This document shows positions 1 to 47,695 of a stretch of DNA of 47,695 bases, piece after piece. Origin of the DNA: a virus. Both the position numbers and the translations under genes were made by a program. The stretch spans positions 1 to 47,695 of the IMG/VR virus record IMGVR_UViG_3300017714_003053. One strand, given 5' to 3'. The notes beneath the pieces were generated by a model. That model did not search any database, was not told the origin of the DNA, and worked only from the letters and a program-made list of their open reading frames with translations. The number at the start of each line of letters is the position of its first letter. Positions within the stretch are counted from its first letter, which is position 1.

Positions 1-21
1 AAAACTTTGAGTATAAATTGG

Positions 22-51
22 TTGACAATTAAACTTTTACGTGTATAAATA
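22..51 (+). promoter_or_regulatory. Promoter of the tmRNA gene
   Basis: TTGACA at 22-27 and TATAAA at 44-49 are separated by 16 bases, a good sigma70-type pair. Transcription would start near 56, just before the acceptor piece of the tmRNA. The -10 is also part of TATAAATA (44-51), the T4 late-promoter octamer, so the RNA could be made both early and late. Dual use is inference. Confidence 0.7.
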
Positions 52-56
52 TACAT

Positions 57-357
57 TGTGGACGTTGAAGCGACTTGAAGATATTATGGACCTCGGGGCA
101 GTACCGAGCACCTCCACCATAAAAGCATTGGAAAGAAAATGATAGTATTTGATTTACTTGGCTATGTGATACTGGCAAATTTTATTGCTAGTGCTTTTAT
201 GATGGGGGTGAACTAGGATCGACAGGTATTGTATGGAAGTGGAGTTTACCGGGTGATTACGTTATTGATCAAACTTTATAAACGCAGAAGATAATTTTGC
301 TATAGCGGCCTAATTTAGGCACGTAGGGGTGGGAACTACCTGGCAACAGAAGTGCCA
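57..357 (+). ncRNA. ssrA: Circularly permuted (two-piece) tmRNA
   Basis: This is transfer-messenger RNA, which rescues stalled ribosomes and adds a degradation tag. The gene is permuted. The acceptor piece comes first (about 57-119), with a T-arm (stem CTCGG/CCGAG around 92-108) and an encoded CCA at 117-119. A loop of about 84 bases follows. The coding piece starts at 204 and ends near 357 with a TGGCA/TGCCA hairpin. The two pieces pair: GGGGGTG (204-210) matches CACCTCC (109-115) in all seven positions. The third pair is G206-U113, the G3-U70 wobble that alanyl-tRNA synthetase reads. The tag frame reads (N)AEDNFAIAA and stops at TAA 311-313; the resume codon is probably GCA at 284. Two-piece tmRNAs are known from alphaproteobacteria and some cyanobacteria; the tag ending resembles alphaproteobacterial ones. 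The exact 5' end of the acceptor piece and 3' end of the coding piece are estimates. Confidence 0.92.
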
Positions 358-385
358 CTGAATTCTTTAGAACTCAGTACTACAA

Positions 386-406
386 AAAGATAAATTTCTT
401 ATCTTT
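386..406 (+). other. AT-rich hairpin between tmRNA and the next gene
   Basis: AAAGATAA (386-393) and TTATCTTT (399-406) form a perfect 8-bp stem with a 5-base loop, directly before the ribosome binding site of the downstream gene. A second imperfect stem (358-377, CTGA..TTC/GAA..TCAG) lies between it and the tmRNA. They may mark processing of a joint tmRNA-mRNA transcript or act as a weak terminator. No U-tract follows, so strong termination is not expected. Confidence 0.4.
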
Positions 407-423
407 ATATCAAGGAAATATAT

Positions 424-1017
424 ATGAAATATATAATGACAGCGGCACTTGTCGCTTTTACATTTTCTACTGCTAACGCAGAAGATTATAACAACACATC
501 AGTAACTATGGCCGCAGAAGGTCCTGCTTATGGTGTGGAACTATCAACTAATGATACTACAAGAAAAGTAAGTGTCTACAATACGAATGGCGCATTAGAT
601 CTAGGAGTACAATTAGTTGACAACGGTACCAATACAGATTTTAATGTATCTGTTGGTAAAACCATCGATAGTAATATCGGAACCGCAGAATCACCATTAG
701 CTACAGTTTATGCATCTGCAGAAGCTGAGTATAATTGGGGCGATAGTTTTACTAAAAACGAAATGCATTTTACTCCTAAAATTGGAGCTAAAAAAGCTAT
801 TGGCAACCTAACACCATTTGGTGAATTAGGCTATGGGTTCAAATCAATTGAAGGTGATTATCTTGATATTGATAGAACTACACCGTTTGCTGAAATTGGA
901 ACATCAGTTAGCTTAACTGATAACACTTCATTGAAAGCATCTGTAACACAGTCAATGAACACTGATTGGGAAAAAACTGATCGTGAACTTGGACTAAAAC
1001 TGACAGTTCAGTTTTAA
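424..1017 (+). CDS. Secreted outer-membrane beta-barrel-like protein
   Basis: 197 aa. Residues 1-19 form a type I signal peptide: basic start, hydrophobic core and ANA before the cut at ED. The mature part alternates polar and hydrophobic residues, with short strands separated by glycine/asparagine turns. It ends in Phe after LKLTVQ, the C-terminal signature of outer-membrane barrels recognised by the BAM machinery. The size suits an eight-stranded barrel of the OmpX/opacity type. I do not recognise the exact family. AAGGAAA sits at 413. No promoter separates it from the tmRNA, and a terminator follows. A phage barrel protein could change the surface of the infected cell, for example to exclude other phages; this role is inference. 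Confidence 0.7.
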   Translation: MKYIMTAALVAFTFSTANAEDYNNTSVTMAAEGPAYGVELSTNDTTRKVSVYNTNGALDLGVQLVDNGTNTDFNVSVGKTIDSNIGTAESPLATVYASAEAEYNWGDSFTKNEMHFTPKIGAKKAIGNLTPFGELGYGFKSIEGDYLDIDRTTPFAEIGTSVSLTDNTSLKASVTQSMNTDWEKTDRELGLKLTVQF

Positions 1018-1027
1018 TTGATTAGGT

Positions 1028-1062
1028 TGCGGGTTATCCTTTAAACAAAAACCCGCATTTTT
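1028..1062 (+). terminator. Rho-independent terminator
   Basis: TGCGGGTT (1028-1035) pairs with AACCCGCA (1050-1057) and five T follow. It ends the tmRNA/barrel-protein unit. Confidence 0.85.
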
Positions 1063-1063
1063 C

Positions 1064-1071
1064 GATAAATA
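1064..1071 (+). promoter_or_regulatory. Late-type promoter GATAAATA
   Basis: One of the recurrent (G/T)ATAAATA octamers, immediately after a terminator and before the 1103 gene. By the T4 rule (octamer at -13 to -6) RNA would start near 1077. The leader would be 26 bases and carry AGAGGAG. Confidence 0.7.
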
Positions 1072-1102
1072 GATACACACAGATAGGCAGAGGAGATTCA
1101 TT

Positions 1103-2182
1103 ATGCCGCCTAGAAATCATAAAAATTGGTTAGCACAACCAAATGTTGAATATGTAAGTAGTGAAATATATTCAGATCAAAAAATATTCGAAGAAGAAAT
1201 AAAACATATCTTTAGTAAAGTATGGGTACCAGTATGTCATTCAAGTGAGATGGACATGACAGGTTGCTATAGAACAACACAGATTGCATTTCAAAATGTA
1301 ATTGTTATTAGATTTAGTAGTGGAATTGTTAGAGCATTTCATAATGAGAAAGTAACTAAAGTATCTGGTATGGATTTGTCACTTTGTTACCATGCATTAT
1401 CTTGGAAAGAATTACCATGTGAAACAAAACATGGAGGAATGATATGGGTAACACTAGATACAGAAACAACAACGACAGTAGATGAATGGACTGCTGGTGC
1501 ATTTGATTGTATCTCTGATGCAATTGATACAGAAGAACTAGAAGTATTCCATTATCATAAAGCAATTATCCCGACAAATTATAAATTATGGCATGATACA
1601 AACAGTGAATTCTATCATGACTTCATGCATTATTTTAATAGAGTAACCGGTTTCAACGATGAGTATTTTGCTAGAAAGAATATTCCCTTTGCAAACGGTC
1701 ATGTAAACGTAAGTAGTTTTACAGTTAATTATACAGAATTTGATAAAGAAGGTGATAGAGGAGAATTAAGTTTTCCTAACTTACCACCAAATCAATGGTA
1801 TATGGTAGATCTGTTTCCTGGATTCAATTTTAATTTGCGTGGTAGTGCATATCGTTCAGATAGTGTAACTCCACTAGGACCAAATAGTGTTCTTATTGAA
1901 TTTAGAGGATATGGATTAAAGAAAGATACTCCAGAAGAGCGACAAACCCGTATTAAGCATCATAATACAATATGGGGTCCGTTTGGTAGAAACTTACATG
2001 AAGATTTAATAGGTGTAACAGGACAAGGAACGTCAATGGCACCAGGTACTGAGAAAAGAAATATACTGCATGGTAGACATGAAAATGGTACTATACACGA
2101 CGAAGTTGGTATGCGACATTACTATGCAGAATGGGGGAAACACGTAAATTTGGATCCTTCTAACCCTATTATTAGTACTTGA
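1103..2182 (+). CDS. Rieske-type oxygenase alpha-subunit-like protein with a degenerate Rieske site
   Basis: 359 aa, the usual size for a ring-hydroxylating oxygenase alpha subunit. The N-terminal half follows the Rieske domain (residues 40-120: a W-x-P-V-C-H start, VIVIRF, VRAFHNE). The cluster ligands are not intact. The position of the first C-x-H reads KVT (83-85), and the second C-x2-H is shortened to CYH (95-97). The C-terminal catalytic domain keeps an iron-site motif around E169-Y171-H172 and H176, although the two histidines are one residue closer than usual, plus the typical strand FPGFNFNLRG. It may use another electron route or have a new role. The substrate cannot be told. A late-type promoter lies upstream. 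The stop codon lies inside the -35 box of the tRNA promoter. Confidence 0.7.
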   Translation: MPPRNHKNWLAQPNVEYVSSEIYSDQKIFEEEIKHIFSKVWVPVCHSSEMDMTGCYRTTQIAFQNVIVIRFSSGIVRAFHNEKVTKVSGMDLSLCYHALSWKELPCETKHGGMIWVTLDTETTTTVDEWTAGAFDCISDAIDTEELEVFHYHKAIIPTNYKLWHDTNSEFYHDFMHYFNRVTGFNDEYFARKNIPFANGHVNVSSFTVNYTEFDKEGDRGELSFPNLPPNQWYMVDLFPGFNFNLRGSAYRSDSVTPLGPNSVLIEFRGYGLKKDTPEERQTRIKHHNTIWGPFGRNLHEDLIGVTGQGTSMAPGTEKRNILHGRHENGTIHDEVGMRHYYAEWGKHVNLDPSNPIIST

Positions 2183-2206
2183 CATTATTCTTAAATCTGT
2201 TAATAT
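2179..2206 (+). promoter_or_regulatory. Promoter of tRNA genes
   Basis: TTGACA (2179-2184), 16 bases, TAATAT (2201-2206). The -35 box contains the TGA stop of the preceding gene. Start of transcription about seven bases past the -10 would be near 2213, the first base of the tRNA. Confidence 0.75.
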
Positions 2207-2212
2207 GTAAGT

Positions 2213-2289
2213 GGACCATTAGCTCAGCTGGATAGAGCGCCTGTCTACGGAACAGGAGGCCAGGAGTTCGAATCTCTTATGGTCCGCCA
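2213..2289 (+). tRNA. tRNA-Arg (ACG)
   Basis: Acceptor GGACCAT (2213-2219) pairs with ATGGTCC (2279-2285). G is the discriminator and CCA is encoded. The anticodon stem is CCTGT/ACAGG with loop CTACGGA, giving ACG. T-loop TTCGAAT. Confidence 0.95.
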
Positions 2290-2298
2290 AAAGTTTGT

Positions 2299-2372
2299 TG
2301 GCCCATGGTGAAATGGTATCACACCGGTTTTTGGTACCGAGGTTTGAGGTTCGAGTCCTTGTGGGCCAGCCA
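2299..2372 (+). tRNA. tRNA-Gln (TTG)
   Basis: Acceptor TGGCCCA (2299-2305) pairs with TGGGCCA (2362-2368), with discriminator G and encoded CCA. The anticodon loop TTTTGGT gives TTG. One C-A mismatch is seen at the outer pair of the anticodon stem. U1-A72 is typical of Gln tRNAs. Confidence 0.92.
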
Positions 2373-2375
2373 GAA

Positions 2376-2383
2376 GATAAATA
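2376..2383 (+). promoter_or_regulatory. Late-type promoter GATAAATA, leaderless layout
   Basis: The octamer ends exactly five bases before the ATG at 2389. With T4 spacing, the A of ATG is the predicted first transcribed base. Confidence 0.65.
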
Positions 2384-2388
2384 GATGA

Positions 2389-2793
2389 ATGAAACTGCTA
2401 GAGCATAAGCATATCATAATAAGAGCGGAAGTACTTGATCCGCCACGTGCAGAAGAATCAACAAGTGAACAAGTAAAAACTCTGATCAACGATATTGGAA
2501 TGAAAATTATGATGGGGCCATTTGCGGCCAGATCTACAATAGAAGGTACTCAAGGATTAACAGTAGCAACAATAATAGAAACTTCACACATAGTATTACA
2601 TACCTGGGATGAAGTATCTCCTGCACTAATGCAATTTGATGTTTATACGTGCAGTCATCTTGATACTGATATTGTATTTAAATGGCTAGAACAATATAAG
2701 CCAGTTAAAATAGATTACAAATATATTGATAGAGAGTTTAAATTAGATTTTAAACGTAAAAAGTTTAAACCTTTTGCCAAGGAAATAGTTTAG
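2389..2793 (+). CDS. speD: S-adenosylmethionine decarboxylase-like protein (phage SpeD type)
   Basis: 134 aa, close to the length of the small prokaryotic AdoMet decarboxylase proenzyme. That enzyme cuts itself to make a pyruvoyl cofactor and yields the aminopropyl donor for spermidine. The core IIETSHIVLHTWDE (62-75) and FDVYTC match the family. S66 corresponds to the pyruvoyl serine, H71 (five further on, as in the bacterial enzyme) to the proton donor, and C88 to the catalytic cysteine. The residue before the serine is Thr, whereas bacterial enzymes have Glu at the cleavage site; marine T4-like phages carry this ETSH version. No ribosome binding site precedes the ATG, which suits a leaderless mRNA. 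The 3' end overlaps the opposing gene by 29 bases. Confidence 0.8.
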   Translation: MKLLEHKHIIIRAEVLDPPRAEESTSEQVKTLINDIGMKIMMGPFAARSTIEGTQGLTVATIIETSHIVLHTWDEVSPALMQFDVYTCSHLDTDIVFKWLEQYKPVKIDYKYIDREFKLDFKRKKFKPFAKEIV

Positions 2794-4141
2794 GTAAGTG
2801 TGGAAAATTTGGATCTTCATTAACTTCGTTAATATCAAAACCTCTAATAACAAATTTATCAGGATACTTTTTAAAGAAATCTAAATAATCATTTTCAATT
2901 TTTAGTCTAATATTTTTACTATACAATATACTATTAATTTCATAGTTAAAAGCATTACTCACATCAACAAAAACTTTTTTATTAGGATCTTCATCCATTT
3001 CACTTTTTAGTTCATTTTTAAATTTAATTATTGACATTAAGTCTAGTACTCTAAATTTATGATTAAATGTTTTATAAGTTGTATTCCACCATTCTACAAA
3101 GTCTTCACCTAGTTCTTCTAAATACTCGTCATTAAAATGTAAGTGACTTTCACAAGCATATCTGCTACCAATAATAGGACTTTCTTTTTTATAGTCTTGT
3201 ACAAACTTAGACCAATTTTTTCCATCCCAATTATTACTGACATACCATTGCATATGTACTGCAATAGGGTCAATATCATATGCAACAAGAGTTCCACCCT
3301 CTTGTAAATTATTAATATATGCATTTGCTATTGGACTTAATCCACCACTAGTACTATAAACAGTTTTACATATATGATCTTTTTTTGTTGTTTCTAAACT
3401 TTCAGTATTTGCACAATACCATCTTGCGTCCCATAAATCATGTCCTACTTGATATAATTTTTCATAATGGTCCATCATCTCACCGTACAGGTATTCTTTT
3501 CCATCTCTTAAATTATTATCCCATATACCTACTTTTTTCTTCTGCTCCATAGCAACACGCAGTAAGTTATGTCCTTCCCATTTACCTTTTACTTGTACAG
3601 TTTCATCTGTGGCCCATATTTCAGTGGGATTGTAAGTTTGACCTAGTTGTCCTAATGTAGTTTCAACTCTACCTACTTTTGGTGCAGTCCATTCTATACC
3701 ATCTTCCTTATCGCCAAGATCTGGTCTACCACTAGCAACCCACCATTCTAAATCAAGGAACAAACATTGAGGATGAATTTGCCACCATTTTTCTCCTCGG
3801 TCTAATACGTGTCCTACTATAACACAATCTTTATATTGATTATCCCAATACTCTCTTGACTTTTCAATAAAATTACGTAGTATTATACCTTGTCTACATA
3901 GCAGTAATTTTTTAAATCCAGAATCATATGCAAGATTACATAATTTAACAAACTCGTCAGCCTGCACTTGTGGTATGCGTCTATACTTAAAGCTATAAAA
4001 ATCAAGAAGGTTTTGAGTTATACCTTGTGTAGCTAAATCTTTTATTCTATTGTTTAACAACCAGCCAATACCACAGTCTGCTGGTAGTTTATCAGCAGTA
4101 TGTTCAAATTGCCAGTGTTTCTTGTGTTTAAATTGATCCAT
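2765..4141 (-). CDS. Conserved phage protein, possible glycosyltransferase/methyltransferase-like
   Basis: 458 aa from the chosen start. An ATG at 4165 is in frame, but AAAGGA lies at the right distance before the ATG at 4141, and 4165 is almost at the predicted start of the late transcript, so 4141 is preferred. Around residues 107-135 there is VIVGHVLDRGEKWWQIHPQC followed by LFLDLEWW, a pattern I know from uncharacterised marine phage proteins. Around residue 280, GGTLVAYDIDP looks like the acidic turn of a Rossmann fold that binds SAM or a nucleotide sugar. I cannot name a reaction. The gene stands alone on the minus strand, convergent with speD, with its own late-type promoter. Confidence 0.6.
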   Translation of the reverse strand: MDQFKHKKHWQFEHTADKLPADCGIGWLLNNRIKDLATQGITQNLLDFYSFKYRRIPQVQADEFVKLCNLAYDSGFKKLLLCRQGIILRNFIEKSREYWDNQYKDCVIVGHVLDRGEKWWQIHPQCLFLDLEWWVASGRPDLGDKEDGIEWTAPKVGRVETTLGQLGQTYNPTEIWATDETVQVKGKWEGHNLLRVAMEQKKKVGIWDNNLRDGKEYLYGEMMDHYEKLYQVGHDLWDARWYCANTESLETTKKDHICKTVYSTSGGLSPIANAYINNLQEGGTLVAYDIDPIAVHMQWYVSNNWDGKNWSKFVQDYKKESPIIGSRYACESHLHFNDEYLEELGEDFVEWWNTTYKTFNHKFRVLDLMSIIKFKNELKSEMDEDPNKKVFVDVSNAFNYEINSILYSKNIRLKIENDYLDFFKKYPDKFVIRGFDINEVNEDPNFPHLPKLFPWQKV

Positions 4142-4175
4142 ATTTTGTTGTCCTTTTATTAACATAGTACATTAC

Positions 4176-4183
4176 TATTTATT
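4176..4183 (-). promoter_or_regulatory. Late-type promoter AATAAATA (minus strand)
   Basis: Reading leftward the octamer is AATAAATA. Predicted start is near 4170, giving a 29-base leader with AAAGGA before the ATG at 4141. Confidence 0.55.
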
Positions 4184-4208
4184 ATCTTTAATAAATCAAA
4201 TTAAGTAG

Positions 4209-4237
4209 TTGACAACGACTACTAATGATGTTATATT
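4209..4237 (+). promoter_or_regulatory. Early-type promoter
   Basis: TTGACA (4209-4214), 17 bases, TATATT (4232-4237). It starts a rightward unit whose first gene begins at 4266. Confidence 0.75.
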
Positions 4238-4265
4238 AATAACATTAATGAGAAGGAAAACGGAT

Positions 4266-4487
4266 ATGATTAATAGTAGACAAATAGTTGAAATACTAAA
4301 CGAAGAGATTACCAAGAGCAAAGATATTGAAGATGTCCGTTTGGCACTACAGAAGGTAAAAGATAGAATTGAGTTTCTTGAAGAATTAGAATTTGTTCAT
4401 CAGCATAAACAACCTGTGTATGATGCAAAAGATTCAAAGGCTCAGAAAGAGACTGCAGAAAAAAAGTTTAACGAGTATTTTAAATAG
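4266..4487 (+). CDS. Small coiled-coil protein, unknown
   Basis: 73 aa starting MINSRQIVEIL. GAAGGAAAA ends about seven bases before this ATG. The longer in-frame start at 4209 lies within the promoter and is rejected. Charged helices with regular leucines predict a coiled coil over residues 5-45. No family recognised. Confidence 0.65.
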   Translation: MINSRQIVEILNEEITKSKDIEDVRLALQKVKDRIEFLEELEFVHQHKQPVYDAKDSKAQKETAEKKFNEYFK

Positions 4488-4489
4488 CC

Positions 4490-4657
4490 ATGGAGTACAG
4501 TGAACTTATAAATAAAATACAGGTGCTAACGGAATCAATAGAGGTGTTCCGGAGTCGTATACAACCACATGACACCGGACACCTTTATACAACCATAAGC
4601 ACACTAGAAGACTACATAGAAGAACTTGAGGCTCAAGTTAAAACCTTAGATCATTAA
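4490..4657 (+). CDS. Small helical protein, unknown
   Basis: 55 aa (MEYSELINKIQVL..., ending VKTLDH). It starts two bases after the preceding stop, is acidic and helical throughout, and looks like a small regulatory or adaptor protein. There is no clear ribosome binding site apart from the end of the upstream gene, so translation is probably coupled to it. Function unknown. Confidence 0.55.
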   Translation: MEYSELINKIQVLTESIEVFRSRIQPHDTGHLYTTISTLEDYIEELEAQVKTLDH

Positions 4658-4680
4658 AGTAAAAAAATACCAAAAAATTG

Positions 4681-4709
4681 TTGACAAGTCGAAAATTTTG
4701 TCGTACTAT
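4681..4709 (+). promoter_or_regulatory. Early-type promoter
   Basis: TTGACA (4681-4686), 17 bases, TACTAT (4704-4709), just ahead of the gene at 4739. Confidence 0.75.
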
Positions 4710-4738
4710 GTTTATATAAGCTAACAAAAGAGATAGAA

Positions 4739-5029
4739 ATGAAACTTGAAAACCTTAATATGGTAAAAACAAAAGTTCCTAATGGAGTTCAGGCTCTAAT
4801 AAAGTTTGGACCCCATTACGAACTGAGTATTGTAAAAAGCGATTTCTCATACGGAGGTTCACAAGGACTATATGAGATAGCAGTATACGTAGACAATCAA
4901 ATGACAGAATTGCCTGGGATTACACAACCAGGAGATACAGTCAAAGGATATCTTACAGAAGACAATGTAAACGATATTATTCATGCAATGACCCAATTGA
5001 CAAAAAGGGATCCCAAACAAATAAATTAA
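4739..5029 (+). CDS. Conserved T4-like marine phage protein, unknown function
   Basis: 96 aa. The pattern L-S-I-V-K then YGG-x-QG-L-Y-E-I-A-V (residues 29-49) and a closing helix is familiar from hypothetical proteins of marine T4-like phages. It looks like a small alpha/beta fold with no catalytic motif. It has its own early-type promoter and is followed by three tRNA genes, so it probably belongs to the takeover phase. Confidence 0.7.
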   Translation: MKLENLNMVKTKVPNGVQALIKFGPHYELSIVKSDFSYGGSQGLYEIAVYVDNQMTELPGITQPGDTVKGYLTEDNVNDIIHAMTQLTKRDPKQIN

Positions 5030-5039
5030 TCAGTTAAAT

Positions 5040-5117
5040 CTACCCGTAGCTCAGCTGGATTAGAGCAACGGCCTTCTAAGCCGTGGGTCGGGGGTTCGAG
5101 TCCTCCCGGGTAGGCCA
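5040..5117 (+). tRNA. tRNA-Arg (TCT)
   Basis: Acceptor CTACCCG (5040-5046) pairs with CGGGTAG (5107-5113), with encoded CCA. Anticodon stem ACGGC/GCCGT, loop CTTCTAA, anticodon TCT. It reads AGA, a common codon in this AT-rich genome. Confidence 0.95.
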
Positions 5118-5123
5118 ATTAAT

Positions 5124-5209
5124 GCGAGTGTGGCGGAATAGGTAGACGCAACGGACTTAAAATCCGTTATCTTTATGGTGTGTGGGTTCGAGTCCCTCCA
5201 CTCGCACCA
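5124..5209 (+). tRNA. tRNA-Leu (TAA)
   Basis: Acceptor GCGAGTG pairs with CACTCGC (5199-5205), discriminator A, encoded CCA. Long variable arm; anticodon loop CTTAAAA gives TAA. It reads TTA, the commonest Leu codon here. Confidence 0.95.
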
Positions 5210-5214
5210 AATTG

Positions 5215-5291
5215 GGTCCTGTAGTTCAATTGGTTAGAACCCACCGCTCATAACGGTGTTGTTGCAGGTTCGAATCCTGCCGGGACCACCA
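5215..5291 (+). tRNA. tRNA with CAT anticodon (elongator Met, or Ile after lysidine modification)
   Basis: Acceptor GGTCCTG (5215-5221) pairs with CGGGACC (5281-5287) with one G-U, discriminator A, encoded CCA. Anticodon stem CACCG/CGGTG, loop CTCATAA, anticodon CAT. The fully paired acceptor start argues against an initiator tRNA. Met and Ile2 cannot be separated by eye. Confidence 0.9.
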
Positions 5292-5298
5292 ACTTCTT

Positions 5299-5306
5299 GA
5301 TAAATA
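5299..5306 (+). promoter_or_regulatory. Late-type promoter GATAAATA
   Basis: It sits between the tRNA cluster and the gene at 5327. Predicted start is near 5312, giving a 15-base leader containing AAAAGGAG. Confidence 0.7.
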
Positions 5307-5326
5307 GATTCTAAAAAAGGAGACTT

Positions 5327-5527
5327 ATGGCAGGATTTAAAGCAACAAGAGGACAAAAATCACATAACTGGAAACGTATGTTAAATGGTATTGAGATTAA
5401 ACCTTGTTTATATTGTGGAAAAAATGGTAAGCAATTAATGGCTGGGTCAGTTGACGGTGAAATAGTAATGGACAGCGATGGAAATGCAATACCATATAGA
5501 TCAATTCAACATACATCAATTGAATAG
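5327..5527 (+). CDS. Small protein with one CxxC, unknown
   Basis: 66 aa. PCLYCGKNGK at 27-36 carries a single C-x2-C, too little for a zinc ribbon unless two copies meet. AAAAGGAGACTT precedes the ATG. It ends against the convergent minus-strand gene with one base between stops. No family recognised. Confidence 0.65.
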   Translation: MAGFKATRGQKSHNWKRMLNGIEIKPCLYCGKNGKQLMAGSVDGEIVMDSDGNAIPYRSIQHTSIE

Positions 5528-5528
5528 T

Positions 5529-6008
5529 TTATATAGTTCCATTTAATTTTAATAAGTATACTACACCAACAACCATTCCGCCCATAACCACGATCAAACC
5601 TAATATTAATGCACCATCCATAAATGCATCAACTCTTTGTTGTTGTTTATAAATTGTATCTTCTCTTTCTTGTTTAATTTTTCTTCTAAGTTCAATTAAC
5701 TCTTTCCATGTACCAAATCCATAACGCCAGTTTAATAGTGTTTGTAATTCCAGTTCTTGTTCTTTGATTGTTTTTTCGTGGATCAATAATGCAAGAGCTT
5801 CTTCTTCAACACTACCTGCTTGAAATAATTTTTTAAATAATGGAGGTTTTTTATTATTTTGTTGAGCTTTTCTAACGTCACTTACTGCACCAAACCATTT
5901 TCCCATTTGGCCTACAACGTTTTCAAAATCTTGCCCAACGGTTACTGCTCTCTTAATTGTATTAAAAGCCGTGGTTGCTACTGTGATCGCTGTGATTGGA
6001 TCTACTAT
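5529..6008 (-). CDS. Membrane-anchored conserved T4-like phage protein, apparent ATA start
   Basis: 159 aa if it starts at the ATA codon 6008-6006. The frame stays open upstream of the ATG at 5906, and those extra residues (VDPITAITVATTAFNTIKRA and on through VGQ) match the N-terminus I know from homologues in marine T4-like phages, which begin M-x-DPI. AAGGAG (6021-6016) lies seven bases before the ATA, ideal spacing, and no ATG, GTG or TTG occurs there. Next come GKWFGAVSD and the conserved FKKLFQAGSVEEEA. A charged helix (residues 75-125) and one transmembrane segment near the C-terminus (about 131-153) follow. It is probably a cytoplasmic-facing membrane protein of unknown role. Starting at 5906 would lose 34 conserved residues. 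Confidence 0.75.
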   Translation of the reverse strand: MVDPITAITVATTAFNTIKRAVTVGQDFENVVGQMGKWFGAVSDVRKAQQNNKKPPLFKKLFQAGSVEEEALALLIHEKTIKEQELELQTLLNWRYGFGTWKELIELRRKIKQEREDTIYKQQQRVDAFMDGALILGLIVVMGGMVVGVVYLLKLNGTI

Positions 6009-6084
6009 TGGCCGTCTCCTTAACTAACTTATTGTATTTAATATGCATATAACCAACATTAAACCCATATTTAAACGATTTATC

Positions 6085-6125
6085 TTGACAATTTTGTTGA
6101 CAATGCGTATACTATAGTATAAATA
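6085..6125 (+). promoter_or_regulatory. Nested early- and late-type promoters
   Basis: TTGACA at 6085-6090 stands 17 bases before TATACT (6108-6113). A second TTGACA is at 6097-6102. TATAAATA, the T4 late octamer, is at 6118-6125. The gene at 6150 can thus be read early and late. AAAAGGAACG follows as ribosome binding site. Confidence 0.7.
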
Positions 6126-6149
6126 CATAGTATTTAAAAGGAACGAAAT

Positions 6150-6329
6150 ATGACTTTTATACATTCAACCAACGAGATCAAATCAAAAGTTAAAGTAATG
6201 TTAGATAAGGTCGAGTTGCTCCAAGAAGCGGAAGTGTTAAAGGATACAGATTCTTACAAACACCTGGTAGACGATATCAGAGCTCTTGCGAGAGATATTG
6301 CTAACGATAACGTTAGTAATTTTAAATAA
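6150..6329 (+). CDS. Small acidic helical protein, unknown
   Basis: 59 aa (MTFIHSTNEIKSKVK..., ending NDNVSNFK). AAAGGAACG ends about five bases before the ATG. Predicted almost wholly helical with heptad-like leucines (KVMLDKVELLQEAEVL). It leads the operon that continues with a membrane protein and the endolysin. No family recognised. Confidence 0.65.
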   Translation: MTFIHSTNEIKSKVKVMLDKVELLQEAEVLKDTDSYKHLVDDIRALARDIANDNVSNFK

Positions 6330-6342
6330 AGGAGAAAATATT

Positions 6343-6513
6343 ATGTTTTCATGGATTAAAGATAGATTTGCAGAACGTACATCTTTAGATGGCGGAATGC
6401 TAATTGCAGTCGGAGTAATTGGATTATTCTTTTCAGCAATAATTCCAATGAATCTAATTTGTTGGGCCGCTATAGGTTATGGCGCCTGGACACTATTAAA
6501 GTCAGAAGGATAA
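6343..6513 (+). CDS. Small inner-membrane protein conserved in T4-like marine phages
   Basis: 56 aa. A short amphipathic start (MFSWIKDRF), then DGG followed by two hydrophobic stretches (about 20-33 and 35-50) ending WTLLKSEG. AAAGGAG stands 9 bases before this ATG, so the longer in-frame start at 6286 inside the previous gene is rejected. It lies just upstream of the endolysin, so a holin- or antiholin-like role is possible but not shown. Confidence 0.7.
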   Translation: MFSWIKDRFAERTSLDGGMLIAVGVIGLFFSAIIPMNLICWAAIGYGAWTLLKSEG

Positions 6514-6519
6514 TAATAA

Positions 6520-6972
6520 ATGGCCTTTAAATTAAGCAAGAGGAGTCTATCAAGACTTGACGGTGTAAACCCAAAACTAGTAAAAGTTGTTACAACGGCT
6601 ATTACTATGTCTAAGATTGATTTTGGAGTAATATGCGGTCTACGAACAATAGAAGAACAACGTGAACTAGTTGCCAAAGGTGCGTCACAGACAATGAAGT
6701 CTAAGCACATTGATGGCAATGCAGTTGACTTAATGGCTTATATTGGTAGTAGAGGATCATGGGAAATGAACTTATATGATGATATCGCTGATGCAATGAA
6801 AATTGCCGCAGATGAGCATAATATCCAAATCAGATGGGGTGCCGCATGGCATATAACCGATTTGCGTGAATGGGATAGTTCAATGCAGGATGCAATGAAT
6901 GAATATATTGATCTTAGACGAAGTCAAGGTCGTAGACCATTCATTGATGGACCGCATTTTGAACTAATGTAG
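6520..6972 (+). CDS. M15-family peptidoglycan peptidase (endolysin, T5-lysin type)
   Basis: 150 aa. The zinc site of the M15/VanY family is complete: S-x-H-x2-G-x-A-x-D at 61-70 (H63, D70) and GPHFE at 144-148 (H146, E148). An N-terminal helix and the LRT-x-EEQ segment (41-47) that precedes the site are also present. Enzymes of this type, such as the T5 endolysin, cut the L-Ala-D-Glu bond of the peptide stem. There is no signal sequence or binding domain, so it needs a holin to reach the wall. The neighbouring membrane protein, the spanin pair at 13705/14132 and the protein at 20972 are candidates for the other lysis parts. Confidence 0.9.
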   Translation: MAFKLSKRSLSRLDGVNPKLVKVVTTAITMSKIDFGVICGLRTIEEQRELVAKGASQTMKSKHIDGNAVDLMAYIGSRGSWEMNLYDDIADAMKIAADEHNIQIRWGAAWHITDLREWDSSMQDAMNEYIDLRRSQGRRPFIDGPHFELM

Positions 6973-6976
6973 GATT

Positions 6977-8164
6977 TTGACTAAAGCAATTCACAGCACT
7001 AGTTGGTGTCCTATACCGTTTAATGCTATTTCGTTTCACCCAACTGGTTCGTTGACTCGTTGTATGATGAGTGATGTTCCAATGGGTGAAACTTTTGACA
7101 GTCCTCAGATGCAGAAATTGCGTCAGGATATGTTAGATGGCACCTGGGATAAAGAAGGGTGCATGACTTGTTGGAAAAAAGAACAACAAGGAAATATAAG
7201 TCAAAGACAAAAATGGTTACAACGTAACCCACAAGATTTTAAAAACACAGATGGATTTATAAATCCAAAAACAACAGGCAATCCTGTTAATCACCTTTTT
7301 ATTAATTACAGTAATATTTGTAATTTTAAATGTAGAATGTGTGGACCAAATTATAGCAACAGTTTGATTCCAGAACATAAGCATCTTCATTCATTGGGAT
7401 TAGGTAAAAAAGTAAAAACAGAAACTATTAAAAATAGAAATTTTATTAATACGTATCTAAGACAGAAACCTGAAAGTTTAAAAGATGTAACAAGTATATG
7501 GATAACAGGTGGCGAACCTCTTATGGACAATAACTGTTATGACTTAATTGATATATTAGCTGAACATGGTAATGAATCACAAACAGATATGGTTATTACT
7601 ACAAATGGTTCTAAAGTAGATTTAGACAAATTACAAAAGTTTGAGAATTTAAAATTCTTTGAATTAGATTTAAGTATTGATGCACCTAATATTATGTTTG
7701 AGTATATGCGTAGTGCAGGCATATTTACTTGGGAACAAATGAATAAGTTAATTGATGATTTAACTCATTTTAAGAAACAGAATAGCAGTTGGTTCCATAT
7801 GTGTTTTAATGCTAGTATACAAGCATATAACTACGATACAGTACTTGAATTTGACTCAATATGTAGACAAGCAGGAGCATTGAATAATACTAGAATGTTA
7901 ATATTTCCAGAACATTTTAGACTCAATGTATTACCTTATAAATATAGGAAAGAACAATTTGATAAAATCAAAGATTATGAAGTAATAAACGATCCAAGAT
8001 TTAAAAGAACCCATTCTGATATATGTAAGAATATGCTTCAACAACAAGCATCAGATGAGGTAGTTAAAAAGTTTAAACAACAAACTATAGCACAAGATAA
8101 GTACAGAAATATGAATATAGAAAACTTTCATTCACAGTTAGCGGAGTTTATACATGAAGGATAA
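6977..8164 (+). CDS. Radical SAM enzyme with N-terminal twitch/SPASM-like cluster domain (copy 1)
   Basis: 395 aa, starting at a TTG four bases after the endolysin stop. C115-x3-C119-x2-C122 (SNICNFKCRMC) binds the SAM-cleaving 4Fe-4S cluster, and TGGEP at 177-181 is the SAM amino-group motif. Before the core there is a separate cysteine set: C11, C29 and C62-x2-C65 in WCPIPFNAIS...RCMMSD...GCMTC. It would hold an auxiliary cluster, as in SPASM/twitch domains, but placed N-terminally. The substrate is unknown. The next gene is a close paralogue and overlaps it by 11 bases. The two may act together. Confidence 0.85.
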   Translation: MTKAIHSTSWCPIPFNAISFHPTGSLTRCMMSDVPMGETFDSPQMQKLRQDMLDGTWDKEGCMTCWKKEQQGNISQRQKWLQRNPQDFKNTDGFINPKTTGNPVNHLFINYSNICNFKCRMCGPNYSNSLIPEHKHLHSLGLGKKVKTETIKNRNFINTYLRQKPESLKDVTSIWITGGEPLMDNNCYDLIDILAEHGNESQTDMVITTNGSKVDLDKLQKFENLKFFELDLSIDAPNIMFEYMRSAGIFTWEQMNKLIDDLTHFKKQNSSWFHMCFNASIQAYNYDTVLEFDSICRQAGALNNTRMLIFPEHFRLNVLPYKYRKEQFDKIKDYEVINDPRFKRTHSDICKNMLQQQASDEVVKKFKQQTIAQDKYRNMNIENFHSQLAEFIHEG

Positions 8165-9461
8165 TACCGATGGACTGTGGAGGTTTGATCCAAAAAAACA
8201 CGTTATACCAGCTGATGAAATAGAAACAAAAGTCGTTGAAAATGACCAATGGAAAAATTTGCACAGTAAAAGTTGGTGTCCTATTCCATTCAATACAATA
8301 AGCTGGCATCCTAGTGGACACATATCAAGATGTATGATGAGTGACGACAATATGGGTACTCATTATGATAGTGAACATATGCAAAGATTAAGAAAAGATA
8401 TGTTGGCTGGTAAATGGGATACATATGGATGCACTAGCTGTCTCAATAAAGAGAAAAAAGGTTATCGTAGTCAACGTATGAATTGGCTAAGGCATGATCA
8501 TATTAAAAGGTTAGGAAATCCAGAACCGTATACTAAACCAAAATTATTAGATAATCAAATAAGTCATTTGTTTATAAACTTTTCAAATGTATGTAATTTT
8601 AAATGTAGAATGTGTAGTGCAAACTTTAGTAATAGTTTGATACCTGAAAACAAACATATGCTAGAAAAGTTTCCACTTGAATATAAAAAAGTGCCATTTC
8701 AAAATCAAAAGAACTTTAATGACATCATTGGATATTTAAAAAATAACTTAAATATACTTCCTGGTATAAAAAGTATATGGATGACAGGCGGAGAGCCTTT
8801 TATGACTGATGATCCATACAAACTTATAGACTTAATTGTAGAACACGGTAAGCCAGAAGAACTTGAAATTACTATTACAACAAATGGATCAAAAATTGAT
8901 TTTGATAAACTAGGAAAGTTTAACAAAGTTAAAAAACTTACACTAGATTTAAGTATTGATGCAGTAGGACCTTTGTTTGAATATATGAGAAGTAATAAAG
9001 TTTTTACTTGGAGCCAAATGGAAGATACTTGTAGGAAATTATTTGAATATAAAAAATTAAACAAAGAGTGGTTTAACTTCTTTATTAATAGCAGTTATCA
9101 AATATTTAATTATGATAACTTATTAGAATTTTATGACTTTATATACGATCATCAATGCGATAGCAATGTAAGATTGTTACTATTTCCAGAACATTTTAGA
9201 GCAGGTAATTTACCTGACAGATTTAAAGATGAAGCTAGAGCTATGTGTGATAAAATAGAATTAAGATATGGAAATAGAAATGAACATAAAATTCAAATTC
9301 TTGATGATATAAGAACTGCACTTGATGTAAAAGAACCATATTTGCAAAGAACATTAAACATAGTACCAGAACAAGATAAGTTTAGAGGGGTATACTTATA
9401 TGATTATCACGAAAAACTATCTGAATTAATATATGGACCAAAACAATTATGCCTGTTTTAA
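8154..9461 (+). CDS. Radical SAM enzyme with N-terminal twitch/SPASM-like cluster domain (copy 2)
   Basis: 435 aa, paralogue of the preceding gene with the same order of parts. Auxiliary cysteines are C42, C60 and C93-x2-C96; the core is C147-x3-C151-x2-C154 in SNVCNFKCRMC, then MTGGEPFM. Shared stretches (FNxISxHPxGxxxRCMMSD, NSLIPExKH, LFPEHFR) show a tandem duplication followed by clear divergence. It has an N-terminal extension of about 30 residues missing from copy 1. It overlaps both neighbours, so the three genes are translated as one block with the sulfotransferase-like gene. Confidence 0.85.
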   Translation: MKDNTDGLWRFDPKKHVIPADEIETKVVENDQWKNLHSKSWCPIPFNTISWHPSGHISRCMMSDDNMGTHYDSEHMQRLRKDMLAGKWDTYGCTSCLNKEKKGYRSQRMNWLRHDHIKRLGNPEPYTKPKLLDNQISHLFINFSNVCNFKCRMCSANFSNSLIPENKHMLEKFPLEYKKVPFQNQKNFNDIIGYLKNNLNILPGIKSIWMTGGEPFMTDDPYKLIDLIVEHGKPEELEITITTNGSKIDFDKLGKFNKVKKLTLDLSIDAVGPLFEYMRSNKVFTWSQMEDTCRKLFEYKKLNKEWFNFFINSSYQIFNYDNLLEFYDFIYDHQCDSNVRLLLFPEHFRAGNLPDRFKDEARAMCDKIELRYGNRNEHKIQILDDIRTALDVKEPYLQRTLNIVPEQDKFRGVYLYDYHEKLSELIYGPKQLCLF

Positions 9462-10210
9462 CAAGACCTAAAGTAAAAACATATACTATAGTATTTAATT
9501 TTGGATTACCCGGCGAGTGGTTGTCTTGGTTTATTAATCTACACAAAGGCTTCCCACGTATTGATAAGTTAACTATTAGGCAATCAGAAATAAAAGCAGG
9601 ACAAGAACCTATTGCACATCAAGGAAGAGTTTGGGTACCAGAAACTAGAAAGTTTCAAAACCATCAAGGTGAGCAATGGGAAATAGAACGTACTCATTTT
9701 TATGATGCTATAGTAAAAGGTGAAGAAATGGGAGTAGGAGATTTTGACAAATTAATAATTAAAATACATCCATATCATTATCTAAATTTTATATGGGACA
9801 ATTTTAAAAAGATACACAACAATGAAACTAATATAACTAATCATATTGTACTAGAAGTTGGCGATAAAGATATATTAGGTATTTTACAAGCTGATCACGA
9901 ATTTAATCGTCCTAAACATAGGCCCAAATTTCAATATAGTGTAACACCCGAATGGCACGGATTACCACATCCTACAGATGGTGACCTACCTGTGTTTAAA
10001 GACTTTACTGAAGGTTTTAGACACTATAAGTCTTTATTTGAAGATAAAGGTGTACACGTGGATAGAGTGGATATATCTAAAATATTCCAACATGATAATA
10101 ATGAATACTACAAGTTATTAACTATTATTGATAGCTCACCCTTAAAAAACTGGAAAACCCTAGTAAAAGAATACACGGATTTTAGGTTTGAAGGTATAAA
10201 ATTTACTTGA
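9449..10210 (+). CDS. Sulfotransferase-like protein, uncertain
   Basis: 253 aa. The N-terminal strand-loop TYTIVFNFGLPGEWLSWFINL sits where sulfotransferases and P-loop kinases have their phosphate-binding loop, but no classical GxxxxGK(S/T) is present. The closing segment (YYKLLTIIDSSPLKNWKTLVKEY) resembles the end of phage sulfotransferase-like proteins. It overlaps the radical SAM gene by 13 bases and ends inside the -35 box of the next promoter. A second protein of similar architecture lies at 43624, also near a radical SAM gene, so the two kinds of enzyme may work on the same product. Family assignment is weak. Confidence 0.45.
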   Translation: MPVLTRPKVKTYTIVFNFGLPGEWLSWFINLHKGFPRIDKLTIRQSEIKAGQEPIAHQGRVWVPETRKFQNHQGEQWEIERTHFYDAIVKGEEMGVGDFDKLIIKIHPYHYLNFIWDNFKKIHNNETNITNHIVLEVGDKDILGILQADHEFNRPKHRPKFQYSVTPEWHGLPHPTDGDLPVFKDFTEGFRHYKSLFEDKGVHVDRVDISKIFQHDNNEYYKLLTIIDSSPLKNWKTLVKEYTDFRFEGIKFT

Positions 10211-10235
10211 CATTGGCAACAATAAGTGTTATTAT
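10207..10235 (+). promoter_or_regulatory. Early-type promoter overlapping a stop codon
   Basis: TTGACA (10207-10212) contains the TGA stop (10208-10210) of the preceding gene. After 17 bases comes TATTAT (10230-10235). Same design as the promoter at 2179. Confidence 0.75.
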
Positions 10236-10264
10236 GTATTATAATTTTGTAACGGAGTAATTTT

Positions 10265-10711
10265 ATGACTATGCACCTAGCACGTGGACTTACCACGTTG
10301 AATACTAAGAAACGTAAAGCAAAGAAGAGAAAGCCAGATTCTCATTATGTAGAAGGTTGGCGTAAGCAAAATAAGTTTTATAAACAAAGCAATATACCAA
10401 TGATGACACTTACAGAGTATATTGACTATGTACATGGTGTATACAAGCCTAAGCAAGAACCTCGTGCAGTACAGACTCCTTGGCACTATTCAGGTCCACA
10501 AGTACGTGAGACAGAACACGTACCAAGTCTTAATTCAAAAAGTGGAATGGGTACTGCTACTAAAAAGCCGTCTATGCAATACACAGGAGAACGTAGACTT
10601 GTTGGTATTGCTATGATGCACAAAAGTAACCTAGTACCTGTTTTTGCAGATGATGACGATAAAACAGGATCAAAACAAGCCACTGAAATAGCACAAATGC
10701 GAAGGAACTAA
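10265..10711 (+). CDS. Conserved T4-like marine phage protein, unknown
   Basis: 148 aa, basic. The N-terminal third is rich in Lys/Arg (KKRKAKKRK, residues 16-24), which suits nucleic-acid binding. The C-terminal part (GTATKKPSMQYTGERRLVGIAMMHKSNLVPVF and EIAQMRR) is a pattern familiar from marine T4-like phages. ACGGAG lies seven bases before the ATG. With its early-type promoter it is probably made soon after infection. Function unknown. Confidence 0.7.
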   Translation: MTMHLARGLTTLNTKKRKAKKRKPDSHYVEGWRKQNKFYKQSNIPMMTLTEYIDYVHGVYKPKQEPRAVQTPWHYSGPQVRETEHVPSLNSKSGMGTATKKPSMQYTGERRLVGIAMMHKSNLVPVFADDDDKTGSKQATEIAQMRRN

Positions 10712-10714
10712 TCG

Positions 10715-11035
10715 TTGGAAACTAAAGTTTGGAGTGTTACCATAAAAGGTAAAAACGATTGTGTTGCTCTTTCTGACTTTGAAGCAATGCAAGTAAAAAT
10801 GAAATTTATGCCAGATATTGAAATGTATAATATGACTGAACGTCATGGATTGAAAGTTAGTCACTTGCATAAAGAACATCGTATGCAAGATGTAATGCCT
10901 GAAGGAGTTACCTGGGTTGGTGACAAACCTCCAAGTCAAACATATATTAAAGGAGTAGGTCCTGGTATGTTTGGTGGCGCCGCAAAGATGATGTGGGAAT
11001 TTCAGGACCTAATGGATATGGATATGGATATTTAA
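10715..11035 (+). CDS. Small conserved protein, unknown
   Basis: 106 aa with a TTG start; GAAGGAAC stands eight bases upstream. The sequence shows alternating strands and one helix, a Gly-rich turn (KGVGPGMFGGAAKM, 79-92) and an Asp/Met tail (MDMDMDI). No family recognised. Four bases from the gene before and one base from the HAD gene after it, so co-translated. Confidence 0.6.
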   Translation: METKVWSVTIKGKNDCVALSDFEAMQVKMKFMPDIEMYNMTERHGLKVSHLHKEHRMQDVMPEGVTWVGDKPPSQTYIKGVGPGMFGGAAKMMWEFQDLMDMDMDI

Positions 11036-11036
11036 T

Positions 11037-11618
11037 ATGGAAAAGATTATTTTAACTGATGTAGATGGAGTTCTACTAGATTGGGAGACTGCTTTTTATG
11101 AATGGATGAAAAATAAAGGCTATGATGCAAAGAATGAAGGCGTCTATAATATGGAAGCTGTTTTTGAAATGCGACAGGATAAAACAAAAGCATTAATAAA
11201 AGAATTTAATAATAGTGCCTGGATGGGTTATTTACAACCGTTACGAGATGCTAGAAGTGGTGTAGCTAAACTAGTAGAAGCTGGCTATACATTTTATGCT
11301 ATTACCAGCATAAGTTTAGATCCTAATACAAAAAAATTAAGACAACGTAATTTAGATAATGTGTTTGGTAAAGATGTATTTACAAAATTAGTATGTTTAG
11401 ATACTGGTGCTGATAAAGATGATGCATTAGAAGAATACAAAGATAGTGGATTGTTTTGGATTGAAGACAAAACAATGAATGCTAATCTTGGTGCAAGATT
11501 AGGACTTAAAAGTATAATTATTACTCATAAACACAATAGTAATGATAACGAATTAGATTCTTCTATTAAACGAGCAGGCAAGTGGACCGAAATAGTTGAC
11601 ATCGTTGTTAACTGTTAA
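11037..11618 (+). CDS. HAD-superfamily phosphatase
   Basis: 193 aa. Motif I DVDGVLLDW at 8-16 has D8 as nucleophile and D10 as acid/base. Motif II is AITS near 89 and the acidic motif IV is WIEDK near 140. A helical cap after motif I is like that of 5'-nucleotidases and phage HAD phosphatases. The likely substrate is a nucleoside monophosphate or another small phosphate ester. Its stop overlaps that of the convergent phoH gene by four bases. A second HAD protein with a head-targeting start is at 33726. Confidence 0.8.
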   Translation: MEKIILTDVDGVLLDWETAFYEWMKNKGYDAKNEGVYNMEAVFEMRQDKTKALIKEFNNSAWMGYLQPLRDARSGVAKLVEAGYTFYAITSISLDPNTKKLRQRNLDNVFGKDVFTKLVCLDTGADKDDALEEYKDSGLFWIEDKTMNANLGARLGLKSIIITHKHNSNDNELDSSIKRAGKWTEIVDIVVNC

Positions 11619-12364
11619 AGTTCGTTATCACCATAAATTGTTAAAACTTCCGTGACTGCAATGTGTCTTTCTACATCGCTTGTAGCAAATTCTACTACAC
11701 CTATTAAATCACTTTGTTTTTGTTTCAACAATTTAATAAATTCTTTAAGGCCATTGTTTTCAAAGCCTCTATCATGTTGTGCTAAATCTCCTGTTACTAT
11801 AATTTTTGAATTATCACCTATACGTGTTAGCAACATCTTCATTTGACTTGGTGTTGCGTTTTGCATTTCGTCAGCAATAATCCAACTGTTTTTGAAAGTT
11901 CTTCCTCTCATATAAGCAAGTGGTGCTATTTCAATAACATTATCTTCTATCATAGACTCGATTGTCTTGGGTGACCAATATTCTTCCATAACATCAAATA
12001 TAGGTCTTGTCCATGGTGCCATTTTTTCGACAAGTGTTCCAGGTAAGAATCCGTGTTGTTCATCAACGGAAACTGCTGGTCTAGTAATTACAATCTTTTC
12101 ACAAGCACCATTATTGTATGCGTCGATTGCAGAAAGTACACCTAATAACGTTTTACCAGTACCTGCCGGACCCATAGAAAAAACAATATTTTTCTTATGA
12201 TCATCAAGCATGGTTACATAATCTTCTTGTGCTATGTTTCGTGGAATAATCGTCACGTGTCTTTTACGTTTCTTAAATGCGTCTTTTACGTGAATTACGT
12301 TACTATTGTCGTAATGTTCTTGGTAGTGTTGTTGTTTCTTTGTTTTTCGAGCTCGTTTAGCCAT
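11615..12364 (-). CDS. phoH: PhoH-like ATPase
   Basis: 249 aa from the ATG at 12364, which has ACAGGAG at the right distance; the in-frame start 10 codons earlier has none. Walker A GPAGTGKT is at 65-72 and Walker B WIIADE at 161-166, followed by MQNATPSQMKMLLTR, the hallmark of PhoH. A basic N-terminal stretch (AKRARKTKK) comes before the domain. PhoH proteins are predicted RNA-associated ATPases/helicases and are very common in marine phages; their role in infection is not settled. It is on the minus strand between two rightward units. Confidence 0.92.
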   Translation of the reverse strand: MAKRARKTKKQQHYQEHYDNSNVIHVKDAFKKRKRHVTIIPRNIAQEDYVTMLDDHKKNIVFSMGPAGTGKTLLGVLSAIDAYNNGACEKIVITRPAVSVDEQHGFLPGTLVEKMAPWTRPIFDVMEEYWSPKTIESMIEDNVIEIAPLAYMRGRTFKNSWIIADEMQNATPSQMKMLLTRIGDNSKIIVTGDLAQHDRGFENNGLKEFIKLLKQKQSDLIGVVEFATSDVERHIAVTEVLTIYGDNEL

Positions 12365-12456
12365 ATTAACTCCTGTATTCGGGATGAGGCCCAATTTGCC
12401 TGCTCATAAGTATTTAACATTGAAAATCTCTAATTAACTGAATGTTAAATAAAAGT

Positions 12457-12464
12457 GATAAATA
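12457..12464 (+). promoter_or_regulatory. Late-type promoter GATAAATA
   Basis: It stands ahead of the operon beginning at 12484. Predicted start near 12470, with a 14-base leader carrying AAGGAA. Confidence 0.7.
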
Positions 12465-12483
12465 ATATAAAGTAAGGAATATT

Positions 12484-13008
12484 ATGATGGATCAAAATTA
12501 CATATTAGATAATTTAAAAGCTACTACAAGTAGGAATAGTGCATTAGAAACACTTATGAATTTAGAAAGTGTTATAGATCATGCCAATATATATGCCTAT
12601 CCTAATTGGATAGAAGGTGAAATAGTTGAAGGACCTCATATTGATAGATATTGGGTTACAGTTACTTTAATGTATCCACATAAACTTATGCCAGATCCAG
12701 AAGGTGCTGAAAGATTATTAAAACATGGTTGCAAAGTTTACTATGCAAAAGACGAACTAGAAACTGCGGCTAAATTAAAAAGCCCAGATGATAGTGAAGG
12801 TCAAGATAATGCTAGTGAAAGACGACCAGGACAAACTAGAGCTAAGATGGTTAAAAAACCAATATGGTTAGTTACTATAGTAGTACCAAGAAAATTTATG
12901 GACGACATCGAAGCAAGTAAATTGAGAATAGAAGACCAAGCTATTAACAGTGACGCAGTAGAACAAGCGAATGTTGATGCTATGGCACAGCCTGAAGGTG
13001 GCGAATAA
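12484..13008 (+). CDS. Conserved large-phage protein, unknown
   Basis: 174 aa (two adjacent ATGs; the first is taken). A helical start with TSRNSALETLM leads into YAYPNWIEGEIVEGPHIDRYWVTVTLMYPHKLMPDP (residues 37-73), a motif I recognise from uncharacterised proteins of T4-like and other large phages. The C-terminus is acidic and probably flexible. First gene of an operon that includes IF-1, spanins, DnaJ-like and ClpA. It overlaps the next gene by one base. Confidence 0.7.
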   Translation: MMDQNYILDNLKATTSRNSALETLMNLESVIDHANIYAYPNWIEGEIVEGPHIDRYWVTVTLMYPHKLMPDPEGAERLLKHGCKVYYAKDELETAAKLKSPDDSEGQDNASERRPGQTRAKMVKKPIWLVTIVVPRKFMDDIEASKLRIEDQAINSDAVEQANVDAMAQPEGGE

Positions 13009-13478
13009 TGAGCATTCAAAATAACGATTTAGAAGATTTAGTTTCTAGCATATTCAGTATAGATCAATATAAAAGTAAAATTGGTAAAGATGAAAATGTA
13101 GTAGTGGTTGCATTTGATATAAAAGATAGCGACCCTGCAAAAGATTTAAGCCAATTTATTGAAACTGGACATGAATGTATTGATGTTGATGTTTCACCTG
13201 GACCTACTAAAGAAGGTTCTTATAAGGTATTTGTTGAATTAGAAAGAAATAGTAAATTATTTGACTCAGTTGATAAAATATTAAAAGACGTATCAAGAGC
13301 TGATAATTTAGCAAAAGATTTTAGATTTAAAGCATATAAGAGTGGTGATGTTCCTAAGGCGTGGAGCAAAGATAACTTTGACAGGTTTGTAATTTCAAGC
13401 AGTTACGATTATCTATTAGCAAATAATTCAGAAGCTAAAAACATCACAGAAAGACTAAAATTTTTAAATAAATATTAG
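13008..13478 (+). CDS. Conserved phage protein, unknown
   Basis: 156 aa. A mixed alpha/beta protein with VVVVAFDIKDSDPAKDLSQFIE near residue 30 and a DVDVSPGPTKEGSYKVFVELER segment at about 66-88. It ends with a helical tail that contains YDYLLANNSE. It usually follows the previous protein in related phages, as far as I recall, so the two may form a complex. Function unknown. Confidence 0.65.
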   Translation: MSIQNNDLEDLVSSIFSIDQYKSKIGKDENVVVVAFDIKDSDPAKDLSQFIETGHECIDVDVSPGPTKEGSYKVFVELERNSKLFDSVDKILKDVSRADNLAKDFRFKAYKSGDVPKAWSKDNFDRFVISSSYDYLLANNSEAKNITERLKFLNKY

Positions 13479-13481
13479 CAC

Positions 13482-13700
13482 ATGGCAAAACAAGAGTCAA
13501 TTAAATTTTCTGGTTGTGTGTTAGACTCGTTACCCGGTTCATTTTTTAAAGTGAAACTAGAAAACGGCCACAACGTAACAGGTGTTATTAGTGGTAAAAT
13601 CAGAAAAAATAATATCAAAATTTTGCCTGGCGATAAGGTTGACATAGAAATGTCACCGTATGATCTTAGTAAAGGTCGTATAGTTTTTAGGTATAAATAA
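13482..13700 (+). CDS. infA: Translation initiation factor IF-1
   Basis: 72 aa, exactly the bacterial length. It follows IF-1 from end to end: [11 protein letters not shown] at the start, LENGH at 26-30, [27 protein letters not shown] and a final IVFRYK. The S1/OB fold and the basic surface that contacts 16S rRNA in the A site are kept. IF-1 works with IF-2 and IF-3 to choose the start codon. A phage copy could replace or outcompete the host factor and favour phage mRNAs, including leaderless ones; that is inference. The last codons (TAT AAA TAA) form the late promoter of the next gene. Confidence 0.95.
13692..13699 (+). promoter_or_regulatory. Late-type promoter TATAAATA, leaderless layout
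   Basis: A perfect T4 late octamer that includes the stop codon of IF-1. It ends five bases before the ATG at 13705, so the A of ATG is the predicted +1. The following gene is a lysis gene, expected to be late. Confidence 0.65.
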
Positions 13701-13704
13701 AATT

Positions 13705-14190
13705 ATGTTTGGAATATTTGGAAGACTTAAAGTTTATTTTATAATGTTTGCGGCATTTGCATTATTTGCCGGAGTGGCTTATTGGTATTATCAAAATACA
13801 CAAAAGCAGATTATAGCATATGCTAAAAATCAAGCAACATTAGAAACTACTGTAGAACTGCAAAAGCAAACTACATTGGCTTTACAAAAAGACCTAAAGA
13901 AAGCAAATGATGCATTAGTAACACTAACTGACGAATTTGCTGAAAGTAGAAAAAACGTTAAAGAACTAGAAACAATCTTTAATCAATCTAAAGATGGAAC
14001 TAAAAGAGACTTTGGTGAAGAATCAATTAAGAACCCTGACTATGTTGAGGGCGAAATTAATAAAGGTTCAAATCAGGTTTTCAGATGTTTTGAATTATTA
14101 AGTGGGCAGAAGCCTATGGAAGGTGATAAAAATGAAGAACAGTATATTAATTGTATTAATGGCACTACTAGCTCTAACGGGTTGCAGTAG
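13705..14190 (+). CDS. Predicted i-spanin (Rz-like)
   Basis: 161 aa. One N-terminal transmembrane segment (about 11-29) with a short cytoplasmic start, then a long periplasmic coiled coil (residues 32-95), the plan of Rz-type inner-membrane spanins. The next gene starts inside it in another frame and is a lipoprotein, which is the Rz/Rz1 arrangement. Together they would join inner and outer membranes at the end of infection, after the M15 endolysin has cut the wall. It could instead be an unrelated coiled-coil membrane protein. Confidence 0.7.
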   Translation: MFGIFGRLKVYFIMFAAFALFAGVAYWYYQNTQKQIIAYAKNQATLETTVELQKQTTLALQKDLKKANDALVTLTDEFAESRKNVKELETIFNQSKDGTKRDFGEESIKNPDYVEGEINKGSNQVFRCFELLSGQKPMEGDKNEEQYINCINGTTSSNGLQ

Positions 14191-14494
14191 TCTTAAAGTA
14201 CCACAAATACTAAAAGTTGAAACAGCACCAATAGAAAAACATTCTTTAAAACTACCTAAGGTTGATCAATATGATGCAAGACCTTTGGAGTGGATAGTTC
14301 TTACTCCCGAAAACGTAGAAGAAGTATTTGCAAAACTAAAAGATAGCAATACTGACCTCGTACTTTTTGCTGTAACAGATGATGGATACCAAAACTTATC
14401 GCTTAATATGGCTGATATAATTAAATTGGTAAAACAACAAAAATCCATTATAGCGGCTTACGAAAAGTACTTGGACAATGAAGAAGCTCAATAA
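14132..14494 (+). CDS. Predicted o-spanin lipoprotein (Rz1-like)
   Basis: 120 aa from the ATG at 14132 (GGAAGGTGATAAAA upstream). The signal MKNSILIVLMALLALTGCSS has a lipobox LTGC at residues 15-18, so Cys18 would be lipidated and the protein held in the outer membrane. It overlaps the i-spanin gene by 59 bases in a different frame. It is longer than most Rz1 proteins and less proline-rich. The C-terminal helix (about 90-118) could pair with the i-spanin. It overlaps the J-domain gene by 17 bases. Confidence 0.7.
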   Translation: MKNSILIVLMALLALTGCSSLKVPQILKVETAPIEKHSLKLPKVDQYDARPLEWIVLTPENVEEVFAKLKDSNTDLVLFAVTDDGYQNLSLNMADIIKLVKQQKSIIAAYEKYLDNEEAQ

Positions 14495-15155
14495 TCCTTG
14501 GTATATTCTTGGCGTTGAACCTAACGCATCGTTAACTGCGATAAAAAAAGCATATAAAAGATTAGCAATTAGAATGCATCCAGATAAAGGCGGCTCTGTA
14601 GCTGATTGGTTACACGTAAGCCAAGCATATGAGAAAATTATCAAAGGTGATCTTGTTCCTGTTGTTAAAGGTAAAGATGTAAAGTATGTTGATATATACT
14701 TAACTATAGCACAACAGATAAAAGGTTTTCAAGGCTTTGTAGTAATAGATGAAGCAAAAGAATTATATTTAAAAGTAAAAATACCAGCAGGTGCGTTAAG
14801 AAATGACAAATTTAAGGTGATGCACAACACCAAAAAATATATTATAAATATTAAAGAAAAAGCAGATAAAGTCTTTACAAGACAGGGAAATAATGTTATA
14901 GTATACAAGAAATTAGATATAGTAGACATAATGAAACAAAAACCATTTGTCATTATATCTCCTTTAGGTGAATATATCGAAGTTCAAATTCCACCAAAAA
15001 CAGATTCTGGAAGTATAATTGTTGTCAAAGAACAAGGACTATATAACAGACGAACAAAGAAAAGAGGAAACTTGAGAATTAATGTAAAGGTAAATATTCC
15101 TACAGTGAACAAAGATAATGTTAATGAAATTATTAAAAGATTAAAAGATGACTGA
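14478..15155 (+). CDS. DnaJ-like J-domain co-chaperone
   Basis: 225 aa. The J-domain covers residues 5-60 with HPD at 34-36, needed to switch on Hsp70 ATPase. The Gly/Phe and zinc-finger regions of full DnaJ are missing. The rest (about 70-225) looks like the beta-sandwich substrate-binding C-terminal domains (LYLKVKIPAGA, GEYIEVQIPPKTDSGSIIVVKEQGL), close to the CbpA/class B plan. It would feed phage proteins to host DnaK. It overlaps the ClpA gene by eight bases, so a chaperone and an unfoldase are translated together. Confidence 0.85.
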   Translation: MKKLNNPWYILGVEPNASLTAIKKAYKRLAIRMHPDKGGSVADWLHVSQAYEKIIKGDLVPVVKGKDVKYVDIYLTIAQQIKGFQGFVVIDEAKELYLKVKIPAGALRNDKFKVMHNTKKYIINIKEKADKVFTRQGNNVIVYKKLDIVDIMKQKPFVIISPLGEYIEVQIPPKTDSGSIIVVKEQGLYNRRTKKRGNLRINVKVNIPTVNKDNVNEIIKRLKDD

Positions 15156-17409
15156 TATAGAAAGAATTGTTATAACTGCTATTAACCTAGCAAAGAAATT
15201 TAGACACGAGTACGTTACTATTGAACATTTAGCGGCTGTAATACTTGATGACCCAGAAGTACAGGCTATGTGCTACGAAGTTCAAGCAGATCACGAACAG
15301 TTACAAATTTCATTAGTAAACTATTTAGAACACGAATGTAAAGAATTAATTAAAAGTAAAAAAGAAGAACCTAATCCATTTAAGACTCAAATGTTAGAAA
15401 GAGTTTTTAACAGAGCATTAACTCAAGCATTGTTCCAAGGTAAAAAAGCAATAAACCAGTTAGATCTAGTATTAAGTATACTAGGTGAAGAACATAGTGT
15501 TGCCGCAACATATGCAGACCAATGTGGACTTAATAAAAATAAAGTTATGGCTTGGATGCAAGATACAGCTCAAGCACAAATTGATACAATATTTACAGCC
15601 ATGCCTCCAGGAATGGATCCTTATGGACAACAAGGACCACAAACTCCACTTGCAGTATTAGGTCAATTTTGTAATAACTTAAATGAAGCAAGTCAAGACT
15701 TTGATGATGTAATTGGACGTAGAGAAGTTTTAAGAGACTTGGTTCAAACTGTAGCACGTAAGAAAAAATCAAATGCAATATTAACAGGTGGTAGTGGAGT
15801 AGGTAAAACAGCTATTGTTCAAGGATTAGCAAAATTAATCGTAGAAGGTAAAGTTCCAGAAGTTATAAAAGGTAAAACAGTATGGGAACTGGATATGACG
15901 AAACTAGTAGCTGGTACAAAATACAGAGGTGACTTTGAAGAACGTATGAAGCAACTAGGTGAAGCATTACAAAAGCAACCAGACATTATTTTATTCATAG
16001 ATGAAATACATCAAATTATTGGAGCAGGTAGTACCAACGCATCAATGGATGCAGGTAATATGTTAAAGCCAGCATTAGCAAGTGGTAAACTAAAAGTTAT
16101 TGGTGCTACAACTGATGAAGAATATAGAAGAGTATTTGAAAAAGAAACAGCACTAGCACGTAGATTTACAAAAGTATCTGTAGACGAACCTAGTGTAAAA
16201 GATGCTAAAGAAGTATTAACAAATACTATAGTTTCTTATGAAGCATATCATGATGTAGAAATTACAGATGAGGCTTGTGAACTAGCAGTTGATTTAAGCC
16301 ATCAGTATATGTTTAATAAAAAATTACCAGATAAAGCATTTGACATTGTTGATAGAGCCTGTGCATATAATAAAATATTACCAGTAAAAGATCGAGTAAA
16401 GATTATTGGTATAGATGAAATTAGAGCAGAAGTTTCTAAACTAACTACAATACCTGAAGAACATTTAGGACTTACAAAAGATAAAGAAATTTCTAAAAAG
16501 CATAGTGAAGTAAGAGCATTTTTAGAAAAAACTGTATTTGGACAACAAGCGGCAATTGATCGTGTAGTTGATAGTATTACAGTTAGTATGGCAGGATTAA
16601 AAGATCCTGTTAAACCTATTGCAAGTTATTTGTTTAGTGGACCAACTGGTGTTGGTAAAACAGAATTAGCAAAAAGATTATCACAAGCAATGACTATGAA
16701 ACTAGTACGTTATGATATGGCAGAATATCAAGAACGTCATACAGTATCAAAACTTATTGGATCACCTCCTGGATATGTAGGGTTTGGAGACGGGAAAGCA
16801 GGTGATGGTTTACTAATTACACAACTAGAAGATAATCCAAATTGTGTATTATTATTAGACGAAGTAGAAAAAGCACACCCAGACTTAATGAGTGTATTGT
16901 TAAGTTTATTAGACGAAGGTACAATTACAAGTAGTACTGGTAAAATGGTAAATGCAAAAAATGCAATAATTATTATGACCAGTAACTTAGGTGCCAGAGA
17001 TGCGTCAATTAAAAGTATAGGTTTCAATGAAGAAACTTATAATCACAAAGCCGTAGATGAAGCAATAAACAATTACTTCTCGCCTGAATTTCGTAATAGG
17101 CTTGATGGTATAGTAAAATTTAATTCATTATCACGTGAGAACATGAATAGTATTGTTATCAAGTTTTTAAATGAATTAGAAAGTTATGTAGCTCAAAGAA
17201 ATATAGATATTTCTTGGGGTCCTGCATTACAAACTATGCTAGAAGATAAAGGGTATGATCCTCAAATGGGAGCAAGACCTTTAGCAAGACTAATTAACGA
17301 AAAAGTAAAACTTCCATTAGCTAAATACTTACTAGATATAGATAGTAAGAAAAAGCTCAACTTAAAAGTTGAATGGAAAAAGGACGAGTTAGTGATTAAT
17401 GGAAAATAA
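15148..17409 (+). CDS. clpA: ClpA-type AAA+ unfoldase
   Basis: 753 aa, the length of ClpA and without the ClpB middle coiled coil. The N-domain (1-145) has IEHLAAVIL; AAA-1 has Walker A GGSGVGKT (214-221) and Walker B LFIDEIH; AAA-2 has Walker A GPTGVGKT (498-505) and LLLDEVEKA. IGF at 624-626 lies where ClpA/ClpX carry the loop that docks on ClpP. The phage has no ClpP in this window, so it should use the host peptidase. ClpA degrades ssrA-tagged proteins, and this phage also encodes a tmRNA. It overlaps the J-domain gene and the next gene. Confidence 0.93.
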   Translation: MTDIERIVITAINLAKKFRHEYVTIEHLAAVILDDPEVQAMCYEVQADHEQLQISLVNYLEHECKELIKSKKEEPNPFKTQMLERVFNRALTQALFQGKKAINQLDLVLSILGEEHSVAATYADQCGLNKNKVMAWMQDTAQAQIDTIFTAMPPGMDPYGQQGPQTPLAVLGQFCNNLNEASQDFDDVIGRREVLRDLVQTVARKKKSNAILTGGSGVGKTAIVQGLAKLIVEGKVPEVIKGKTVWELDMTKLVAGTKYRGDFEERMKQLGEALQKQPDIILFIDEIHQIIGAGSTNASMDAGNMLKPALASGKLKVIGATTDEEYRRVFEKETALARRFTKVSVDEPSVKDAKEVLTNTIVSYEAYHDVEITDEACELAVDLSHQYMFNKKLPDKAFDIVDRACAYNKILPVKDRVKIIGIDEIRAEVSKLTTIPEEHLGLTKDKEISKKHSEVRAFLEKTVFGQQAAIDRVVDSITVSMAGLKDPVKPIASYLFSGPTGVGKTELAKRLSQAMTMKLVRYDMAEYQERHTVSKLIGSPPGYVGFGDGKAGDGLLITQLEDNPNCVLLLDEVEKAHPDLMSVLLSLLDEGTITSSTGKMVNAKNAIIIMTSNLGARDASIKSIGFNEETYNHKAVDEAINNYFSPEFRNRLDGIVKFNSLSRENMNSIVIKFLNELESYVAQRNIDISWGPALQTMLEDKGYDPQMGARPLARLINEKVKLPLAKYLLDIDSKKKLNLKVEWKKDELVINGK

Positions 17410-18022
17410 ACCAACATTAAAATTATTTTATGGATTATATGATACTTGTATAAAGTTAGAATCTATTCCACTTGGTTACGAATTCAGTTACAATAAATTT
17501 ACAAAAGATGCTCACTTTCCAGGTTGGAGAGGAGTAAAGCATATCAATAGAAGTAAATCAACATATAATTGTCTAGTATATACTTCAAGTAAACATATTA
17601 TTAACGATATATTAAAAAATGACTTTCTAAAAAGTAAAATAATATCTATACAACAACCAATAAACAATAAGCATAAACAACTATTAAAAGAGAATGATAG
17701 AAAGATTATATTAAGAGAAGCTCTGTGGTTTGGCAAATATAAGCACAGAGTACAATGTAGTCATAATTGGGATCGTCCAATTACAAAAGAAGAAAGTCAT
17801 GAAATAGTACGTTGGATATATAGTAATTTTAAAAAAGCTGAATGTAGAATAGTTAATACTATGGGAGCTTATTTAGGTTATCATAGAAAAAGTCAGCGAT
17901 TAGCACCTATTCCTACAGTTTTTACTACTAACGAAGAGACTATAATGTTGTTTAAATTAGCATTTAGTGACCGTTTAATTATGAATATAGAGACAATCAT
18001 TCAGGTAAACGATATAGATTAG
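17399..18022 (+). CDS. Conserved phage protein, unknown
   Basis: 207 aa, basic. It begins 11 bases before the end of clpA. It has many Lys/His/Arg residues and a mid-segment WFGKYKHRVQCSHNWDRPITKEE (residues about 110-132). No known motif. Its stop codon TAG supplies the G of the next GATAAATA. It could be a nucleic-acid-binding protein by its charge, but nothing fixes that. Confidence 0.6.
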   Translation: MENKPTLKLFYGLYDTCIKLESIPLGYEFSYNKFTKDAHFPGWRGVKHINRSKSTYNCLVYTSSKHIINDILKNDFLKSKIISIQQPINNKHKQLLKENDRKIILREALWFGKYKHRVQCSHNWDRPITKEESHEIVRWIYSNFKKAECRIVNTMGAYLGYHRKSQRLAPIPTVFTTNEETIMLFKLAFSDRLIMNIETIIQVNDID

Positions 18023-18029
18023 ATAAATA
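18022..18029 (+). promoter_or_regulatory. Late-type promoter GATAAATA
   Basis: It overlaps the stop of the preceding gene and stands before a virion-protein unit. Predicted start near 18035; the leader carries ACAGGAG. Confidence 0.7.
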
Positions 18030-18052
18030 CTTGTAGATACAGGAGAACATAA

Positions 18053-18424
18053 ATGGCTAGTTCCATAATTTTATTAACAAATAAGAACGAATTATCATAC
18101 ACAAGTAACGCCGTAAAAGGTGACGGTTACTATGGCTTTAGTGATGGTTTACATACTATGAGTTTTCACGTAGTAAACTTTACTGGTAGAATACATCTAG
18201 AAGCTACTATTGTAGAAAATCCTACAGACGACGATTGGTTTCCAATTGAACTAGATCAAAATGCTCCTTACTATTCGTTCACTGCCGAAACTGCAACAAA
18301 AGGTATTAGTTTTGAAGGAAACTTTGTATATTTAAGAGTCAAAGTAGACAGAACATATCTAGGTGCAAGTTCATATGATCCTGCATTACATGGTGCCGTT
18401 GATAAAGTAGTGATATTACTATAG
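18053..18424 (+). CDS. Predicted virion structural protein
   Basis: 123 aa, nearly all beta strands. The run HLEATIVENPTDDDWFPIEL (residues 46-65) is familiar from small virion-associated proteins of marine T4-like phages. It has a late-type promoter and lies directly before the fibre-like gene, which fits a tail or head decoration role. The assignment rests on context and recall. Confidence 0.6.
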   Translation: MASSIILLTNKNELSYTSNAVKGDGYYGFSDGLHTMSFHVVNFTGRIHLEATIVENPTDDDWFPIELDQNAPYYSFTAETATKGISFEGNFVYLRVKVDRTYLGASSYDPALHGAVDKVVILL

Positions 18425-18436
18425 GAGAAATAACAC

Positions 18437-20491
18437 TTGGCTATTAAAGCATTCAGCGGAGGTATTCAAAATCAACCATTACCGGAGATTAATTTATTTA
18501 ATGTCCAAGATGGCGATATCCTTGTCTATAAAACAGCTAACAAAGCATTTGAAAATACAGTAGGTAGTTTTACTACACTTGATCAGGTTAATGCATTAAT
18601 AGCTAACATTAGCAGTGGCGGAACTTTAAATTTAAGCAATTATGCTACTACGACTGCTCTTAACACAGAAGTCACGAATTTGACGGCTTTACTTAACTCT
18701 AAGACCGATGAAGCTTATGTAGATGCAAAGATTGCCGCACTTCCAAGTCCTGTAGACTTATCAAATTATATAGATACTGCAACATTTAATGGTGCATTAT
18801 CAAACTATGATACAAGCACAGTAATTGATGGAAAAATTAATACGGCTGTAGCAAACGCCACATTCTTTGATGGCGATTATAATAATCTTTTTAACACACC
18901 TACTATTCCAAGTTTAACTGGATATGCTACACAATTATGGGTACAACAACAAATTAATGCTATACCCGGTGGCGGAGGTAGTGCAACAACACTCAGTGGA
19001 TTAACTGATGTAAATACAAATGGTGCAACATCAGGACAAGTATTAAAATATGATGGTAATTCGTGGGCACCAGCAGATGATGCAACAAGTGGAGGCGGTG
19101 GAACAGACGCAGATACATTAGATGGATTTGATAGTTCATATTATTTAGATTATAATAATTTTAACAACACTCCAACTATACCTACACCATTTAGTGGTGA
19201 CTATAATGATTTAACAAACAAGCCAACTATACCTACACCATTTAGTGGTGACTATGCAGACTTAACAAACAAGCCAACTTTATTTGATGGAGCATATGCT
19301 TCTTTAAGTGGAGCACCAACTGTTCCAACAGATTTAAGTCAATTAACAGATACAAACAATTTACTATCAGGTGCGGCTTATACAGATACTAGTGTAGATA
19401 CTCATCTTAATAAAGCATCAGCGGCATCAGGCCAAGTATTGGGTTGGGATGGTTCAGATTATGTATGGGTTAGCAATGCAGGAGGTGGCGGTGGTGCTAC
19501 TTCTTTAGGCGGACTAACAGATGTAAGTAATACTGCTCCATCAACAGGAATGATTTTAAAATGGAACGGTAGTGAATGGGCACCAGCTATAGATGCAACT
19601 ACAGGTGTTAGTGGAAGTAATTATGCAACAGAAGCATATGTAGATCAAAAATTAACAGAACGTGGACCACACTTCAGTGGTGACTATAATGATTTAACAA
19701 ACACACCAGTTTTATTCTCAGGTGACTATACTGACTTACTTAATAAACCAGCAGGAAATGCAGATTTAAGTTTACAACTTGTTGGTACTGATTTACAATT
19801 ATTAAATGTAGAACCCGACCCAGATACAATTATTAGTTCAGTAAGTTTATCTTCATTGGGTGCGGCAATAGGTTCTAGTATTGATTATGCAGACTTACAA
19901 AACTTACCTAATTTGTTTAGTGGTGATTATAATGATTTAGTTAATAGACCAAATTTATTCTCAGGTGATTACAATGATTTAGCTAATAAACCTTACATTC
20001 CAAGTATTGCAGGATTAGCATCTACTAATTATGTTGATGCGGCAGTTACTGGTGCAACTACTGGAGATAAAATATTTGAAGCTAACGTAAGTCAAGTAGC
20101 AAAAGTTTCTAATGTTGTTGCGGCATCACATGATAATTTTATTATATCAGTTACAACAACAGATGCAACAGTAACTGAAGTATTATTAATGAGTGGTAAT
20201 AGAATAGAAATTGAAGATAACAGTACAGTTATGTATGATATTCATGTTGTAGGTGCAGATAGTACAGAACATCATGGTGTAAAAATTAAAGGAATTATCG
20301 ATAGAACTAGTGGAACTACCGCATTAGTAGGATCTCCTGCTAAAGAAGTACTAGTAGAGAACGATGATGGGTGGAATGCAGACGTTATTGCAGACACCGT
20401 AAACGGTAGTTTAAAGATTACAGTTCAAGGTGAAGCAAGTAGAACCATACAATGGACTATATTTGTGGAACTAAAAACCGTAAAAAGATAG
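18437..20491 (+). CDS. Tail-fibre-like structural protein with GDYxDLxNKP repeats
   Basis: 684 aa, TTG start after TAGGAGAAATAACAC. The first 100 residues have a regular helical/coiled pattern (NYATTTALNTEVTNLTALL). The middle carries about ten copies of (F/L)xGDYxDLxNxP spaced by short loops, plus two longer similar blocks ending W(A/V)xx.. after SGQVL..DG. Such repeats are typical of trimeric phage fibre shafts. The C-terminal 120 residues are a non-repeated beta domain that may bind the receptor or other virion parts. Late-type promoter two genes upstream. Confidence 0.8.
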   Translation: MAIKAFSGGIQNQPLPEINLFNVQDGDILVYKTANKAFENTVGSFTTLDQVNALIANISSGGTLNLSNYATTTALNTEVTNLTALLNSKTDEAYVDAKIAALPSPVDLSNYIDTATFNGALSNYDTSTVIDGKINTAVANATFFDGDYNNLFNTPTIPSLTGYATQLWVQQQINAIPGGGGSATTLSGLTDVNTNGATSGQVLKYDGNSWAPADDATSGGGGTDADTLDGFDSSYYLDYNNFNNTPTIPTPFSGDYNDLTNKPTIPTPFSGDYADLTNKPTLFDGAYASLSGAPTVPTDLSQLTDTNNLLSGAAYTDTSVDTHLNKASAASGQVLGWDGSDYVWVSNAGGGGGATSLGGLTDVSNTAPSTGMILKWNGSEWAPAIDATTGVSGSNYATEAYVDQKLTERGPHFSGDYNDLTNTPVLFSGDYTDLLNKPAGNADLSLQLVGTDLQLLNVEPDPDTIISSVSLSSLGAAIGSSIDYADLQNLPNLFSGDYNDLVNRPNLFSGDYNDLANKPYIPSIAGLASTNYVDAAVTGATTGDKIFEANVSQVAKVSNVVAASHDNFIISVTTTDATVTEVLLMSGNRIEIEDNSTVMYDIHVVGADSTEHHGVKIKGIIDRTSGTTALVGSPAKEVLVENDDGWNADVIADTVNGSLKITVQGEASRTIQWTIFVELKTVKR
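18877..20000 (+). repeat. Imperfect internal repeats of the fibre-like gene
   Basis: Short direct repeats encode GDYNDL-type units. The clearest are the two copies of the stretch around ccatttagtggtgactat (19187-19206 and 19238-19255), each preceded by the same CTATACCTACA. Unit number could change by recombination and alter fibre length. Confidence 0.6.
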
Positions 20492-20498
20492 CAAAGAT

Positions 20499-20506
20499 GA
20501 TAAATA
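20499..20506 (+). promoter_or_regulatory. Late-type promoter GATAAATA
   Basis: It lies in the gap between the fibre-like gene and the gene at 20562. Predicted start near 20512, with a 50-base leader ending in TGAGGAGAAAT. Confidence 0.7.
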
Positions 20507-20561
20507 AATGTAGTAGCAAAAGCTACAGAACATTAAATATACATTTTGAGGAGAAATTAAA

Positions 20562-20867
20562 ATGGCAACAAGAAATCCAGCAAACGTAATTGAGTTCGGT
20601 AAAGTTAACTTTGGCGCACCTATTACAGTATTCGCAGTAGCATCTGCAACAGGTATTGATGCACAAGTAGCACCAGGTGAAGATCTAGAAAAATTCATCG
20701 AAGCAGTACAAGCAAAAGGTACAGTTATCGGTCTAGGAGCTGAATCAGGTGGAGCATTCAACTGTTACGTTGAAAACTCATCTTGGGACGCGGCTGACTT
20801 AGAAACAGCAGTTCAAGCATTAGGCGGAACTCTAGCTTCAGCAACAGTAGCAGACGCAGGTCTATAA
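20562..20867 (+). CDS. Small predicted virion protein
   Basis: 101 aa, rich in Ala/Gly/Val with few charges, ending VADAGL. A strong ribosome binding site (GAGGAG), its own late-type promoter and a terminator after it suggest a highly expressed single-gene unit, as expected for an abundant structural protein. The codons look more uniform (many GCA, GTA) than in neighbours. No motif gives a function. Confidence 0.6.
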   Translation: MATRNPANVIEFGKVNFGAPITVFAVASATGIDAQVAPGEDLEKFIEAVQAKGTVIGLGAESGGAFNCYVENSSWDAADLETAVQALGGTLASATVADAGL

Positions 20868-20896
20868 TATTTAAATTATAGATATTAAAACAATTC

Positions 20897-20933
20897 AAAA
20901 GCCCAGTATACTTAATTGTGTACTGGGCTTTTT
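20897..20933 (+). terminator. Rho-independent terminator
   Basis: AAAAGCCCAGTA (20897-20908) and TACTGGGCTTTTT (20921-20933) form a 12-bp stem with a T run. Confidence 0.9.
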
Positions 20934-20936
20934 CTT

Positions 20937-20944
20937 GATAAATA
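20937..20944 (+). promoter_or_regulatory. Late-type promoter GATAAATA
   Basis: It follows the terminator by three bases, restarting transcription for 20972. Predicted start near 20950; the leader carries AGGAG. Confidence 0.7.
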
Positions 20945-20971
20945 CATTTACATACAATTAGGAGTTACAAA

Positions 20972-21322
20972 ATGACGACAGATATAAACAATGATGGTAA
21001 AGTTTCAAGATGGGAAGCATTTCCTTATTGGTTTGATAAATTGCGTATTTTCCCACGTGCATTTATTAGTATGTACATTTACCTATTATACAGAGTAGTA
21101 GAATGGTTTATGGCAATACCAGAACCAAGTATGCCACAAGCTGGTTTAGTAAGTGTTGTAGTTGGTGCCGGTGCGGCATGGTTTGGATTATACGTAAATA
21201 GTACAAGCGAAAATCCAGGACAGATTGTAGTACAAACAACTGCAAGTCCTACTTCAACAAGCGGATCTTCATATTCAGGATCAGCCTCAGCTGAAGCAGA
21301 TTACGATGCGAGAAAATATTAA
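20972..21322 (+). CDS. Two-TM holin-like membrane protein with an EF-hand loop
   Basis: 116 aa. Residues 4-15 (DINNDGKVSRWE) fit the 12-residue EF-hand calcium loop at every ligand position: D1, N3, D5, G6, V8 and E12. Two hydrophobic segments follow (about 33-49 and 58-76), then a flexible Ser/Thr/Ala tail with YSGSASAEADYDARKY. The size, two TM helices and late promoter suit a holin. A calcium-sensing holin would be unusual. The alternative is a structural membrane protein. It overlaps the next ATG by one base. Confidence 0.55.
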   Translation: MTTDINNDGKVSRWEAFPYWFDKLRIFPRAFISMYIYLLYRVVEWFMAIPEPSMPQAGLVSVVVGAGAAWFGLYVNSTSENPGQIVVQTTASPTSTSGSSYSGSASAEADYDARKY

Positions 21323-21873
21323 TGTATCAACATCATATCATATTAAAAACAAAAGAACAACTGAGCCCAGAACTTGTAGCTGATTGGTTAAAAACAGTAA
21401 AAGAATTTGGGCCAGATGATATAGCATTTGCATATCAACATGGTGATCATGAAGTACATATGGAATATGGAACAAATGACGAAAGCCCATTACCACATAG
21501 TTATGTAGTTCCACTAAAACGAGACATGACAGCAGATGAAACATTTGTTGTTGTTTCTGCTTGGGAATACAAATATATGCCAGACTTCAATATAGAAATT
21601 TCTAATATGTATGATACAATGCAAGACTTTGAAATAGACATTGATGAAGATGTTAAACAAAAAGCAACACTAGATCTTAACAAGTGGCATCATAATAGAT
21701 GGCGTGACGAAATGTTAAAAGAAGGTTGGCATTATGGATTGTACTTTAGTTCAAAGAACAAAAGTCACCCTGCATTAAAAGATTGGGATTCATTACCAGA
21801 GAGTCATAGAAGAAGTCCACAGTTTGATAACAAAGAGATATTTGAATGGTTGCGTAAAAACGGCGTAGCATAA
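21322..21873 (+). CDS. RyR-domain protein
   Basis: 183 aa. The C-terminal 60 residues (about 121-178) match the RyR repeat pattern: W-x-D-E-M-L-K-E-G-W-x-Y-G, then SHPALKDWDSLPESHRRS. RyR domains were named from ryanodine receptors; bacterial and phage copies occur and may bind nucleotide-like ligands. The N-terminal part is unrecognised and contains an acidic stretch (DFEIDIDED). Its partner is probably the EF-hand membrane protein, whose stop overlaps its start. Function unknown. Confidence 0.75.
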   Translation: MYQHHIILKTKEQLSPELVADWLKTVKEFGPDDIAFAYQHGDHEVHMEYGTNDESPLPHSYVVPLKRDMTADETFVVVSAWEYKYMPDFNIEISNMYDTMQDFEIDIDEDVKQKATLDLNKWHHNRWRDEMLKEGWHYGLYFSSKNKSHPALKDWDSLPESHRRSPQFDNKEIFEWLRKNGVA

Positions 21874-21874
21874 A

Positions 21875-22783
21875 ATGATTTCTAAAAACGACTTTGTCGT
21901 TCTTACAGAAGACGGCAACCTTAAATCAACACAAACTCATTTCCTTATTAAAAATAACCTAACAGATTTTATAAGATGGGATTGTGAAGTATTTTCACAT
22001 ACAAAAAATATTAATTCACAAACTGGTAAAACAGGGTATACAGCCTGTGGTAATAAATCTACAACTTGTAATGTAGGAATATGTTCATGTCCTACTGATA
22101 TATATTTGCCTAAAGGTTTAAACGAACATTGGCTTTTTTTATTAAGAGAAAAAGTTAGAAAATTATCAAATAAAGATATACTAGAAACCTATCAATTACA
22201 TCATGGAAAAATTGTTGCCTGTGGACAACTAGGATTATTAGTCAATACAAAATTTGTAGTAGATTGGAATTTGTTAAGAAGATGTAATTTTTCTTGTACC
22301 TATTGTGCTCCAGATATACACAGTTACACCAGTAAGTTTCCATCTTGGGAACAAATACAACAAGAGTTTAATGATATAAAAATACCAACAGGTAAAGAAG
22401 TTTATTTTAACCTAAATGGTGGCGAACCAACAATACATCCTCATATATTAGACATAGTAAAAATGTGTAATAATGTAGGACACGTAGAATTATTATCAAA
22501 TGGAACTGCTTCAATTACAATGTATAATACTTTACTTGATTATGCTAAAATTAATATAAGTTTACATCATGAATTAATCAATGAGAAACATATGAAAAAA
22601 TTTGTTAAAATAGCAGAGCTAAACAAGGGTGAATTAGTGTTTAAATATTTTAATACATTTGACGAAGAAAAATACAAAGAATACTTGGATAAATTATCAA
22701 CATTTAACCATGTATCAATTATTACCAATAAACGTATTATCCAACGTGGCGAAAGAGATGAAGCTAAATCTTGGGCAACATAG
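21875..22783 (+). CDS. Radical SAM enzyme, distinct type
   Basis: 302 aa. C137-x3-C141-x2-C144 in RRCNFSCTYC is the cluster motif and NGGEPTIHP the SAM motif. Unlike the other five radical SAM proteins of the window, its N-terminal domain has a different cysteine set (C58, C65, C70, C72 in ACGN...TCNVGICSC). It lacks the C-x17-C...C-x2-C pattern. The core is short. The substrate is unknown. It starts one base after the RyR-domain gene, so the two are probably co-translated. Confidence 0.82.
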   Translation: MISKNDFVVLTEDGNLKSTQTHFLIKNNLTDFIRWDCEVFSHTKNINSQTGKTGYTACGNKSTTCNVGICSCPTDIYLPKGLNEHWLFLLREKVRKLSNKDILETYQLHHGKIVACGQLGLLVNTKFVVDWNLLRRCNFSCTYCAPDIHSYTSKFPSWEQIQQEFNDIKIPTGKEVYFNLNGGEPTIHPHILDIVKMCNNVGHVELLSNGTASITMYNTLLDYAKINISLHHELINEKHMKKFVKIAELNKGELVFKYFNTFDEEKYKEYLDKLSTFNHVSIITNKRIIQRGERDEAKSWAT

Positions 22784-22784
22784 G

Positions 22785-22813
22785 TTGACTTCCTTTACAT
22801 AATCTGTTATAAT
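22785..22813 (+). promoter_or_regulatory. Early-type promoter
   Basis: TTGACT (22785-22790), 17 bases, perfect TATAAT (22808-22813). The leader carries AAAGGAG. Confidence 0.85.
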
Positions 22814-22834
22814 AAATTCAACAAAGGAGCAATA

Positions 22835-23035
22835 ATGACTAAAACAATAATATCAATAATAGTCCTAGCATTCTTAGTAGGTTGTAGTGCAATACCAGAA
22901 AACCCTAGAGTTTCGTTTGGTAAAAAATGTTCAACAACTGTAGAAAATCAGGTTGCATATTCTTACGTATGGTTGTACAATAAAGAATCAGGACTTGAAG
23001 CAGATAAAGAAACTTGTAAAAAATTAGAAAATTAA
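22835..23035 (+). CDS. Small lipoprotein
   Basis: 66 aa. The signal MTKTIISIIVLAFLVGC has a lipobox LVGC (14-17), then a mature part of about 50 residues with two more Cys (32 and 61) that could form a disulphide. It has a strong early-type promoter of its own, so it appears early in infection in the cell envelope. Phages use such early lipoproteins for superinfection exclusion; here that is a suggestion from design only. Confidence 0.7.
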   Translation: MTKTIISIIVLAFLVGCSAIPENPRVSFGKKCSTTVENQVAYSYVWLYNKESGLEADKETCKKLEN

Positions 23036-23050
23036 TAATAGGAATAATAT

Positions 23051-24076
23051 ATGTCTTTAGGTAAAGTAGGCTTTGCTTGTAAATATTTACACCACGATCA
23101 AACTCAGAAGAAAAAAATCCTAGAAGAACTACAAAGGCCACTTACTGAAAAATGTACAACAGTGGCATGGTTGAATAGACAGCATAAAGATGTAGCTGAA
23201 CAAAGACTATGGGACATTATGGTTCACAATAGTCAAGCAGTATACAACCTAATAGAATATGTTGGTAGCTTACCAGAACAACAACGAATGGTTAGACTTG
23301 GCAGTAATCAACTGCCTTGTGCTACCCAAGAAGATTGGCGATATTTTTGGAAGAGAACTGACGTTGTTGATTATGCGGCTAAGTACTATAGTAGAGCAGG
23401 TGAACTTGCAAGACAACTAGGTGTACGTGTTAGTATGCATCCTGGTCAGTTTACAGTACTAGCAAGTGATAATCCTGAAATTGTAGAACGTAGTATAGAG
23501 GAGTTTGAATATCATGCGAATATCATCAGGTGGATGGGCTACGGTAAGAATTGGCAAGACTTCAAGTGTAACGTCCACATCTCCGGTCGTCAAGGTCCAG
23601 CCGGTATTAAAGCCGTCCTTCCAAGATTGTCTACAGAAGCAAGAAACTGTATTACTATTGAAAACGACGAAAACTCGTGGGGTCTCGATGCCTCACTTGA
23701 ACTTGAGAAGGAGGTAGCATTAGTTGTCGACATACACCACCACTGGGTTCATAGTGCCGGAGAATATATTACTCCAAGCGATGACAGAATTAAACGTGTT
23801 ATTGATAGCTGGCGGGGTGTTAGGCCTGCTATGCATTATAGTGTTAGCCGTGAAGATTATATCGGCACGGATAGACCAGGACATAAACCAGACTTTCAAG
23901 CCCTTATTGGGCAAGGATACAAAAAAGCCAAATTAAGAGCCCATAGCGACTATATGTGGAATACAGCCGTTAACGAATGGGCTGGAACATTCCGTAAAGA
24001 CTTTGATATCATGGTAGAAGCTAAAATGAAGAATTTAGCTAGTATACCATTTGAGGAGCAAACAGCTCTTATTTGA
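23051..24076 (+). CDS. uvsE: UV-damage endonuclease UvsE
   Basis: 341 aa, the normal length of the UVDE family, which nicks DNA next to UV photoproducts. The TIM-barrel metal site is visible: SMHPGQF (about 138-144), NVHISG, TIENDENSWG with the catalytic Glu, DIHHHWVH and AHSDYMW near the C-terminus. This suits a sunlit surface-water phage and also occurs in cyanophages. The stop TGA overlaps the next GATAAATA. Confidence 0.92.
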   Translation: MSLGKVGFACKYLHHDQTQKKKILEELQRPLTEKCTTVAWLNRQHKDVAEQRLWDIMVHNSQAVYNLIEYVGSLPEQQRMVRLGSNQLPCATQEDWRYFWKRTDVVDYAAKYYSRAGELARQLGVRVSMHPGQFTVLASDNPEIVERSIEEFEYHANIIRWMGYGKNWQDFKCNVHISGRQGPAGIKAVLPRLSTEARNCITIENDENSWGLDASLELEKEVALVVDIHHHWVHSAGEYITPSDDRIKRVIDSWRGVRPAMHYSVSREDYIGTDRPGHKPDFQALIGQGYKKAKLRAHSDYMWNTAVNEWAGTFRKDFDIMVEAKMKNLASIPFEEQTALI

Positions 24077-24082
24077 TAAATA
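24075..24082 (+). promoter_or_regulatory. Late-type promoter GATAAATA
   Basis: It overlaps the uvsE stop. Predicted start near 24088, giving a 15-base leader with AGGAG before the ATG at 24103. It opens the long late cluster of head-targeted proteins. Confidence 0.7.
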
Positions 24083-24102
24083 CTACAAATAGGAGACATA
24101 CA

Positions 24103-24441
24103 ATGAATGAAATTCAAAGATTAAAAGAGCTTTCAGGTATTATAAATGAAGCCCCTAAACCCATCGCAAAAATAAGTCAAGATGAGTTTATTGGCTGGAA
24201 ATACTCAGATCGTGATGATTTAATAAGTCTAGGACATACTGTAACAGATTCATTAAAAGTAGATGGTACATATACCCATGATTTAAACAAAGAATGGGAA
24301 CAAACTGGTTATATACATTTAGCTATGATACAAAATTGGGACGAAATTAAAGCACAGATTCCAAATGAAGATTTAGAACAGATTTTAGCAGACGAAGAAA
24401 TTGAGTCACCAGCAACATGGTTAGACGTAGATTGGATATAA
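24103..24441 (+). CDS. Predicted head-packaged protein, unknown function
   Basis: 112 aa from the ATG at 24103 (AGGAGACATACA upstream); an in-frame ATG 10 codons earlier lies in the promoter and is rejected. It starts MNEIQRLKELSGIINE followed by AP, a helical N-terminus ending in I-N-E, which fits a T4 gp21-type cut site. The mature part is acidic with WDEIKAQIPNEDLEQIL. No family recognised. Confidence 0.6.
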   Translation: MNEIQRLKELSGIINEAPKPIAKISQDEFIGWKYSDRDDLISLGHTVTDSLKVDGTYTHDLNKEWEQTGYIHLAMIQNWDEIKAQIPNEDLEQILADEEIESPATWLDVDWI

Positions 24442-24442
24442 T

Positions 24443-25705
24443 ATGAAATTTAATGATATAGATCAAATACCAGAAGCAGGCGATATAGTAGGTTTAGAAT
24501 TTGGCGATGTAATGATTGAATCTAAATTTGTAGAATATTTAGATGATGGTATTGTAGTAGAAATGGCTCCTAAAGGCGAACAACTATTAAAAGAATTCTT
24601 ACCTCTTATACCTGCGGCAGTATGGGCAGGCGGTGCGGCTTGGAGTGCATATGATGCATGGCAGGCAAAGAAAGCATACGACAGAGGTGAAATCACAAAA
24701 GGTCAATTAGCAGGAAAAATTGGTACTGATGCGGCACTTACAATTATAGGTGGTGGTATAGCAAAAGGTGCAGTAAAAGCAACCAAAGCAGTAGCAAAAA
24801 TGTTTAAGAAAAAACCAGATGTAAAAATTGATACGCCAGATGTAAAAATTGATACACCAGCAGTAAAAGCAAAAATTGATACACCAGCAGTAAAAGCAAA
24901 AGTTGATACACCAGCAGTTACAGTACCTAACACAGTAGCTAATAAATCTTTAACTAAAACACAACGTGATGCATTTTCTGGAACAGGTGGAGCAGTAGCA
25001 GGTAAGACAACTAGTAAAGTAGTTAAAAAGAAAGCTGATGATATTAAAAAGAAAACTCCAGTAAAGAAAAAGAAAAAATTTGGTAAAGGTTTAGGCGGTA
25101 GTGGTTTACCTAATCAAACTATAGATACTAATTTAGCAGGTGTAACGCAGAAATATGGATTTGGTGGATTAAATGCTTCTGTACAATACGAAGATAAAGA
25201 TGAGCCATCATTAAAAGGCTTTGATGCAAAAACACAAGCAGAAATAGTAAAATTAAAAGCACGTTATCCACAAGCTGAAAATTTATTATCAGCATTACTA
25301 GCAGATGTTGCGGCATCTAAATCAAGTGGACAAAATACTGATCACAGACAAGATATTAAATTTAAAGATTTAGAAAAACGTTTATATGATTTAGAACAAA
25401 AACTAAATTCAAAAGTTACTGAAGAACTTACTGAAGCGGAATATCAAGGACGAAAAGTTAAACTAGGCAAACCAATGCGTGGTGATGTTAAAAAGTTTAA
25501 AGTATATGTCAAGGACCCTAAGACTGGAAACGTTAAGAAAGTTAACTTTGGACACGGCGGAACAAGTGCTAAATCAAAAGGTGAAAAGACTATGAAAATT
25601 AAAAAGTCTAACCCAGCAAGACGTAAAAGTTTTAGAGCAAGACACAACTGTGATAATCCAGGACCACGTACAAAAGCACGTTACTGGTCATGTAGAGCTT
25701 GGTAG
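24443..25705 (+). CDS. Predicted head protein with Lys-rich repeats and basic Cys C-terminal module
   Basis: 420 aa. It begins MKFNDIDQI, then a strand-rich segment. A hydrophobic region (about 54-70 and 93-110) is followed by repeats of (K)xDTPAVKAK (125-155) and very basic stretches (KKKADDIKKKTPVKKKKKFGK). The last 85 residues carry a module I know from marine T4-like phages: KLGKPMRGDVKKFKVYVKDP ... RRKSFRARHNCDNPGPRTKA, ending YWSCRAW. The two cysteines and dense positive charge suggest DNA contact in the head. Enzyme activity is not evident. Confidence 0.65.
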   Translation: MKFNDIDQIPEAGDIVGLEFGDVMIESKFVEYLDDGIVVEMAPKGEQLLKEFLPLIPAAVWAGGAAWSAYDAWQAKKAYDRGEITKGQLAGKIGTDAALTIIGGGIAKGAVKATKAVAKMFKKKPDVKIDTPDVKIDTPAVKAKIDTPAVKAKVDTPAVTVPNTVANKSLTKTQRDAFSGTGGAVAGKTTSKVVKKKADDIKKKTPVKKKKKFGKGLGGSGLPNQTIDTNLAGVTQKYGFGGLNASVQYEDKDEPSLKGFDAKTQAEIVKLKARYPQAENLLSALLADVAASKSSGQNTDHRQDIKFKDLEKRLYDLEQKLNSKVTEELTEAEYQGRKVKLGKPMRGDVKKFKVYVKDPKTGNVKKVNFGHGGTSAKSKGEKTMKIKKSNPARRKSFRARHNCDNPGPRTKARYWSCRAW

Positions 25706-25707
25706 TT

Positions 25708-25905
25708 ATGGATATTGAAAGACTAAGAGTATTAGCAGGAGTAAACAAATCTGTTGCTGAATCTCCTGAAGGATCTAACATAAGTATTATTGGATCTGAA
25801 AAAGCAAAAATTCAAAGAGAACGTAAGATTAAACCAGGAACAGACGAATGGTTTAAATTGTGGTTTTCAAGACCACATCTTACTGGTGAAAAGCCAACAA
25901 AATAG
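25708..25905 (+). CDS. Small predicted head-packaged protein
   Basis: 65 aa from the ATG at 25708; a TTG three codons earlier overlaps the previous gene. It starts MDIERLRVLAGVNKSVAE followed by SPEG; V-A-E fits a head-protease site. The rest ends with FSRPHLTGEKPTK. Function unknown. Confidence 0.55.
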   Translation: MDIERLRVLAGVNKSVAESPEGSNISIIGSEKAKIQRERKIKPGTDEWFKLWFSRPHLTGEKPTK

Positions 25906-25916
25906 GAGACAGCATA

Positions 25917-26303
25917 ATGGGTACCGAAGCCCTTTTACTTTTTGCACTGATGTGTAAACACGCAATTTGTGATTTAGCAATTCAGTCATTTAGAACACCA
26001 ACCGACAAATTTAAATACCTCAATAAAGGTTTGCATATACATTCATTAGATCACGGAATAGGTGCGTTCATTGTACTACTATTCTTTATAAACCCGTTGT
26101 ACGCCGCTGTATTTGCGTTTATTGACTATATTTTCCATTGGCATATTGACTTTATTAAAACAAATATTACTAGAAAATATGGTTGGTATAAAGAAGGCAA
26201 GGCTTTTTGGAGATTACAAACTTTAGATCAAATGGCTCACTATGCGACATATGCTCTAATAGTGTATTTGATATTTAAATGCTCGTTATGTGTAATTAGA
26301 TAA
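25917..26303 (+). CDS. DUF3307-like membrane protein
   Basis: 128 aa, three to four transmembrane segments. Conserved polar positions of the DUF3307 family are visible inside them: CDLAIQS, H-x-H-x3-DH (about 41-47), FHWHIDFIK (75-83) and LDQMAHY (101-107). The family's role is unknown; the His/Asp pattern in the membrane hints at a metal site. Its stop TAA lies within the next late-type promoter. Confidence 0.75.
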   Translation: MGTEALLLFALMCKHAICDLAIQSFRTPTDKFKYLNKGLHIHSLDHGIGAFIVLLFFINPLYAAVFAFIDYIFHWHIDFIKTNITRKYGWYKEGKAFWRLQTLDQMAHYATYALIVYLIFKCSLCVIR

Positions 26304-26306
26304 ATA
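26299..26306 (+). promoter_or_regulatory. Late-type promoter GATAAATA, leaderless layout
   Basis: The octamer ends five bases before the ATG of the 1233-aa gene at 26312, and it overlaps the preceding stop. No ribosome binding site fits between them. Confidence 0.65.
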
Positions 26307-26311
26307 CAGTT

Positions 26312-29300
26312 ATGCGTATAAACGAAGTAGATAGAGAATTAACTCAAACCGAACTAGATCAGCTCGAAACCTTTGCAGATAGATTATTTGCAAAAGTTGG
26401 TATTGATGTAGAATTTACACGACATTTTTTAGATAGAGTAAATGATGAACGTAATGTAAAACAGATTACGGCAAGTGAGCTGACTCGTTTATTCAAACAA
26501 GAATATAAAAAATGGGGCAAAGATATTGTCAAACTTGGCCCAGATGCTGAAGCAGTACTAAAAGATTTAGCAACAGACGTAAACATACCATTTGCTTTAC
26601 GTTGGGACAATGCAAACAACGAACTAGATCTAATTGCTAAAACTGTAATGCGTAAACAAGATTTTAAAACCAGCAATCAAGAGTTTGCTATAGAGGAAGT
26701 TGTTCCTATGCTTTACCATGCAACATACAGACCTTTCCTAGAAAGTATTATGAAGAATGGTTTAGGCGGTAGTGGAGCTCAAACGCAATGGGAAGATAGT
26801 AAGCCGGGTTATGTATACCTTGCTAAAGATCCAGAGATTGCTAGTAGCCATGCAGAAGCAAATGAAGAAGTACCAGATGAATACATTGACGACATTGTTG
26901 TGTTGAGTATAGATGCTAGTCAACTAGACCAGGATAACCTAGAAAATGATCCAAATGTACAAGATGATGATAGTACACTAGCATACAAAGGCATAATACC
27001 AACCAGTGCATTTAGTATACAAGAATCATATAAATTAAGCAATACACAAAGTAAATTAGTATTTGAATCTATACAACAACTTAACGAAGCAGGACCAGCC
27101 GCAATAGCAGTACCAGCTGGTATAGTAGCATGGCAGGCTTATTCAGCCTACAGATATTCAAAAGCGGCATGGTGGGTAGCTCAAGGCGCTTATGCAACAG
27201 CAACAACAGCCGCGGCATATATTGTTGCTAATGAAGCTGACTTTAGTTGGCTTGAGAGAAAAATGGCGGCATCAGCTTTATTAGCCTATGAACTATGGGA
27301 TAAAGTTAGAGGTGTAGAAGATTTAAGTAATGAGATAGTAAGTGATACTAATGATAAATTAAATTCAGAGCTAGTAGCAGGTACTGAAGTATTAACCAAA
27401 CAAGCACTCGAAACTAATAGTATAAGTGCAGAAACAGCAGAAATTATTGCTCAAACTAATGCGGCGGCAGATAAAATGAATCAGCAAATTGCTGATGGTG
27501 TTGATCCAGAAACTATTGCTAAAGATTATGTAGCTTCTTTAGTTACAAATAAAGCGGCAGAAGAAACTGTTAAACAAATAGCAGTAGTAAGTCCAGAAGT
27601 AGTATCAGCAATACAGACAGAGTTAGAAAATAATTATCAAGATGCAAGTGGGCAACGAGCATCAGAAATTGCCGCACAACAAAAAGCAGTAGAATTAGCA
27701 CAAGCAAAAGCAGATGCACAGACAAAAGCAAGTGATGCTAATCTAATAGCATTGGCAAATAACGTAGCAAAAGCACAAGCAGATGCTAAAGCAACAGAAT
27801 TAAGTGATAAAAAATTAATAGCACTTGGGCAAACAGTAGCCCAAGCAAATGCAGATGATAGAGCAACTAAAGCAAGTGATGAAAAGTTAATAGCACTTGG
27901 TAATGCAGTAGCCCAACAACAAGCAAGTGATGCACAAACAAAAGCAAGTGATGACAAATTAATAGCACTTGCTAACAAAGTAGCGGCCACACAAGCACAA
28001 CAAGCTAATGACAAATACCAAAATGATAAAATAGATGATATAGCAACCAAGTCAGATGCGGCGGCTAAATCAGATGCACAAACAAAAGCAAGTGATGCTA
28101 ATCTAATAGCAAAAGGTCAAGCATATGCACAAGCACAGGCAGATGCAAAAGCAAAAGCAGATGCGGCGGCTAATGACAAATATCAAAATGATAAAATAGA
28201 CAATATAGCAACCACATCAGATAATAATTTTGTCCGAGATTTAGAAAAAAATCCTTTACCAGTAGCTGACTTTACGCCAAAAGATATTACAACTACTGGA
28301 GATACAACAGTAAAAGAACCAATTAAGGTTGGAACTCCACCATCTGTAATTGTACAGCCAGAAATTCCAGCAGTAGATTATCCTGATACAAATATAGGAA
28401 CAAACGTAGTAGACAAACCAGTTAATATTCCACATGATAGAACAAAAATACTAGTTCCACCATTTGTAGCAAATCCTCCTAAGATTGACACAAAAGCTAT
28501 TAGTACTGCTAAAGTAGATGCAAAAAATAAAAAAGGTGGAAAAAGAAAAGGTGGCGATGGTAGTATGATGGGATACAATGATTTATACAAAACAAACTTA
28601 TATAAATGGACACAACAGTATGGAACATTTGAAAATGACAAATTAAATAAAATGTTACTTGGTGAAAACAGTATTAGTACTAGAGTTAGTAATACAAGAA
28701 ATAAAACTGGAAATGGTACAAATCAAACATTCAGTAAGTATATAAGCAAGACTTCTGATACAGGCGGTACATCGTTAAGTAAAGTATCAAATTTAAATAA
28801 GACAGCCAATGGAACTACAGGTACTACTACAAAAAGATTTATAAGACCAGGAGGAAGTGGAACAAATACAACATATGACCATGGAACTGGAAAAGTTACT
28901 AGAACTAATGTTCAACTAAAAGGTCCACAAAGCTGGATGTATGATAAAAAGTTAAACTCGTCAGTAACCAAAGAAGCTCAAGCAGTAGCAGGTGGAAAAG
29001 TACATAAAAATATTACAGGGCATAACTTAACTTGGAAAGGCGTTAAACAAGAAAAAATAGATTTTGAATTAATTAGTATTGATAATGCTACTAAAAGTGT
29101 TAAGTTAGGAATACTTAGACCAGAAGAATTTGCAGGTGAAGTAGCTAATGTATCATTTAAAACACTTCGTAGAGGACCATTTGTAAAAACAGAATTAAAT
29201 GAATCAATTATTATGGAAGGCGGAGCAATGCCAGGCGTTGGTGCAATCCATATAGATGAAATAAATCCAACACTAGAACAACTAGAAAAATCATTAGGAT

Positions 29301-30013
29301 TAGATCTAAAAGATTTTACATTAGGTAGTGTAGGTAAAAGACAGTTCAGTGGAGACATTGATGTAGCGTTGAATCTCCCACCTGAAGAACTTCCAGCGTT
29401 TGTTGAGAAGCTTAAAAAGAATCCGTTGATTAAAGATATAGCAAAGTCAAGTGTTATAATGACAAAAGTACAAATTCAGAACTTTGATAAATCTAAATCA
29501 GATGGAAGACCACGTACAGGATTTGTACAAGTAGATTTCATGCCAGGTGATCCGGGTTGGTTAAAAACTTACTTCCATTCACCAAGTGAAGATGAATCAA
29601 AATACAAAGGTGTATTCCGTAACGTAATGGTAGCTACTATGGCCGCAGTTCATAATAGAGATGATAGTCAAGCTGAAGTAGAAGATGGAAGACCTTTAGA
29701 AAGTAGACGTTTTATGTGGAGTCCCACAGATGGATTAGTACGTGTTCTACGTACTCCAGTTCCAGCAAAAAATGGTAATGGTTATACCAAAAAGAACCAA
29801 AATAAAGTTATAGACGGTCCATGGAAACAAGCTGATGAAATCGCAAAACAACTTGGGTTAAATAGTGCAAAGGACTTAAACAGTTTTGAATCATTGTTAG
29901 ATGCAATGAAAAAGAGCTATACTCAAGAAGAACAGAAGAAAGTCATTGATAATCTAAAAGATAGTAAAGTAGTCCAAGATATTGGAATACCAGACGAAAT
30001 TAAAGATCTCTAA
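26312..30013 (+). CDS. Giant multidomain head-effector candidate: ART-like plus nucleotidyltransferase-like
   Basis: 1233 aa starting MRINEVDREL. Domain 1 (about 15-125) has FTRHFLDRVNDERN and KTVMRKQDF, a module I know from marine T4-like phages. Domain 2 (about 130-250) looks like an ADP-ribosyltransferase fold: LYHAT (134-138), the GYVYLAKDPEIA strand and VVLSID. Then come a hydrophobic segment (260-310), an Ala/Gln/Lys coiled-coil repeat region (about 440-635) and a low-complexity linker with KKGGKRKGG. The C-terminal domain (972-1233) has GS at 1005-1006, GDID at 1014-1017 and VDF with D1075, the pattern of nucleotidyltransferases. T4 packages its ART Alt in the head and injects it; this protein may be the counterpart. 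Activities are predicted only. Confidence 0.7.
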   Translation: MRINEVDRELTQTELDQLETFADRLFAKVGIDVEFTRHFLDRVNDERNVKQITASELTRLFKQEYKKWGKDIVKLGPDAEAVLKDLATDVNIPFALRWDNANNELDLIAKTVMRKQDFKTSNQEFAIEEVVPMLYHATYRPFLESIMKNGLGGSGAQTQWEDSKPGYVYLAKDPEIASSHAEANEEVPDEYIDDIVVLSIDASQLDQDNLENDPNVQDDDSTLAYKGIIPTSAFSIQESYKLSNTQSKLVFESIQQLNEAGPAAIAVPAGIVAWQAYSAYRYSKAAWWVAQGAYATATTAAAYIVANEADFSWLERKMAASALLAYELWDKVRGVEDLSNEIVSDTNDKLNSELVAGTEVLTKQALETNSISAETAEIIAQTNAAADKMNQQIADGVDPETIAKDYVASLVTNKAAEETVKQIAVVSPEVVSAIQTELENNYQDASGQRASEIAAQQKAVELAQAKADAQTKASDANLIALANNVAKAQADAKATELSDKKLIALGQTVAQANADDRATKASDEKLIALGNAVAQQQASDAQTKASDDKLIALANKVAATQAQQANDKYQNDKIDDIATKSDAAAKSDAQTKASDANLIAKGQAYAQAQADAKAKADAAANDKYQNDKIDNIATTSDNNFVRDLEKNPLPVADFTPKDITTTGDTTVKEPIKVGTPPSVIVQPEIPAVDYPDTNIGTNVVDKPVNIPHDRTKILVPPFVANPPKIDTKAISTAKVDAKNKKGGKRKGGDGSMMGYNDLYKTNLYKWTQQYGTFENDKLNKMLLGENSISTRVSNTRNKTGNGTNQTFSKYISKTSDTGGTSLSKVSNLNKTANGTTGTTTKRFIRPGGSGTNTTYDHGTGKVTRTNVQLKGPQSWMYDKKLNSSVTKEAQAVAGGKVHKNITGHNLTWKGVKQEKIDFELISIDNATKSVKLGILRPEEFAGEVANVSFKTLRRGPFVKTELNESIIMEGGAMPGVGAIHIDEINPTLEQLEKSLGLDLKDFTLGSVGKRQFSGDIDVALNLPPEELPAFVEKLKKNPLIKDIAKSSVIMTKVQIQNFDKSKSDGRPRTGFVQVDFMPGDPGWLKTYFHSPSEDESKYKGVFRNVMVATMAAVHNRDDSQAEVEDGRPLESRRFMWSPTDGLVRVLRTPVPAKNGNGYTKKNQNKVIDGPWKQADEIAKQLGLNSAKDLNSFESLLDAMKKSYTQEEQKKVIDNLKDSKVVQDIGIPDEIKDL
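27713..28213 (+). repeat. Repeats in the coiled-coil region of the giant gene
   Basis: A 39-base unit at 27713-27751 recurs at 28074-28112 with one change. A second unit of about 40 bases at 28010-28050 recurs at 28174-28213 with few changes. Further degenerate copies encode (T)KASDxxLIAL. They build a long Ala-rich coiled coil. Confidence 0.75.
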
Positions 30014-30042
30014 TTGACATTTTTCAATATATTAGTTATAAT
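30014..30042 (+). promoter_or_regulatory. Strong early-type promoter
   Basis: TTGACA (30014-30019) follows the preceding stop TAA directly. After 17 bases comes perfect TATAAT (30037-30042). The ATG at 30048 is only five bases on, so the transcript would start at or within a base or two of the start codon. Confidence 0.85.
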
Positions 30043-30047
30043 AAGCC

Positions 30048-31226
30048 ATGCCAGAAAAATACTGTATATACACGAATAATTTCACCTTTGTAGACAATGA
30101 TGGGTATGTTGCTTTATGTTGTAAAAACCTAAAGAACAAACTTCATCAATATCATATAAAAGACTACAAGTTGAGTGAAATATGGAATAGTCCTGAAATG
30201 CATAGCGTCAGGCAAGAAATTGCTAGTGGCGGAGAACCTATGGGTTGTTTTAAGTGCTATGATCCAGAACGTGATGGTGTACGTAGTTTTAGACAAAAAG
30301 CATTAGGTATGATCAACAAGGGTGTACCCTTTGAAGATGAAAAAATACACGCATTAGATCTAAGACTTGGTAATGTATGCAACCTTAGATGTGTAATGTG
30401 TTTTGCTGGTAACAGTAACAAAATTTTAAAAGACCATAAGCAAATGGCAGATCACTTTAATTGGAAAGAAGGTCGACTAGAAAAAGAAGCAGAAAAATAT
30501 CACAAAAGCAATTATGATTGGAGTGATGACGAACGTGCTTGGGAAAACATTATCACCAGTGTAGATAAAAATCTAAAACACGTTTATCTAGCAGGTGGCG
30601 AACCTTTTTATTTAAAAAACTTTCCAACAACTGTAGAACGTTTGGGGTCGTTAGCACCCAATGCTAGGTTTGTTATTAATTCAAACGGTACAAGACTATT
30701 AAGAGAAAAAGATCTAAAACAACTAAAAAAGGTTGAAAACGTATTCATTAGATTTAGTGTTGATGGTTGGGGTGGTGCAGATGAATGGATTAGACAAGAT
30801 ACAAAATGGGAAGAAAAACTACAAGTAATGGATCAGTATTACAAACACTTTAAATTAAGAGTTTGGGATGTTACTGCAAATAGTTTAGGTGTTAGACAAA
30901 TACCAAAATTAGTAGAATATCTTTGGGAGCATTATCCTGAAGCAAAAGTACAAATTAGACCCGTAGTAAATAAAACAGAAATATTGATGGAAAATATTCC
31001 TGATAAACTTAAAGCAAAGCCTTTGGAATTCTTTGAAAAATATAAACACAAACTTGAAGGTGTTGATCATGTAATTAATGAAATGCGTAAACCATTTAAC
31101 CCAGATCCTAACAGAGCAAAAACAGTTAAGCATTGGGTTGATTATTATGATAATACCGGTGTAGTAAAATTAGGTGACTTTGATCCAGAGCTTTCAGATT
31201 GGATCCAGAGCAATGGACAACAGTAA
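30048..31226 (+). CDS. Radical SAM enzyme with N-terminal twitch/SPASM-like domain
   Basis: 392 aa. N-terminal cluster cysteines are C6, C24/C25 and C67-x2-C70. The radical SAM core has C111-x3-C115-x2-C118 in GNVCNLRCVMC, and AGGEPFYL is the SAM motif. An INSNGT strand follows. Same design as the genes at 6977, 8154, 31213 and 44784. No ribosome binding site precedes the ATG, which lies at the predicted +1 of a perfect promoter. It overlaps the following paralogue by 14 bases. Confidence 0.85.
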   Translation: MPEKYCIYTNNFTFVDNDGYVALCCKNLKNKLHQYHIKDYKLSEIWNSPEMHSVRQEIASGGEPMGCFKCYDPERDGVRSFRQKALGMINKGVPFEDEKIHALDLRLGNVCNLRCVMCFAGNSNKILKDHKQMADHFNWKEGRLEKEAEKYHKSNYDWSDDERAWENIITSVDKNLKHVYLAGGEPFYLKNFPTTVERLGSLAPNARFVINSNGTRLLREKDLKQLKKVENVFIRFSVDGWGGADEWIRQDTKWEEKLQVMDQYYKHFKLRVWDVTANSLGVRQIPKLVEYLWEHYPEAKVQIRPVVNKTEILMENIPDKLKAKPLEFFEKYKHKLEGVDHVINEMRKPFNPDPNRAKTVKHWVDYYDNTGVVKLGDFDPELSDWIQSNGQQ

Positions 31227-32430
31227 TTTTTGCAGTATACCTTGGATACACTCAGCGACTAAAACAAACGGTGCAAGTAGAGTATGTTGTTTAATGAGCA
31301 ACTACGAGCAAGGCAGTGGCGGTCAAACAGGACACAACTTCAAAACAGATACTATAGAAGAAATACACAACAGTGAATATACTCGTAATCTTCGTAAGAA
31401 GTTCTTAAAGGGTTATAAGCCAATAGAGTGTAATACGTGTTGGGTTAAAGAAAAGAATGGTGGTCAAAGTAGACGTATGTTTACTAACAGGATGTACAAG
31501 CATCTAATTGACTATGAGAAAGCATTAAAGATCACAAAAGAAGATGGAAGTACAGAACAAATGCCTGTATATTGGGATTTACGTTTTGGCAATCTATGTA
31601 ACTTAAAGTGTGTTATGTGTGGACCACAAAGTAGCAGTATGTGGTACAAAGATTGGGCTCATATGCATGACACAGATCATTTTGAAGACTCTGGCGAAAA
31701 AATATTTTTTAAAAATAAAGGAGTTGATAGTGATGTATATGATTGGTATACAAGTAGCAACTTCTGGGAACAAATGGAAAAGAATATAGATCAACTAGAA
31801 CATATATATCTAGTTGGTGGCGAACCTATGCTCATAGAACAACACTATGTATTCTTACAAAAGCTAATAGACAAGGGCGTAAGTAAAAATGTTACACTAG
31901 AATACGATACAAATATTACAAATGTACATCAAAGAGCTATTGAACAATGGAGTAAATTTAAAACATTGATGCTAAGAGTTAGTATTGACGATTATGGAGA
32001 ACAAAATAATTATATACGTTTTCCTAGCAAATGGTACAAACTAGATGAAAACATAAAACGTATTAAGGAACTAGTACCAAATACAAAAGTTGAAATAAGT
32101 ATAACTTGGCAAATGTTAAATGCATATACATTTTTAAATTTAGTAGATCATTTTAAAGATTATTATATTAATATTAGAATATTATCAGCACCAGAGATAT
32201 TTGATCCAAAACACCTACCAAAACAAGCTAAATTAGAGCTTATTGATATGTACAATAACTCTATATACAAAGATAAAATAAAGCATTTAATAAGCTATCT
32301 AACAAATAATTTAAACAATAATGAACTATTATATAACGAATCAGTAGATTTTCTAAACAGACTGGATGTTTTACGAGGTACAGATTGGCCAAAAACATTC
32401 AAGCAACTGCATAAATCGATAAATATATAA
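31213..32430 (+). CDS. Radical SAM enzyme with N-terminal twitch/SPASM-like domain
   Basis: 405 aa from the ATG at 31213. N-terminal C7, C25/C26 and C73-x2-C76; core C129-x3-C133-x2-C136 in GNLCNLKCVMC; VGGEPMLI. It is paired with the gene before it, as 6977 is paired with 8154. The pairs are more like each other in the core than in the variable C-terminal part, where substrate choice would lie. An upstream in-frame start at 31174 would lengthen the overlap without adding conserved residues. Confidence 0.84.
   Translation: MDNSNFCSIPWIHSATKTNGASRVCCLMSNYEQGSGGQTGHNFKTDTIEEIHNSEYTRNLRKKFLKGYKPIECNTCWVKEKNGGQSRRMFTNRMYKHLIDYEKALKITKEDGSTEQMPVYWDLRFGNLCNLKCVMCGPQSSSMWYKDWAHMHDTDHFEDSGEKIFFKNKGVDSDVYDWYTSSNFWEQMEKNIDQLEHIYLVGGEPMLIEQHYVFLQKLIDKGVSKNVTLEYDTNITNVHQRAIEQWSKFKTLMLRVSIDDYGEQNNYIRFPSKWYKLDENIKRIKELVPNTKVEISITWQMLNAYTFLNLVDHFKDYYINIRILSAPEIFDPKHLPKQAKLELIDMYNNSIYKDKIKHLISYLTNNLNNNELLYNESVDFLNRLDVLRGTDWPKTFKQLHKSINI
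32418..32425 (+). promoter_or_regulatory. Late-type promoter GATAAATA
   Basis: It lies within the last codons of the radical SAM gene. Predicted start near 32431, giving a 13-base leader with AAGGAG. Confidence 0.65.
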
Positions 32431-32443
32431 AAGGAGCATACTT

Positions 32444-32896
32444 ATGAAAGTTAATGAAATACTATCAGAACAAGGTGTTATAGTAAAAGGCGTAAACACA
32501 ACAGTTGATGTTCAACCAGGTGAAACAGAACGTCAAGCGGCCAAACTATTCCCAATGAATAAAGGCGGCAAACCAACATCTTTAATAAATGATAAAGTTC
32601 GTAAGAATAGCAATCCACACGTATTATACAATCTTGGGTTAACAGAAGAACAAATAGTACTATTAGAAAAAGTAGTAAAACAATCAAAGCCTATGAAAGT
32701 GTTAATGAACCTAGCAAGTAGAAAAGACAACAATGCATTTCCAGTAAAAATGGGTGATGTATTAGTTGATGTTACTCCTACCGTTGCTAGAAGAGTTATT
32801 CAATATTACTTTGACGCAACTGGATTTAAACAAAAAGATATTGAACGTGCTTTGGATAATGCTATGGAATTTAAAAAACTTGTAAAGGAGATTTAA
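32444..32896 (+). CDS. Predicted head-packaged protein, unknown function
   Basis: 150 aa. It starts MKVNEILSE followed by QG, a clear match to the shared head-targeting start with an L-S-E cut site. The body (residues 20-150) is a compact alpha-helical domain with GLTEEQIVLLEKVV and ATGFKQKDIERALDNAMEF. No catalytic motif. Late-type promoter of its own. Confidence 0.65.
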   Translation: MKVNEILSEQGVIVKGVNTTVDVQPGETERQAAKLFPMNKGGKPTSLINDKVRKNSNPHVLYNLGLTEEQIVLLEKVVKQSKPMKVLMNLASRKDNNAFPVKMGDVLVDVTPTVARRVIQYYFDATGFKQKDIERALDNAMEFKKLVKEI

Positions 32897-33085
32897 ATGG
32901 ACAAAAACGAAATGTATACAGAGTATGGATATAGAGGTACTGCTGAACTACAACAAGAAAAAGATCGTAATAAAAAGTTAGTAGAAGAAAATAAAAAGTT
33001 AGTAGAAGAAAATAAAAAGTTAGTAGAAGCTAACGATAGGCTAACTGAAAATTTAAGAAAATCAGAAGAACATTATACAACGTAA
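32897..33085 (+). CDS. Small coiled-coil protein with heptad repeats
   Basis: 62 aa. Residues 23-46 contain three copies of the heptad NKKLVE(E/A), giving a short leucine-zipper-like rod. AAGGAG lies six bases before the ATG, inside the end of the previous gene. It may dimerise or tether another head-cluster protein. Function unknown. Confidence 0.6.
   Translation: MDKNEMYTEYGYRGTAELQQEKDRNKKLVEENKKLVEENKKLVEANDRLTENLRKSEEHYTT
32969..33031 (+). repeat. Three tandem 21-base repeats
   Basis: Units at 32969, 32990 and 33011 are identical for 19-21 bases (AATAAAAAGTTAGTAGAAG...). Each encodes one heptad. The near identity at DNA level suggests recent duplication. Confidence 0.9.
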
Positions 33086-33095
33086 GAGAAACATT

Positions 33096-33443
33096 ATGAG
33101 AATAAATGAAATTGTAACAAAAAAGACAGGTGCAGGTACAGTAAAAACTGTAGGTGGAAATGAGATTTCTAGAAGCACTCCTAACATAGGTGGATCGCAA
33201 ACAACACAATACGCAGATGGATCTATTAAAAATACATTCAATACTAACGCAGGTGGATCATCTATAGATATTACAAAAGTAAATGGAATCAAAACTAACA
33301 CAGATATATCTTCTGGTAACATTGCAGTAAACACTACAAATACTGGTAATGGAAAATACAAAGTAGATAAAGCCACTTATAAGCTAGGCGGCGGCCAAGG
33401 TACACTAGTAGCACAGCCAGGAAAGTTTTCAATAAGGAAATAG
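33096..33443 (+). CDS. Predicted head-packaged protein, low complexity
   Basis: 115 aa. It starts MRINEIVTKK, one of the best matches to the shared N-terminal peptide. The remainder is Gly/Thr/Asn-rich (IGGSQTTQYADGSIKN, NTTNTGNGKYKVDKATY) and probably beta or unordered. Function unknown. Confidence 0.6.
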   Translation: MRINEIVTKKTGAGTVKTVGGNEISRSTPNIGGSQTTQYADGSIKNTFNTNAGGSSIDITKVNGIKTNTDISSGNIAVNTTNTGNGKYKVDKATYKLGGGQGTLVAQPGKFSIRK

Positions 33444-33445
33444 TT

Positions 33446-33721
33446 ATGAAAATAAATGAAATCACAACTGGAATAGTAATGCCTAAAGTAACCGTTGCTA
33501 ATCCAGATGCAATTAGAGCAAACAACAAAGCATTGGGCTATAAAGAAAAAGTAATTACTACAAAGGCTTTTGATAAAGTACGAAATCAACAATTAGACAA
33601 ACAAGCATCACAGGATGTGAGGCAAGGAAAAGATATGAGTACAACTTTTAAATTTAAACCTAACAATGCTAATCTTAGTACTAATATCCAAGCACCTGTA
33701 GTTAAAAAGCCAAGAGTGTAA
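33446..33721 (+). CDS. Predicted head-packaged small basic protein
   Basis: 91 aa. It starts MKINEITTG, nearly the same first six residues as its neighbours, then a Lys/Asn-rich, probably flexible body ending VVKKPRV. Two bases separate it from the preceding gene. Function unknown. Confidence 0.6.
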   Translation: MKINEITTGIVMPKVTVANPDAIRANNKALGYKEKVITTKAFDKVRNQQLDKQASQDVRQGKDMSTTFKFKPNNANLSTNIQAPVVKKPRV

Positions 33722-33725
33722 AACA

Positions 33726-34751
33726 ATGAAAATTAACCAAATCATAAATGAAGGTGTAGATTCAAAAGCTGAGATATACGTTGACATGGACGGCGTACTA
33801 GCAGACTTCTTTGGAGTATGGACTAAAATGGTTGGTGTTAAAAATTGGAAAGAAGTCAAAGACGTTGATTCTGCATTGGATATGATTAGAAGTCAAAAAG
33901 ATTTTTGGATTAATTTACCACTTACACCAAATGCTTCAAAGTTATTAAATTCAATTAAAAAAGTAAAAGGAAACTATACTATATTAAGTTCTCCTTTACC
34001 AGATGATCCAAATTCAGAACCACAAAAACGTGAATGGGTCAAAAAGATGCTTTCAGGTTTTGCACCTAAAAGAGTTATTATAACGCATAATAAAAGTGCG
34101 TATGCAAAACAACCTGACGGAACTCCTAATGTATTAATTGACGACTATGGAGACAATATTCAAAAATGGGAAAATGCAGGTGGAATAGGAATACAACACT
34201 CAGATAAAAATGCAGATGCAACAGTTTCAAAATTAGAAGAAGGTGATTTTGTTCATGCAATAAGTAGATTTATGAACAGGAGTATACGTCCTGGTATGTA
34301 TAAACGAGCGGCAACAAAGTTTCATGAATGGTTAAAAGATCAAGCACCTTATAGACATAGCCTAGGATATTATGCTATGGAGTGGGGGCATCAATATAAA
34401 AATATAGACTGGAGAAACTTAAAACAAGCATATGAAGTTATGTTTGGTGATGATGTACTAGTTGAAAATAAAGAACCTAAACTTGTAAAAGATAAAAAAC
34501 TAAAAAATTTAAGAAGTATGGATAAGCCTACAAAATATGAAAAACGTAAAAACTATCAACAAGCAGATGAAAATTTTGCAGACGGTAAAGTAAAAGGCAA
34601 ATCAAAACCAGGCAGAGTGAAAAAAGCAGGTGCAAGTTGTAACGGTAGTGTAACAGAATTACGAGCTAAAGCAAAAAAAGCCAGCGGTGAAAAAGCAAAA
34701 ATGTATCACTGGTGTGCTAATATGAAATCAGGTAAAAAGAAAAGTAAATGA
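33726..34751 (+). CDS. Head-targeted HAD / 5'-nucleotidase-like protein
   Basis: 341 aa. It starts MKINQIINE followed by GVD (I-N-E site), then the HAD motif YVDMDGVLADF with D20 and D22, as in 5'(3')-deoxyribonucleotidases. TILSSPLP is motif II and VLIDDYGDN the acidic motif. From about 190 a helical domain follows, then a basic linker. The C-terminal module (about 303-341: SCNGSVTELRAKAKKASGEK ... YHWCANMK) is known to me from other marine phage proteins. A nucleotidase carried in the head could act on host nucleotides at once after injection; this is inference. Confidence 0.75.
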   Translation: MKINQIINEGVDSKAEIYVDMDGVLADFFGVWTKMVGVKNWKEVKDVDSALDMIRSQKDFWINLPLTPNASKLLNSIKKVKGNYTILSSPLPDDPNSEPQKREWVKKMLSGFAPKRVIITHNKSAYAKQPDGTPNVLIDDYGDNIQKWENAGGIGIQHSDKNADATVSKLEEGDFVHAISRFMNRSIRPGMYKRAATKFHEWLKDQAPYRHSLGYYAMEWGHQYKNIDWRNLKQAYEVMFGDDVLVENKEPKLVKDKKLKNLRSMDKPTKYEKRKNYQQADENFADGKVKGKSKPGRVKKAGASCNGSVTELRAKAKKASGEKAKMYHWCANMKSGKKKSK

Positions 34752-35326
34752 TATTAAAAGAAGATTATAGATCAATTGTTGAACAAGACAATGGTGTAAT
34801 AATAAAAACTTTTAAAGATGGTTCACAGTTAAGTCCAGAATCGTTTAATGACGAATGGAAGCAACATATAAACAACTTTGGAAGGCTATATGGACACTTT
34901 CCAAAAATATTAGAACTTTCTAAAACAAGAATTGTTATGGAACAAGTACATGGAGCACCTTTTACTAAAACACGTACAGAAAGTTATAAACATTCTATTG
35001 ATCGACAAATAAAAGATTTTAAATTACTACAGTTTGCTTATTATAAATTTATACATAATTTACTAAAATATAATATAGATTACAAATGTAATTTAGTACA
35101 TAAAGATTTAAATTATAATAATATGTTTTTAAGTGATGGTCGTTGGCATCACGGTGCTAATCTATTAGTTTGCATTGATTTAGATTCAGCAAAAATGTTT
35201 GAGTTTACAGTACCAAATTCTTTCATTGCTTTCCCTCATTCTATTATGCAGGCTGATGCAGAAAGTTTAGAATATCAAATGAATAGACAAGAACAAAGGA
35301 AACTAAAGAAAAAATATGAAAATTAA
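34748..35326 (+). CDS. Kinase-like protein
   Basis: 192 aa. LVHKDLNYNNMFL (116-128) is the catalytic loop pattern H-x-D-x4-N of protein and small-molecule kinases (D120, N125), and CIDLDSA (142-148) supplies the metal-binding Asp. The N-lobe is short: K20 in GVIIKTF may be the ATP lysine, and MEQVHGAPF the hinge. It begins MILKE followed by DY, a very short match to the head-targeting start with L-K-E. The gene overlaps both neighbours. It could phosphorylate a protein or a metabolite. Confidence 0.65.
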   Translation: MILKEDYRSIVEQDNGVIIKTFKDGSQLSPESFNDEWKQHINNFGRLYGHFPKILELSKTRIVMEQVHGAPFTKTRTESYKHSIDRQIKDFKLLQFAYYKFIHNLLKYNIDYKCNLVHKDLNYNNMFLSDGRWHHGANLLVCIDLDSAKMFEFTVPNSFIAFPHSIMQADAESLEYQMNRQEQRKLKKKYEN

Positions 35327-35507
35327 AGATGTATTAAAACTTCCGTCAATTAATATTGGTGATGAAGTATATGTAGGAAGATTTAAAAATCGTAAAGCTA
35401 CAGTAACAGGATTTGGAGTAGATGAGCATAATCAACCCATTTTAAAAACTACTAAAGGTGCACAAAAGCTATTCAAACCAAGAATAGCAAAACTAATGAA
35501 AGAGTAA
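35316..35507 (+). CDS. Small conserved phage protein, SH3/KOW-like
   Basis: 63 aa. It starts MKIKDVLKLPS. The body has INIGDEVYVGRFKNRKATVTGFG, like a KOW or SH3 barrel, and a conserved end KTTKGAQKLFKPRIAKLM that I recall from T4-like marine phages. It may bind nucleic acid or a protein partner. Overlaps the kinase-like gene by 11 bases. Confidence 0.65.
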   Translation: MKIKDVLKLPSINIGDEVYVGRFKNRKATVTGFGVDEHNQPILKTTKGAQKLFKPRIAKLMKE

Positions 35508-35516
35508 AGTTACTCT

Positions 35517-35897
35517 ATGCAAGTTTCTGTAAAACGTTTAAAGCCTAATGATGCATTTCATTTAAGACGTATACTTGATAAAGATACTGCTTCTAAATGT
35601 CATCTAACCTGGCCTTTTACAAAAGAGGTTGCAAAAACTTTCATTTCAGACTATAATACATATGGGATATGGGTTAATGGTGGAGTGTTAGTAGGAGCTA
35701 TAGAAGTTAAGGAATCATTAGAAACAGCATACTTTGTTTCACCTACGTATAGAAATAAAGGCATAGCTACAAGAGCCGTAACAGAGTGTAAAGGTTTATT
35801 TGGAAAAAAACAATTATGGTGTGTTATTAATCCAAAAAACAGAGCAAGTTTAAAGGTAGCTGAGAAAGCAAAAATAAGAGTAAATTTTGTAAGCTAA
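35517..35897 (+). CDS. GNAT-family acetyltransferase
   Basis: 126 aa, short for a GNAT. The acetyl-CoA site YRNKGIATRAV (78-88) follows the strand TAYFVSP, and NPKNRASLKVAEKA (105-118) is the usual C-terminal Asn-containing helix. The substrate cannot be told. The start lacks the head-targeting peptide seen around it. Nine bases separate it from the gene before. Confidence 0.8.
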   Translation: MQVSVKRLKPNDAFHLRRILDKDTASKCHLTWPFTKEVAKTFISDYNTYGIWVNGGVLVGAIEVKESLETAYFVSPTYRNKGIATRAVTECKGLFGKKQLWCVINPKNRASLKVAEKAKIRVNFVS

Positions 35898-35906
35898 ATA
35901 TCTTAT

Positions 35907-36143
35907 ATGTCTCGAAAGAAATTTGATAAAGACCTTATTAAAGATAACCATGGTCCAATGAATAGTGTCTCAAAAGATGACGCACTAGTCTGGGCAGGTG
36001 CTCCACCAGTAAAACATTTAAGTAAATTGGAGCCACATCTTAGAAGAGAAGTATTAGCTAAGAAAAAGAAAGCTGAAAATAGTTCTAAGAAAGCTGATAG
36101 AAATATAAGCAAACAGATTAAAAGAAAGTATGAAGAGGAATAG
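35907..36143 (+). CDS. Small basic protein, unknown
   Basis: 78 aa. The second half is a Lys-rich helix (REVLAKKKKAENSSKKADRN), suiting nucleic-acid binding. GCTAAATA (35893-35900), a one-base variant of the late octamer, ends six bases before the ATG and no ribosome binding site is present. So it may also be nearly leaderless. Confidence 0.55.
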   Translation: MSRKKFDKDLIKDNHGPMNSVSKDDALVWAGAPPVKHLSKLEPHLRREVLAKKKKAENSSKKADRNISKQIKRKYEEE

Positions 36144-36145
36144 AT

Positions 36146-36907
36146 ATGGATTATAGTAAAGTTGATAAAGACGGAAAAGAACTTAACACAGTTCCAAAAG
36201 CTAACCAAGAAAAACAAGCTGGTTACTATGATAGATGGATTGAAAGTGGTAAGACGTGGGGAGAGCCTACACCTGAAGATATCAAGTGTGAATTACAACT
36301 AGATGCATTATGTGATTTTGAACCACTTAAATGGGAAATAGATTTAGGTTGGTTTAAAAAAGAAATTAAAGCATATGATGACAAATGGGTACCATATCTT
36401 CGTAGAGAAGGTGTAGTAAACAATAGAGAAGGATTGTGTGTAGTAGGACTTGAAGGTGACAAACCTTGGGATAGTTTAAGTATGCCAGAAGCACGTAGGC
36501 GTACAGGTAGAAAGTTAAGTGAATTAGACTTTAATGTGCCAACACAGTTATATCACGATTTAAAAAGTTTACATCCATTATTAGATTATTGGAAACCACT
36601 AGGACGTACAATGATAGTAAATTCTGGTGCAGGAGGCTGGTTCCCACCACACAAAGACCAACCTTTGTTAACTAGAGATACATTTAGAGTATGTGCATTT
36701 ATATCAAACAATGTAACGCATGATGCATATGAGTGGCATATGGATGGGCGTACATGGCCTATTAAAGCAGGCGGAGTATATTACATTAATACTAAAAAGA
36801 CACACAGAACTCATGCCTGGAAAGACAATAGTCTACATTTAGTAATGAATATACCTAAAACTTGGGAAAATGTACTCAAGTTAATGAGTGCGACCCTCAA
36901 TTACTAA
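36146..36907 (+). CDS. Aspartyl/asparaginyl beta-hydroxylase-like 2OG-Fe(II) oxygenase
   Basis: 253 aa. FPPHKDQ (166-172) provides H169 and D171 of the iron triad. H220 or H223 in THRTHAW is the second His, and VNSGAGGW plus HLVMNI frame the double-stranded beta-helix. Arg181 in FRVCAFIS may bind 2-oxoglutarate. Such proteins occur in many marine T4-like phages, substrate unknown. It may act together with the radical SAM enzymes in modifying a protein or small molecule, which is only a contextual idea. Confidence 0.8.
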   Translation: MDYSKVDKDGKELNTVPKANQEKQAGYYDRWIESGKTWGEPTPEDIKCELQLDALCDFEPLKWEIDLGWFKKEIKAYDDKWVPYLRREGVVNNREGLCVVGLEGDKPWDSLSMPEARRRTGRKLSELDFNVPTQLYHDLKSLHPLLDYWKPLGRTMIVNSGAGGWFPPHKDQPLLTRDTFRVCAFISNNVTHDAYEWHMDGRTWPIKAGGVYYINTKKTHRTHAWKDNSLHLVMNIPKTWENVLKLMSATLNY

Positions 36908-36925
36908 TGCATATTAAACAAATTA

Positions 36926-36933
36926 GATAAATA
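36926..36933 (+). promoter_or_regulatory. Late-type promoter GATAAATA, leaderless layout
   Basis: The octamer ends five bases before the ATG at 36939, the same geometry as at 2389, 13705 and 26312. Confidence 0.65.
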
Positions 36934-36938
36934 CTTGT

Positions 36939-37424
36939 ATGAAAGTATTTGATATAGTAAATGAAGATGCCGATGGTGGCGATACAATGTCTGGTAATTT
37001 TGCCAGTGTTAGTTTCCCATTGTTTGGTAAAAAGAAGCAGATCAGACGTGCAGTTGATCCTAAAGGATATTTAGGTGACGGTAAACTAAAACTACCTAAA
37101 GTTGGCTATAACAAACCTGTTACAGTTGGCGAGTCTGTAAACGAGAAGGTATATAAAAAGAACCCAGATGATCCAATGGATCCAGAAGTTCATGTACCGG
37201 GTATGGCAGTATACAGTCTTAAAGGTCTTGAAAGAGAAGTTAAAGGTATGTTTGAAGATCTAGCAAAGAAAGCTGAAGGCGGTGATTGGGAAGCTATAGA
37301 TTATTATGTTCACCAACACGGAGTTTTATCAGCTAAAATTAAAGCTATAACAAGTACATATGAAGATTTAGAAAATACAAGAAAACGTGGGGGCAGAGCT
37401 TCTGCAGGTATTACAAAAAGGTAA
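36939..37424 (+). CDS. Predicted head-packaged protein, unknown function
   Basis: 161 aa. It starts MKVFDIVNE followed by DADGG, resembling T4 capsid-targeting peptides with a V-N-E cut site. The mature part has a beta-rich basic segment (SFPLFGKKKQIRRA) and a helical C-terminus ending RKRGGRASAGITKR. A second VGESVNE at about 62-68 could be another protease site. Expected to be late. No family recognised. Confidence 0.6.
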   Translation: MKVFDIVNEDADGGDTMSGNFASVSFPLFGKKKQIRRAVDPKGYLGDGKLKLPKVGYNKPVTVGESVNEKVYKKNPDDPMDPEVHVPGMAVYSLKGLEREVKGMFEDLAKKAEGGDWEAIDYYVHQHGVLSAKIKAITSTYEDLENTRKRGGRASAGITKR

Positions 37425-37429
37425 CGACA

Positions 37430-38230
37430 ATGACTGGAAAAGAAACTAAAATCGACAACTCTTTTAATAGAGTAATGGACGATGTAAACAGATTACAAAA
37501 AGCATTTCAACCAGGTAAAAATTTAGAAAAAGCTATCGCAGAAGTAGGCGGAGATATTTCATGGTTGAAAGATATTAATGAAGCATTTGATAACTTGTAT
37601 GACAAGTTAGAAGAAGGACATATGGGAGCAGTAGCTCATTTGCAAATGGAAGAATCAGCAAAAAAAGAAATTAAAGAAAGTGTATTAGACTCTGACGATG
37701 ATGATGGGTTTATGGCACGTTCACAACTATACTTCCTGGCACGTGATGCAATTAACTTACATGGATTAATTGATGATAGATCAGACTTAGAACCATGGGT
37801 TCAAAGTAAAATAGCTCAAGCTTCAAAAGACATTGACGCAGTACGTCGTTATACTGAGTACAATTCAATGGAGCAATCACAAGAACCAGAAGTGCCAGCA
37901 GTAATACCAGGCGAAGAACCACAAGACGAAATGCCAACTATAGCCCCACAAGAAGTAATGGCTGGTGCATATGAGTCAGTAGTAGAAGAAAAAGATCCTG
38001 AAACAGATTTCACAAAATGGTTAAAAGACAAATACAATAAATCAGTTAGAGATCTAAAAGGCGACGAGTATACTAAAATGTCTAAAGAGTTTCAAGCATC
38101 TAAGAAAAAAGATGAAAGCATTAATGAAGAAATGAAATTTGATGACAAAAGAGATGCTGACTTAAAAGTTTTTGCAAAAGATTTGTATAAAAAAGCAGTT
38201 AAAAAAGCTAGAAATAAAGCAAACAAATAG
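37430..38230 (+). CDS. Conserved T4-like phage head-region protein
   Basis: 266 aa, acidic, mostly helical. The central block DDGFMARSQLYFLARDAINL through LIDD and DLEPWVQSKI (about 87-125) is a module I recall from proteins near the head genes of marine T4-like phages. A proline-rich acidic linker (150-175) and a basic C-terminus follow. It lacks the M-(K/R) start of its neighbours but contains several (I/L/V)-x-E sites (e.g. INEE). Possibly a scaffold- or core-related protein. Confidence 0.6.
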   Translation: MTGKETKIDNSFNRVMDDVNRLQKAFQPGKNLEKAIAEVGGDISWLKDINEAFDNLYDKLEEGHMGAVAHLQMEESAKKEIKESVLDSDDDDGFMARSQLYFLARDAINLHGLIDDRSDLEPWVQSKIAQASKDIDAVRRYTEYNSMEQSQEPEVPAVIPGEEPQDEMPTIAPQEVMAGAYESVVEEKDPETDFTKWLKDKYNKSVRDLKGDEYTKMSKEFQASKKKDESINEEMKFDDKRDADLKVFAKDLYKKAVKKARNKANK

Positions 38231-38240
38231 GAGCAGATCA

Positions 38241-40124
38241 ATGAGAGTACTAGACTTAGGCGAAGCAGGTTACGAAGGACAATCAGAAGCACAAAAACAT
38301 TATTTTCAAATTGATGGAGACATTGATCAAGAACGTGGAATAAACGATACTGATTGTGATCAAATTACAAAACAACTTGTTGATATGGGATTACAAGCTC
38401 ATTGTCAACCAGATGAGTCTAGACACAACGTAGTTCAAATTGATACTTACAGTGGTCATACAACTATTGCAGATGCCTTAGCTAAAGCAGGATATGAAGC
38501 AGACGCAGTTGGTGATCCAAGTGGATTTAAATTCCACGAAGGTGAAGCAAACATTGTAGCAGAAACTCCAAACAAATTTACAAAAGCAGACTTTGATGCA
38601 AATGAAGATAAAAACTATCACACAGAAAATGGTGTTGAATTAGCTAAAGCATTTGGTACTCCAGAAGAAATTGAGCAAATGGAACAGATTGCAAAAAATC
38701 ATTATGCTCGTGGACATATACTATCAGATGAAATTAATGCTCGTAACGAGATTGTTGGCAAATACTTACCTTCATTAGAATCACAAGAAGAAGCAATGGG
38801 AAAAATGAGTGAAGGTGATTTAGGACCAGGCGATATGGAATTATTAAAGCCAATGGTTGATATGGATCCAAAAGTATTAAAAATTTATGCAAAAAACATT
38901 GTTAAAAAATATCCACACCTTAAAGATAATGTTGCAAGACTACTACCATCAAATGAAGCAGTAGTAGAACAAGATATTGAAGAAGATTTTATGGACGATA
39001 GAAAATATCAGTCATTAGAAGAATTACAAGACAAGTTAGCAGATATTAAGAGTCATATTGAACGTCTAGGCGTTATGGACGGTGCTACAGAGTGGGAAGG
39101 TAAAAACCCAACAGGTACAGCCGATATACACGACCAACTTACTACTATGTATAAAAGCATTGACGGACTAATGGGTGCTACTGAAAGAGCATTAAAAATA
39201 GTACCTGCAGAACAAAATCCATCTACACAAGAATTTAAAAAGAAATATGGAATGGACGAAGATGTTAAAGCAGAAGATGTGATGATGAACAAGTATGGAT
39301 TATCAGCAACTAATATTAATGGTAAATTTAGATCATATCAACATGGTAAGCTAACAGGTGAGTTTGATTCAATGAAAGAACTTGCTAAACATCAACAAGG
39401 ATTACTTGATGACGATAATGTAGAAGAAGCTAAAACTAAAAATTGTGGATGTGGACAAGACCCGTGTATAACATACGGAGAGAAAAAAGTAAATGAATTT
39501 GATATCAAAAAATCATTTAATACTGTAGCTAACAATGTTAAACAAAGTTTGTCTAGTGTTGTAGGACAAAATCCATTAAGAGCTAAAGCGAATAAGAATG
39601 CAAACAAAAATGGACCAAGCATAGCAAAACAGATTAATTGGGGTGGAAAATATGAGTCAGAAGATCTTAACGAACTAGATACGTTTGCACCTAAAACAGA
39701 TTACATAAAAGGTCCAGGTGGCGAGTACTATAAAATTGAGTACCGTAACAATAGTGGATTAACAGGACATCGTAAAGATGATAAAGCTAGATTTGTTTCT
39801 ATAAATCCAGCTAGTGATAAAGAAGTTCAAGCATTAAGTTTAGATGATATGATTGCAAAAGGCGATTCAAGTATTCATCAAGGACATGATCATCAAGGTG
39901 GATTACCTTGGAGTGATGAAGACATAGCAGTTTATGCATATGGTGATGATGATTATGAAGAAAATATTCCTAACAATGCAAAAATGAAATTAATTAAAGT
40001 TATGACTACAGAAGCTGAAAAGAAAAAGAAGTCAGAGTTAGGCACGAAAATACGTTCGTGGAGAGAAACAAAAGCTGATATGAAAAAGAAAATAGAGGCT
40101 TCTAAACCAGGAGATAAAAAATGA
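38241..40124 (+). CDS. Large predicted head-packaged protein, unknown function
   Basis: 627 aa from the ATG at 38241 (AGGAGCAGATCA upstream); an earlier in-frame ATG at 38172 lies deep in the previous gene. It starts MRVLDLGE followed by AGYEG, a head-targeting-like start with L-G-E. The body is a string of modules: an alpha/beta segment with ITKQLVDMGLQAHC, a helical acidic middle, KNCGCGQDPC with four Cys in a knuckle-like group (about 407-413), and a C-terminal region with YYKIEYRNNSGLTGHRKDD. The tail is Lys-rich. No enzyme motif seen. Confidence 0.6.
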   Translation: MRVLDLGEAGYEGQSEAQKHYFQIDGDIDQERGINDTDCDQITKQLVDMGLQAHCQPDESRHNVVQIDTYSGHTTIADALAKAGYEADAVGDPSGFKFHEGEANIVAETPNKFTKADFDANEDKNYHTENGVELAKAFGTPEEIEQMEQIAKNHYARGHILSDEINARNEIVGKYLPSLESQEEAMGKMSEGDLGPGDMELLKPMVDMDPKVLKIYAKNIVKKYPHLKDNVARLLPSNEAVVEQDIEEDFMDDRKYQSLEELQDKLADIKSHIERLGVMDGATEWEGKNPTGTADIHDQLTTMYKSIDGLMGATERALKIVPAEQNPSTQEFKKKYGMDEDVKAEDVMMNKYGLSATNINGKFRSYQHGKLTGEFDSMKELAKHQQGLLDDDNVEEAKTKNCGCGQDPCITYGEKKVNEFDIKKSFNTVANNVKQSLSSVVGQNPLRAKANKNANKNGPSIAKQINWGGKYESEDLNELDTFAPKTDYIKGPGGEYYKIEYRNNSGLTGHRKDDKARFVSINPASDKEVQALSLDDMIAKGDSSIHQGHDHQGGLPWSDEDIAVYAYGDDDYEENIPNNAKMKLIKVMTTEAEKKKKSELGTKIRSWRETKADMKKKIEASKPGDKK

Positions 40125-40372
40125 TATTTAATTGGATTAAAACCGTATTAGGTGTTAATGATAAACCTTTAGTTTTAACTGACGAAGTTGAACCAAAGAA
40201 AAATGAAATTAAACCTATTATTGTAAAACCTTCATTTAAAACTAAAAAAGATTTGTCAAGCATGACAAAAGGAAGATTAGAAGAAGTTGGTAGAATTTAT
40301 GGTATAGAATTAGACAAAAGATTAACTAAAGCTAAACTAGTAGATCAACTTTGGAAACAACTAAAGAAATAA
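40121..40372 (+). CDS. Small protein with SAP-like helix-extended-helix motif
   Basis: 83 aa. The C-terminal 40 residues (DLSSMTKGRLEEVGRIYGIE and LDKRLTKAKLVDQLWKQL) follow the SAP/Rho-N pattern of short DNA-binding modules, two helices each with a conserved Lys/Leu set. The N-terminus is a short hydrophobic helix and a Pro/Lys linker. Overlaps the previous gene by four bases (ATGA). Similar small proteins occur in cyanophages. Confidence 0.65.
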   Translation: MIFNWIKTVLGVNDKPLVLTDEVEPKKNEIKPIIVKPSFKTKKDLSSMTKGRLEEVGRIYGIELDKRLTKAKLVDQLWKQLKK

Positions 40373-40375
40373 ACG

Positions 40376-40555
40376 ATGGCAGAGTTCGTTAAAAAGCCAA
40401 TAGAGCATACTAACGGACATTGTCAAAATTGTGGACATCCTAGCCATTGCGGTGGAAGTTTACAACAAGAAGTACGAGACTATGCTTGTGATGGCGGCGA
40501 ATTGCGTATGATAGAAGTGTGTAAGTCTTGTAGATGCAAAAACTGTACTAAATAG
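40376..40555 (+). CDS. Small zinc-binding protein
   Basis: 59 aa. HCQNCGHPSHCGG (15-27) and CKSCRCKNC (49-57) give seven cysteines and two histidines in two knuckles, enough for one or two zinc ions. I recall this pattern from small proteins of marine T4-like phages. It starts three bases after the preceding stop. Function unknown; nucleic-acid or protein contact are the usual options. Confidence 0.7.
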   Translation: MAEFVKKPIEHTNGHCQNCGHPSHCGGSLQQEVRDYACDGGELRMIEVCKSCRCKNCTK

Positions 40556-40573
40556 TACTGAAAGAAAACGATT

Positions 40574-40717
40574 ATGAAAATGCATAAAGGATTTGTAGAA
40601 CACGAAACTACTCCAAAGAAAACAAGTATTGGAAACAATACCTCTAGGATTAAAAAGTCTAGTATGAATAAACATAAAAGACGTTCGTACAAACCATATA
40701 AAGGACAAGGAAAGTAA
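40574..40717 (+). CDS. Small very basic conserved phage protein
   Basis: 47 aa (MKMHKGFVEHETT..., ending YKGQGK). The end SMNKHKRRSYKPYKGQGK matches a conserved tail I know from marine T4-like phage proteins. About a third of residues are Lys/Arg/His, so it is likely to bind nucleic acid. GAAAGAAAACG is a weak ribosome binding site. Confidence 0.65.
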   Translation: MKMHKGFVEHETTPKKTSIGNNTSRIKKSSMNKHKRRSYKPYKGQGK

Positions 40718-40718
40718 T

Positions 40719-41513
40719 ATGAGATTAGATCAGCTATTTTTAAAAGAAGAAGACTCTACAGTAAAAACTATGTCAATGCCAGAAAAAGTTTCTGCGTTTG
40801 ATAGATTAAAGCCAGGTCAAGAAATTGGCTTATGGTTTGACTCTGTTATTAGAAGAGCTGATAAGTATAAACCATTTGTAGTAGGTAGAAAAACAAGTTC
40901 AAAATTACGTCCTTTAGAAAAAATTACATTATTACAAAAAAGCAAAGATGGTGGAACAGGTGGAATGAAATACTACCTATACAAAAGAAATGGTGATAAC
41001 GTTAGTTTAGCTATGGGCGATATGGCCGCAAGTTTAGTAGACATTCAAGAATCTAATATTGTAGAAGCTACAGAAACTATTATGGAAAGAATAGTACTAG
41101 ATATAGACTATAGCAGAAATCCAGATGCCTTAATGAAAGCAATTAATGCAATGGCAAGAAGATTAGACCTTACATTAATGAATGCTCCACAATCAATTAA
41201 AGATTTAAAAGAAAAAGGATTTGCTAGAATAGAAGGTAAAGATGCAGACATTATGTCATTTGTAAATTATCTATATTCAAAAGGTATTGAGCCAACATAC
41301 GATATTCAAAATATGGATAAAGTACAAACACCAGATTTAAATGCTAATCCAAATATGCCTGCATTTATAGGCAAGAAAAAAGAACCAGCAACTACTGAAG
41401 CAAAAGCTACAGCAGGACCAGACAAGTGTTGGCCAGGATATAAAAAAGTTGGTACCAAACCAGGCACCGGTAAGAACAAAGGCAAAACAGTCAACGACTG
41501 TAAAAAGGCATAG
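40719..41513 (+). CDS. Predicted head-packaged protein with Cys/Lys C-terminal module
   Basis: 264 aa. It starts MRLDQLFLKE followed by ED, a clear head-targeting-like peptide with an L-K-E site. Residues 20-105 form a beta domain (PGQEIGLWFDSVIRRADKYK and VGRKTSSKLR). A helical part with an ACT-like rhythm follows (IVLDIDYSRNPDALMKAINAM). The end (about 233-264, DKCWPGYKKVGTKPGTGKNK through DCKK) is another short Cys/Lys module shared with other marine phage proteins. No enzyme motif. Confidence 0.62.
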   Translation: MRLDQLFLKEEDSTVKTMSMPEKVSAFDRLKPGQEIGLWFDSVIRRADKYKPFVVGRKTSSKLRPLEKITLLQKSKDGGTGGMKYYLYKRNGDNVSLAMGDMAASLVDIQESNIVEATETIMERIVLDIDYSRNPDALMKAINAMARRLDLTLMNAPQSIKDLKEKGFARIEGKDADIMSFVNYLYSKGIEPTYDIQNMDKVQTPDLNANPNMPAFIGKKKEPATTEAKATAGPDKCWPGYKKVGTKPGTGKNKGKTVNDCKKA

Positions 41514-41522
41514 GAGAGAATA

Positions 41523-42602
41523 ATGAGATTACATGATCTATTTCTACTAAAAGAATATGATGATCTGGAAACAGAAAAGCAAGGTATTATCTCTGCTATA
41601 TCTGGACTTCGTGCTGACAACGAAGAAGATGCTAAACTATTAGATAGAATTTATAAAGTATTAAACACAGGCCAAATTGGTCAAAACATTTCAAACGCAT
41701 TTGCAGTACCATTAGAAGGTGAACCATTAAGTGATAAAGAAAAAGCTCTAGTAGTACAAGATATGACTACTATTATTTCTCAATCAGATAATGATTTTAA
41801 ATCACTTTCAGGTATGACAGATATGTTAGAAAAGGGTGGCGTTGTTGATGTTGGAGCATTAGATTCTCCACTAACTACATTCAGCAATGTATTCCAACAC
41901 CCAGCGGCAGTTAAAGTATTTCATGCATTAAAGAACTATGGAACTGGTAAAAAACAAAAAGGTCCAGGTGAATATGCTTTGGCTTGTTTAACTAACAAAA
42001 TTAGATTAGCGGCAGGTGAAGGTGATCTTGAAGTTGATGGTATTGGAAAAGTAGAATTAAAATCAGCAGTATCTAGCACAGGTGGACGTATAGGTTACGG
42101 TGGTGGATCACAAAAAGCTAAAAGAGCGGTATTAGACAAATACGCAGAAAGAATTCCAACAGTTATGGGTGCTATCGGTGGTAAAGGTGGTTCGTTGGGA
42201 TTAAGTAAATTTGTTCCAGCACTAGCACAAGACTTACCACTTAATGATGCAGACAGTAAAAAATTAAGAGAACAAATTGCAAGTGAACTGTTAACAATGG
42301 ATATGGAAAACTTTGCACAACCAATTATAAAAGCATTTGGTAGTACAGATAGTCCAGAACAAATTGAAGACGAATATTTAAAAGCAAACTTTGCATGGTA
42401 TAAAAATAGAGATGATTTTGACGCTCTATTACTATGTAGTTTCCCTAACGAGAAGTTTGCTATGATTAAAAATGAAAATGATTTAATTGCATTTAGAAGA
42501 GGCGGACAAGCTAACTCAACAAGTATAAGTATTATTCCTACACAAGCAGGTGCAGGAAGAGAGCAATGGGCTCAGCTTACACTAAACAAGGCTAAGGTAT
42601 AA
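41523..42602 (+). CDS. Head-targeted PD-(D/E)XK-like nuclease candidate
   Basis: 359 aa. It starts MRLHDLFLLKE followed by YDD, almost the same peptide as its neighbour. The core (147-200) has GPGEYAL with E150, GDL with D168 and VELKS with E178 and K180. It is followed by GGRIGYG, the order expected for a PD-(D/E)XK nuclease: an upstream Glu, then D, then E-x-K. If packaged and injected it could cut host DNA or resident phage genomes at once. The rest is helical and unrecognised. Nuclease activity is a motif-level prediction. Confidence 0.62.
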   Translation: MRLHDLFLLKEYDDLETEKQGIISAISGLRADNEEDAKLLDRIYKVLNTGQIGQNISNAFAVPLEGEPLSDKEKALVVQDMTTIISQSDNDFKSLSGMTDMLEKGGVVDVGALDSPLTTFSNVFQHPAAVKVFHALKNYGTGKKQKGPGEYALACLTNKIRLAAGEGDLEVDGIGKVELKSAVSSTGGRIGYGGGSQKAKRAVLDKYAERIPTVMGAIGGKGGSLGLSKFVPALAQDLPLNDADSKKLREQIASELLTMDMENFAQPIIKAFGSTDSPEQIEDEYLKANFAWYKNRDDFDALLLCSFPNEKFAMIKNENDLIAFRRGGQANSTSISIIPTQAGAGREQWAQLTLNKAKV

Positions 42603-42605
42603 CAT

Positions 42606-42845
42606 ATGATGTTTTGGTATTATTGGGCATTAAAAGCAATAGCAGGCGGAATTATAGGAAGTGCATTTGCTAATTGGTTCCAAGGAACTAAAGTAGGTAT
42701 ATGGTTTTTTAAAAAAATAGAGAACATAATGCATTGGGCGGCTGATCGTTACAACTTAGAAATACTAAAAACTGAAAGTAGGTTTGCAAAAAAATATCCT
42801 ACAATAATGGAAAGATTAGAGAAATTAGAAAAAAAGAGAAAGTAG
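42606..42845 (+). CDS. Small membrane-associated conserved phage protein
   Basis: 79 aa. One hydrophobic helix (about 3-24, YYWALKAIAGGIIGSAFANW) followed by a basic helical tail ending RLEKLEKKRK. Similar short proteins accompany T4-like genomes of marine phages. Two ATGs are adjacent; the first is taken. Function unknown. Confidence 0.65.
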   Translation: MMFWYYWALKAIAGGIIGSAFANWFQGTKVGIWFFKKIENIMHWAADRYNLEILKTESRFAKKYPTIMERLEKLEKKRK

Positions 42846-42849
42846 TACT

Positions 42850-43614
42850 ATGTCTATAGAAGCTTGGGAAAATAGGTACACAGTTAGAAAGTTTTCAGAA
42901 ACTAATAGAGAAATTAATCCAGAACATCTAAAATATCTAGAAACAGCATTAAACAACTTACCATATCAGTGCAATATAAAATCTGATGTATGGATATATC
43001 TTGGCAGTAGTGATAGAGACTTAGAATTCAGAAAATGGTTGATGGAAAACGTTTATAATATGTGGAATCAAAAACATGAATTTCAGGAGCATATGTTACC
43101 AGTACTTCAAGCACCAGCCATTATGTTATGTGCTAAAACTAACCAGGCTTGGTTAGATGGAGCAGGTGACAGACTAGCCAAAGATATAGATGATATAGCT
43201 AACAGAGCAGAAGGTATATTTACTGGTGCAATAATTGCTATTATGTTGAGCTTTGGATACAAAGTAGGAACCTTTCGTTGTACTGATGGATTAGAAAGAG
43301 ATACTCCATCTGCCAAATTAGAATATTTTACTAACTACATTAACGATAGATATCAAGATGAACTTGCAAATATGTTCAAGACAAAATTAGCTGAGGCTCC
43401 TTTTATAAATCGTAACAAGGATCCAGAAGAATTTAAATTTGACCCAGGTACAGTAGTAGCATTTGGTCCTGAAGATGAAAGGTACATAGATGTTAAAACT
43501 GGAAAGGCTCTAACAAGAGGAACCAACAAAGCAGAATGGAATGGGTACGGATTCCACTCATATAAGATAACTGGAAGAACAACGTACAATATTCCTTCTT
43601 GCATCTTTCAATAG
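42850..43614 (+). CDS. Nitroreductase-like flavoprotein
   Basis: 254 aa. RYTVRKFSE (9-17) is the N-terminal FMN-phosphate contact of nitroreductases (R-x-S/T-V-R-x-F). A central helix pair (AEGIFTGAIIAIMLSFGYKVGTFRC, about 119-144) matches the usual A-x2-L-A-A-x2-G-L-G-x2-W segment loosely. The C-terminal part is unusual in length and composition. It may be a diverged member with another electron-transfer role. It lies between membrane and sulfotransferase-like genes. Confidence 0.65.
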   Translation: MSIEAWENRYTVRKFSETNREINPEHLKYLETALNNLPYQCNIKSDVWIYLGSSDRDLEFRKWLMENVYNMWNQKHEFQEHMLPVLQAPAIMLCAKTNQAWLDGAGDRLAKDIDDIANRAEGIFTGAIIAIMLSFGYKVGTFRCTDGLERDTPSAKLEYFTNYINDRYQDELANMFKTKLAEAPFINRNKDPEEFKFDPGTVVAFGPEDERYIDVKTGKALTRGTNKAEWNGYGFHSYKITGRTTYNIPSCIFQ

Positions 43615-43623
43615 GAAACAAAT

Positions 43624-44475
43624 ATGAAGCACATTTATCTAGTATGTACTCGTAGTGCAATAAGTGCTAGTGCATTAACTTATATCATAAATCAAAGTCC
43701 ACAGTTCTATAACACAACTCATCATAATCTTTACATAGATGAAAACGGTACATTCAATAAAGCAGTTACAATAAATGACTGGTGGAATATATCATATGAG
43801 TATGATAAAATATATAACAAAGACGTAAGAAACAACGAAATTATGTCCTTAGATACATTAAGAACATTATGTGATAATTGGACCATAGACAAAGATATTG
43901 CATTGTTTACACACGCAACTAACACAAACGATATAATGAAATGGCGTGATGAGTTTAATTTACCCGTAAAGGTAATTACTACAGTCATGGGAAAAAATTG
44001 TTTTAATTATTTAGATATGTATTTAAAAAGAGAGTATAGTAGTATAATGAACAAGTTTACTGACTTGTTTGATACTTGGAAACACGTATATACGCAATTT
44101 TTATCTATAGATACTATGTGGTCAACTAACGCAGATTATGTACTAGAAATGCATGATTGGCTAGATGATCCAAAAATAGTATATGATAAATTAAATATAC
44201 ACAGTAATACACATATTATACAATGGGTAAAAGAATATAAGATGGTTAATAGCTATACAGAACTAGACATTGATAAAAATAATGTATCTAATAAACTAAA
44301 GACAATATGTTACATTTACCATAAATATGAGTATATGCTCCATAACGATATGGCCAAGCGTTTATTTGCAATAGCAATATTTGAATGTGTTAACGAATGG
44401 AAAGAAAATAATACCATGCAAAACATAATCAATAATGTTGCAAACAAGGCAAGATTGAACTTGACTAATAACTAG
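43624..44475 (+). CDS. Sulfotransferase-like protein, uncertain
   Basis: 283 aa. It opens HIYLVCTRSAISASALTYII, a strand-loop-helix in the place where sulfotransferases bind PAPS (R-S-x-x-S rather than a strict P-loop). Mid-part DIALFTHATNTNDIMKWRD and VKVITTVMG resemble the following strands. Many Asn/Tyr/Ile from the AT-rich codon use make the match weak. Together with the protein at 9449 it forms a pair of possible transferases next to radical SAM genes. The -35 of the next promoter lies in its last codons. Confidence 0.42.
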   Translation: MKHIYLVCTRSAISASALTYIINQSPQFYNTTHHNLYIDENGTFNKAVTINDWWNISYEYDKIYNKDVRNNEIMSLDTLRTLCDNWTIDKDIALFTHATNTNDIMKWRDEFNLPVKVITTVMGKNCFNYLDMYLKREYSSIMNKFTDLFDTWKHVYTQFLSIDTMWSTNADYVLEMHDWLDDPKIVYDKLNIHSNTHIIQWVKEYKMVNSYTELDIDKNNVSNKLKTICYIYHKYEYMLHNDMAKRLFAIAIFECVNEWKENNTMQNIINNVANKARLNLTNN

Positions 44476-44489
44476 TTAACGTATATAAT
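44461..44489 (+). promoter_or_regulatory. Early-type promoter
   Basis: TTGACT (44461-44466), 17 bases, perfect TATAAT (44484-44489). It drives the dsDNA-binding protein and probably the radical SAM and polymerase genes behind it. Confidence 0.85.
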
Positions 44490-44522
44490 ATAAACTTAAC
44501 TTAACAGAAGGAGAATTTGCAT

Positions 44523-44780
44523 ATGAGTATTTCATTCAGTAATGAAGATATTGAAAAACTTAAAAGGCTAATTCAAGAAGGATCACAAGTCATTGGCGAA
44601 GTCGAAACCTTAAACGAGGGATTGAAAGACACGGTCAAGCATATAGCAGAAGAAATGGGAATCAAACCAGCTATCCTTACTAAAGCAATTAAGGTAGCAT
44701 CAAAAGGTGAGTTTGGTAAACATAGAGATGACTTTGATACTCTTGAATCTATTTTGCATAGTGTCGGAAAAGACAGCTAG
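44523..44780 (+). CDS. dsbA: DsbA-like dsDNA-binding protein (T4 DsbA family)
   Basis: 85 aa, all helical, from the ATG at 44523, which has AAGGAG nine bases before it; a TTG two codons earlier is less likely. The layout (an acidic first helix, then LKDTVKHIAEEMGIKPAILTKAIKVASKGEF and a C-terminal LESILHS helix) fits the small T4 DsbA protein that binds double-stranded DNA and aids late transcription. Its presence fits the late-type promoters in this window. Confidence is limited by short length. Confidence 0.7.
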   Translation: MSISFSNEDIEKLKRLIQEGSQVIGEVETLNEGLKDTVKHIAEEMGIKPAILTKAIKVASKGEFGKHRDDFDTLESILHSVGKDS

Positions 44781-44783
44781 TAA

Positions 44784-46034
44784 GTGGAAAAGAACACACC
44801 CTACATTCCTACCTCAAACAATACATGGTGTGCCAGTCCTTGGACAGAAATCCATATAGATCAAGAAGGCGAAATGGTTTTTTGCTGTCAAGCAAAAGAC
44901 GTAGTAGGAAACGTCAAGACAGATTCAATTAAAGAAATCTTTAATGGACGTCTTTACAAAAAAGCTAGATTAGAAACAATATCTAATATTTGGCCTAAAG
45001 GGTGTCATTTATGTGAAAGAGCAGAAAAGGTTGTTGACCGAAGTATGCGATATCAACAACAAGAAACGTACGAAGCTAACTTAGATCCAGTAATACCAGA
45101 CATTACAAAAGACTATAAGATACAAAAATTTAAAATTGATTTTAGTAATCAATGTAATTTAAGATGTACAATGTGTAGTCCTAACAGAAGTACTGGTTGG
45201 TTCAAAGATGCTAAAATGCTTATGGACTCTGAACTAACAAGAACAGAAGTAGGTAGAGCAGTACACGTTCAACAAAAAGATGACACACTTCCATATAGTA
45301 TAGAAAGATATGGAATTCCTAATAATGTTGTAGATGATAACTTAGATATTATATTAAGTACAAAAATGATTGACATAAGTGGTGGCGAACCATTTTATAC
45401 ACCACAGTTCAAACACCTAGTAAATAAATTAGTAGAACATGATTACAAGGGAAGATTAAAAGTCATTACAAATTTAACATTATTAGATACAGAATTATTA
45501 GAAAAACTAAAAAAGATTAATACTACATTAATTGTTAGTATGGATGCCACAGGGCATTTATATGAATATGTAAGACCTAGTACACCGTTTGGAAAGTATA
45601 AAGGTCAAGACATACAAAACAAAATCATTGAACTAAAACATGAACATAATTTAGATATGGCTATAAGCTATACACCACAACTGTTCAATGTATACAACAT
45701 ACAAGAATACATAGATTGGCTACAATTTGCCAAAATAAGACCAAGACATGAATTTATGTTTAATGGTCCTGTTGTTCACCCTAGGTATTTAACTATAGCG
45801 GTACACCCTGATATGGATTACAAATTAAGACTTGCAGATATGCTCGAAAGAGATTTTGGTAAAGGTGGTAGGTTAAACGGAGTAATTAACCTATGTAGAA
45901 AACCAAGAGATAATGAAGAATTTGATAACTGGAAATTTTTTTGTAAAATCACATCAATGCTTGACAAACATAGAAAAACAAGTATAATAAACTATATTCC
46001 GCAATTAGAAAAATACTGGGTTAAGAACGTATGA
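44784..46034 (+). CDS. Radical SAM enzyme with N-terminal twitch/SPASM-like domain
   Basis: 416 aa, GTG start four bases after the dsbA stop. N-terminal C16, C34/C35 and C74-x2-C77; core C124-x3-C128-x2-C131 in SNQCNLRCTMC; SGGEPFYT. Later VSMDATGHLYEYVRP is a typical core strand-turn. It has the same overall plan as the four other twitch-type proteins, and an insertion after the first motif. It overlaps the DNA polymerase start by four bases (ATGA), so an enzyme of unknown product is translation-coupled to replication. Confidence 0.85.
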   Translation: MEKNTPYIPTSNNTWCASPWTEIHIDQEGEMVFCCQAKDVVGNVKTDSIKEIFNGRLYKKARLETISNIWPKGCHLCERAEKVVDRSMRYQQQETYEANLDPVIPDITKDYKIQKFKIDFSNQCNLRCTMCSPNRSTGWFKDAKMLMDSELTRTEVGRAVHVQQKDDTLPYSIERYGIPNNVVDDNLDIILSTKMIDISGGEPFYTPQFKHLVNKLVEHDYKGRLKVITNLTLLDTELLEKLKKINTTLIVSMDATGHLYEYVRPSTPFGKYKGQDIQNKIIELKHEHNLDMAISYTPQLFNVYNIQEYIDWLQFAKIRPRHEFMFNGPVVHPRYLTIAVHPDMDYKLRLADMLERDFGKGGRLNGVINLCRKPRDNEEFDNWKFFCKITSMLDKHRKTSIINYIPQLEKYWVKNV

Positions 46035-47695
46035 GTTATGTAGACGCAATTCACAATAAAGAAAAAGATATAGTACAGGTAGTTGAACGTGTAAACGGTA
46101 AACGTGAGTTCAAAGAAATTCCTGCAAAATATACTTTTTATTACAAAGATGCACGTGGAAAATTTACCAGTATATTTGGTGAAAAGCTAGAACGTGTAGT
46201 TTGTAATACTAGTAAGAAATTCAATACAGAAAAAAAGATTAATGCACACAAAGGACTATATGAAAGTGATGTAAATGTTGTTTTTAAAACATTTGCTGAA
46301 AATTATGATCCTAACGAAGTGCCAAAACTTAATATTGCATTCTTTGATATTGAGACAGACTTCAATAAAGAAATGGGGTTTGCTGACCCAAGCGATCCTT
46401 TTAATCCTATAACGGCTATCAGTTTACATTGTAATTGGCTTGAAACAACTATATGCCTTGCAATTGGTCCTAAAACTATGAGTTTTGATGAGGCTCAAGA
46501 AGTAACTAATAAGTTTGAAAATACTGTACTGTTTAAAACAGAACGTGAGATGCTTGAAGCATTTCTTGACTTAATTGATGATGCTGATATTTTGTCAGGT
46601 TGGAATAGTGAAGGTTTTGATATTCCTTATATGGTTAATCGTGTAGGTAAAGTAATGAGCAAAAGTCATACACGTAAATTCTGTTTATGGGACAAGATGC
46701 CTAAAGAGAGAAGGTTTGAAAGATATGGTGCAGAACAACAAACATTTGATTTAATTGGTCGTGTACATTTAGATTACATGGAACTATATCGTAAGTACAC
46801 ATATCATGAAATGCACAGTTACAGTTTAGATGCCATTGGTGAGTATGAACTAGGCGATCGTAAAGTTGAATATGATGGAACATTAGATCAGTTATACAAC
46901 AACGACTTTGAAAAGTTTATTGCATATTCTAGACAAGACGTTGAACTACTTGTTAAGTTAGATGCTAAACTACAATTTATTGATTTGGCAAACGTACTAG
47001 CACATTCTAATACTGTATTGCTACAAACAACAATGGGTGCGGTTGCACAAACAGATCAAGCTATTATTAACGAGGCACACAGGCAAGGACTTATTGTTCC
47101 TGATAAACGTTATGACAAAGATACAACACAGGCCGCAGGTGCTTATGTTGCAACACCTAAAAAAGGTATGCATAAGTGGGTTGGCAGTATTGACTTGAAC
47201 AGTCTATATCCTAGTATCTTACGTAGTGGTAATATGAGTACAGAAACTATTATTGGACAAGTACGCCATACTTATACAAAAGAAATGATTGAAAATGCAA
47301 AAACTGTAGCAGAAGCCTGGGAAGGAAGATTTGCTACATATGAGTATGAAAAAGTTATGGAAAAAGATATAGTTGAAAAGTTATATCTTGACTTTGAAAA
47401 CGGCGACGAGTTTGAAGCAACTGGTGCAGAAATATATGAATTAATTTTTAATAGTGGCCAACCTTGGATTATTAGTGCTAACGGCACAATCTTCTCATAT
47501 GAGAAAAAAGGTGTTATTCCTGGTTTGCTAGAACGTTGGTATGCAGAACGTAAAGAGTTACAAGCAAAAGCACGTGAAGCTAGAGCAGAAGGCGGAGATG
47601 CATTTGCATTTTGGGATAAGAGGCAGTTGGTTAAGAAGATTAACTTGAACAGTTTGTATGGTGCTATCCTTAATCCTGGGTGTAGATTCTTTTCT
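46031..47695 (+). CDS. 43: DNA polymerase (T4 gp43 type, family B), 3' end beyond window
   Basis: 555 codons are present, with no stop. The 3'-5' exonuclease motifs are complete: Exo I FDIET (D106, E108), Exo II GWNSEGFDIPYM (D197) and Exo III YSRQD (D303). Polymerase motif A is DLNSLYPSI (D388), and motif B KKINLNSLYG lies near the end of the window. Motif C should follow outside. It is the replicative polymerase with proofreading, and the best single marker that this is a T4-like phage. It is read from the unit starting at the 44461 promoter. Confidence 0.97.
   Translation, partial: MSYVDAIHNKEKDIVQVVERVNGKREFKEIPAKYTFYYKDARGKFTSIFGEKLERVVCNTSKKFNTEKKINAHKGLYESDVNVVFKTFAENYDPNEVPKLNIAFFDIETDFNKEMGFADPSDPFNPITAISLHCNWLETTICLAIGPKTMSFDEAQEVTNKFENTVLFKTEREMLEAFLDLIDDADILSGWNSEGFDIPYMVNRVGKVMSKSHTRKFCLWDKMPKERRFERYGAEQQTFDLIGRVHLDYMELYRKYTYHEMHSYSLDAIGEYELGDRKVEYDGTLDQLYNNDFEKFIAYSRQDVELLVKLDAKLQFIDLANVLAHSNTVLLQTTMGAVAQTDQAIINEAHRQGLIVPDKRYDKDTTQAAGAYVATPKKGMHKWVGSIDLNSLYPSILRSGNMSTETIIGQVRHTYTKEMIENAKTVAEAWEGRFATYEYEKVMEKDIVEKLYLDFENGDEFEATGAEIYELIFNSGQPWIISANGTIFSYEKKGVIPGLLERWYAERKELQAKAREARAEGGDAFAFWDKRQLVKKINLNSLYGAILNPGCRFFS

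Follow-up and report, generated by a model that had tools for sequence, protein, structure and literature searches.

The head-internal proteins of phage T4 include Alt, an ADP-ribosyltransferase, and ipII and ipIII, both of which begin MKTYQEFIAEA, in line with the T4 start (like MKTYQEFIAE) given in the initial annotation of the locus described here. Across IPI, IPII, IPIII and Alt, a short N-terminal peptide with a hydrophobic-x-E end is carried by unrelated proteins (in the parts cited of PMC5694885 and PMC3012670). The cleavage by gp21 given there likewise agrees with the cited part of PMC5694885: the CTS propeptides that gp21 takes off are 10-20 residues long, and in Alt the cut follows ITE-6. 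In phage P1, the N-terminal signal of DarB suffices to pack a reporter, and DarB, it is believed, passes into the cell and gives protection against restriction (cited part of PMC9024508). SPN3US/phiKZ-type phages eject head proteins whose propeptides are cut after x-x-E (PMC5694885, in part).

The window analysed here is the whole 47,695-nucleotide stretch of IMG/VR virus record IMGVR_UViG_3300017714_003053. An island within it resembles T4 in that unrelated proteins share a short N-terminal peptide, a gp21 homologue is encoded by the closest long relative (G001; 97% on the 41523 protein, genes being named by start position) and one putative cargo holds a predicted ADP-ribosyltransferase fold. 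Unlike T4, the island has another peptide dialect on about a dozen genes in one place, it includes multi-domain putative cargo with borders at cut-site-like triplets, and its ADP-ribosyltransferase-like domain is closest to KptA/Tpt1. Start peptides in the island span 5-16 residues. The putative packaging signal is N-terminal, as in P1, whose signal differs in being >9 and <30 residues long. The likeness to SPN3US and phiKZ would lie in propeptides cut after x-x-E, whereas in the cited account several of theirs are longer than 100 residues and cutting follows A-x-E in SPN3US and S/A/G-x-E in phiKZ rather than hydrophobic-x-E.

A start peptide shared by unrelated proteins

All 12 N-termini quoted in the initial annotation were located on the plus strand at 24103-42602 (Table 1), so its claim of shared starts on many proteins holds, and its description of these proteins as unrelated is matched by the lack of any mutual BLAST hit at E<0.01 among the 12 bodies (residue 13 on). 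The pattern M[KR][ILVF]x[DEQ][ILV], built only from letters seen in window starts, matches 11 of 60 called genes, every one within 24.0-42.7 kb; one short N-terminal peptide is common to 11 of 24 island genes, compared with 0 of 36 genes outside. When residues 2-12 of the 60 genes were shuffled (2000 rounds), a mean of 0.13 and a maximum of 2 matches were obtained, a figure that is descriptive rather than predictive because the pattern was fitted to these starts. A slightly wider pattern matches 0 of 306 internal methionines. Conservation is at the protein level and not in the DNA, as synonymous codons differ and the 20 bases upstream are dissimilar. The window consensus, M[KR][IV]N[ED]I, is unlike that of T4 and therefore constitutes another 'dialect'; since the T4/Melnitz dialect pattern matches 0 of 60 window genes, the island peptide would work like the T4 peptide as a variant, not as a member of the T4 family itself.

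The proposal that many starts end in (I/L/V)-x-E applies to most but not all: 7 of the 11 (24443, 32444, 33726, 36939, 38241, 40719 and 41523) have a hydrophobic-x-E whose E lies at position 8-11; in three (26312, 33096 and 33446) the triplet occurs solely as I-N-E at position 5, and 35316 has none. A second start type, RLxxLxG, begins the 24103 protein (with IINE; the 12th quoted start) and the 25708 protein, which the earlier list did not mention. Starts of this type are present in relatives too, and scaffold gp22 has an RLxxLxG-like sequence at its C-terminus both in G001 and in PA5oct, a distant, partly syntenic phage with homologues of 79 of 260 G001 genes. At the place of the 33446 gene, G001 has a different body behind MRINEITKE, and for the 24443 protein, relatives L049 and L050 start MRVHNLFTE↓T. 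The 33726 protein matches Pfam NT5C (6.5e-7) and phrog_2643 (4.7e-28). For the 41523 protein, a candidate PD-(D/E)XK nuclease, there was no Pfam match and no noteworthy PDB sequence match; G167, D168, V171, E178 and K180 are invariant in an alignment of five sequences with at least 41% identity to the window's.

Table 1 Island genes and features of the window (↓, candidate cut position)
Position	Strand	Feature	Remark
24103..24441	+	112-aa protein, second start type MNEIQRLKELSGIINE↓A	RLxxLxG type, also in relatives
24443..25705	+	420-aa protein, start MKFNDIDQIPE↓A, body, C-terminal basic tag A after LTE↓A	
25436..25702	+	Tag A, AEYQGRKVKL...FRARHNC...WSCRAW, 89 aa	Net charge +22
25708..25905	+	65-aa protein, second start type MDIERLRVLAGVNKSVAE↓S	
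26312..30013	+	1233-aa modular protein, start MRINEVDRE	
26312..26686	+	Conserved N-domain (HFLDRVND)	phrog_23027, phrog_14518
26690..27052	+	KptA/Tpt1-like ADP-ribosyltransferase-fold domain, IEE↓VV ahead of it	Predicted fold
27080..27088	+	Candidate cut site LNE↓A, after ADP-ribosyltransferase-like domain	Residues 257-259
29210..29218	+	Candidate cut site IME↓G	LNE↓S just ahead
29219..30010	+	C-terminal domain GGAMPGVGAIH...	Nucleotidyltransferase-like by eye (GDIDV)
32444..32896	+	150-aa protein, start MKVNEILSE↓Q	Bead GVIVKGVNTTVDV
33096..33443	+	115-aa protein, start MRINEIVTK	
33446..33721	+	91-aa protein, start MKINEITTG	
33726..34751	+	341-aa protein, start MKINQIINE↓G, C-terminal basic tag B	NT5C-type nucleotidase
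34563..34748	+	Tag B, ADGKVKGKSKPGRVKKAGASCNGS...	Only 3 contexts seen
35316..35507	+	63-aa protein, start MKIKDVLKL	Without hydrophobic-x-E
36939..37424	+	161-aa protein, start MKVFDIVNE↓D	Internal SVNE↓KVYKKNP bead
38241..40124	+	627-aa protein, start MRVLDLGE↓A	
40719..41513	+	264-aa protein, start MRLDQLFLKE↓E, C-terminal CWxGYK tag C	
41400..41510	+	Tag C, CWPGYKKVGTK...	Window copy without good site ahead of it
41523..42602	+	359-aa protein, start MRLHDLFLLKE↓Y	PD-(D/E)XK-like GDLEVDGIGKVELK

Basic tags and cut-site-like joints

Several of the putative cargoes read like chains that a protease would split, a feature new here. The joint ahead of tag A has the form [ILVMFY]xE↓A in 63 of 70 distinct contexts, with P1 = E in 67 of 72 and P1' = A in 71 of 72, P2 and P4-P14 being variable; in 4 of the 70 contexts the joint reads M-A, the start of a free protein where annotated. 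Tag A may be related to DUF5754 (Pfam PF19058): at E up to 1 this family was hit by 14 of 20 tag A members (best E 2.1e-4), and the window's own copy reached 10.4 bits, the cut-off being 27.4. For tag C, 30 of 33 contexts have a cut-site-like triplet in the preceding 10 residues (8.0 expected); the window's own tags B and C have no clean site before either.

Borders taken without restriction showed no excess of such sites, with 341 of 1280 near one and 325.5 in random placement. Borders compared with peptide-led partners, a restricted test devised after that null, lie near a site in 26 of 38 cases (random mean 9.7, maximum 18, 2000 rounds). The known core proteins of G001 (gp68-like, gp21 and gp22) are site-rich (17 vs 4.4), and its 'other' proteins contain 207 sites vs 145 in shuffles.

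Domains of the 1233-aa protein

The 26312 gene product reads as a chain of domains that a protease would split. Its N-domain is a stand-alone protein in Melnitz that ends close to the same border. Residues 127-247 are modelled by AlphaFold2 with a pLDDT of 72.8 (the other four models 36-64; 7 close sequences), and this model meets KptA, Tpt1 or tRNA 2'-phosphotransferase by name in 17 of the 18 top Foldseek rows (best E 5.6e-6), the remaining row being 1wfx, APE0204. The structural alignment (VIA Z 12.1, rmsd 2.1, 88 residues) spans residues 88-177 of 8tfz_A, its second half. The model thus gives this segment a predicted ADP-ribosyltransferase fold, closest to KptA/Tpt1. In one relative (L181), the KptA-like domain comes directly after MLIKEIITE↓A. 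The C-terminal domain, for which no Pfam or PDB sequence match was obtained, is a separate gene with its own start peptide in another relative (L035), and its PA5oct homologue, gp253, is a virion protein marked by ESI-MS/MS.

Virion detection and protease in related phages

The packaging evidence comes only from PA5oct and the cyanophage S-CREM2, and concerns homologues or proteins with the same motif. In PA5oct, starts matching the window-letter pattern occur in 5 of 93 MS-detected proteins vs 2 of 352 others (p=0.005); a widened pattern, drawn up after PA5oct starts had been seen, gives 7 of 93 vs 2 of 352 (p=0.0004). The matches include a small gene between portal and protease. S-CREM2 is alike in having MS-detected virion enzymes with T4-style starts, a SAM hydrolase (MKDFDSFLEE), a kinase (MKRFDAFLTE) and a cytidylyltransferase (MKNFSSFLTE), and unlike in its dialect: the window's is found in 0 of 219 proteins, and T4/Melnitz-dialect starts in 5 of 52 MS-detected proteins vs 2 of 167 others (p=0.009). 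A loose start definition fixed beforehand gives p=0.014 in PA5oct and p=0.038 in S-CREM2, the latter becoming p=0.32 among proteins of at least 100 aa. In the two sections cited, the S-CREM2 authors caution that such enzymes may be contaminants and make no mention of a targeting peptide.

The window is a fragment that lacks the region of the portal, protease, scaffold and capsid genes; in G001, where these genes lie side by side, the prohead protease is of the gp21 type (Peptidase_S77, E 6.1e-26). Peptidase_S77 gave no hit in four other IMG/VR relatives (G002-G005), which are possibly fragments. Cargo domains in relatives include Zeta_toxin, cytidylyltransferase-like and PolyA_pol.

Proposed function of the island

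The most likely function of the shared peptide is that of an address label by which proteins are packed into the head, for trimming or splitting by the protease and delivery with the DNA; the T4-like capsid-targeting reading is supported indirectly. The phage would be a large marine myophage of T4 type, related to PA5oct, whose head-internal cargo is encoded in the island. Either start type (M[KR][IV]N[ED]I... or RLxxLxG) would, by analogy with T4 and P1, dock cargo on the scaffold core of the forming prohead, and a gp21-type protease would cut after hydrophobic-x-E, preferably before A, G or S, to remove the peptide. Given the observed borders, the same protease may split multi-domain precursors into beads, comprising basic Cys/Trp tags, the KptA-like ADP-ribosyltransferase-fold domain and a nucleotidyltransferase-like domain. 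The freed pieces would stay with the DNA and enter the host alongside it, where enzymes could act ahead of phage gene expression. The window's own proteins would accordingly be expected in virions, cut after E and injected. We assign this explanation as a whole a probability of roughly 0.78. The initial annotation's 'dozen or more effectors' is plausible as regards packaging, whereas 'effectors' is too strong, because several of the proteins are small and show no activity that can be recognised, and there is no cut site in 35316.

An unlikely alternative is that the peptide signals the assembly of head or neck structural proteins; as core or decoration, the cargo would then remain inside the capsid, with no action in the host. 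Some motif proteins do lie between portal and protease, like core proteins (MRFNELAQ in G001, MKINDIITE in PA5oct), and small size and basic charge are seen in several cargoes, tag A among them; against this, several have enzyme-type domains (NT5C, the KptA-like fold), as do the Zeta_toxin, cytidylyltransferase-like and PolyA_pol cargoes of relatives. We consider it very improbable that the peptide addresses proteins elsewhere, to the membrane, a phage nucleus-like body or the replication centre, with E-ended triplets a product of composition: bulk site density in motif proteins is indeed not above shuffles (window 11 vs 8.9; G001 14 vs 10.3), but motif proteins are enriched among virion-detected proteins in both PA5oct and S-CREM2, and the sites are located at module borders. 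Trivial similarity through shared translation-start context, gene duplication or chance is hardly credible even though K, I and N abound at protein starts in AT-rich phages, given the synonymous codon variation, dissimilar upstream DNA, unrelated bodies, the shuffle and internal-methionine counts and the 0 of 36 genes outside the island.

More tentatively, large aquatic phages may share a general virion-cargo code, in which dialects of a prohead address peptide and hydrophobic-x-E↓A joints serve to link enzymes and small basic modules as polyproteins for packing, splitting in the prohead and injection, here as a pre-loaded RNA/NAD repair kit against host defences, with these modules occurring also as free proteins in small phages; we hold this possible, with the odds somewhat against it. 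Were it true, the kit would work against those defences from the first minute. If the address-label reading is true, a short start peptide and a joint motif would suffice to list, from sequence alone, which proteins uncultured ocean phages bring into their hosts. That reading would also offer a possible reason for the recurrence of enzymes in cyanophage virion proteomes, which the S-CREM2 authors, in the sections cited, had left open as possible contamination, and new N-termini following [ILVM]-x-E could be cheaply sought in existing mass-spectrometry data. The joint rule would further account for the occurrence of one small basic module both free in small phages and fused behind E↓A in large ones. 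The putative cargo of this lineage tends towards enzymes acting on RNA, NAD and nucleotides, as judged from the KptA-like domain, a cytidylyl/NMN-type transferase, a PolyA-polymerase/CCA-type enzyme, a zeta-type kinase and the NT5C nucleotidase.

A start peptide shared by unrelated proteins

The initial annotation had proposed that unrelated proteins of this phage share a head-targeting N-terminal peptide and are packed and injected. All 12 N-termini that it quoted are present in the window, and its observation of a common start peptide on unrelated proteins is confirmed: the motif M[KR][ILVF]x[DEQ][ILV], with letters taken from eleven of the twelve quoted starts, opens 11 of the 60 called genes, 11/24 in the cargo island vs 0/36 outside. 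In 2000 shuffles of the window starts, motif matches had a mean of 0.13 and a maximum of 2; allowing [ILVFM] at position 6 left the window count unchanged, and 0/306 internal methionines matched. Because the codons of the peptide differ synonymously, the DNA upstream of the starts is dissimilar, the bodies of the twelve start-peptide proteins showed no similarity when compared with each other, and the motif is confined to the island and exceeds the shuffles, the start peptide is a genuine feature, at the protein level, of proteins that are otherwise unrelated. A shared DNA start context was rejected as its cause on the first two of these observations, and gene duplication on the third. For the window and three IMG/VR relatives (G001-G003), gene starts came from a custom caller; of 186 Melnitz genes that could be matched, its calls agreed with the annotation for 167.

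Capsid targeting is the best reading of the start peptide and, by analogy with the T4 capsid-targeting sequence that is cut by gp21, is predicted for the window's own proteins with a probability of nearly four in five. The window peptide is a variant dialect and not the T4 peptide itself, which is of the MKTYQEFIAE type. The (I/L/V)-x-E ending ascribed to the start peptides stood only in part, a usable site being present in most and missing in others. To this the present analysis adds a joint rule, under which cargo would be built as chains of modules parted by hydrophobic-x-E↓A, the arrow marking candidate cut sites. We propose that these joints would be cleaved and these proteins injected, and that the freed modules may act in the host, which is the least tested step of the proposal. 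In the literature covered by our search, we found no description of the start-peptide family or of the joint rule in marine phages.

Basic C-terminal tags and candidate joints

Tag A makes up the last 89 residues of the 24443 protein (window genes are named by start coordinate). It recurs in unrelated proteins, among them a cytidylyltransferase-type protein of Melnitz and HTVC008M gp131, where the tag-A piece is predicted to start S-E-Y-Q-G-K and A-E-F-Q-G-K, respectively, and it is present in at least 597 IMG/VR stretches. Across 70 distinct contexts, drawn from the 80 best loci out of 99 and, in a second set, the 80 best out of at least 597, [ILVMFY]xE↓A stands directly before [EK]YxG[RK] in 63 and M-A in 4, the remaining three reading MME↓S, LFD↓A and TFE↓A. 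A column count over 72 contexts gave P1 as E in 67, M in 4 and D in 1, and P1' as A in 71; P3 was mostly L/V/I/M, and P2 and P4-P14 were variable. The AlphaFold2 model of tag A had a pLDDT of 52.8. Free tag A is annotated in small phages as Kolga gp56, adjoined by a free tag-C-like gp57, and CRP-901 gp67, with more diverged forms in CRP-3 (gp45) and HTVC026P (gp24).

Tag C (CWxGYK), from the 40719 protein, has hydrophobic-x-E within the ten preceding residues in 30/33 contexts (8.0 expected), the window's own copy being one of the three that miss the site. Neither tag B (33726 protein) nor tag C has a clean site before it in the window itself, and tblastn of both against annotated phages gave no match. 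An unrestricted test of module borders was null, with 341/1280 near hydrophobic-x-E vs 325.5 at random. Because the 60 border rows inspected included many radical-SAM, terminase and truncated genes, the test was restricted to motif-starting partners, a choice made after the null outcome, and 26/38 borders then lay near a site vs a random mean of 9.7 and a maximum of 18 in 2000. Bulk [ILV]xE[ASG] density was not increased within motif proteins.

Enzyme-like cargo

The first ~125 residues of the 1233-aa 26312 protein form a conserved domain. In Melnitz this domain stands alone as a complete protein that stops close to the same border, and in relatives the continuations beyond it differ (for example, the window, L034, L035, L036 and L044). 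The AlphaFold2 model of the second domain (pLDDT 72.8) resembles KptA/Tpt1, which was named in 17 of the 18 top Foldseek rows (best E 5.6e-6); a VIA comparison gave Z 12.1 and rmsd 2.1 over 88 residues. At other loci the KptA-like domain comes directly after MLIKEIITE↓A (L181) or after joints reading ISE↓D (L186), LFE↓N (L179 and L183) and VNE↓E (L185); at L180, P3 of this joint is not hydrophobic. The C-terminal domain of the 26312 protein begins after LNE↓SIIME↓GGAMPG, and at L035 it is a separate gene that starts MKLYELTQQ and reads LTE↓GGAMPG. Its homologue in the Pseudomonas jumbo phage PA5oct, gp253 (blastp E 6.9e-13), is MS-marked. Alanine-rich repeats (KASDxxLIALxxxVAxAQA...) occupy ~residues 400-700, between the ADP-ribosyltransferase-like and C-terminal domains.

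Pfam searches of the whole 26312 protein, of its N-terminal, ADP-ribosyltransferase-like and C-terminal pieces and of the 41523 protein gave nothing above the cut-off, and PDB sequence searches with the latter two pieces and the 41523 protein returned unrelated chains (best E 0.96, 0.59 and 0.11, respectively). Among annotated phages, tblastn of the ADP-ribosyltransferase-like domain matched 9 records at 34-37% identity, every one of them from a Prevotella Lak phage. These same megaphage records (H64-H72) hold a relative of the 26312 C-terminal domain elsewhere in the genome. Proteins with starts of this kind in relatives include a Zeta_toxin/AAA_33 kinase (1.5e-11; start MKIHDILERE), a fusion of PolyA_pol (7.5e-38) and NT5C in a single protein (start MKIFEVTEV), and a cytidylyltransferase-like protein (6.9e-6) whose start, MLINEILKE, comes near the motif.

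A second start type

The pattern [RK]x(0-3)L[AS]Gx was found in the first 25 residues of proteins 11 times per 32,525 aa vs 22 times per 243,690 aa in protein middles (p=0.001), the 11 N-terminal matches being not all alike; its excess at C-termini was not significant (3 matches, p=0.13). Two of these three lie at the extreme end of the gp22 scaffold protein, one in G001 and one in PA5oct, and because gp22 ends carry this sequence, we suggest that second-type starts may dock by mimicking the scaffold end. One start quoted in the initial annotation, MNEIQRLKELSGIINE, is of this type, as is that of the MS-marked PA5oct 127321 (MFNINDILRLAGV).

Gene content and relatives

The window, a virus record of 47,695 bases, encodes PhoH, DnaJ-like, ClpA-like and tail-fibre-like genes together with the island, whose unknown genes range from small to large; at its right end a DNA polymerase gene begins. 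Among long relatives the nearest is IMG/VR contig 3300026292_000003 (G001; 221,643 bases), with 97% identity on the 41523 protein and 81% in the best-matching stretch of 26312; megablast of window positions 20000-44000 against annotated phages gave no match. G001 encodes a gp21-type protease (Peptidase_S77, E 6.1e-26) in a gene series that runs portal, gp67-like, gp68-like, protease, scaffold, capsid (named from position and PA5oct homology), and the gp67-like gene begins MRFNELAQ. The S77 search matched two of six records, G001 and Melnitz, and gave no match in the four other IMG/VR contigs, which are possibly fragments. Of the 260 G001 genes, 79 have homologues in PA5oct, portal, protease, scaffold and capsid among them; so do 10 of the 60 window genes, several of them collinear (PhoH, 12484, 13008, DnaJ, ClpA, 18053 and 18437).

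Coordinates of features in the window and at loci of other phages
Feature	Record	Position	Remarks
tmRNA gene	window	27-404	left end; tag AEDNFAIAA; annotated tmRNA also in Melnitz
Radical-SAM-like proteins (CxxxCxxC type; at least 6, by eye)	window	6977-8164, 8154-9461, 21875-22783, 44784-46034	
		30048-31226, 31213-32430	within island; no start peptide
Cargo island	window	24103-42602	
192-aa protein	window	34748-35326	island; non-motif start MILKEDYRSIVEQ; weakly similar to RIO kinases (E 0.001, not reaching the cut-off)
85-aa protein	window	44523-44780	non-motif; homologue PA5oct 216266 MS-marked (E 3.4e-19)
Free tag A and tag-C-like neighbours	L172 (Kolga, small siphophage)	3007-3349	near putative head morphogenesis gene
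Start peptide, KptA-like domain and basic C-terminal module	L181	frame ~3977-4610	module (DLRAWFGKGKKGGAGGGGW...) after INE
Cas9-like virion protein	L268 (S-CREM2)	7704-10313, minus	no N-terminal peptide of usual length; SFMAE↓A within first 27 residues

Start peptides among virion-detected proteins

MS labels for PA5oct are the 'ESI-MS/MS' notes in GenBank NC_071039, which mark 93 of 445 CDS. The window-letter motif opens 5/93 MS-marked proteins vs 2/352 others (Fisher p=0.005), our main figure and, being the weaker one, the reason for a slightly reduced confidence in capsid targeting, and 3/86 vs 0/168 among proteins of at least 100 aa (p=0.038). A pattern broader than the window letters, with [ILVFM] at the sixth position and widened after the PA5oct starts had been seen, gave 7/93 vs 2/352 (p=0.0004). 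Matches include MKINDIITE, from a gene between portal and protease, and one of the two undetected motif genes, 262106, adjoins two detected genes starting MRLNEI and MKILEF.

For S-CREM2, Table 3 of PMC10665884 gives 52 detected virion proteins, to be set against 167 others among the 219 CDS of the record. T4/Melnitz-style starts occur in 5/52 vs 2/167, where p=0.009 is softer than it looks, the pattern having been built from T4 and Melnitz starts but after those of S-CREM2 had been seen. The detected five are a SAM hydrolase (MKDFDSFLEE), a kinase (MKRFDAFLTE), a cytidylyltransferase (MKNFSSFLTE), gp13 (MKDLHSFLTE) and gp136 (MQTFSMFFSE). The window dialect was found in 0/219 S-CREM2 CDS, as one phage, one dialect would predict. 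A looser start definition, set beforehand, gave 15/93 MS-marked vs 27/352 others in PA5oct (p=0.014) and 7/52 vs 8/167 in S-CREM2 (p=0.038), where the enrichment fails among proteins of at least 100 aa (p=0.32). The virion-protein account in PMC10665884 makes no mention of a targeting peptide; its authors suggest that the enzymes may be capsid-carried but caution that they could be contaminants. A putative cytidylyltransferase is also among the virion proteins that PMC3037559 reports for S-SM1.
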